Shown: positions 1 to 33,546 of the stretch, piece by piece
Position numbering within the stretch: position 1 is the first letter of the stretch
How the letters are laid out: every line of letters begins with the position of its first letter
Origin: Yersinia ruckeri ATCC 29473
GTDB taxonomy: Bacteria; Pseudomonadota; Gammaproteobacteria; Enterobacterales; Enterobacteriaceae
Length of the DNA: 33,546 nucleotides
Direction of reading: 5' to 3'
Assembly: GCF_000754815.1 (NCBI RefSeq)
Contig: NZ_KN150747.1
Location: forward strand, 1-33,546
Notes under the pieces: model-generated
The model's input: the letters and a program-made list of their open reading frames with translations, nothing else
The model's database searches: none
What the model was told of the DNA's origin: nothing
Position numbers and translations under genes: made by a program

Positions 1-515
1 AGTGGTACAGAAACCTTGAGGGAGATACTATTCCTGCCGTCAGCGAAGCCAACATACTCAGTACCTTTGAGCAACTTCACCAGCAGAAAGACGAGGTATT
101 TGAACGCGGGGTCATCAATTTATTCAAAGGATTATCCTGGCACTATAAAACCAACAGTCCATGCCAATTTGGCAAAAAAATAATCATTAGCAATTTGGTC
201 AGTTGCAACCAATGGGGCTTTACCCTGAACCACGGTTACCGGCGAGACCAGTTGGCGGATTTGGAACGCATGTTGCACTTGCTGGACGGTAAAGCGATCC
301 CAGACAACCGGGGCGATGTGACAAGCCGGTTGTATGAGCATATTCGTGCCAATCCGCATATAGCGAAAGTTTATGAAGACGATTACTTTTCGATAAAATA
401 CTTCATGAAGGGCTCAGCGCACCTGACATTTAGGAAGCCTGAGTTGATTGATAAGATGAATGATATCGTGGCTAAACATTACCCAGGCGTGCTCCCGGAA
501 CGTACAGCCAGGTAA
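1..515 (+). CDS. DUF4942 domain-containing protein, C-terminal part (5' end outside window)
   Basis: The frame starting at base 3 is open from the window edge to the TAA at 513-515, so this is the last ~170 residues of a longer protein. An internal TTG at 195 is not a credible start because the conserved part continues upstream. Visible text such as FERGVINLFKGLSW, FGKKIIISNLV and YFSIKYFMKGSAHLTF is what I associate with the C-terminal half of DUF4942 proteins. These are of unknown biochemical function and common on enterobacterial genomic islands, often near toxin-antitoxin or anti-phage genes. The following higBA-like pair and the tRNA-Phe attachment repeat at 1481 fit an island end. The family call is recalled, not searched, and no function is claimed. 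Confidence 0.75.
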   Translation, partial: WYRNLEGDTIPAVSEANILSTFEQLHQQKDEVFERGVINLFKGLSWHYKTNSPCQFGKKIIISNLVSCNQWGFTLNHGYRRDQLADLERMLHLLDGKAIPDNRGDVTSRLYEHIRANPHIAKVYEDDYFSIKYFMKGSAHLTFRKPELIDKMNDIVAKHYPGVLPERTAR

Positions 516-649
516 TACGAACTCCGTCTTACTTTCTTTGTATGGCTGGCGGATCATAAAACCTCTGTAGAAAACTGAAGCGATAACCCAGATCTTACCG
601 GGTATGTTGAAGATCAGGCTAATCTAGTCGATCACTCGTTAATTAGCAT

Positions 650-678
650 TTGACTTAACTTAGCTTAAAAGGCAATAT
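650..678 (+). promoter_or_regulatory. Candidate promoter of the higBA-like pair
   Basis: TTGACT at 650-655 (5 of 6 to the -35 consensus) is followed after 17 bp by CAATAT at 673-678 (weak -10, 3 of 6). The spacer holds TTAACTTAGCTTAA (656-669 with flanks), an imperfect palindrome that could be an operator for the antitoxin. This is a pattern match only. Confidence 0.3.
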
Positions 679-699
679 CTCTCTATAGAGGAGTATTCT

Positions 700-1023
700 G
701 TGTTTAATGTGATTTTACATGATGAAGTGCCTGATGAAATAGCAGGTTTACCGCCAGTCATCAGGGCTAAAATGATCCGCCTGATTGATAAGCTTAAAAT
801 GAATGCCACGGCATTACGAGAGCCCGACAGCAAACCCGTCAGAGACGGTTTGTTTGAACTCAGAACGATGGGAACGGATATTGCCAGGGGATTGTATGTT
901 TATCAGAAAGGAAAAAATATCTATCTACTGCGCGTGTTCATCAAGAAAACGCAGAAATTACCGTCAGGGGAGATAACCCTCGCGTTTGAGCGATTAGAGG
1001 AGATGCTATATGACAAAAGTTAA
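700..1023 (+). CDS. HigB/RelE-superfamily toxin (phage Gp49-like)
   Basis: A 107-residue protein with a GTG start at 700, preceded by a good Shine-Dalgarno (GAGGAG, 688-693). The order of motifs fits the Gp49-like/HigB toxins of the RelE superfamily: a helical N-terminus (EIAGLPPVIRAKMIRLIDKL), then PDSKPVRDGLFELRTMG, then RGLYVYQKGKNIYLLRVFIKKTQK. These are ribosome-dependent mRNA endonucleases. Toxin gene first and antitoxin second is the usual higBA order, and the antitoxin ORF overlaps this one by 14 nt. The final DKS is read from the overlap. Activity is not shown, but length and core residues look intact. The location near an island end suggests island maintenance as a role (inference). 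Confidence 0.85.
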   Translation: MFNVILHDEVPDEIAGLPPVIRAKMIRLIDKLKMNATALREPDSKPVRDGLFELRTMGTDIARGLYVYQKGKNIYLLRVFIKKTQKLPSGEITLAFERLEEMLYDKS

Positions 1024-1297
1024 AGGCATTGCCTGGGATACCGTCAGGGCTGATTTAATGTCTGACCCAGAAGTACAAGCCGCTTATGAAGCCGAAGAGC
1101 GTAAAGAGCGTTTACAGATCATGCTGGCAGAATGGCGTCGCCATGCAGGATTAACCCGTGCGCAGGTTGCAGAACGAATGGGGGTAACACCGCCCACTGT
1201 TTCCCGCATGGAGTCTAATATCGTTAAAGCGAGCCTTGACACATTGGTCAGGTATGCCCATGCATGCGGTATTAAACATCCTCAGATTACATTATAG
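1010..1297 (+). CDS. HigA-like antitoxin, XRE-family HTH
   Basis: A 95-residue protein starting at ATG 1010 inside the toxin gene, with its own Shine-Dalgarno (AGAGGAG, 996-1002). A charged N-terminal helical part (residues ~17-40) leads into a helix-turn-helix with LTRAQVAERMGVTPPTVSRM around residues 48-67, typical of XRE/Cro-C1 antitoxins that bind both the toxin and their own promoter. The overlap with the toxin gene makes translational coupling likely. It ends at TAG 1295-1297, followed by a strong hairpin (1305-1337). Identification as the antitoxin partner rests on adjacency and fold type. Confidence 0.87.
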   Translation: MTKVKGIAWDTVRADLMSDPEVQAAYEAEERKERLQIMLAEWRRHAGLTRAQVAERMGVTPPTVSRMESNIVKASLDTLVRYAHACGIKHPQITL

Positions 1298-1304
1298 TTG
1301 ATGC

Positions 1305-1337
1305 TCAGGGTGGTTCCGTTATCTGGAACCACCCTGA
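1305..1337. terminator. 13-bp perfect hairpin after higA, no U-tract
   Basis: TCAGGGTGGTTCC (1305-1317) pairs perfectly with its inverse at 1325-1337 around a 7-nt loop. No T-run follows on either strand, so it is not a textbook intrinsic terminator. It may stabilise the 3' end of the higBA transcript or serve as an element-specific repeat. Confidence 0.45.
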
Positions 1338-1405
1338 ATAACAGGTAATATTCTCGCAGGAGAAAAAATCATCAAACCTATTCCCTTTTTGATGCAAAAC
1401 ATTCC

Positions 1406-1425
1406 GGGGGCCTTAACGGGGGCCT
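1406..1425. repeat. Short direct repeat GGGGGCCT, 12-bp period
   Basis: GGGGGCCT occurs at 1406-1413 and again at 1418-1425, 56 bp before the tRNA-Phe repeat. Closely spaced direct repeats near an attachment site can be recombinase or excisionase binding sites, but two short copies can also be chance. Confidence 0.25.
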
Positions 1426-1480
1426 CTACATTTATCGAATACAATAATATCGTTTAATAACAATAAATCAGGTAGTTTAT

Positions 1481-1503
1481 TTCGATTCCGAGTCCGGGCA
1501 CCA
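1481..1503 (+). repeat. attR-like site: 23-bp duplicate of the tRNA-Phe 3' end
   Basis: Bases 1481-1503 (from TTCGATTCCG to GGGCACCA) equal the T-loop, acceptor and CCA end of enterobacterial tRNA-Phe (pheV/pheU type) as I recall it. The match stops sharply: the preceding bases are AT where the tRNA gene has GG, and no tRNA body precedes it. A 3'-terminal tRNA fragment of about 20 bp is the hallmark of the distal direct repeat left by a tyrosine integrase acting at a tRNA gene. It implies that the intact tRNA-Phe gene and the integrase lie to the left, outside this window, and that bases before 1481 belong to the element. Confidence 0.85.
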
Positions 1504-1736
1504 CTTATTCAGAAGCGCTTGTTATTCGTTCAGGATGGAAGATTGACAAGTCCGAAATAGGTCAAAACACGCAATAACCGAAAGTGTGGTTGGAGTTTAT
1601 TATCCAGTAATACCATCACTTAGTTTTTGCAAAAAGGCTCTTGACAATCCCGCCCGTTAATGCGAGCGGGATTTTTCACGTACAATATTTACAGTTCCAA
1701 TATGTGAATGTAAACCGAAGTCCTGAATGACGCACA
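1504..1736. other. Non-coding spacer between island end and O-antigen operon
   Basis: This 233-bp stretch has no credible ORF on either strand. It holds one rightward intrinsic terminator (1646-1676). No leftward terminator with a T-run is visible for the O-antigen operon that ends at 1737. Confidence 0.6.
1646..1676 (+). terminator. Rho-independent terminator, plus strand
   Basis: AATCCCGC (1646-1653) pairs with GCGGGATT (1666-1673), and the T-run TTTTT lies at 1672-1676. On the minus strand no T-run follows, so it acts rightward. No gene upstream within the non-island DNA uses it. It sits 143 bp beyond the tRNA-Phe repeat, so it may be the original terminator of that tRNA transcript (inference). 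Confidence 0.75.
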
Positions 1737-2138
1737 TCATTGGATAAAAGCTTTAGCAAAAGAGGGATCGAACGGCCCCTCTTTCACTTCAAGCAACAAA
1801 GCGCGCTCGGAAATGCAGGTGACGCTATGAATATCGCCGGGTGCCAGTTCTACAATCATGGCCTCATGAGCTGGGCCAAAATGCTGCTCCTGCCTCACCT
1901 TACCGGCTTCATCATGCAGGCAGACCTGCACTTCTCCCTGCAGCACAATAAACATTTCCCATTGATGGGGAAGCTCGTGAAAATGCGCCTCAACATAGCT
2001 CCCTTCCACCATCGCGATAAGAAGACGCTGTACTTTTTCCTGATGGGAAGCATGTAATAGAAGGTGAGTCCGTTTTCTATCCGCACTGCGCGCCTGAACG
2101 AACAACTCTTCTAAAACCATATTATCAATCAATCGCAT
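1737..2138 (-). CDS. wbuC: WbuC, cupin-fold protein of O-antigen locus
   Basis: A 133-residue single-domain cupin and the last gene of the O-antigen operon. ATG at 2138 lies inside the end of wbuB (10-nt overlap). Motif 1 is visible as EAHFHELPHQWEMFIVLQGE (residues ~51-70, two metal-type histidines and a glutamate) and motif 2 as VELAPGDIHSVTC. The same gene follows wbuB in several E. coli fnlABC-wbuB-wbuC O-antigen clusters, which is how I recognise it. It carries the metal-ligand pattern of a cupin, but its reaction is not established. A sugar-modifying or regulatory role is guesswork. Confidence 0.88.
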   Translation of the reverse strand: MRLIDNMVLEELFVQARSADRKRTHLLLHASHQEKVQRLLIAMVEGSYVEAHFHELPHQWEMFIVLQGEVQVCLHDEAGKVRQEQHFGPAHEAMIVELAPGDIHSVTCISERALLLEVKEGPFDPSFAKAFIQ

Positions 2139-3334
2139 GCCATACTCTCCAGCCGGTCTTCAATCAGGCGAGCTGCCGTTCCGACCGAAAACTCCGCCTC
2201 CAGCAAACGATATGCACACTCCCCCATCACCCGACGGCGAGTCTTATCCAGTAAACTGATTGCCGAGTTCAATAAGTGCTCATCATCACCATTCACGTGG
2301 ATAAAACCAGCATTGTTTTTATTTACAATATCCATCAAGTCATTATTTGCATTGATGCTACCGAGTATCGGAAGATGCTGAACCATATAACCCAAAAGTT
2401 TGCCGGGGAAATTATGCGCAGTGTGGTTTGCAGCCAAGGAAAATAATCCTACGTCAACTTCGGTTAGAATTTGCTTAAACTCCGCCTGAGAAACCGAAGG
2501 TAGATAAGTGAAGTTTTTAAGTCTCCAAGATGCAGCCAACTGTTTTATTAGCGAAACCTCATCGCCCTGGCCAACAAACAGGAAATGCACATTCTCGTAA
2601 GCGTGCATATTTCTCGCTAGGCGCATTAAGTTCGCCATATCCTGCGCGTAGCCAATATTACCACCATAGAAAAAAATAACTTTCCCTTCCAGCCCCAGTT
2701 TTTCACGGCAAGAAATACGTTGACTTTCTGGTTCTGTCGCAATCAGACTGGCCCAATTGCGTAAAACTTCACAGCGGTAACCGTTGTGTTGATACCTGAA
2801 AACATCAAGATTACGCTCAGACATCAATCCAATGTGCTCGGCCTGACGGTAAGAGTTTCGTTCAAAGTAACGGAAATATCGTTCAATAATCGAACCCTGA
2901 CGCATCATACCCGCATCGACCACCCATTGCGGAAAAAGATCACGCAGCACCAGATAGGCGGGACAACGACATCTTTTTTTAATGCGTGCAACCAACCCTC
3001 CCCAAAAAATAGAAGGGGAATAGTACACAATCCCCTGAAACATCTCAGGGGAAATGCGCTGCCCGACGGCGCGCCATGCGCGAACAGAAAGCATCGATTC
3101 GTTAAATGCCCGGATAACTTTGCTGATATTCTTGGTTGGGCCGCTGCGGAAGCTCCATACTCTTACACCATCAATATCAGTTTCCTGAAAGAGGCTTTCC
3201 TGATGGGTATCCGGGGTAATAACCGTTATTTTATGCCCCCGGGAAAGAAGTTCCAGCGCCAGTTCGTGAAACATTTTAGCTCCGACACGGGTGCTGTGCG
3301 GCAAATAATCATCAATGATCAACACAAGATGCAT
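2129..3334 (-). CDS. wbuB: WbuB, L-fucosamine glycosyltransferase (GT4)
   Basis: A cytoplasmic GT4-type transferase of 401 residues. I start it at ATG 3334, which shares one base with the fnlC stop (TAATG). The longer reading from a TTG at 3349 adds five residues that the family lacks. The N-terminus MHLVLIIDDYLPHSTRVGAK is the donor-domain start. The C-terminal half has GGNIGYAQDMANL, FLFVGQGDEV and FPGKLLGYMVQHLPILG, typical of GT-B retaining enzymes. In E. coli the homologue is assigned to adding alpha-L-FucNAc to the WecA-made GlcNAc-PP-undecaprenol. With wbuXYZ present the donor or product here is probably the amidino form, L-FucNAm (inference). Confidence 0.9.
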   Translation of the reverse strand: MHLVLIIDDYLPHSTRVGAKMFHELALELLSRGHKITVITPDTHQESLFQETDIDGVRVWSFRSGPTKNISKVIRAFNESMLSVRAWRAVGQRISPEMFQGIVYYSPSIFWGGLVARIKKRCRCPAYLVLRDLFPQWVVDAGMMRQGSIIERYFRYFERNSYRQAEHIGLMSERNLDVFRYQHNGYRCEVLRNWASLIATEPESQRISCREKLGLEGKVIFFYGGNIGYAQDMANLMRLARNMHAYENVHFLFVGQGDEVSLIKQLAASWRLKNFTYLPSVSQAEFKQILTEVDVGLFSLAANHTAHNFPGKLLGYMVQHLPILGSINANNDLMDIVNKNNAGFIHVNGDDEHLLNSAISLLDKTRRRVMGECAYRLLEAEFSVGTAARLIEDRLESMACD

Positions 3335-4464
3335 TAGTACTGTTTCCAAACAACTCGCTTAACATAATCGGTATAGGAGTGAATAATACGTACAATCTTA
3401 TCCGATACATTAGGCATACTATAATCGCTTACCTGACGTAAAAGACGCTCATTGCCACGCGGCTGGCTTTCCAGTATAGCTAGCCCCTGCACGACTCGCT
3501 CCACCTCGAGTCCAACCATCATCACTGACGCCTCTTCAAATCCCTCAGGACGTTCATGTGCTTCGCGTATATTCAGAGCCGGGAAGTTCATAATAGAAGA
3601 TTCTTCAGTAATCGTTCCGCTATCCGATAAGACGGCCCGGGCATTTTTCTGTAAGTGGTTATAATCATGGAAACCCAGCGGTTTTAACAGTTGGATGTTC
3701 GGATGAAACTCGATACCAGCCGCATTAATACGGTTGCGGGTGCGTGGGTGTGTCGAGATGATGACCGGCAGGTCATACCTCTCGGCAACCGTATTGAGAA
3801 TAGTGGCTAATTTCGCCAGTTGCTTTGGCGAATCCACATTTTCTTCCCTGTGTGCGCTGACGACAAAGAACTCCCCCGGCTTCAGCGAAAGGCGGGTCAA
3901 CACATCTGATGCGTCAATTTGCGGCATATAGTGAGTTAAGACTTCATACATCGGGCTACCCGTTTTGATAACCCGGTCAGCAGGAATACCTTCAGCCAAC
4001 AGATAATCTCGGGCTATCGTGCTGTAGGTCAGATTGACATCCGCCGTATGGTCAACAATACGCCTGTTGGTTTCTTCAGGAACGCGCTGGTCAAAACAGC
4101 GGTTCCCCGCTTCCATATGGAAGATAGGTATCTTGCGACGCTTTGCCGGGATAGCGGAAATGCAGGAGTTGGTATCGCCAAGAATTAACATGGCATCCGG
4201 TTGCACGATTTCCAGAACATCGTCTACTTTAATAATGATCTGGCCAATGGTTTGTGCCGCGTTCTTACCAGCAGCATCAAGGAAATAGTCTGGCTTACGT
4301 ACGCCAAGATCGCTGAAAAAAACTTCATTAAGTTCATAGTCGTAATTTTGACCGGTATGAACCAAAATATGCTCGCAGTACTCATCAAGGCGAGCCAGCA
4401 CGCGTGACAACCTGATGATTTCAGGACGGGTGCCCACAACGGACATGACTTGTAACTTTTTCAT
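3334..4464 (-). CDS. fnlC: FnlC (WbjD), UDP-L-talose-type 2-epimerase making UDP-L-FucNAc
   Basis: A 376-residue member of the UDP-GlcNAc 2-epimerase (WecB-like) superfamily. Visible signatures are VVGTRPEIIRLSRVL near the N-terminus, HMEAGNRCFDQRVPEE and SAHREENVD in the centre, and SDSGTITEESSIMNFPALN toward the C-terminus. In the WbjB-WbjC-WbjD pathway this enzyme carries out the last C2 epimerisation, giving UDP-N-acetyl-L-fucosamine. Its ATG at 4464 overlaps the fnlB stop by one base and its stop overlaps the wbuB start by one base, so the block is translationally coupled. Full length, no lesions seen. Confidence 0.95.
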   Translation of the reverse strand: MKKLQVMSVVGTRPEIIRLSRVLARLDEYCEHILVHTGQNYDYELNEVFFSDLGVRKPDYFLDAAGKNAAQTIGQIIIKVDDVLEIVQPDAMLILGDTNSCISAIPAKRRKIPIFHMEAGNRCFDQRVPEETNRRIVDHTADVNLTYSTIARDYLLAEGIPADRVIKTGSPMYEVLTHYMPQIDASDVLTRLSLKPGEFFVVSAHREENVDSPKQLAKLATILNTVAERYDLPVIISTHPRTRNRINAAGIEFHPNIQLLKPLGFHDYNHLQKNARAVLSDSGTITEESSIMNFPALNIREAHERPEGFEEASVMMVGLEVERVVQGLAILESQPRGNERLLRQVSDYSMPNVSDKIVRIIHSYTDYVKRVVWKQY

Positions 4465-5567
4465 TACAACGTTCTCGCTATTGTATCCGGTGCTTGCCGA
4501 TCAAAGATCTCATTAGCCCACAACATAACAATCATTTCATCGTTACCAATGTTAGTAATATCATGTGTCCAGCCTGGTACCATTTCAACAATTTTATACT
4601 CATCTGCCGCAACCACCATTTCAAATTTCTCACCGCTGACTACATGTTCAAACTTAAAACGAGCCAGCCCTTTAATAACAAGGAATTTTTCATTCTTAGT
4701 ATGATGGTAGTGGCCGCCGCGAGTAATCCCCGGAAGCGCGGTGAAAAAGGAGAATTGACCAGCATCGGGAGTTTTCAACACCTCACAAAAGACGCCGCGC
4801 GCATCACCGTAGAAAGGAATAGAATAGCTCAACTGTTCCGGTCGGAAGTAGCTCAGCCAGGTTGAATAAAGTGCCCTGACAAACCCTTGCCCAACCGCTT
4901 CAGTAATCAGTGTGTCACGACTCTGTCTGAATTTAAGCAACAGATCCGCAACCTCTCCGACGGTTGTCGAGTATTCTGGCGCCACATACTGCCAACCGCT
5001 CTCAACAGAGCCATCCAGCAGAGAGAGTAATGCCATACAAACATCATCAATATAGACTAACGTTACGGCGGCGCCAGGATCGTTAATGGTTATCGGAATG
5101 TCGTTAATGATGTTATGACAAAAAGTAGCCACAAAGGAGTTATAGTTTGGGCGGCACCACTTGCCGAATACATTCGGAAAACGGTACAGGTAAAATCTAG
5201 CTCCCGTAGCCCTGCCGTAGGCTTCAACGGCTTTCTCGGCCATTGCCTTGCTGACACCATAGGCATTTTCTTTCGTCGCCTGACTGGAAGAACTAAGCAT
5301 CAGCGGAGTTTGCTTATGGTTTTCGCTCAAGATCTCAGTTATTTTCTGGGTCAGGCATGCATTACCGGAAGCAAATTCATTGTCATCTTTCGGGCGATTA
5401 ACGCCCGCCAGATGATAAATAAAGTCTGCTGCCAACAAGCCAGCACGCAGTTCCTCTTCAGACGAATGGCGATCGATTTTAATAACATCATAATCGTCCT
5501 GCTCAGATAAGCGTACACACAGGTTTTTGCCAATAAAACCTTCCGCACCAGTGACAAGTATTTTCAT
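4464..5567 (-). CDS. fnlB: FnlB (WbjC), UDP-sugar reductase/epimerase with C-terminal cupin
   Basis: A two-domain protein. Residues ~1-240 form an extended SDR domain with MKILVTGAEGFIGKNL and an active-site tyrosine-lysine in NAYGVSKAMAEKAVEAYG. The C-terminal third is cupin-like (ITRGGHYHHTKNEKFLVIKG). This architecture is characteristic of WbjC/FnlB, which reduces and epimerises the 4-keto product of FnlA on the way to UDP-L-FucNAc. I favour ATG 5567, which leaves one base after the fnlA stop. ATG at 5576 (three extra residues, overlapping fnlA) is possible. The stop at 4464 overlaps the fnlC start. Confidence 0.95.
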   Translation of the reverse strand: MKILVTGAEGFIGKNLCVRLSEQDDYDVIKIDRHSSEEELRAGLLAADFIYHLAGVNRPKDDNEFASGNACLTQKITEILSENHKQTPLMLSSSSQATKENAYGVSKAMAEKAVEAYGRATGARFYLYRFPNVFGKWCRPNYNSFVATFCHNIINDIPITINDPGAAVTLVYIDDVCMALLSLLDGSVESGWQYVAPEYSTTVGEVADLLLKFRQSRDTLITEAVGQGFVRALYSTWLSYFRPEQLSYSIPFYGDARGVFCEVLKTPDAGQFSFFTALPGITRGGHYHHTKNEKFLVIKGLARFKFEHVVSGEKFEMVVAADEYKIVEMVPGWTHDITNIGNDEMIVMLWANEIFDRQAPDTIARTL

Positions 5568-5568
5568 A

Positions 5569-6603
5569 TCAGGCATCCAGTTCGTAAGGTGTTCCAGAAC
5601 GCAGTGCGCGAATAAATGGCAGCTTCAGAAGCAAGGTTTTCATCCCTTCAACATCGAGGCGCTGCGTATTGTGGGAGTTATAATCGACAACTTCAGAGAT
5701 GCGTGTATCTCCCTGTTCGACGTATTTACCATAGTTCAGATCACGCAAATCCGGAGGTATGCGATAGTAATCGCCCATATCCACAGCGGCAATAATTTCT
5801 TCGCGACTAAGGAGCGCTTCATAGAGTTTCTCGCCGTGACGAGTCCCGATAACATTTACAGCATGCTCGGGCACATTAAGCAGCTCTTTTAATGCCACTG
5901 CCAGCGTTTCAATAGTGGCTGCAGGTGCTTTCTGCACAAAGATATCGCCGTTTGAGCCATGCTCAAACGCATACAGAACGAGATCTACAGCATCTTCCAA
6001 CGTCATCATAAAACGAGTCATGTTGGGGTCGGTGATAGTCAGCGGTTTACCCTCTGTGATTAAATCAACGAACAAGGGAATAACCGAACCACGTGAGGCC
6101 ATCACATTACCATAGCGGGTACCGCAAATAACTGTTTTACTGCTGTCAACATTCCGTGATTTAGCGACCATGATCTTTTCCATCATCGCTTTAGAGATAC
6201 CCATAGCATTAATCGGATAAACAGCCTTGTCAGTACTTAAGCAGACAACGCGCTTAACACCATTGGCTATCGCCGCTTCAAGTACATTTTCTGTACCTAA
6301 TACGTTTGTTTTCACCGCTTCAAGAGGATGAAATTCGCAAGAAGGGACCTGCTTAAATGCTGCCGCATGATAGATAAAGTCCACACCTCGTGCTGCATTC
6401 AGGATACTGGAATAATCACGAACATCGCCGATATAAAACTTTAACTTGGGGCTGTTGTACTTTTTGCGCATATCATCTTGTTTTTTCTCATCGCGCGAAA
6501 AAATACGAATCTCTTTAATATCCGTCGCCAGAAAACGATTCAATACAGCATTTCCGAAAGAACCTGTACCACCCGTAATCAGGAGAATTTTATCTTTAAA
6601 CAT
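5569..6603 (-). CDS. fnlA: FnlA (WbjB), UDP-GlcNAc 4,6-dehydratase/5-epimerase
   Basis: A 344-residue SDR enzyme that commits UDP-D-GlcNAc to the L-fucosamine pathway. The Rossmann motif LLITGGTGSFGNAV is at the N-terminus. The active-site segment STDKAVYPINAMGISK shows the Met-x-x-x-Lys version that replaces Tyr-x-x-x-Lys in inverting 4,6-dehydratases. Three starts are stacked (TTG 6609, ATG 6606, ATG 6603). ATG 6603 has the best spacing from the AAAGGA ribosome site and gives the expected N-terminus MFKDKILLITGG and the family length. It is the first of the fnlABC block and lies 12 bases after the wbuZ stop. Confidence 0.96.
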   Translation of the reverse strand: MFKDKILLITGGTGSFGNAVLNRFLATDIKEIRIFSRDEKKQDDMRKKYNSPKLKFYIGDVRDYSSILNAARGVDFIYHAAAFKQVPSCEFHPLEAVKTNVLGTENVLEAAIANGVKRVVCLSTDKAVYPINAMGISKAMMEKIMVAKSRNVDSSKTVICGTRYGNVMASRGSVIPLFVDLITEGKPLTITDPNMTRFMMTLEDAVDLVLYAFEHGSNGDIFVQKAPAATIETLAVALKELLNVPEHAVNVIGTRHGEKLYEALLSREEIIAAVDMGDYYRIPPDLRDLNYGKYVEQGDTRISEVVDYNSHNTQRLDVEGMKTLLLKLPFIRALRSGTPYELDA

Positions 6604-6615
6604 CATCAATCCTTT

Positions 6616-7410
6616 CTATAAAATCTGTTTTTGCAAGGACGGTAAATAGATCTTGTCCTTCTGCTCCGTTGTTGGGTAATTGATCAATACAGCGCGATAC
6701 TTACCCTTGAAAACAAACAGGCTACCAGCCGCAGCGCCCACAATGCCGCAGTGAGCAATCAGTTCACTGAGATGCTCGTGCGTACCCGCACCGCCTAAAA
6801 AAGTCGTGGGTACATGTAGAATAGACTTCACCTGCCCCGCAAACTCAAGATTATAGCCTTTCATGACACCATCATTATCAACGGAGTTAATAACAATTTC
6901 ACCGGCGCCCGCTTTTTCCATCGCGATGGCTAGTTCCAACGGATCCTGCTTATGGTTTCGAGTGTTATTGATGCTGGTCAGCTCATAACCCTTAGAAAAA
7001 AATCCTTTTTTCTTTCGGACATCCAGTACTGCGACAACACTCTGGCGACCGATGGCCTGCGCCAATTCGGTAATTAATTGTGGGTTATCAATTGCCGCCG
7101 AGCTCAATGAAACTTTCTCAACACCCAAAGAGATAATCCGGGCGGCCTGCTCTGCCGTTTTGATCCCGCCACCATAGCACAAAGGCATACGGCACTCTGC
7201 TGCAAGTTTCTTGATCAGCGCATAGTCAGGCTCACGAGATGTAGCACTGGCATCAATATCCAGTACCATTAGCTCATCGGCCTCTTTCTCATTAAATATT
7301 TTTACCGCATTGATCGGATCGCCAACGTACTTTGGCGAAGTAAAACCGACGGTTTTGACCAGCCCCCCTTTATGGATCAGCAGGCAGGGAATAATGCGAG
7401 GTCTAAGCAT
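6616..7410 (-). CDS. wbuZ: WbuZ, HisF paralogue for amidino-sugar formation
   Basis: A 264-residue TIM-barrel HisF paralogue, started at ATG 7410. The TTG at 7419 adds three unsupported residues, and ATG 7410 overlaps the wbuY stop by 8 nt. It begins MLRPRIIPCLLIHKGGLVKT: position 11, the catalytic Asp of true HisF, is Leu here. Asp130 is kept (VVAVLDVRK) and the phosphate-loop text GEIVINSVDNDG and FLGGAG remain. With WbuY it should form a glutaminase-channel complex supplying ammonia to WbuX. No other histidine gene is nearby. This wbuXYZ trio is known from E. coli O145, where it is assigned to L-FucNAm synthesis, and resembles wbpG-hisH2-hisF2 of Pseudomonas. Confidence 0.92.
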   Translation of the reverse strand: MLRPRIIPCLLIHKGGLVKTVGFTSPKYVGDPINAVKIFNEKEADELMVLDIDASATSREPDYALIKKLAAECRMPLCYGGGIKTAEQAARIISLGVEKVSLSSAAIDNPQLITELAQAIGRQSVVAVLDVRKKKGFFSKGYELTSINNTRNHKQDPLELAIAMEKAGAGEIVINSVDNDGVMKGYNLEFAGQVKSILHVPTTFLGGAGTHEHLSELIAHCGIVGAAAGSLFVFKGKYRAVLINYPTTEQKDKIYLPSLQKQIL

Positions 7411-8029
7411 GGTTACCAATCTCAGAAAAATTCTTTAACAACGTCAATCCGGAGGAGTGACTCTTTTCAGGATGACACTGGATACCAAAAATGTTCTCTC
7501 TGCCAACGATACAGTCAAACTCGAATCCATATTCAGCTGTCGCGATAACGTCGCTTTTGTCCGCGCAGTCAAAGTAATATGAGTGCAAAAAATAGAACTT
7601 CGACTCAGAGATGAAATTGCTCGTCAAGGCAGAATCTGTACGCTGTTTTACATCGTTCCAGCCCATATGCGGCATTGGAAGATGCCGGCTCTGCGGATTA
7701 GACATAAAGCTGCGAACCTGGCCTGGAATCCAGTTGAGTCCGGCCATTGTTCCCTCTTCACTCCCGCTGGCAAGCATTTGCATGCCAACGCAAATGCCGA
7801 TAATGGGAATCTTATCAGCAAGCACTAATTGTTCGACGCTATCGCGTAAACCTGATTGATTAAACAGTGTCATCGCATGATCAAACGCACCGACGCCCGG
7901 CAGAATGAGATGGGTCACTCCCTGCAAAGCCTCCGGAGTCGAGACAGCCTCAGCAGGGATCCCTAATCGTTTAAAAACATTTAGAAAAGCCTGAATATTA
8001 CCTACACCATAATCAATAAGCTTGATCAC
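7403..8029 (-). CDS. wbuY: WbuY, HisH paralogue (class I glutamine amidotransferase)
   Basis: A 208-residue glutaminase subunit. It starts with GTG at 8029 in a GTGA overlap with the wbuX stop. The catalytic triad is intact: Cys80 in IIGICVGMQML, and His186 and Glu188 in FGIQCHPEKS. The N-terminal KLIDYGVGNIQAFLNVFKRLG is the usual HisH start. It should hydrolyse glutamine and pass ammonia through the barrel of WbuZ, as HisH does with HisF. Because WbuZ lacks a key HisF residue, the ammonia most likely serves WbuX amidation of an N-acetyl sugar and not imidazole-glycerol-phosphate synthesis. Confidence 0.93.
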   Translation of the reverse strand: MIKLIDYGVGNIQAFLNVFKRLGIPAEAVSTPEALQGVTHLILPGVGAFDHAMTLFNQSGLRDSVEQLVLADKIPIIGICVGMQMLASGSEEGTMAGLNWIPGQVRSFMSNPQSRHLPMPHMGWNDVKQRTDSALTSNFISESKFYFLHSYYFDCADKSDVIATAEYGFEFDCIVGRENIFGIQCHPEKSHSSGLTLLKNFSEIGNHA

Positions 8030-9159
8030 CGGAAGAACCTCTTTTCCATACCTAACTTACGTAAAATATTGGCTCCAAGACCAATGAGCCAACGTTTATT
8101 TTTATAATCTCGGTAGGTTTTCTTCGGCTGTTCGAATAGCTGCTGCAACTCTTCAACGGTGATACCTAACTTGTGAGCAACATATTCAAATTCCTGCTCT
8201 AGAAAATGCTCGCTCATCTCTGGCTGTGCCAGTCGCTCAAGCGCAGCCTCACGAGTCATCTGTCCAGTCAGAATAAGACTTGAGAAATGGGCTCGGCGCT
8301 TATGGAACCCAAAGCGTCGTGGGAGCCAGTAGTCTTCATAAAAACGTGTAAAGCGCGACTCATGATGTTTGTGCTGGAAACGTTGCCAACCGAATTTTTG
8401 CTCAAGCTCATCTTCCGCATCTTTTTTATTAAAAGGTACCAGATTAAGTGGATGGTGTACCTTCATCCCGAGTATTTTCTGGTAGTAAAGTTTGTACACC
8501 ATGATATCAGTCAGCGGAAAGGTTTCTAACTTTCTGGTACCAAACTGGTTATGGATATCGTTAAACAGTAGTTTGTCGATACCCAAATACCCGCCCCACT
8601 CTTCAGGTTCACGGCAGCATTCTGTAGAAAAATTAGAGCCGGTAATAACATGCTTGACATTATGCTCATGCGCAAATTTGTACAACGCGGAGAAAAAGGC
8701 TGCATCCTGCACCAAATCCTGATCCGGGATCCCGGCTTTCAGGAATGAAAGCTGCAAATCTTTCATCTCTTCCCAGTTAACCACTTCGGTATAAAGTTCA
8801 AGACCTAATCCTTCGATCAGTTTTTCAATATTGCCCACCGCCTGATCGGTATTCCAGCCTGCATCGACATGAAATAGCAATGGTCTCAAGCCCATTTTCT
8901 CTTTCGCAACATAGGCAGCATAAGAACTGTCAAGCCCGCCAGAGAGACCAATAATGCAGTCAAAATCTTTATTTTCGCCTTCTTTTTTGATCGTATCAGC
9001 AAGAGCCATCAGGGCTGCATCATCGACTTTCCAGTTAGGCTTAATATTAGATTCATAATTATGGCAATAGTCACAGCAACCATCAGAATCGAAATGTATA
9101 TTCGGATCTGACGTGTCCATTATGCAGTGGCTACAAATTTTATATTCAGTGGTAGTCAT
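8026..9159 (-). CDS. wbuX: WbuX, N-acetyl sugar amidotransferase (WbpG-like)
   Basis: A 377-residue ATP-PPase. It starts at ATG 9159 (14-nt overlap with the preceding gene). A probable zinc knuckle is formed by C9-x2-C12 and C29-x2-C32, followed by the PP-loop SGGLDSS at residues 73-79, which adenylates the substrate. HVDAGWNTDQA and ITGSNFSTECCREPEEW follow. The family is the N-acetyl sugar amidotransferases (WbpG/PseA type), which convert an N-acetyl into an N-acetimidoyl (acetamidino) group with ammonia from HisH/HisF-like partners. In this operon the expected product is the L-FucNAm form of FucNAc. The nonulosonic acid is an alternative substrate that sequence alone does not exclude. Confidence 0.93.
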   Translation of the reverse strand: MTTTEYKICSHCIMDTSDPNIHFDSDGCCDYCHNYESNIKPNWKVDDAALMALADTIKKEGENKDFDCIIGLSGGLDSSYAAYVAKEKMGLRPLLFHVDAGWNTDQAVGNIEKLIEGLGLELYTEVVNWEEMKDLQLSFLKAGIPDQDLVQDAAFFSALYKFAHEHNVKHVITGSNFSTECCREPEEWGGYLGIDKLLFNDIHNQFGTRKLETFPLTDIMVYKLYYQKILGMKVHHPLNLVPFNKKDAEDELEQKFGWQRFQHKHHESRFTRFYEDYWLPRRFGFHKRRAHFSSLILTGQMTREAALERLAQPEMSEHFLEQEFEYVAHKLGITVEELQQLFEQPKKTYRDYKNKRWLIGLGANILRKLGMEKRFFR

Positions 9160-10384
9160 GATGCCTCAGAGACTCTCTAATTTTACAAATAAAAGAAACA
9201 TAATCGAAAGAGTTAATTGCCTCATTCTCATGGATGAAAACTTTTACCCCAATCTCTTCATACATTAGAGCTAACGTAGAATGGTATGAGATTACATATT
9301 TGACACTTGGAAAAGTTTTTACATCATTAATAAAATGCCAACCAACACCGATTATCTTCCCCGAAGATTGCGCTTTAGGATGAGGTTTATAATACACCTC
9401 AAGGTTTTCCTCAGATAAAGAATTATAAATGGCAATATGTAAATTTTCATATAGAGGGTGACCAATAAATAGAATATCTCCTGTAAGACTAGCTGAGAGA
9501 GTAAACCTTGGCTTAATATAGTAAATACACACAGGTTTATTCTCTGGTGCTACAATGTTTTTAAGTATCAAAGATGCTTCAATATCATCATAAACAACCA
9601 GCTGTCTGACTGCTGTCAACTTGTTTGTCACATAATAGTGCTGATTGCTTTTGGCTGTAATCCCTTTAATTGAACCATGCTGTACAAACTGATAATTAAT
9701 CGATTTTTTCTCGCAGAACTCATTTACCATTACGGCCCATCTATCAAAATGTGCAGTACATGTCAGCGTACCAACGTTTAACTTTTCTAAAGCCAGGCTG
9801 GTAAGTAGGCAATCAGGCATAGTGTACACCTGCAGTTTGCTTATAACTGCATATCTATAGAGTACATAAACGCAGACAAAAAAACTGAATAAGATATCTT
9901 TTAAAGAAACAATCGATTCAACATCGATGTATAGATCCTGCTCAGAAAAAACTCGTTCACATTCTTTTTTGTATTTAGGAGGGATCAGCCATACCAGTGG
10001 TGTGTGTTTTTTCGTCGCTTCCTTAATATATTCAGCTGTGTTATTTTCCAAAAAAACAACAACATTCTTCTTTTCAAGAGTATCATCTACAAACTTTCTG
10101 CCACATAATTTATTACACAAATACATCACATGCTTTGTCAGAAAATATAAAACCCCAGCACCTAAGAACCATACTATTACTAGAGTATAATATCCCAGTA
10201 GAAATGTAAGCTTCCTTTTTTCCCAGTAGACAATCCATCGTGAAACTCTAGGTATGTTAGGAAAAAAATTTGTTCCTCTGTATTCAACTGGTGTGAGGCA
10301 CATATCGATATCTGATTCATTACAAATGCATTTTAGACATAAATCTATATATCGTTTCAACATCCTAATAACACTCACTTTCAT
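9146..10384 (-). CDS. Putative glycosyltransferase, candidate nonulosonate transferase
   Basis: A 412-residue protein I do not recognise by name. It starts at ATG 10384, one base after the wzy stop (Met8 is a possible alternative). Residues ~61-82 form a strong hydrophobic stretch and 164-178 a second. The C-terminal half looks GT-B-like: FVQHGSIKG (HG at 236-237), GDILFIGHPLYEN (HP 309-310), VYYKPHPKA (HP 335-336) and SYHSTLALMYEEIG (Ser-Thr 369-370). HP followed by a Ser/Ser-Thr motif is how several bacterial CMP-sialate transferase families bind CMP-sugar. As the only other transferase in the operon, it is the best candidate to add the legionaminic-type sugar. Base composition is AT-rich like wzx and wzy. 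Confidence 0.7.
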   Translation of the reverse strand: MKVSVIRMLKRYIDLCLKCICNESDIDMCLTPVEYRGTNFFPNIPRVSRWIVYWEKRKLTFLLGYYTLVIVWFLGAGVLYFLTKHVMYLCNKLCGRKFVDDTLEKKNVVVFLENNTAEYIKEATKKHTPLVWLIPPKYKKECERVFSEQDLYIDVESIVSLKDILFSFFVCVYVLYRYAVISKLQVYTMPDCLLTSLALEKLNVGTLTCTAHFDRWAVMVNEFCEKKSINYQFVQHGSIKGITAKSNQHYYVTNKLTAVRQLVVYDDIEASLILKNIVAPENKPVCIYYIKPRFTLSASLTGDILFIGHPLYENLHIAIYNSLSEENLEVYYKPHPKAQSSGKIIGVGWHFINDVKTFPSVKYVISYHSTLALMYEEIGVKVFIHENEAINSFDYVSFICKIRESLRHHDYH

Positions 10385-10385
10385 T

Positions 10386-11660
10386 TTATGTGAATTTATA
10401 TTTTCTTAACACAAAGAACATCACTACAATATAGGGATACATATAGAAATCAGTATGATTATAAATGCTACCGCGCAGATGTGAAATCATAAGCAACGTC
10501 ATTAAAATTGCTGCAAACCATGCTCCCAAATGTTGCTTGGTATGCGCTGATGAATATATTCTTGCAAGAATAAAGAAGAAAAAGGCCAACACTGGAATCC
10601 CCAGATAAAAATAAAAGTTAAGGTACATATCGGTTTCAACAGGAAACTGAATGGTTGCTCTTATTTTCCACGCACTGGGATCATAGATCGAAGTCAACCA
10701 CTGGCTCATATCATAAAATACAACGCCGTAATCATTTCCTAATGGGGTAAGAAATTTATTAAACGGCATAAAAAATGTTTCATTGAACCCTGGTGAAAAT
10801 TCATTCAGGGATAACGCTAAATTATCAAGCGTATCGAAGTAATTCAACGTATAGGGAACTAGGTCGCGCCAAGTCATCCAGGATATATTCCGGAAATAGA
10901 GCCCAAGAAATAGCACTCCGAGAAGTACTATTCCCAACATCAAAGAGCCTTTGCTATAAAAACGTAAATCTTTTAACCATGGAAGCAGCGATGTAATCAA
11001 TAAAAGCGCAATTTGAAATTTACTGCCATGCACTGGAGACGTCAGTAACAACCATAATATAAATAAATACAGGATTTTTTTTTGACGGGTGACGAATGCA
11101 TAATAGCCGCAGAGTGCAGCTAATGCTAATGATGAAAAGTGACTACCAACAACATATAAACCTGAACCACTACGATTCAGAAACGCATCACCGGGAGAAT
11201 GAATCCATTTATCTATTCCTCCGGAGTTTAGTACGATCAGCACAACAAATAAGGTCGATAGTGAAAAAAGAGCAGCTAGCGTTTTTTTGGATGGTATCAG
11301 AACATTTTCACCGCTAATAGTAGAAACTGAAAAGCGTTGGGGATTTTTATTATCGTAAAGAAATATTACGCCAATACCTAACCCTATCGAAACCAAAACA
11401 AATGAGTAAGCATAATATAAATCACTGTTAACATCAGCATAACGCTGAGCAAAAAGTGGTGCCAACAGGAACCATAAACCATAGTAAACATAAAGAATTG
11501 TGAGTGGTGATATTACATATTTAGGTGGAAATAATATAAGCAATATAATATAAAATACATAAAAAAATATAGCAGTTGATACTCCGGCAACATAAGCTGT
11601 AGCAATTGAAAGAATACCAAACATAGCAATGACTATTAAAATGACAAACCGATAAACCAC
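10386..11660 (-). CDS. wzy: Wzy-type O-antigen polymerase
   Basis: An integral inner-membrane protein with roughly ten to twelve hydrophobic segments. A long hydrophilic loop of some 85 residues in the second half (from about YFRNISWMTW to FPVETDMYLNFYFYLG) is the usual Wzy layout, with the loop in the periplasm. Wzy joins flipped repeat units at the periplasmic face. I prefer GTG 11660: it follows a perfect AGGAGG (spacing 4) and makes the protein start in its first membrane segment. ATG 11717 would add 19 residues of non-hydrophobic text with a poor ribosome site. Assignment rests on topology and the position after wzx. Sequence identity among Wzy proteins is very low. Confidence 0.85.
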   Translation of the reverse strand: MVYRFVILIVIAMFGILSIATAYVAGVSTAIFFYVFYIILLILFPPKYVISPLTILYVYYGLWFLLAPLFAQRYADVNSDLYYAYSFVLVSIGLGIGVIFLYDNKNPQRFSVSTISGENVLIPSKKTLAALFSLSTLFVVLIVLNSGGIDKWIHSPGDAFLNRSGSGLYVVGSHFSSLALAALCGYYAFVTRQKKILYLFILWLLLTSPVHGSKFQIALLLITSLLPWLKDLRFYSKGSLMLGIVLLGVLFLGLYFRNISWMTWRDLVPYTLNYFDTLDNLALSLNEFSPGFNETFFMPFNKFLTPLGNDYGVVFYDMSQWLTSIYDPSAWKIRATIQFPVETDMYLNFYFYLGIPVLAFFFFILARIYSSAHTKQHLGAWFAAILMTLLMISHLRGSIYNHTDFYMYPYIVVMFFVLRKYKFT

Positions 11661-11744
11661 ACATCCTCCTGAGCGATATTTAACAGTACAAATAGTCACT
11701 GACACTTTAATTATCATATCAAAAACTTTTCACACACTTTTCAC

Positions 11745-12983
11745 TCAAATTACTTTTCTTTTATTAAACAACGCTATGCTTTTCCACACGAGCAAAATAA
11801 CAAAACTTAATAACATACCAATTGGTACCATATATAACGTCCCTGATATTATCGATACACCTATCGCTCCGACAAAAATAACCAATGCTACAATCTGACT
11901 TTTAATGATCACAGGATCATGTCGTAATGCATATAAACCGAGATGCGGAATAAGACTTAAGCAATATATAAATGTCGAAGTTATCAAAAGTATAAATAGG
12001 GAATACCACTTATCATAAAGTGGATTATCCAGCCAATGAAGTACAATCAGGCTTGAAAGCCAACAACAGACACACAGAAACACATTCATGGAAAACATTT
12101 TAAGTGCAAACCGTCTGAATGCAGTCCAGAATTCTTTATGTTTTTTTTCAGCAGCCAGTTTACTTAGTTCCGGGAAAGCAAAAGAAATAACAATCGTATC
12201 GAGAAATGATTGAATCGCCGATACCATACCCGCAAAAAATACATAAGCACCCAGCACATCCAAACCACCAATATCTTTAATAGCAAAGCGGTCAAAGGTG
12301 AAGATACCGCGCATTGCCAGCGATGCTGTCAGCATCGGCAACGATAGTTTCAATCCTTGCTTAATCCATTGCCAGCTGATTCCCTGTCCTTTATGCCCAC
12401 GAGTAAACTGAACAATGTAAACACCGCCGACGATACACGCTACGGCTGAAGCCAGCAGCCATACAATTAAAACGGTATACACATTCCGCAGCGAAGGCAT
12501 TAGAAGCATAATGCCAACGACAACCCAACACCATATTCCCTGGCGAAGGAACAGAACAATGCTTGCTAAAAAATGATTCTGCTCTGTAATTAATATCCGG
12601 TTAATCTCTTGCGATATACACTCGACTATCAGCAATGAGATAAACCAAAATTCAGTCCCCGCAGGTAAAATGCCTAAATGGTATAGAAGGTATAATAAGG
12701 GAAGAAACAAAATGTATACCGAAACCGTCAGGACGACCTGATTTTTCAGCATCCATCCCCACTGTTCTCGCGGATAAGCAATCATTTCACGGGTACTGTA
12801 AGTGTAAAACTCAAATCCAACGATAAACATCGCATAGCCTATCGCAGCACTCAGCAATCCATACAGGCCAACATCGCCTTCTGGAATCAACTTTGCAAGC
12901 ATAATCACTAGTGCAAACTTACTGAACAGCGTGCTAGCTCGCAACAGGACAGAAAAATGATGAACGAATTTCTTATTTTTCAT
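11745..12983 (-). CDS. wzx: Wzx-type O-antigen flippase (MATE/MOP superfamily)
   Basis: A 412-residue protein with about twelve hydrophobic segments spread along its length, as in the polysaccharide-transport branch of the MOP exporters. The text FSKFALVIMLAKLIPEGDVGLYGLLSA near the N-terminus resembles the first helices of Wzx proteins. It should flip undecaprenyl-PP-linked repeat units across the inner membrane. I use ATG 12983. The longer frame begins at TTG 13001 and lacks support. No strong Shine-Dalgarno is visible before 12983, so the start is uncertain. AT-rich composition and rare codons mark the wzx-wzy-transferase block as the serotype-specific core. Confidence 0.88.
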   Translation of the reverse strand: MKNKKFVHHFSVLLRASTLFSKFALVIMLAKLIPEGDVGLYGLLSAAIGYAMFIVGFEFYTYSTREMIAYPREQWGWMLKNQVVLTVSVYILFLPLLYLLYHLGILPAGTEFWFISLLIVECISQEINRILITEQNHFLASIVLFLRQGIWCWVVVGIMLLMPSLRNVYTVLIVWLLASAVACIVGGVYIVQFTRGHKGQGISWQWIKQGLKLSLPMLTASLAMRGIFTFDRFAIKDIGGLDVLGAYVFFAGMVSAIQSFLDTIVISFAFPELSKLAAEKKHKEFWTAFRRFALKMFSMNVFLCVCCWLSSLIVLHWLDNPLYDKWYSLFILLITSTFIYCLSLIPHLGLYALRHDPVIIKSQIVALVIFVGAIGVSIISGTLYMVPIGMLLSFVILLVWKSIALFNKRKVI

Positions 12984-13009
12984 ACAGAAAGGATATGCCA
13001 AATCATTAC

Positions 13010-13774
13010 TTATAAAGAAAAACCGTCATCGACGACGATATTCTGTCCAGTGACATATTTAGCACGATCAGATAGCAAGAAGAGAATCGAACCGATAATC
13101 TCTGAGACAGGTAGCATACCTGCACCATTAGTATGTCTTTTATACGCCTCGCAGAACACCTCCGGTTGATTATCGAAAATCCCTCCAGGGCTAACCGAAT
13201 TAATGCGAAAGCGGCTATCGCTAACGTAGGCGATAACATACTTGTTTAAATGGAGAAGTGCAGACTTGATAGCAGCATACTCCACAGGCATAGTCATCGG
13301 CGTATTTTCGTAGATTTCAAACTTCGGCGCATTGACTCCATATATGGAAGAGATATTAACAACCGAGAGTGATGTCTGATGCTTTCTGAACCAGTCCGCA
13401 CATTGCTGAGTAAACAGAAATGAACTTCCTAAATGCAAAGCCAGATTTTCGTTAAAGCTTGACATAGTGACATCAAAAAAATGTGCACCATACTTCTTAT
13501 TTCTGGGGTAGGTTGCATTTACCGCGCCATCAATATGCTCCAAGCCTGCAAAAAAATCTTTTACCGCGAGTTCATCTGTCACATCAAGAGAACGATAGTC
13601 AAGCGCGCTATTATTCTGAGAATTAACGCCCAAGCCTTCAAGCTTTGATTTGGTTTGCTCCAAGTTTGAATCGACGGCGATCACCGTAGCATTTTGTATA
13701 AGACATTCCAGCACTAAGCGAGAGCCAAGCAGACCACCTGCGCCCATAATCAATATTTTTTTATTATTTAACAT
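13010..13774 (-). CDS. ptmA: PtmA-like SDR oxidoreductase (legionaminic acid pathway)
   Basis: A 254-residue classical short-chain dehydrogenase. It has GAGGLLG (residues 11-17) for cofactor binding, the catalytic Ser in VVNISSIYG (142/143) and Tyr166-x3-Lys170 in EYAAIK. The C-terminal text INSVSPGGIFDNQPEVF and TGQNIVVDDGFSL is standard for the family. In Campylobacter jejuni the SDR PtmA belongs to the legionaminic acid gene set and acts early, with PtmF and PtmE, in providing the GDP-linked amino-sugar precursor. An alternative is a stereochemical adjustment of the nonulosonate such as C8 epimerisation. It starts 12 bases after legF. SDR assignment is firm; the PtmA role comes from neighbours. 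Confidence 0.85.
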   Translation of the reverse strand: MLNNKKILIMGAGGLLGSRLVLECLIQNATVIAVDSNLEQTKSKLEGLGVNSQNNSALDYRSLDVTDELAVKDFFAGLEHIDGAVNATYPRNKKYGAHFFDVTMSSFNENLALHLGSSFLFTQQCADWFRKHQTSLSVVNISSIYGVNAPKFEIYENTPMTMPVEYAAIKSALLHLNKYVIAYVSDSRFRINSVSPGGIFDNQPEVFCEAYKRHTNGAGMLPVSEIIGSILFLLSDRAKYVTGQNIVVDDGFSL

Positions 13775-13786
13775 ATGACATCGCTA

Positions 13787-14473
13787 TTAGTGAGAGTTAA
13801 GCAAGACTTCGGCCATATAAAAATCGTAGATATCATCAATATCAACAGCCCGCTCTTTAGGGACAACAATTGAGGTTACTTTTCCTGAAAACAAGCCATA
13901 GCTTTCATTAATAAACTGCGGAGAAGCGACATAGACGACTGTCGTGATATCAAATACCTCCGGGGCATCCTGTCGGCGAACCACATTTTCTGAAGGCTTG
14001 ATGACCAACTCAGCTAAGCCTGTAGAGTCCATTTTAACCATATTAAAATAGGGACTTCTGCCCGAAGGTGTCACCGAAATACAGATGTCGGCAATGACCT
14101 CACTCCGCTTGCAAATCGCATCCTCAACATCTTTAACCGCCCGTAGCGGGCTGGTGGCGGGGAGGCTAACAAAATTGTCAAAATCTCCGTAGCGCTCATT
14201 CACCCACTTGATAGCATGTCGCCATGCCAACCACTCTGGGCTGGTGTCACCTGCTAGATCTTCAGGTCTATCGATAACGATAGCGCCAGCATCAAGCGCA
14301 GCCTGCTTAATATTTTTGTCGTCGGTAGAGACAAATACTTCAGAAATTAATGAGCACGCTTTTGCTGTTTCAATTGAGTAATGCAATAGCGGTTTGCCCG
14401 CCAGCGCCATAATATTCTTGCCCGGTAACCCCTTAGAACCACCACGAGCAAAGATGAAAGCAAAGTTTTTCAT
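13787..14473 (-). CDS. legF: LegF-like CMP-nonulosonate (CMP-legionaminate) synthetase
   Basis: A cytidylyltransferase of the NeuA/KdsB type, 228 residues. ATG 14473 gives the expected start MKNFAFIFARGGSKGLPGKN, with the CTP-binding RGGSKGLPGKN at residues 10-20, and lies one base after the ptmF stop. A longer reading from 14503 adds ten residues overlapping ptmF. Further signatures are VSTDDKNIKQ, FVSLPATSPLR and the C-terminal VDIDDIYDFYMAE. It activates the nonulosonic acid made by LegI with CTP. Together with legI-legG-legC-legB it identifies a CMP-legionaminic-type donor. LegF and NeuA are not separable from motif reading alone. Confidence 0.92.
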   Translation of the reverse strand: MKNFAFIFARGGSKGLPGKNIMALAGKPLLHYSIETAKACSLISEVFVSTDDKNIKQAALDAGAIVIDRPEDLAGDTSPEWLAWRHAIKWVNERYGDFDNFVSLPATSPLRAVKDVEDAICKRSEVIADICISVTPSGRSPYFNMVKMDSTGLAELVIKPSENVVRRQDAPEVFDITTVVYVASPQFINESYGLFSGKVTSIVVPKERAVDIDDIYDFYMAEVLLNSH

Positions 14474-14474
14474 A

Positions 14475-15437
14475 TTAGATAGCAACGCTTTTAATGTTCT
14501 CAATTAGTCCAATTGTAGCAACCGCATCATCCACAAGAATACATTGGTGTGGCCGTTCCGCGATGTACTGAGTAAAATCCCTAAGCATATCCAGATACAT
14601 CCCATTTTTATCGTAGGCAGCGTCGCTGTATAGTATCTCAGTACCTTCAGCCGTATGTAGTAGCACTTGATTGAGTATCAAATCCCACTCAATTCGCCCT
14701 TTTGTCCCAATAAAATCGCAGTGTCGATGGACTTTACGCTGTAAAAAATCCAAATGAATATGGACAACGGCCTGCTGGTTTGTCATCGCAACGACATCGA
14801 CAAGATCCTCAACCTCAATGTCCAGCGTGCCGGAATTGCGGATAATTGCATTATGTACCTGCAACTCTCCCAGCATCCATCTCGCATAATCGAATTCATG
14901 GCTGAGTTCCAGTAATGCCCCGCCACCCAAAAGCTTGCTTGCCGAGACGCTGTCTCTATAATCTTTTGTGGTCCGCCAGTCAGGTAAATACTGACCAATA
15001 GAAATACGGGCATTTAATAATTGGCCTGCAAGTTCTTCTGCCAAGGCCTGCTGTGTTACCCGAGCAGACGGCAGATAGCGCAGACAATAGCCAACGGCAA
15101 GAGGAGTTTTATACTTTCTGCTGGCCTCGAGCAAACATTGAGCATCTTCCAATGAACCAACGATCGGCTTTTCGATTAAGACCGGTATGTTCGCCGCGAT
15201 AAAAGGGATCGCATGTTCAGCATGCTTGGTTGCCGGTGAAGCAATAATAGCCATATCAACAAGACCGATCAGTTGCTCAATCGAGTTGGCTATCTCATCA
15301 CAGTCACTGACAGAACCTGTAATGTTTCTTCCTGAAGCTGAGAGGGCATAGACCTTCGCCTGTGGAAATAGAATCTTCAGATTTCGTCTATGCCTGGTGG
15401 CAATATTTCCAAGTCCGACAACCGCAATATTCTTCAT
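14475..15437 (-). CDS. ptmF: PtmF-like Gfo/Idh/MocA oxidoreductase
   Basis: A 320-residue NAD(P)-dependent oxidoreductase. The N-terminal Rossmann text is NIAVVGLGNIATRHRRNLK, followed by MAIIASPATKHAEHAIPF and the EKP motif in PVLIEKPIVGS, all diagnostic of the Gfo/Idh/MocA fold. A C-terminal domain follows (GGGALLELSHEFDYARWMLGE). It is placed between ptmE and legF as in Campylobacter-like legionaminic acid loci, where PtmF works with PtmA on the route to the GDP-linked glucosamine precursor. ATG 15437 starts two bases after the ptmE stop. The exact reaction is not proven for these homologues. Confidence 0.86.
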   Translation of the reverse strand: MKNIAVVGLGNIATRHRRNLKILFPQAKVYALSASGRNITGSVSDCDEIANSIEQLIGLVDMAIIASPATKHAEHAIPFIAANIPVLIEKPIVGSLEDAQCLLEASRKYKTPLAVGYCLRYLPSARVTQQALAEELAGQLLNARISIGQYLPDWRTTKDYRDSVSASKLLGGGALLELSHEFDYARWMLGELQVHNAIIRNSGTLDIEVEDLVDVVAMTNQQAVVHIHLDFLQRKVHRHCDFIGTKGRIEWDLILNQVLLHTAEGTEILYSDAAYDKNGMYLDMLRDFTQYIAERPHQCILVDDAVATIGLIENIKSVAI

Positions 15438-15439
15438 GA

Positions 15440-16495
15440 CTACAGCCCCAGTGAGAAAATATCCGCCTGAGCACGCTTGAAATCATCCATGCGGCCAATA
15501 TCCAACCAATACTCATGTATTGGGAACATTAAAATATTGTTATTTTTTTGCATATGCTGTTCGAGCAGAGTTGGCATATCGATATGCTGGTTCTTGGCAA
15601 CGCCCTTGAAAATGGTTGGAGAAATTACGTAGATCCCAGCATTGACAAAGAAATGATGAACTGGTTTCTCCTCCATGGATATAATTCTGCTACCGTCACC
15701 TTTAATCACGCCATATGGGATCTGGTAATCATATTCTCGGACGCACAGCGTGGCATCCGCTTTACTCTCGTTATGGAAGTTTATCAAGCATTCAAAATCG
15801 ACATTTGTAAGAACATCACCGTTCATCATAATAAGCGGCAAATCAGCAGACAATGATTCAGGCAGCAGGCCCAAAGCCCCACCGGTACCTAGAGGCTTAT
15901 CTTCATAGACATAGTGAATTCGGGCATTGAACGCCTCACCATCGCCAAAATAGTCACGAATAACGTCTGGCATGTAATGCGTTGAAATATAGAGATTCCT
16001 GAAGCCAGCTTTGACAAAGCTGCGAATAAGCGTTTCCAGTATCGGCTTATCACCTACTTTTAACATGGGTTTTGGGCAATTATCGGTTAACGGTCGCAAT
16101 CGCGTACCAAAACCTCCTGCCATAATAAAAATGGGATTATCGTACTGTTTATTTTCATTAATAAGTTGAAGAGTCTTCAGACCGACAACCTTTCCATCCT
16201 TCACAACGGGAACCGCAGTGATCCCGGCGGCTGTCATAACTCTGTTTAATTCTTGGGTGGACATTTCACCACCAGCGACAACAGGCGACGTATTCATCAC
16301 CTGCGAAGCATACGCCTGCAGATCAAGACTGTTCAGTAAACCTCTACGGATATCGCCGTCAGTGATTACGCCTAGCAAATGCTGTTCTTTATCCACAACT
16401 AAAGCAATTTTTAGCGCTTCATGGTTAATGACCTCCAGCGCTTTACGTATCGAACTGTCTGGCCCAATCAGCACATTCTGCCATTGATGCGTCAT
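15440..16495 (-). CDS. ptmE: PtmE-like nucleotidyltransferase with N-terminal CBS pair
   Basis: A 351-residue two-domain protein. Residues ~1-118 hold a CBS-domain pair (LLGVITDGDIRRGLL and ITAVPVVKDGKVVGL). Residues ~121-351 are a sugar-phosphate nucleotidyltransferase with IMAGGFGTRLRPLTDNCPKP (125-144), GTGGALGLLPE and IMMNGDVLTNVDFE. This CBS-plus-nucleotidyltransferase layout is that of PtmE from C. jejuni, reported to make GDP-glucosamine for the GDP-linked legionaminic acid pathway. CBS domains often sense adenylates, so allosteric control is plausible. It starts at ATG 16495, 20 bases after legH. The guanylyl specificity is inferred from the family. Confidence 0.9.
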   Translation of the reverse strand: MTHQWQNVLIGPDSSIRKALEVINHEALKIALVVDKEQHLLGVITDGDIRRGLLNSLDLQAYASQVMNTSPVVAGGEMSTQELNRVMTAAGITAVPVVKDGKVVGLKTLQLINENKQYDNPIFIMAGGFGTRLRPLTDNCPKPMLKVGDKPILETLIRSFVKAGFRNLYISTHYMPDVIRDYFGDGEAFNARIHYVYEDKPLGTGGALGLLPESLSADLPLIMMNGDVLTNVDFECLINFHNESKADATLCVREYDYQIPYGVIKGDGSRIISMEEKPVHHFFVNAGIYVISPTIFKGVAKNQHIDMPTLLEQHMQKNNNILMFPIHEYWLDIGRMDDFKRAQADIFSLGL

Positions 16496-16515
16496 CTTTC
16501 ACCTTCCATCTGTGA

Positions 16516-17151
16516 CTATTTAATTACGGTTTTCACCGCATAGCATCTCTTCCCTGCCCCCAGAGAACTCACCAGTACCGCCCCTGCTGAAACAAAAGCA
16601 CCATCATCAAGATGCACGCCAGGGATAATCGTAGCACCTGCGCCAATAAAGACATTATCGCTAGTTCGGACATCGCCGCACAGGGTTGCCCCTGGTGCGA
16701 TAAAGTTATATGACCCAATATGGCAATCATGCTCAATGGTTGCGGCGGTGTTCACAACTGAATGGGAACCGATGACTGCACCAGGCTGAATAATTGCACG
16801 CGTCAGAATTTGCGCCCCTTTATGGATTACGGCAAAATCCGATACGATTGCATCTTCGGAAATAACCGTCGCGAAACGATAACCCTTACTAAGAAAGTGC
16901 TCATTAACTTTACGGCGCAATGAAGAACCTGGAGTTACTCCAACGCCATTGATTAGCTCAACATCCTCTGCTGCAAAACGCATAATCTCTTCATCGCCAC
17001 GAAGGTGAGGAAGATCAGCCAGACTCACTCGCCCTGAGATATCAGCAGGACTGATAATCGCCAGAATATCCCGGTGCTGCTTTTTTAGAATGCCTACCAG
17101 TACGCTGGCATGTCCCCCACCACCAATAATAATGAGTGGCTTACTACTCAA
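16516..17151 (-). CDS. legH: LegH/NeuD-like sugar N-acyltransferase
   Basis: A 211-residue PglD/NeuD-type acyltransferase. The N-terminal LIIIGGGGHASVLVGIL binds the nucleotide-sugar. The C-terminal half is a left-handed beta-helix of hexapeptide repeats (VIGSHSVVNTAATIEHDCHI, FIAPGATLCG, VFIGAGATIIPG), with a likely catalytic His141 in IEHDCHIG. It should acylate the 4-amino group made by LegC. An unusual acyl group is possible. The only in-frame start is TTG 17151: a TAA lies immediately upstream in frame, a GGGGA ribosome site sits 8 nt before it, and it overlaps the legI stop by 8 nt. The rare start and overlap suggest coupling that lowers its level relative to LegI. Confidence 0.88.
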   Translation of the reverse strand: MSSKPLIIIGGGGHASVLVGILKKQHRDILAIISPADISGRVSLADLPHLRGDEEIMRFAAEDVELINGVGVTPGSSLRRKVNEHFLSKGYRFATVISEDAIVSDFAVIHKGAQILTRAIIQPGAVIGSHSVVNTAATIEHDCHIGSYNFIAPGATLCGDVRTSDNVFIGAGATIIPGVHLDDGAFVSAGAVLVSSLGAGKRCYAVKTVIK

Positions 17152-18217
17152 GGATTAAATCCCCAGCGGCATAACTTTTGCTGGATGTTTTACCGAGTAA
17201 TTCCCAATATTGATAGGGTGACATTCCTTTCCCTGGCCGTTTTATTGTTAAATTAGCGTCATCGAACGCTTCACCTTTAGCAATCACTTTCGCCGCAACC
17301 AGACTTTTACGTGCAATAGTTTTATTCTTCACCTCTGACACCGTGGGTGATTTGATGCTGCCGCCTAATGCAATATTAACCTGCCGCACAGCGCGTATCA
17401 TCGCGTTCAGTTCACCAGGTTCTAGCGATGCTTTATGATCCGGACCGTCCATGTTCTTATCGAGCGTAAAGTGTTTTTCAATCACTACCGCGCCTCGGGC
17501 AACAGCAGCAATGGGAATGACAATCCCTTCACTATGATCAGAATAACCTACGGGTAAATCAAACGAGCTGCGCAGCGTATCCATTACACGCAGATTAATT
17601 TCATCTATCGGCGCAGGATATTCAGTCGTGCAATGCAGAATACTTACTTTTTCCTTTAATGCTTTTTGACCCGCATCTGAGGCATAAGCTTCCTCAAAAG
17701 CTTCACGACCAGGCGCAGCCTCTTTTGATGCTGTATAGCCAAAAGCAATAACGCCGAGTGCGCCTTCAATTTCTGCCAATGTTGCCATACCTGTTGATAC
17801 GATGATATCGCAGCCTGTTCGCGCATGTTCAAGCACTAATGGCGCATTTGTCAATTCACCGGAGGGTAGCTTCAGACGCTTAATACCCAGATCGTTAACC
17901 AGAAAATTCAGGCTCTCTGAATCAAACGCGGTAGACAAAAATTCGATCCCGAGCTCTTCACAGTGTTTTACCAGTGCGTGATGAGTTTCCCATGAGAGCT
18001 CAAGCCTGCTGAGCATGGCCAACTGTGATTCTTGTTTTTTGGTGTTTGCCAGTTGGTACTCTGCCTGCTCTGCATCAGCAGTAACTAGGTTCTTCGCCTT
18101 AAAAGTCTGAAATTTAACAATATCCGCGCCGGCTTTATACGCCACATCCACCAGCTTAAATGCCAGCTTTTCATCGCCGTTATGGTTAACTCCGGCTTCA
18201 GCAATAATCAGCGTCAT
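17144..18217 (-). CDS. legI: LegI-like nonulosonate synthase (NeuB family)
   Basis: A 357-residue NeuB-family synthase that condenses phosphoenolpyruvate with a six-carbon amino sugar to give the nine-carbon acid. It begins LIIAEAGVNHNGDEKLAFKL. The barrel carries DIVKFQTFKAKNLVT, IKRLKLPSGELTNAPLVLEH, VGYSDHSEG and EKHFTLDKNMDGPDHKASLE. Residues ~290-357 are the C-terminal antifreeze-like SAF domain (ARKSLVAAKVIAKGEAFD). The neighbouring LegB/LegC/PtmE set favours legionaminic acid over Neu5Ac, since a sialic acid route would need neither dehydratase nor aminotransferase. ATG 18217 is six bases after the legG stop. Confidence 0.94.
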   Translation of the reverse strand: MTLIIAEAGVNHNGDEKLAFKLVDVAYKAGADIVKFQTFKAKNLVTADAEQAEYQLANTKKQESQLAMLSRLELSWETHHALVKHCEELGIEFLSTAFDSESLNFLVNDLGIKRLKLPSGELTNAPLVLEHARTGCDIIVSTGMATLAEIEGALGVIAFGYTASKEAAPGREAFEEAYASDAGQKALKEKVSILHCTTEYPAPIDEINLRVMDTLRSSFDLPVGYSDHSEGIVIPIAAVARGAVVIEKHFTLDKNMDGPDHKASLEPGELNAMIRAVRQVNIALGGSIKSPTVSEVKNKTIARKSLVAAKVIAKGEAFDDANLTIKRPGKGMSPYQYWELLGKTSSKSYAAGDLILE

Positions 18218-18223
18218 ATCAGG

Positions 18224-19390
18224 TCACTCAATGTCATAAAATATCTTAGCAGGAACAAACTCGAGGGATTTAATCATCTTAATGATTCGTGCACTCGCGT
18301 TGCCCTGCCCGTATGGGTTGTAAATAACTTCCCCCTCAGTTTTGTACTCACGTGCCAGCGCCTTCTGAATAGTTTTTACTATTGTCTTACTCTCCGCTGG
18401 ACAATTAAGCACGCTCTTTGCAGCCAGCCTCCCTTTCTGCCTCTCTCCAATATTGACCGTCGGCACGTCAAAAGCCGGAGCCTCAATAATACCGCTGGAT
18501 GAGTTGCCAATAACAGCTGCAGCATGTTTAACTGCACTTAAATACCGAACCTGCCCCAGAGAGGGGATAGCCAGAACTCTTGAGGCATGTTGGCTGGCGT
18601 AGTTTTCCAGCATGGGAATAATCTTCCGCCCACCATCATCCGCATTCGGCCAAGTGAGAATGACCTGATGCTCAGGGAACGAATCCAATGCGTCGAGCAA
18701 TGCCTGGAAACTGGCTTCAGGCGACTCATTTCCCAAGGTGACCGGATGATAGGTCACAACAACATATGGTTTTTGAAGGGGAAAGTTGAGTGATGATGCC
18801 AGTTCAAGAACCGTCATAAAGGTTCCGCGTCTTAGATGATCTAGCCCAATAGCACCCACGTTCTCCACCCTGCTAGGCGCTTCACCGAGTTGAATCACCC
18901 GTTGGCGATACTCTTCAGTTGAGGTGCCATGGAGGTAACTGAGTTTAGTTATGGCATGGCGAATCGCATCATCATAAGCCCCTTCGGTAATTTCCCCTCC
19001 GTGTAAATGCAAAACGGGAATACGTAGGATCATAGCCGTTTGCGCAGCGGCCAGCGCTTCGAAACGATCACCTAATAGCACCAATAAATCCGGTTTAAGT
19101 CGCGATAACGCATCCGCGAATCCCAGGACACCCAGCCCCATACTTTTTGCAGTGCCGACGGCGGTATCGGATGAAAGCAATATTTCTATTTTTTCATCAA
19201 TGATAAAACCATCGTCGGCGATCTGCTGCCAGGTAAGTCCGAACTCGGGAGAGAGGTGCATACCGCTGACAAGAAGTTGCAATTTGAGCTGGCTATCGCT
19301 TTGTATATCTTTCAACAACCAGTACAGCAAGCCATATTCTGCTCGCGTGCCGGTAAATACAGCGACCTTTTTTATAGCCTGCGATATCAT
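18224..19390 (-). CDS. legG: LegG-like hydrolysing 2-epimerase (NeuC family)
   Basis: A 388-residue NeuC-family enzyme that removes the nucleotide and inverts C2, releasing the 2,4-diamino-type mannose derivative used by LegI. Signatures are VAVFTGTRAEYGLLYWLLKD at the N-terminus, VLHLHGGEITEGAYDDAIRH, VVTYHPVTLGNE and GNSSSGIIEAPAFDVPTVNI. ATG 19390 overlaps the legC stop in ATGA. A NeuC homologue alone would suggest sialic acid, but here it sits directly between legC and legI, which points to the legionaminic series. Full length, no lesion seen. Confidence 0.93.
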   Translation of the reverse strand: MISQAIKKVAVFTGTRAEYGLLYWLLKDIQSDSQLKLQLLVSGMHLSPEFGLTWQQIADDGFIIDEKIEILLSSDTAVGTAKSMGLGVLGFADALSRLKPDLLVLLGDRFEALAAAQTAMILRIPVLHLHGGEITEGAYDDAIRHAITKLSYLHGTSTEEYRQRVIQLGEAPSRVENVGAIGLDHLRRGTFMTVLELASSLNFPLQKPYVVVTYHPVTLGNESPEASFQALLDALDSFPEHQVILTWPNADDGGRKIIPMLENYASQHASRVLAIPSLGQVRYLSAVKHAAAVIGNSSSGIIEAPAFDVPTVNIGERQKGRLAAKSVLNCPAESKTIVKTIQKALAREYKTEGEVIYNPYGQGNASARIIKMIKSLEFVPAKIFYDIE

Positions 19391-20538
19391 GACAAGAAGG
19401 CAGTCGGAGAGCTTGGTAGGTTAACCAGCCGGCTTTCAATATATTCTGAATGGCGTAAGTCATCCCGCATAGCCCCGCTGAACATTGGCAGGCGATGCAT
19501 GAGTTTCCAGATAGGTCTGGCCATGACTTTAGCTGAATTCATATGTGACAGCAGCTCCTCTCTGGCTTCAGCCTCTTCACAAATGACAGCGTTTAGCCAA
19601 TAGTTAGATTTACCATAGGCGGGCTCCTTAACAAACTGGAACTGCGACCCGGCAAAAAATGATTCGTAACTCATAGCGAGACGGCGTTTTTGCTCTAGGA
19701 ACAGCTCAAGGCGCTCGATCTGCGCGCAACCCAACGCCGCATTTAAATTCGGCATACGGTAATTAAACCCTGGCTCATCATGGTAAAACTCATAAGGATG
19801 CGGAACCTTCGCCGTAGTAGTAACATGTTTTGCACGAACACCAGCCTCTGGAGTTTTACATAGCACCATACCACCACCACCAGTAGTGATAATCTTATTA
19901 CCGTTAAAGCTCAACGCACCATACTCACCGAGTGTGCCTGTATGCTGATCTTTATACCAGGAGCCAAGGCTTTCGGCAGCATCTTCGATCAGCGCAATCT
20001 GCCATTTTTGAGAAACGGCAATCAGTTCGTCCAGTTCTACCGGATGACCAAAGGTGTGCATGGGGACGACTGCGCGGATTGACTGACGCGTAACTTTATG
20101 TACGCATCCACCTTCAACACGGTCTGCATGCTCCGTAAGCCAGGCATCCAGCGCCACCGGACACAACCCTAAACTGACAGGCGAAACATCCACAAAAACA
20201 GGCTCTGCGCCCAAATGAAATAGTGCATTACAGGTCGCTACGAAGGTCAGCGCCTGAGTAATTACCAGATCATTGCGCGTTACCCCTGCAAGGAACAAGG
20301 CAGCACTGAGCGCTGCAGTTCCGTTTACCGTTGCTACAGCACGCGGAGAACCGGTAAAAATTTCCACCTTACGTTCAAAGTCGTCAACAAACTTACCCAC
20401 GCTTGAAACAAACGTACTTTTGATGGTATCGAGAACATAGGCTTGCTCATTGCCATCAAAAACTGGCGCATGGAGTGGAATAAACTCACTGGTTTTATAT
20501 ACGTCTCGGACAAATTCTACAATTGAATCCATTTTCAT
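19387..20538 (-). CDS. legC: LegC-like PLP-dependent sugar 4-aminotransferase
   Basis: A 383-residue DegT/DnrJ/EryC1-family aminotransferase. The PLP lysine is Lys215 in ALSFNGNKIITTGGGGMV. The upstream IALIEDAAESLGS (Asp186) and VNGTAALSAALFLAG are typical of the family. It should transfer an amino group to the 4-keto sugar made by LegB, giving the 4-amino-4,6-dideoxy intermediate that LegH then acylates. It starts at ATG 20538, 15 bases after the legB stop, and its own stop overlaps the legG start. The N-terminal FIPLHAPVFDGNEQAYVLD is shared with LegC proteins as I recall them. Confidence 0.93.
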   Translation of the reverse strand: MKMDSIVEFVRDVYKTSEFIPLHAPVFDGNEQAYVLDTIKSTFVSSVGKFVDDFERKVEIFTGSPRAVATVNGTAALSAALFLAGVTRNDLVITQALTFVATCNALFHLGAEPVFVDVSPVSLGLCPVALDAWLTEHADRVEGGCVHKVTRQSIRAVVPMHTFGHPVELDELIAVSQKWQIALIEDAAESLGSWYKDQHTGTLGEYGALSFNGNKIITTGGGGMVLCKTPEAGVRAKHVTTTAKVPHPYEFYHDEPGFNYRMPNLNAALGCAQIERLELFLEQKRRLAMSYESFFAGSQFQFVKEPAYGKSNYWLNAVICEEAEAREELLSHMNSAKVMARPIWKLMHRLPMFSGAMRDDLRHSEYIESRLVNLPSSPTAFLS

Positions 20539-20553
20539 GCCGGCATGCCTTTA

Positions 20554-21744
20554 TTACATTTTACTGTCCAGATACTTCCCAGTTTCTTTGTGACAAAAAT
20601 CAGGAATCATCTCAAAAAACAATTTAACGATATCATTTTTGGTCCACTCAAGCGCAGTTGTCATGCGCATAATTTCTTTTTCGAAGTGTTCCAGTCGCGA
20701 CGGATCATAATCAGGTTCATTTTGTATGATACCTAAATTATCAAAGCGCTCCATATCGAGGATTTCTTTCGAAGTATAAAACTCCTCAAAATCTTTTTCA
20801 CCGGTCGTGTCGCTTGACGTAAACAGGCAAGGCCACTGTCCCTGTGCAGGAAGCGTTTTTGCAAGTTCACGGGCCTCATCTTCTGTTTGACACAGATATG
20901 GCTGATAACCACGCTGCCTGAGGTAACGTTCAGCAATATCAGCAAAAGTAATTAAGTGTAGGCTTTCGCTAAGCTTGGGAAAGAATATGTCACGGTTCTC
21001 ACCAAATATACAGGACATCAGACACAGTTCACCCGACTCCTGGGGTGTGACGAAATAACGCTTGATATCATTAGGTGCAACAAGAGGCTGTTGTTTGCTC
21101 AGGCGCTGTTCGAAGCCATGTAGTAAGGAACCATCAGAAAAAGCAACATTAGCAAAGCGCGCGGTAGAGATATCTATTTTTTCACTATTCCGCATCAGAA
21201 ACATTTCCATAATACGCTTTGATGCACCCATCATATTTACTGGGTTCGCTGCTTTATCAGTCGATACGCAAAAATATTTTTTCACACCTGTCTCGAACGA
21301 TTGTTCAATAGTTTTATTAGTATTAAGGATATTAACTTCAATCATTCGCATCAGCGTAAAGGGATCTTTTTCGCTGCGCACATGCTTCAACGCGGATAAA
21401 TTGAGCACATAATCATACTGACCATCAGCTTTAATAAAGGCATCATATTCTAGAGAGCCTATATCAAGTGCAAACGTCTGAAAGTCACCCAAAATATAAC
21501 CAAACTGGCTGCGAATATCACGCACCAACTCGACCATATTATTTTCACTAATATCTATAACGTGTAATTTCTTGGGATTACGTTTGAAAATTTCTTTAGT
21601 GACAGCTTGGCCAATTGATCCGGCTCCACCTAATACTAAAAAACGTGATTCAGAAACGATGCTGGCCAACTCATTTTTATTTTTGGCAAGATCCTGAGTG
21701 AACAGTGTCTTGTTGCGACCAATAAGAGATAATATATTGTTCAT
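20554..21744 (-). CDS. legB: LegB-like NDP-GlcNAc 4,6-dehydratase; first gene of O-antigen operon
   Basis: A 396-residue dehydratase of the polysaccharide-biosynthesis (CapD/FlaA1-like) SDR group. It has the Rossmann motif FLVLGGAGSIGQAV (~35-48), and the active-site segment VSTDKAANPVNMMGASKRIM with Met-x3-Lys as in other 4,6-dehydratases. The C-terminal ~100 residues extend beyond the catalytic core, as in LegB. It makes the 4-keto-6-deoxy intermediate for LegC. With PtmE in the operon the natural substrate is probably GDP-GlcNAc, though UDP-GlcNAc is possible. ATG 21744 has an upstream GAAGAG. It is promoter-proximal, about 100 nt after the ops element. Confidence 0.92.
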   Translation of the reverse strand: MNNILSLIGRNKTLFTQDLAKNKNELASIVSESRFLVLGGAGSIGQAVTKEIFKRNPKKLHVIDISENNMVELVRDIRSQFGYILGDFQTFALDIGSLEYDAFIKADGQYDYVLNLSALKHVRSEKDPFTLMRMIEVNILNTNKTIEQSFETGVKKYFCVSTDKAANPVNMMGASKRIMEMFLMRNSEKIDISTARFANVAFSDGSLLHGFEQRLSKQQPLVAPNDIKRYFVTPQESGELCLMSCIFGENRDIFFPKLSESLHLITFADIAERYLRQRGYQPYLCQTEDEARELAKTLPAQGQWPCLFTSSDTTGEKDFEEFYTSKEILDMERFDNLGIIQNEPDYDPSRLEHFEKEIMRMTTALEWTKNDIVKLFFEMIPDFCHKETGKYLDSKM

Positions 21745-21846
21745 GTCATGACTCTTCGTTTAAGTACGTCTAGATCTGAATCAGGTGAGATAAAGCACCG
21801 ATAGCGTCACTATGTCGTTACTGAAAAGGCATACTGGTGCAACAAA

Positions 21847-21885
21847 CACGCTACCGCCCCAGGCTCTACAGCTACCAGTGCACTG
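21847..21885 (-). promoter_or_regulatory. JUMPstart element containing ops (RfaH recruitment)
   Basis: Read on the minus strand, these 39 bases match the JUMPstart pattern upstream of enterobacterial polysaccharide operons: they begin CAGTGCACTGGTAGCTG and end with the ops core GGCGGTAGCGTG (21847-21858). RfaH is recruited to RNA polymerase paused at ops and suppresses termination through long operons. The ops core is 102 bp from the legB start codon, in the correct orientation for the whole 20-kb operon. The core is complete, so RfaH dependence is a strong expectation. Confidence 0.93.
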
Positions 21886-22000
21886 TTCAACGTTGCTAAC
21901 CACCAGTATAGTTTTGGCGACAGCCTGATTATTGCTCCACCAGAGCATAAAATACCTAGAGGTATTGTCTGCTTAAACTGATGTTGAGACAAGTAAAAGA
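21886..22000 (-). promoter_or_regulatory. Upstream leader/promoter region of the O-antigen operon, truncated by IS3
   Basis: Only 115 bp remain between the JUMPstart and the IS element, and no ORF is present. On the minus strand TTGTCT, then 17 bp, then GACAAT is a weak candidate promoter (4 of 6 in each hexamer), and TATACT nearer the JUMPstart is a candidate -10 without a good -35. A small palindrome AATACC-TAGA-GGTATT lies at 21951-21966. Which of these acts as a promoter cannot be told from sequence. Confidence 0.35.
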
Positions 22001-22059
22001 TGAATAGACCCGGGTTTCGTAGACACTTTTTTGCCTCATAATGGAGGCCTAATGAAGGA

Positions 22060-22344
22060 GTGTTTATGTCAGTCAAAACGTTCACTGAAGAATTCAAAAT
22101 TGAAGCTGTAAAACAGATTAACGAGCAGGGATACCCTGTTTCTGAGGTTGCGGCACGACTTGGTGTTTCCACCAATAGCCTTTACGCATGGATCAAGCGT
22201 TACCAAAAACCCGAACCACAGCGCAAGCAGGACGATGCCCTCCAGCACGAAGTAAAGCGCCTCAGGCAAGAACTTAAGCGGGTGACTGAAGAGCGAGATA
22301 TTTTAAAAAAGGCCGCCGCGTACTTTGCAAGAACGTCAGGCTGA
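22060..22344 (+). CDS. IS3-family OrfA (DNA-binding transposase subunit)
   Basis: A 94-residue protein starting at an ATG-type position after AAGGAG. The HTH region is VSEVAARLGVSTNSLYAWIK (residues ~27-46), followed by a leucine-rich coiled stretch (LQHEVKRLRQELKRVTEERD) used for multimerisation. An AAAAAAG heptamer at 22305-22311, followed by an 8-bp stem (22318-22325 with 22344-22351), should allow a -1 frameshift into orfB, producing the OrfAB transposase. It ends at TGA 22342-22344. Confidence 0.93.
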   Translation: MFMSVKTFTEEFKIEAVKQINEQGYPVSEVAARLGVSTNSLYAWIKRYQKPEPQRKQDDALQHEVKRLRQELKRVTEERDILKKAAAYFARTSG

Positions 22345-22351
22345 AGTACGC
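22305..22351 (+). promoter_or_regulatory. Programmed -1 frameshift signal of the IS3 element
   Basis: The slippery heptamer AAAAAAG (22305-22311) is followed, after a 6-nt gap, by GCGTACTT (22318-22325) pairing with AAGTACGC (22344-22351). OrfA reads in frame 1 and orfB in the -1 frame, so slippage here would fuse them, as known for IS3-family elements. Confidence 0.75.
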
Positions 22352-22364
22352 CTTCATTAAAAAA

Positions 22365-23216
22365 ATGTCGACCTTTTATGCGGTACGCCGGTTGTGTCTG
22401 GTTCTTGGCCTCCATTACAGCGGTTATTACCAGTGGCTAAAACGGCCTCAATCTCTGCGCGCCAGGCAAGATGAGCGCCAAACAGGCCTCATTAAACAAC
22501 TGTGGCTTGAAAGTGGTACGGTTTATGGTTATCGAAAAATCTGGCTCGACATGAAAGACTTGGGTGAGCGAGCTGGGCGTAACAGGATCGCGCGCCTAAT
22601 GAGGCTTGCAGAGTTGGCTTCTCAAACCGGATATCGGAAACGCCGCTATTACGGCGGCGGAAAAACATCAGTTGCCAACCCTAATTACCTTGAACGCCAG
22701 TTCATTGTTCCTACCCCCAATACGCATTGGGTGAGTGACATGACCTATATCAGAACGCATGAGGGATGGTTGTATCTGGCCGTTGTTCTCGATCTTTTCT
22801 CGCGTCGGGTTATCGGCTGGAGTATGGGGGGGCGAATGACAGCAGAGCTGGTGATGGACGCCTTGTTGATGGCAGTGTGGCGACGTAAACCAACGGCAAA
22901 AGTACTAATCCATTCGGATCAGGGCTCGCAATATACGAGCGAAAGATGTCAGCATTTTATGACCGCTCACAATTTAAAAAGCAGCATGAGTCGCCGAGGT
23001 AATTGCCATGATAACGCGGTGGCTGAAAGCTTTTTTCAGTTGCTAAAACGAGAACGCATAAAGAAACGGATCTATAAAAATAGAGAAGAAGCGAAGGCGG
23101 ATATCTTCGATTATGTAGAGATGTTTTATAATGCTAAACGGCGTCACAGTGCCTGTGAAGATCAACCACCTGCAGTTTATGAAAGTGCCTGGTTCATGAG
23201 GCACGCAACCGTCTAG
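22365..23216 (+). CDS. IS3-family OrfB, DDE integrase-type transposase
   Basis: A 283-residue catalytic part, counted from an internal ATG. The functional protein is probably the frameshifted OrfAB. The HTH_21-like part (YGYRKIWLDMKDLGERAGRN) precedes the rve domain with the DDE residues visible in THWVSDMTYIRTHEGWLYLA (first Asp), VLIHSDQGSQYTS (second Asp) and NCHDNAVAESFFQLLKRE (Glu). The stop TAG lies inside the right inverted repeat. No internal stop or frameshift seen. Confidence 0.94.
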   Translation: MSTFYAVRRLCLVLGLHYSGYYQWLKRPQSLRARQDERQTGLIKQLWLESGTVYGYRKIWLDMKDLGERAGRNRIARLMRLAELASQTGYRKRRYYGGGKTSVANPNYLERQFIVPTPNTHWVSDMTYIRTHEGWLYLAVVLDLFSRRVIGWSMGGRMTAELVMDALLMAVWRRKPTAKVLIHSDQGSQYTSERCQHFMTAHNLKSSMSRRGNCHDNAVAESFFQLLKRERIKKRIYKNREEAKADIFDYVEMFYNAKRRHSACEDQPPAVYESAWFMRHATV

Positions 23217-23344
23217 GAAACTGGGGTCTATTCAAGAACCCGAGACGAAAACTTCGGCATTCCGGCGTCACTTTGAATGTGCCACCGGATGTTTTAACTG
23301 CCTCCCTCATCCTCTGAAAACCAATGGAAAGAGGCTACACAGAT

Positions 23345-23959
23345 GTCTTAACTTTGCGATCCACTACAATTTCTTTATCCAGTTCAATAACACGTTCATT
23401 CAGTGCCTGCATATCTTCCCACAATGAAAAAAAATAAACGGTGCAGCGTAAAAGTTAAGTCATTTTCGCTGCCTCTTCAATAAACTCAGATAGCTGCTGG
23501 ATCTCGACAGGAATAATGAGACCCTATTCAGCGCGCCGAGAGCGAGGCTGGTCAGCCAGCATGGTTCTCTACTCAACCATAGGTTGGCGGGTATTCCGCA
23601 GCATTTTGATATCCTGTTGTTCCGTGGTTTTGACCGAAACAAAGTGAATGCCCAAGCGGCATGCTGTTTTATCAATAGCTAAAGCATCGTTCTTCTGGCT
23701 TCAGATAAATGTTTTCACTTGCAGGGTGGGGATAAGCCTTATGCTATATTCCATAGAATTGAATGTTCGCCCCCCAGAAATAAGAGGTTTAACAGGCTTC
23801 CATCGCAATTAAAGTCCCCGGTTCAAACTGACAAAGCATACACAGCAATTTCTAACTCGATATTTTTCTGTTCAAGACAACGAAACCATCAACCATCCAG
23901 ATACATACGTGAAAAACAGATTTGACAATATCGACCCCAACAACTCTGCTCTTGTTCAT
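23345..23959 (-). pseudogene. Decayed IS110-family transposase
   Basis: From ATG 23959 (with AGGAGT before it), the minus strand reads MNKSRVVGVDIVKSVFHVCI, the RuvC-like start of IS110 transposases, then stops after ~36 codons. Further pieces in the same order but different frames are FEPGTLIAMEAC, then QKNDALAIDKTA and HFVSVKTTEQQDIKMLRNTR, then ALNERVIELDKEI. At least four stops or frameshifts intervene, and the C-terminal domain is missing. It lies immediately right of the IS3 element and may have been cut by its insertion or by an earlier deletion. Similar elements occur in Yersinia (IS1328 type, from memory). The left boundary is approximate, and 23238-23344 shows nothing recognisable. 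Confidence 0.8.
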
Positions 23960-24036
23960 GTGATGTTACTCCTGGATTAATATAGTCAGTAAAATATAGT
24001 CACTGGCTACTTCAGAAAGACCCATCCATCACTTCA

Positions 24037-24276
24037 CTATCGCTGGATCAAATAGCGGATTGTTGGCCCATCCTGCTGTATATCCAACACCTTATATCCA
24101 TAGTTACGGGCATCTAGCGGAATATTATTTATCGACTGTGGGCAATCGCTGATGACTTCCAGTATTTCGCCGGGTCTAAGCTGTGGCATGGCTTCCAGCG
24201 TGGCGACGGCTGGATAGGGACAAGGTTCTCCGACCATATCCAACCGATAGTCTGGGATAATTGACGTAGTACTCAT
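24037..24276 (-). CDS. yedF: YedF (TsuB), TusA-like sulfur carrier protein
   Basis: A 79-residue TusA/SirA-family protein with the hallmark CPxP motif at GEPCPYPAVATLEAMPQL (Cys19), then a betabeta fold ending DGPTIRYLIQ. It is close to E. coli YedF by recalled sequence. ATG 24276 overlaps the yedE stop (ATGA), so the two are co-translated. YedF/TsuB has been linked to handling the sulfur species taken up by YedE/TsuA, and a role in selenium metabolism has also been proposed. It is the second gene of the pair, on the minus strand. Confidence 0.96.
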   Translation of the reverse strand: MSTTSIIPDYRLDMVGEPCPYPAVATLEAMPQLRPGEILEVISDCPQSINNIPLDARNYGYKVLDIQQDGPTIRYLIQR

Positions 24277-25487
24277 AGTGACTTCCTGGATAAGGCTGGA
24301 ACTACAATTTTACGGTTGCGGAAAAAATATTTATCCCATCCCAGCACGGCGGCAAAAACCAGCCCGAGTAGCAGATAAGTAACCAGCAGACCACCGATTG
24401 GCCCAAATGTGGTTAACAGGTTGATTTTTTGGTAATCCGTTGCCAGTATCGGCGCAAAATCATCCCAGTAATAGGCCAACAAGGTAGCTCCAATAATATT
24501 ACCTAACCCTACCCACCAATAATGCACTTGCCCTTCTACGGCACGATACATCCAACCGGTTTCACAGCCGCCCGCGAGCACAATACCAAAACCAAAAAAT
24601 AAGCCGCCTATCACCGCATTCGGGCCAGCCCAAAGAATTTTCGGTGCTACGCCCAACTGAACATAACTGAAGATACCGATGGCACTGACGGCCATGCCGA
24701 TGATGATAGCTTTCGCCATATGGGTGCGTCCGGTTATCCATAAATCACGAAATGCAGAGGTAAAACAAATCTGCGCCCATTCGATCAATAAACCAAATCC
24801 AATCCCAAATAGCATAGCGATACCAAGTTTAGGCGCGCGGAACAATTCTGTCAGCGCCCAACATAGTGCCAGGACAAAAACGCCCATTCCCAGACGGAAA
24901 CGGCGCTTTGCTCTGTCAGGGTTTTGGGTTAACGGCGATGCCGTCGTCACTTTTTGTAATTTGACGGGAATACGAAACATTGGCAACAAAGTAAATTTGG
25001 CACCGAAATAAGAACCCACAGCCGTAGCCAAGGCAAAAAACCATGCATGTAGCGAGAATTGGGGAATACCAGTAAAGAAGGCCGCCAAATTACAGCCCAT
25101 AGCCAAACGTGCACCGAAACCGGCAATAATCCCACCAACCAATGCCTGAACAATGCGTATACCGTGTTGGGGCTTACGCAGCTTAATATTATTGGCCCAC
25201 AATGCTGCAGCAATACAACCAACAAACATGCCGATAACCATCATCCCATCCACCCGATCCAGCGGCGTACCTTCAAAACCAATGACCTTAAAATAGCCCC
25301 ATTCCTGCGGATGAGCGCCAAACCACTGCATCACATGACCACCCCAACGGGTGAACTCACCGGTTACGGCCCAAAATGTGCCAGTCAGGCCAAAATAATA
25401 GGTTGATAGAGTCCCTGCTGCAATCACCGCAGGAAGCGGAGCCCAGAACCGCACTAGGTACTCGGATTTAAACGACTGCCAGGTCAT
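24273..25487 (-). CDS. yedE: YedE (TsuA), thiosulfate/sulfur-compound membrane transporter
   Basis: A 404-residue polytopic YeeE/YedE-family transporter of the inner membrane. I start at ATG 25487, which has GGAGAA directly upstream and gives MTWQSFKSEYLVRFWAPLPA, aligned with the E. coli start. The ORF from 25514 adds nine unlikely residues. Conserved cysteines seen in RLAMGCNLAAFF, EWAQICFTSAF and VLAGGCETGWMYR fit the residues that relay thiosulfate in TsuA. The two halves resemble each other (GGIIAGFGARLAMGC / GGLFFGFGIVLAGGC), an internal repeat. It overlaps yedF by 4 nt. Confidence 0.96.
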   Translation of the reverse strand: MTWQSFKSEYLVRFWAPLPAVIAAGTLSTYYFGLTGTFWAVTGEFTRWGGHVMQWFGAHPQEWGYFKVIGFEGTPLDRVDGMMVIGMFVGCIAAALWANNIKLRKPQHGIRIVQALVGGIIAGFGARLAMGCNLAAFFTGIPQFSLHAWFFALATAVGSYFGAKFTLLPMFRIPVKLQKVTTASPLTQNPDRAKRRFRLGMGVFVLALCWALTELFRAPKLGIAMLFGIGFGLLIEWAQICFTSAFRDLWITGRTHMAKAIIIGMAVSAIGIFSYVQLGVAPKILWAGPNAVIGGLFFGFGIVLAGGCETGWMYRAVEGQVHYWWVGLGNIIGATLLAYYWDDFAPILATDYQKINLLTTFGPIGGLLVTYLLLGLVFAAVLGWDKYFFRNRKIVVPALSRKSL

Positions 25488-25656
25488 GCTTTCTCCATAT
25501 ATATTGATCGTCACGCTGCAAAATGGTTATCACCGGTAGAATAAAAAGTTAAAAAAACCAACAATGATAAGACAATTTATACCAACACGGTAAGTAAGGG
25601 TTTTATTTTGCGTTCAAAAAGAGACTCATTCTGTGGGCATCGATGAAAATGGCGCA

Positions 25657-25698
25657 CCAACAAGATAAACGGCTAAAAATTCAAGTTTATCTTGCTGG
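25657..25698. repeat. Inverted repeat in the yedE-gltP intergenic region
   Basis: CAAGATAAAC (25661-25670) and its inverse at 25685-25694, extended by CCA/TGG, form a 14-position arm with one mismatch around a 14-nt AT-rich loop. There is no T-run on either side. It could be an operator or a transcript-end hairpin after the gltP terminator. Confidence 0.45.
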
Positions 25699-25710
25699 AA
25701 AATAATGTAT

Positions 25711-25748
25711 AAAAAACCCGTTACTCGCGCTCTGGCAAATAACGGGTT
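25711..25748 (-). terminator. Rho-independent terminator of gltP
   Basis: On the minus strand AACCCGTTA (25740-25748) pairs with TAACGGGTT (25715-25723), followed by TTTTTT (25711-25716). It lies 20 bp after the gltP stop, in the right orientation, and separates gltP from yedE. Confidence 0.88.
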
Positions 25749-25767
25749 CAGCCCAAACTATCGTCAG

Positions 25768-27084
25768 TTAGCCTTGGTTAACTGATATCTGTTTTTCCGC
25801 AAAAAACGACTTTTCGAATGCACGAGCCTTCTTATGATCGAATTGATGTTCCCACTTGGCAATGACTAATACGGCCAAAGCGTTACCGACGACATTTAAT
25901 GCCGTACGTGCCATATCCAAAATACGATCGACACCGGCGATAAAGGCCAGGCCTTCTAATGGAATACCTACACTGCCTAAGGTCGCCAACAACACAACGA
26001 AAGAGACTCCCGGCACACCGGCAATACCTTTAGACGTCACCATCAGTGTCAGTACCAGAATAATCTCCTGACTAAGCGAGAGTTCAATACCATATAACTG
26101 AGCGATAAAGATGGCCGCAATGCTTTGATATAACGTAGAACCATCCAGATTAAAGGAATACCCCGTCGGCACCACAAAACTGGTAATCGACTTCGGCGCA
26201 CCATAGGCTTCCATTTTCTCGATAATTCGCGGCAGCACGGTCTCAGAGCTGGCGGTGGAGTAAGCCAAGATCAACTCATCTTTCAGAATGCGGATTAATA
26301 TCCAGATGCGTAGATTACAAGCTCTAGCCACCAAGCCCATCACGACCAAAGCAAAGAACAAAATCGCGGCATAAACCAGTATCACCAACTTGGCGAGCGG
26401 CAGCAAAGCAGCAAAGCCAAAGTTAGCTACAGTCACAGAGATCAACCCAAAGACACCGATAGGTGCATAACGCATGATCATATGCGTCACTTTAAACATG
26501 CTTTCAGAAATAGCTTTAAACACGTTAAGCAGTGGCTCTTTGGTTTCTTTCGGCAAGGAAGACAACCCAAGACCGAACAGCACAGAGAAGAAGATAATTG
26601 GCAACATATCGCCATTGGCCATTGAGGAAAACACGTTAGATGGTATTAACGAAAGAATCGTACCCACCAAACTGTGGCTGCCACTTTGCACTTGTGCTGT
26701 GGTTTTCTCATATTGAGATATGTCCACCGCAGTTAGCGTCGACATATCAATCCCCTGACCCGGCTGGAAAACATTAGCCAAGGTAATACCGACAATAATG
26801 GCAATAGTAGTAATAACTTCGAAATAAATAATGGTTTTAAGGCCAATACGCCCTAATTTCTTCGCATCTCCAACACCGGCAATACCAACAATTAGCGTGG
26901 AAATAACAATAGGAACTACAATCATTTTAATTAGACGAATGAATATATCACCAGCAGGGCTGAGAATATTACTCACTAACCAATCTCTTGATTCCACCTG
27001 ATTGTGAAGAATGGCACCGACAAGAATACCTAATACCAACGCTATTAAGATTTGCCAAGCTAGACTGATTTTTACACTTTTCAT
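25768..27084 (-). CDS. gltP: GltP, proton/glutamate-aspartate symporter
   Basis: A 438-residue DAACS-family (SLC1-like) inner-membrane symporter, the length expected for GltP. Seen are the N-terminal MKSVKISLAWQILIALVLGI, the serine-rich YSTASSETVLPRI of re-entrant loop 1, the NLDGSTLYQS segment (NMDGT-like), the GIAGVPGVSF loop 2 motif and the C-terminal DMARTALNVVGNALAVLVIA. I prefer ATG 27084. The longer frame uses a TTG at 27090. A GAGGGA lies somewhat far upstream. It is divergently oriented from acs across a long intergenic region, in contrast to the E. coli arrangement with nrf genes between them. Confidence 0.95.
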   Translation of the reverse strand: MKSVKISLAWQILIALVLGILVGAILHNQVESRDWLVSNILSPAGDIFIRLIKMIVVPIVISTLIVGIAGVGDAKKLGRIGLKTIIYFEVITTIAIIVGITLANVFQPGQGIDMSTLTAVDISQYEKTTAQVQSGSHSLVGTILSLIPSNVFSSMANGDMLPIIFFSVLFGLGLSSLPKETKEPLLNVFKAISESMFKVTHMIMRYAPIGVFGLISVTVANFGFAALLPLAKLVILVYAAILFFALVVMGLVARACNLRIWILIRILKDELILAYSTASSETVLPRIIEKMEAYGAPKSITSFVVPTGYSFNLDGSTLYQSIAAIFIAQLYGIELSLSQEIILVLTLMVTSKGIAGVPGVSFVVLLATLGSVGIPLEGLAFIAGVDRILDMARTALNVVGNALAVLVIAKWEHQFDHKKARAFEKSFFAEKQISVNQG

Positions 27085-28010
27085 ACCCAAAAAAATCCCT
27101 CAAAACATTCCCAAAAGGACATGATGGACATGTGCTTTAAATGGAATAATTAATCATTAAATACGGGGCTATAGTTAATAAAATCCGTGGATCAACCTCC
27201 CGTCAGTCGTCCACCTTTAAATCAGTATCATTTCAAGCCATTCTTCTGCAAGCCTTGTTTACTGTGGATTAATCTGTACAACCTGATATATCTTTACGCT
27301 TAGCAATAACTATTACTCATAACTATTTGTTATTAAAATAATAATTTTAAGTCATAGTAAATAAGCACTTCGTTCTTGAGTATAAAAAATAAGCGACATT
27401 AATTCGCTGATAAAACCAGCTAGTTGTTGTATTTTTTATCTTATTTTGTACGTGCTTTGTTAAATTAGCAGTCTTTCGATTCTCTACCCATTTTAGATAT
27501 TCTGCAACCAAAGCACCGATAATTCAGCCTAAAAATGATAAAAACAGCGATTACTAGACCTGATTTTAATTGCATAACTAGATCTCTTATTTCTCACCTC
27601 ATTTTTATTCCTATAAGGTATATCTAGTGCTTTTAAATTCCATTAGGTAATAATAAGTAGCCAACGTTTCACATTAGATAATAAAGATTGGTTTTTAATT
27701 TAAATGAGCCATGATATTTATTTCTGACATGCTCTTAAATCAGTAAAAGTCACTAATATATATCATCACGCGGTAATGTTTTTTTGTGTTAATTAGGTTA
27801 CTCATCTCAGTATTGCATCCTATCCAAACTAAAAAATCGGAAAAAACCTTTCCCTATTCAGATATTGATACACCACACAGCATGTTAAGTAAGTCCCTAA
27901 ATAAACATCTTTTCTACGTGATCTGCCGCCCAAAAAAGAAACAAAACGGTGTCTCGCTCTATAATCAACCTTTGATTGACATATTATTAACAATCTAAAG
28001 GAGAATAAAT
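27085..28010. other. Long AT-rich divergent intergenic region gltP-acs
   Basis: These 926 bp have no credible ORF. The 70-codon frame at 27786-27998 lacks a plausible product. They should hold the gltP promoter (left) and the acs promoter (right). acs in E. coli is controlled by CRP, Fis and IHF over a long upstream region. I looked for a full CRP palindrome and found only half-sites (for example CGTGATC near 27920), so no operator is called. Confidence 0.5.
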
Positions 28011-29969
28011 ATGAGCCAACTACATAAATATCCGATTCCCCCTGCAATTGCAGAAAATGCCCTGATAAATCCAGCCCAATACCATGATTTTTATCAACAA
28101 TCCGTACAGAACCCTGATGCATTCTGGGGTGAGCAAGGCAAGATTATTGACTGGATAAAACCCTATAGTATTGTTAAAAATACTTCATTTGATCCTGGCC
28201 ACGTCAGTATTCGCTGGTTTGAGGATGGCACTCTGAATTTATCTGCCAACTGTCTGGATCGACATTTAACTGAACGCGGTGAACAAACAGCAATCATTTG
28301 GGAAGGCGATGATCCAAGCCAATCCAAGCATGTCACTTACAAGCAACTGCATCACAACGTCTGCCAATTTGCCAATGTGCTCAAAAAACTTGGCGTTAAA
28401 AAAGGTGATGTTGTCGCCATCTATATGCCGATGGTGCCCGAAGCCGCTGTGGCCATGCTGGCCTGCGCACGTATCGGTGCTGTGCATTCTGTTATATTTG
28501 GTGGTTTCTCACCTGATGCCGTGGCCGGTCGTATCATTGACTCAAATGCCAAACTGGTGATCACCGCCGATGAAGGCATGCGTGCCGGCCGCGCTATTCC
28601 ATTGAAAAAGAATGTTGATGACGCACTGAGAAACCCAGCGATAACCAGTATCAATAATGTGGTGGTATTCCAACGTACTGGGAAAACGGGTTACTGGCAG
28701 GAAGGCCGCGATCTGTGGTGGCACGACCTGATTGTCGGCGTTTCGGCAGATTGTCCAGCGGAAGAAATGAATGCCGAGGACCCATTATTTATACTTTATA
28801 CATCAGGATCAACCGGTAAGCCCAAAGGTGTCGTTCATACTACCGGTGGCTATCTAGTGTATGCCGCTATGACGTTTAAATATGTATTCGACTACCATCC
28901 AGGCGACATTTATTGGTGTACCGCCGATGTCGGTTGGGTAACTGGCCACAGCTACCTACTTTATGGCCCCTTGGCTTGTGGCGCCATGACTTTAATGTTT
29001 GAAGGTGTACCCAATTACCCCGGCGTTAACCGTTTAGGTCAGGTTATCGATAAACATCAAGTCAATATTCTGTATACCGCGCCCACCGCGATTCGTGCAT
29101 TGATGGCTGAAGGCGACAAAGCCATTGAGGGTACCAAACGCACATCTTTACGCATCATGGGTTCTGTTGGCGAACCCATTAACCCTGAAGCATGGGAATG
29201 GTATTACAACAAGATTGGTAATGGACAATGCCCGATTGTTGATACCTGGTGGCAAACCGAAACCGGTGGTTTCATGATCACCCCGCTACCTGGCGCAACC
29301 GAACTGAAAGCGGGTTCTGCTACACGCCCATTCTTCGGCGTACAGCCTGCCTTGGTTGATAATCTAGGAAATCCACAGGAAGGTGCAAGTGAGGGCAATC
29401 TGGTCATTACTGACTCATGGCCAGGTCAGGCTCGTACACTGTACGGCGATCACGACCGTTTCGAGCAAACCTACTTCTCTACCTTTAAAGGTATGTATTT
29501 TAGCGGTGATGGCGCCCGCCGTGATGAAGATGGTTACTACTGGATTACCGGTCGCGTTGATGACGTCCTCAATGTTTCTGGTCACCGTTTAGGTACCGCA
29601 GAAATAGAGTCTGCTCTGGTTTCTCATCCAAAAATTGCCGAAGCGGCTGTGGTAGGCGTACCCCACAATATTAAGGGCCAGGCAATTTATGCCTATATCA
29701 CGTTGAATCATGGGGAAGAGCCGACGCCGGAACTTTATACCGAGGTACGTAACTGGGTACGTAAAGAAATTGGACCGATCGCCACACCCGATATTCTGCA
29801 CTGGACTGACTCACTGCCAAAAACCCGCTCAGGAAAAATTATGCGCCGCATCCTACGCAAAATTGCTGCTGGCGATACCAGTAATTTAGGGGATACCTCA
29901 ACGCTGGCGGATCCAAGTGTGGTTGAAAAATTACTGGAAGAAAAACAATCAATGCAAGCAACCTCGTAA
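28011..29969 (+). CDS. acs: Acs, acetyl-CoA synthetase
   Basis: A 652-residue protein, the same length as the E. coli enzyme. It converts acetate, ATP and CoA to acetyl-CoA through acetyl-AMP. ATG 28011 follows AAAGGAG. Signatures include the P-loop-like [38 protein letters not shown], the hinge region [20 protein letters not shown], and [15 protein letters not shown] near the C-terminus, which holds the lysine (609 in E. coli/Salmonella) inactivated by acetylation. First gene of acs-yjcH-actP. Confidence 0.98.
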
Positions 29970-30021
29970 ATGACGCCGCCTGAGAGCGGCAACCCGATTC
30001 ATGCCTTACAGGAGAACTCTG

Positions 30022-30333
30022 ATGAATGACAACATTTATCAAGAGATTGAGAATAATCAGAAATTCAAAGAGTTGGTACGAAAGCGTGGCCGATTCGCCT
30101 GGCTACTGTCGGCCATCACCTTGGCACTCTATGTTAGCTTTATTTTTCTCATTGCTTTTGAACCTCAATGGCTAGGCACACCGCTTTATGCTGGCTCTAG
30201 CATTACCCGTGGCATTCCTGTCGGCGTAGGTCTGATTGTCATTTCTTTTGTTCTTACAGGTATTTATGTTGTCCGCGCTAACGGTGAGTTTGACCGCTTG
30301 ACGGCAGAAATTCTTCGCGAGGTGAAGCAATGA
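30022..30333 (+). CDS. yjcH: YjcH, small membrane protein of the acetate uptake operon (DUF485)
   Basis: A 103-residue DUF485 protein with two membrane segments ([19 protein letters not shown] and [18 protein letters not shown]) and the conserved RGIPVG between them. I start at ATG 30022, preceded by AGGAGA. The frame from ATG 30001 adds seven residues including the ribosome site itself. Always found between acs and actP, and thought to assist or modulate the ActP symporter. Its stop overlaps the actP start (ATGA). Confidence 0.95.
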
Positions 30334-31985
30334 AGACCCGTCATTGGTCCGTACTGGGTTTACTGACTCTGCCTGCGCTGTCTCAGGCAGAGGCAATCAG
30401 CGGTGAAGTTCAGCGTCAACCGCTAAATATTCAAGCTATTGTAATGTTCCTGCTATTTGTTGGTGCCACGCTATACATCACCTATTGGGCTTCTAAACGA
30501 ACCCGCTCCCGACAAGACTATTATACTGCCGGAGGACGAATTACCGGCTTTCAAAATGGGTTGGCGATCGCTGGCGACTTTATGTCTGCGGCTTCGTTTC
30601 TGGGCATATCCGCGCTGGTTTATACTTCCGGATACGATGGCCTGATTTATTCTATCGGCTTTCTGATTGGTTGGCCGATTATCCTATTCCTGATTGCCGA
30701 ACGTTTGCGTAATCTTGGCCGCTATACCTTTGCCGACGTTGCGTCGTACCGTTTACAACAACGCCCAATTCGCACGCTATCGGCCTGTGGTTCATTGGTG
30801 GTGGTTGCTTTATATTTGATTGCCCAAATGGTTGGGGCGGGTAAATTAATCGAACTACTATTCGGCCTGAACTATCATGTAGCCGTGGTGCTGGTTGGTA
30901 TTCTGATGGTGTTATATGTGCTATTTGGTGGCATGTTGGCAACCACTTGGGTACAAATTATTAAAGCTGTATTACTACTGGCTGGTGCCACCTTTATGGC
31001 CGTTATGGTCATGAAATCCGTTGGTTTCAACTTCAATACCTTATTTAGCGAAGCCGTTAAAGTCCATCCCAAAGGCATTGCCATCATGAGTCCCGGAGGA
31101 TTGGTTTCCGACCCAATATCTGCCTTATCTCTTGGTTTAGCTTTGATGTTTGGTACTGCTGGCCTGCCCCACATACTGATGCGTTTCTTCACCGTGAGTG
31201 ATGCTAAAGAAGCCCGCAAAAGTGTGTTTTATGCCACCGGTTTTATTGGTTACTTTTATATCCTGACTTTTATTATCGGTTTCGGTGCCATTTTACTGGT
31301 TGGCCCTAATCCGTCCTTTAAAGATGCCGCGGGCGCATTGTTGGGCGGTACCAATATGGCCGCAATACATCTGGCCGATGCAGTCGGCGGTAACTTCTTC
31401 CTCGGCTTTATTTCCGCCGTCGCCTTTGCCACAATTCTTGCCGTGGTTGCTGGCCTGACGCTGGCCGGTGCTTCTGCCGTTTCTCATGACTTATATGCTA
31501 GCGTGATTAAAAATGGTAAGGCACGGGAGCGTGACGAATTACGCGTATCCAAGATTACTGTGGTTATATTAGGTTTCGTTGCTATAGGGCTAGGCATTCT
31601 GTTTGAGAATCAGAATATAGCTTTCATGGTCGGCTTGGCCTTCTCTATCGCCGCCAGCTGTAACTTCCCAATCATTTTCATTTCAATGTACTGGGATAAA
31701 CTGACCACTCGAGGTGCATTAGTTGGTGGGTGGTTGGGGCTGATTACTGCGGTAGTTCTGATGATTTTGGGTCCAACTATCTGGGTAAAAATTCTTGGAC
31801 ATGCAAAACCAATTTATCCTTATGAATACCCTGCATTATTCTCGATGATTGTCGCCTTCGTCGGCACCTGGTTATTCTCCATTACCGATCATTCGGAAAC
31901 AGGTAAAAAAGAACGGTTACTATTCAAAGCACAATTTATACGTTCACAAACGGGTCTTGGTGCATCACGAGGCGGCGACCATTAA
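30330..31985 (+). CDS. actP: ActP, acetate permease (SSS family)
   Basis: A 551-residue sodium:solute-symporter-family protein of the inner membrane, with about fourteen hydrophobic segments. The first ~22 residues ([20 protein letters not shown]) look like a cleavable signal peptide, as proposed for ActP. Family text includes [53 protein letters not shown] and [18 protein letters not shown]. It imports acetate and glycolate for Acs. ATG overlaps the yjcH stop by four bases. Full length and intact. Confidence 0.97.
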
Positions 31986-32021
31986 TCAACAAGTAAAGGC
32001 TCTTTCAGGCTGAGAAATTCC

Positions 32022-32097
32022 AAAAAAAAAGACAGGCATAGAGTTTCGTGATCTATTGATTATGATAATAAATACAATGAGATCACCTCTATGCCTG
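32022..32097 (-). terminator. Long-stem intrinsic terminator between rrn and actP
   Basis: CAGGCATAGAG (32033-32043) pairs with CTCTATGCCTG (32087-32097), and inside it GTGATCT (32048-32054) pairs with AGATCAC (32080-32086). On the minus strand the stem is followed by nine Ts (32022-32030). It would stop rRNA read-through toward actP. It could also cap the actP transcript, which has no T-run of its own here. Confidence 0.8.
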
Positions 32098-32239
32098 CTT
32101 GCTCATTATGCCAAATTTCGAGGCGTTTAACCCCGATTCATCTGTCTCGGCAAAATACTCTTCTTGGTACCATCGTAGCTTTAACCGCTCACACTGACCA
32201 GAATCGGACGCTATCTTCTACCGCCCCTGAAAACGCCAA
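32098..32239. other. Non-coding spacer downstream of the rrn operon
   Basis: No supported gene. An 82-codon frame at 32091-32339 runs through two terminator hairpins and is not credible. Confidence 0.5.
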
Positions 32240-32265
32240 AAGCCCCCGGCGCAAGCAGGGGGCTT
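32240..32265 (-). terminator. Second rrn terminator hairpin
   Basis: AAGCCCCC (32240-32247) and GGGGGCTT (32258-32265) form a perfect 8-bp stem with a 10-nt loop. On the minus strand TTTT follows closely. Tandem terminators after 5S rRNA are usual in rrn operons. Confidence 0.75.
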
Positions 32266-32342
32266 CTTCATCTCTGTCCGGTATGTCTGTGCGCCCGGTG
32301 TATTTGACACCCTCACCGCATCTCGTTTTCCGCACATAGCAA

Positions 32343-32369
32343 AAACCCCACGCTTTTGGCATAGGGTTT
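32343..32369 (-). terminator. First rrn terminator after 5S rRNA
   Basis: On the minus strand AAACCCTA (32362-32369) pairs with TGGGGTTT (32343-32350, one G-T pair), followed by Ts. It begins 12 bp after the 5S 3' end. Confidence 0.85.
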
Positions 32370-32381
32370 CGGCTTGATTTG

Positions 32382-32501
32382 ATGCCTGGCAGTGTCCTAC
32401 TCTCGCATGGGGAGACCCCACACTACCATCGGCGCTACAACGTTTCACTTCTGAGTTCGGCATGGGTTCAGGTGGGTCCGTCGCGCTATGGCCGCCAGGC
32501 A
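32382..32501 (-). rRNA. rrf: 5S ribosomal RNA
   Basis: The 120-nt minus-strand sequence begins TGCCTGGCGGCCATAGCG and ends GGACACTGCCAGGCAT. Its ends pair to form helix I, and the interior CCGAACTCAGAAGTGAAACG is the conserved 5S core. Same length as E. coli 5S. Confidence 0.97.
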
Positions 32502-32608
32502 AATTCTGTTTCAATCAACCCGCCATGCCTCTGCACAGCCAGTCAATCCAATCTGGATACTTCGCTGAAAATTATTCTCTCTCAAACACAAAACACCTTC
32601 GGTGTTGT
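32502..32608 (-). other. 23S-5S internal transcribed spacer
   Basis: A 107-bp spacer with no tRNA. It contains pre-rRNA processing sequence that should pair with the 23S 5' flank outside the window. Confidence 0.7.

Positions 32609-33546
<938 letters not shown>

Follow-up and report, generated by a model that had tools for sequence, protein, structure and literature searches.

Comparison with related clusters suggests that the Yersinia ruckeri O1 O-antigen operon encodes FucNAm and 8-epilegionaminic acid

The O-antigen operon

The DNA analysed here, a stretch of 33,546 nucleotides from Yersinia ruckeri ATCC 29473 (hereafter the window), carries the known O-antigen gene cluster of serotype O1, which has already been described in print. 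Its operon comprises 20 intact genes, all on the minus strand from 21744 to 1737 with intergenic gaps of −29 to +27 nucleotides. These include genes for a nonulosonic acid, for L-FucNAc (fnlABC) and for amidination (wbuXYZ), together with wzx, wzy and two transferase candidates. The features are listed in the direction of transcription, with model scores in bits followed by the cut-off of the model.

21847..21885 (−): JUMPstart RNA just upstream, operon leader; Rfam RF01707, 47.8 (gathering 35)
21848..21858, within the JUMPstart RNA: ops-like element GGCGGTAGCGT
20554..21744 (−): 4,6-dehydratase, functional stand-in for LegB; PF02719 (Polysacc_synt_2), best PDB relative 3pvz
19387..20538 (−): legC, aminotransferase; TIGR04181, 518.7 (420)
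18224..19390 (−): legG, hydrolysing 2-epimerase; TIGR03568 (NeuC), 480.6 (235.9)
17144..18217 (−): legI, nonulosonic acid synthase; TIGR03569 (NeuB), 492.4 (399.65)
16516..17151 (−): legH, NeuD-type N-acyltransferase; TIGR03570, 183.5 (160.8)
15440..16495 (−): ptmE, CBS-nucleotidyltransferase; PF00571 and PF00483
14475..15437 (−): gfo ("ptmF"), ElaA-like Gfo/Idh/MocA oxidoreductase, proposed half of an 8-epimerising pair; PF01408
13787..14503 (−): legF, ElaB-like CMP-nonulosonate synthetase, in the clade linked to gfo and sdr; PF02348
13010..13774 (−): sdr ("ptmA"), ElaC-like short-chain dehydrogenase, proposed partner of Gfo in that pair; PF13561
11745..13001 (−): wzx, flippase; PF01943, 47% identical to O145 wzx
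10386..11717 (−): wzy, polymerase; weak TIGR04370 match, 18.4 (40), and position
9146..10384 (−): orphan 412-aa protein, candidate nonulosonic acid transferase; position in relatives
8026..9159 (−): wbuX, amidotransferase; TIGR03573, 297.4 (203.2), 80% identical to O145
7403..8029 (−): wbuY, HisH-like glutaminase; TIGR01855, 211.6 (105.4)
6616..7419 (−): wbuZ, HisF2-like (AglZ/HisF2); NF038364, 371.1 (310)
5569..6609 (−): fnlA; TIGR04130, 738.1 (730)
4464..5576 (−): fnlB, fnlB-type reductase; NF047837, 549 (500)
3334..4464 (−): fnlC, WecB-type 2-epimerase; TIGR00236, 216.1 (210.15), 87% identical to O108 fnlC
2129..3349 (−): GT4 glycosyltransferase, proposed L-FucNAc/FucNAm transferase; PF00534
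1737..2138 (−): wbuC, cupin, last operon gene; TIGR04366, 137.5 (42), 62% identical to O145

An earlier note on this DNA had assigned a legionaminic-type pathway and genes for FucNAm to a single operon, and all genes that it named are indeed present as minus-strand open frames. Matches above the curated NCBIfam cut-off bear out FnlA, the NF047837 reductase, the WecB-type FnlC, WbuZ, the HisH protein WbuY, WbuX, LegC, NeuC, NeuB and the NeuD-type LegH. However, the operon is longer than the limit of 2129 given there, with wbuC as its last gene and the JUMPstart RNA ahead of its first. Two names also required revision. The gene called legB does encode a dehydratase, but its product has no match to the LegB model TIGR04180 at E 0.001 and is a Polysacc_synt_2 enzyme nearest 3pvz. 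Similarly, "ptmA" is an SDR gene, but scores 199.5 bits against the PtmA model NF050062 (cut-off 350) and 341.7 bits against a general oxidoreductase model (cut-off 255). Among the marks of Campylobacter-type CMP-legionaminate synthesis, LegC, LegG and LegI are present, and a TIGR04180 LegB and an above-cut-off PtmA are absent. LegI is the sole NeuB match in the whole genome. LegH is the most divergent cassette enzyme, with a median identity of 48% in 24 of 25 loci (L037–L059, O61 and O108) versus 54% for gfo and 64–81% for the other seven.

The ops-like motif GGCGGTAGCGT has a single exact match, and its one-mismatch matches number three versus 1.2 expected; the operon may be controlled by RfaH. 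Both wzx and wzy (the latter assigned through relatives, being 46% identical to its counterpart in A. veronii L039 and 32% to that of PA7) share a JUMPstart-led, co-directional operon with the sugar-nucleotide genes, as in Wzx/Wzy-dependent O-antigen clusters. The genome also holds candidates for the initiating transferase and chain-length regulator: a PF00953 match adjoins a Wzz match (535553 and 536488), which we read as wecA and the gene beside it, and a second Wzz lies at 1713700. Chance can be set aside for 20 contiguous genes with mostly strong family matches and collinear relatives. Plasmid searches with the cluster as query returned 3 and 4 records, with query coverage of at most 9%.

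Passages of two Y. ruckeri papers of 2016–2017 (PMC5320707, PMC5552943) describe the locus as the O1 O-antigen or "legionaminic acid" cluster, with 20 genes, as in the operon here, between a tetR-like regulator and gltP. A gltP-type gene lies in the window at 25768–27090, and the printed tetR-like gene falls outside it. The printed order of dehydratase, aminotransferase, 2-epimerase, synthase, acetyltransferase and guanylyltransferase is that of the window. These passages speak of legionaminic acid and make no mention of FucNAm or 8-epimerisation.

Related clusters

The order of the window from wzx through wzy, the orphan transferase, wbuXYZ, fnlABC and GT4 to wbuC recurs in Escherichia coli O145, which carries a neuD-B-A-C (Neu5Ac) cassette where the window has nine legionaminic-type genes, a comparison that the earlier note had drawn rightly. 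The orphan transferases of the two clusters are only 28% identical. In Pseudomonas aeruginosa PA7 (L074), the genes from the dehydratase through fnlC, with gfo-legF-sdr, wbuXYZ and the orphan transferase among them, are collinear with those of the window. Its dehydratase is a TIGR04180 LegB, unlike that of the window, and the window's GT4 and wbuC are unmatched in the stretch examined. Because of this collinearity, the Leg-type/FucNAm combination is, by gene content, recurrent rather than special. Among the best 80 of 227 loci with the SDR, ten have a close WbuX, and in seven of the ten the stretch examined also contains one or more fnl genes. E. coli O61 and O108 have the entire nine-gene cassette, and O108 also has fnlABC and GT4, but both have other wzx, wzy and transferase genes and no wbuXYZ in the stretches examined (that of O108 ends inside GT4).

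The orphan protein gave no Pfam, NCBIfam or PDB match, and a profile search of PDB sequences was empty up to E 1. Homologues are encoded directly 5′ of wbuX in O145, PA7 and four further loci and the protein carries the motifs DRWA, QHG, KPHP and S-T; it is probably the nonulosonic acid transferase. The GT4 enzyme, which we take to be WbuB-like, is 63–65% identical to the products of genes following fnlC in O145 and O108.

A gene block associated with 8-epilegionaminic acid

The earlier note read the cassette as a full CMP-legionaminate set, a description that comparison with clusters of reported product does not bear out in that form. E. coli O61 and O108 carry gfo-legF-sdr, whereas O161 and NT1F31, the latter known from genes alone, carry neither gfo nor sdr. 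According to the cited excerpts, the O61 acid is the 8-epimer and a title says the same for O108 (PMC3628348), and a table gives the O161 acid as Leg (PMC10609480). The window's gfo product is 49 and 60% identical to those of O61 and O108 and has no match in the O161 or NT1F31 clusters; its sdr product is 66 and 64% identical to those of O61 and O108. LegF is 70% identical to those of O61 and O108 versus 35 and 30% for O161 and NT1F31. Since the block is found in the 8-epi clusters O61 and O108, whereas the Leg cluster O161 is without gfo and sdr and carries a different legF, the comparison suggests that the operon encodes legionaminic acid epimerised at carbon 8, although it sets two 8-epi types against one Leg type, with O types assigned via annotated wzx names, and O161 and NT1F31 differ from the window in further genes too. 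What had been named ptmF-legF-ptmA is more likely a gfo–cytidylyltransferase–SDR block that marks 8-epilegionaminic clusters.

Acinetobacter presents a similar pair, with lgaABCDEFG assigned to Leg and the A. baumannii capsule module lgaABCDEF/elaABC, which like the window joins a cassette to a block with a putative oxidoreductase, assigned to 8eLeg in the portion of the source that treats them (PMC9676051). Gene order suggests that elaABC corresponds to gfo, legF and sdr. Two genomes of the Moraxellaceae (the family of L077), known from genes alone, have an lga-like order with gfo-legF-sdr last; their gfo, legF and sdr products are 58, 67 and 69% identical to those of the window and their LegI 43%, and neither wbuXYZ nor fnl genes are matched in these stretches. 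In the window, too, the block follows the lga/leg genes, and its LegF belongs to the block-linked clade. Pseudaminic acid is 8-epimerised by an SDR with a cytidylyltransferase-reductase fusion, according to part of another report (PMC12053666).

The three genes occur in order in 75 of 80 loci (the best 80 of 227 with the SDR). The five unflagged loci are L056, L081, L085 (stretch ends early), L107 and L110, although L107 shows the same order in its gene listing. Of 27 places anchored on LegC, eight have both gfo and sdr (in order with legF in only five), one has sdr alone, none has gfo alone and 18 have neither, with thresholds chosen after the scores had been seen. EKP and H180 of Gfo are kept in at least 97% of 76 alignment rows, as are S143, Y166 and K170 of the SDR in at least 97% of 87. 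Trees were built from the window, 32 of 79 block loci (14 hand-picked, 18 random) and every one of the 18 loci classed as "none" at that point. In these, LegF agrees with the presence of the block better than LegI, and the window lies inside the block-linked LegF clade (support 99/96, bootstrap not fully settled). The LegF tree implies two changes of block state, or one if L022 is counted as block; this locus, counted as "none", is a stretch ending inside legF, which a weak gfo (88 bits) precedes, and the LegI count is that from before this correction.

A phage search for an EpaB-like SDR yielded 10 records, all below 34% identity, and led nowhere; in the one examined of two Acinetobacter records, the SDR lies among Rieske and dioxygenase-type genes without an adjoining cytidylyltransferase.

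The strongest competing explanation, which we nevertheless consider unlikely, is that the cassette makes plain legionaminic acid, with Gfo and SDR acting as PtmF and PtmA to aid GlcN/GDP-GlcNAc supply. The gene names and order ptmE-ptmF-legF-ptmA of Campylobacter match the window, and there the reported product of a cluster with the ptmF-legF-ptmA block is legionaminic acid and not its 8-epimer, which counts against an 8-epi product. Also against it, text from one study places PtmA in the opening segment of the CMP-Leg pathway, and a table there gives C. coli PtmA, PtmF and LegF as 36, 46 and 31% identical to Plesiomonas relatives (PMC4481668); the Y. ruckeri passages likewise call the cluster legionaminic. 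However, a role in precursor supply leaves unexplained why the block carries its own LegF clade. The E. coli contrast, the lga/ela modules with the like order in Moraxellaceae, and an SDR that scores under the PtmA cut-off also argue for the 8-epimer.

Placement of the amidine and source of the 8-epi configuration

In the window wbuXYZ adjoin fnlABC, and WbuX is 67–81% identical to that of 11 loci, eight of which, one being O145, have fnl genes (at >45% identity) in the stretch examined. Its identity to the WbuX of 16 other loci, only one of which has fnlABC, is at most 34% and mostly over part of the length (Fisher p = 6e-4 for the fnl association of close versus distant loci). Because this WbuX clade occurs mostly with fnl genes, FucNAc is the most likely bearer of the amidine. 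The distant WbuX, WbuY and WbuZ homologues adjoin leg cassettes without fnl genes, as would be expected if WbuXYZ amidinated the nonulosonic acid (Leg5Am type), but the gap in identity that separates them from the window's enzyme makes this quite improbable here.

Considered first, since "legB" is not LegB, and then dropped as highly improbable was an 8-epi configuration produced not by Gfo and SDR but by the dehydratase through C5 inversion on the hexose: the best NCBIfam models for this enzyme are indeed the 5-epimerising FnlA and PseB, both far under cut-off, but the same dehydratase type (77–85% identity) is found in O61, O108, O161 and NT1F31, PA7 combines the block with a true TIGR04180 LegB, and lgaA is common to the A. 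baumannii Leg and 8eLeg modules in the text cited (PMC9676051).

Proposed pathway and implications

Taken as a whole, we judge it likely from the gene content that this Wzx/Wzy operon directs synthesis of a trisaccharide repeat containing FucNAm and, from CMP-8-epilegionaminate formed via Gfo and SDR, the 8-epimer. A WecA-family enzyme encoded elsewhere in the genome would place GlcNAc-P on the lipid carrier. FnlABC would make UDP-L-FucNAc, the GT4 enzyme would add this sugar, and WbuXYZ would convert its N-acetyl group to N-acetimidoyl, giving FucNAm. The dehydratase, LegC, LegH, LegG and LegI, supplied with GDP-GlcNAc by PtmE, would form a legionaminic-type acid, whose carbon 8 would be inverted via a keto intermediate by the two NAD(P)-dependent oxidoreductases Gfo and SDR before the block's LegF made CMP-8-epilegionaminate. 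The orphan protein would add this acid, Wzx export the trisaccharide and Wzy polymerise it. The chemistry of the predicted sugars would give two of them opposite charges, making the O antigen zwitterionic.

The published Y. ruckeri O1 O antigen reportedly contains GlcNAc, L-FucNAm and an 8-epi-legionaminic acid derivative, in agreement with the prediction from the gene block. It is also said to contain a hydroxybutyryl group, for which no gene was recognised; from the proposed pathway, any such group would be expected on N7, attached through LegH.

A more tentative proposal, which we think somewhat less probable than its opposite, is that gfo-legF-sdr is a portable module for C8 editing, which inverts before CMP activation and yields 8-epilegionaminic acid in clusters of the LegF clade and an 8-amino sugar in a sister variant. 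SDR would form the 8-keto nonulosonic acid, Gfo re-reduce it from the opposite face and the dedicated LegF activate the 8-epimer. The sister variant, in Vibrio methylphosphonaticus (L081), has a class-III aminotransferase where Gfo is expected, so an 8-amino sugar is predicted; however, in L023 and L134 a Gfo-type gene persists next to the aminotransferase, which weakens the proposal. If it is true, many clusters annotated as legionaminic would make 8-epilegionaminic acid, perhaps including, by LegF identity, the Plesiomonas flagellar cluster. The acid of PA7 is reportedly the 8-epimer.

Parts of the Y. ruckeri papers state that O-antigen is required if vaccinated salmonids are to be protected in a type-specific manner, and link O1 to virulent strains, so the right naming of the O1 sugars matters for typing and vaccines. 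Swapped nonulosonic cassettes on one wzx-wzy-wbu-fnl backbone (Neu5Ac in O145, Leg-type in the window and PA7) show how clusters replace a charged surface sugar in one piece. More widely, a three-gene block readable from the genome would tell clusters for 8-epilegionaminic acid apart from those for legionaminic acid, a distinction that mass by itself does not allow.

Operon layout and setting

The window forms the beginning of the large contig in a two-contig, 3.77-Mb genome, and 20 open genes run along its minus strand from 21744 to 1737 with intergenic gaps of -29 to +27 nucleotides. Y. ruckeri is taken as the host, since 15 kb of the second contig align with Y. ruckeri plasmids at 100% identity over 99% of that piece. 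Family assignments bore out the gene content ascribed to this operon in an earlier note, whose range of 2129 to 21744 omits wbuC and the JUMPstart leader.

Features of the window
3-1297: DUF4942 protein and Gp49/HTH toxin-antitoxin-like pair, immediately past wbuC
13010-13774, minus: sdr
13787-14503, minus: legF
14475-15437, minus: gfo
21847-21885: JUMPstart RNA, before the first gene of the operon
22060-23216, strand opposite to the operon: IS3-type transposase pair (HTH_Tnp_1 and rve), ~175 bp upstream of JUMPstart
32384-33546, minus: 5S and 23S rRNA genes, right end of the window

The flank beyond wbuC has the flavour of a mobile island. Because positions 21700-22400 hold no match to a sigma-70-type promoter, the operon promoter may lie inside the IS3-type element or beyond it.

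This is the O-antigen locus already known in Y. ruckeri. Excerpts of the literature describe a flippase-dependent cluster of 20 genes, flanked by a tetR-like gene and gltP and lost in serotype O2 (PMC5320707), and O1-only legionaminic acid biosynthesis genes in a list starting with "dehydratase/C-5-epimerase" (PMC5552943). Its role in vaccine protection is credited to Welch and LaPatra 2016 (PMC5981175, PMC5320707), and the acid has been termed a sialic acid component (PMC10174560). FucNAm and the 8-epimer go unmentioned in these excerpts, with "fucosamine" and "wbu" absent from that of PMC5552943 and "acetamidino" from that of PMC5320707.

A shared backbone and the amidinated sugar

The cluster of E. 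coli O145 opens with neuD-B-A-C and continues with wzx, wzy, an orphan gene (418 amino acids), wbuX, wbuY, wbuZ, fnlA, fnlB, fnlC, a GT4 glycosyltransferase gene and wbuC, and from wzx onward its order is identical to that of the window (identities: wbuX 80%, wbuZ 73%, GT4 63%, wbuC 62%, wzx 47%, orphan 28%). The nonulosonic cassette is swapped, with nine genes (dehydratase "legB", legC, legG, legI, legH, ptmE, gfo, legF and sdr) in place of neuD-B-A-C. Pseudomonas aeruginosa PA7 is collinear with the window from its LegB through fnlC. When the window SDR was used for a scan keeping the best 80 of 227 relatives, 10 of the 80 loci carried a close WbuX, 7 of these with at least one fnl gene within the examined stretch.

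WbuX homologues form a close set of 11 loci (67-81% identity, at least 99% of the query covered) and a distant set of 16 loci (18 hits, at most 34% identity, mostly partial length). Counting fnl genes at >45% identity, 8 of the 11 close loci have them within the examined stretch, which may simply stop too early in the other three, whereas fnlABC occurs in one of the 16 distant loci, L046 (Fisher p = 6e-4). Since the window WbuX falls in the close set together with that of O145, the better reading is that FucNAc is amidinated, which would give FucNAm.

The gfo-legF-sdr block and the identity of the acid

E. coli types O61 and O108, as read from annotated wzx names, have all nine cassette genes (sdr 66 and 64% identical to the window, legF 70 and 70%, gfo 49 and 60-61%). 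The O161 and NT1F31 clusters have the dehydratase (77 and 82%), legC, legG, legI and ptmE in common with the window, but gfo and sdr find no match there and legF is just 35 and 30% identical. In excerpts of the sources, O61 contains 8-epilegionaminic acid and a reference title states the same for O108 (PMC3628348), while O161 is tabulated with Leg5NAc7NR (PMC10609480); the contrast is one of two 8-epi types with one legionaminic (Leg) type.

Likewise, Acinetobacter baumannii is described as making Leg with lgaABCDEFG and the 8-epimer with lgaABCDEF/elaABC (PMC9676051). Among 249 genomes of the Moraxellaceae, five have the SDR at E 1e-50, and two of these show an lgaABCDEF/elaABC-like order with gfo-legF-sdr last. 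Their gfo, legF and sdr are 58, 67 and 69% identical to the window and their legI only 43%, so the block seems to have a history separate from that of the remaining cassette. The other three comprise L077, with gfo-legF-sdr, and L134 and L135, of an aminotransferase kind (see below).

An unlikely alternative is that the window cassette makes plain Leg, with gfo and sdr serving as PtmF and PtmA in precursor supply. Campylobacter has a related block, yet its product is reportedly legionaminic acid. PtmA has been assigned to precursor supply in PMC4481668, where a table gives C. coli PtmA, PtmF and LegF as 36, 46 and 31% identical to Plesiomonas relatives. By gene comparison, 8-epilegionaminic acid would be the acid of the window, an assignment better supported than in the earlier note, and the rule linking block to sugar is testable.

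The block as a unit

The order gfo-legF-sdr holds at 75 of the 80 loci from the scan (best 80 of 227), a sample drawn by SDR. A second sample was drawn by LegC, which exceeded the family cut-off at 28 places in 27 of 369 genomes of the class, the window's included. With presence thresholds picked after the scores were seen (gfo at least 50 bits, sdr at least 90 bits), the 27 places besides the window have both genes in 8 cases, sdr alone in 1, gfo alone in 0 and neither in 18, of which two are contigs ending early and further stretches may also miss more distant genes (Fisher p = 4e-6; 8e-6 leaving out those two). Among the eight, five keep the order gfo-legF-sdr, L021 and L023 belong with the aminotransferase loci, and at L120 no legF was recognised between gfo and sdr.

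A LegF tree with 51 rows, whose bootstrap is not fully settled and whose long branches make single placements unsure, requires two changes of the label "with block", or one if L022, with a weak gfo (88 bits), is relabelled. For these loci the LegI tree requires seven changes, four of them forced by well supported branches. Changes fall below shuffles on both trees; LegI is clustered too, though less than LegF.

Proposed mechanism and variants

Epimerisation at C8 via a ketone would require an oxidising and a reducing enzyme kept together, as Gfo and SDR are; catalytic residues are conserved in both. NMR is reported to show that an SDR and a cytidylyltransferase-aldo-keto-reductase fusion convert pseudaminic to 8-epipseudaminic acid (PMC12053666). 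That LegF differs along with the block suggests that it acts on already epimerised acid, with inversion preceding activation.

At six loci an SDR of the same family lies beside a class-III aminotransferase, accompanied by CN_hydrolase in all except L021, where it was not among the genes found.

Cassettes with SDR and aminotransferase
L081, 7868-10762
L023, 12866-15778
L134, 8205-11046
L110, 6365-10771
L021, 13835-16217
L135

A Gfo-type gene is retained beside the aminotransferase in L023 and L134; none was detected within the examined stretch of L081 (Vibrio methylphosphonaticus), where an aminated keto intermediate (an 8-amino sugar) would possibly explain the genes, a side-chain role being equally possible. 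In the Paraglaciecola cassette (L056, 7597-10759) a different legF type is followed by two SDRs and a divergent Gfo (PF01408), perhaps for a different nonulosonic acid. The Leg-type cassette of E. coli NT1F31 (12774-21973), without gfo and sdr, lies near sslE/pppA, not galF/gnd, with IS5 copies on both sides and a GT52 gene.

Acyl group and transferase

The O-antigen structure of 1994 is said to contain GlcNAc, FucNAm and an acid bearing a 4-hydroxybutyryl group, and no gene that would supply hydroxybutyryl was recognised. Within the cassette, conservation is lowest for LegH (median 48% identity, 24 of 25 loci), which would be consistent with a different acyl donor. The orphan (412 amino acids, 9146-10384, minus) contains the motifs N-E-x-x-I-D, DRWA, QHG, KPHP and S-T, the last two being similar to sialyltransferase motifs. 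Because its homologue lies immediately ahead of wbuX at five further loci as well as in O145, it is taken for a candidate nonulosonic acid transferase.

The flagellar "legionaminic acid" cluster of Plesiomonas has PtmF, PtmA and a LegF 70% identical to E. coli Elg7, its sugar being described by mass spectrometry (PMC4481668). If the block rule is true, this flagellar sugar would be the 8-epimer.
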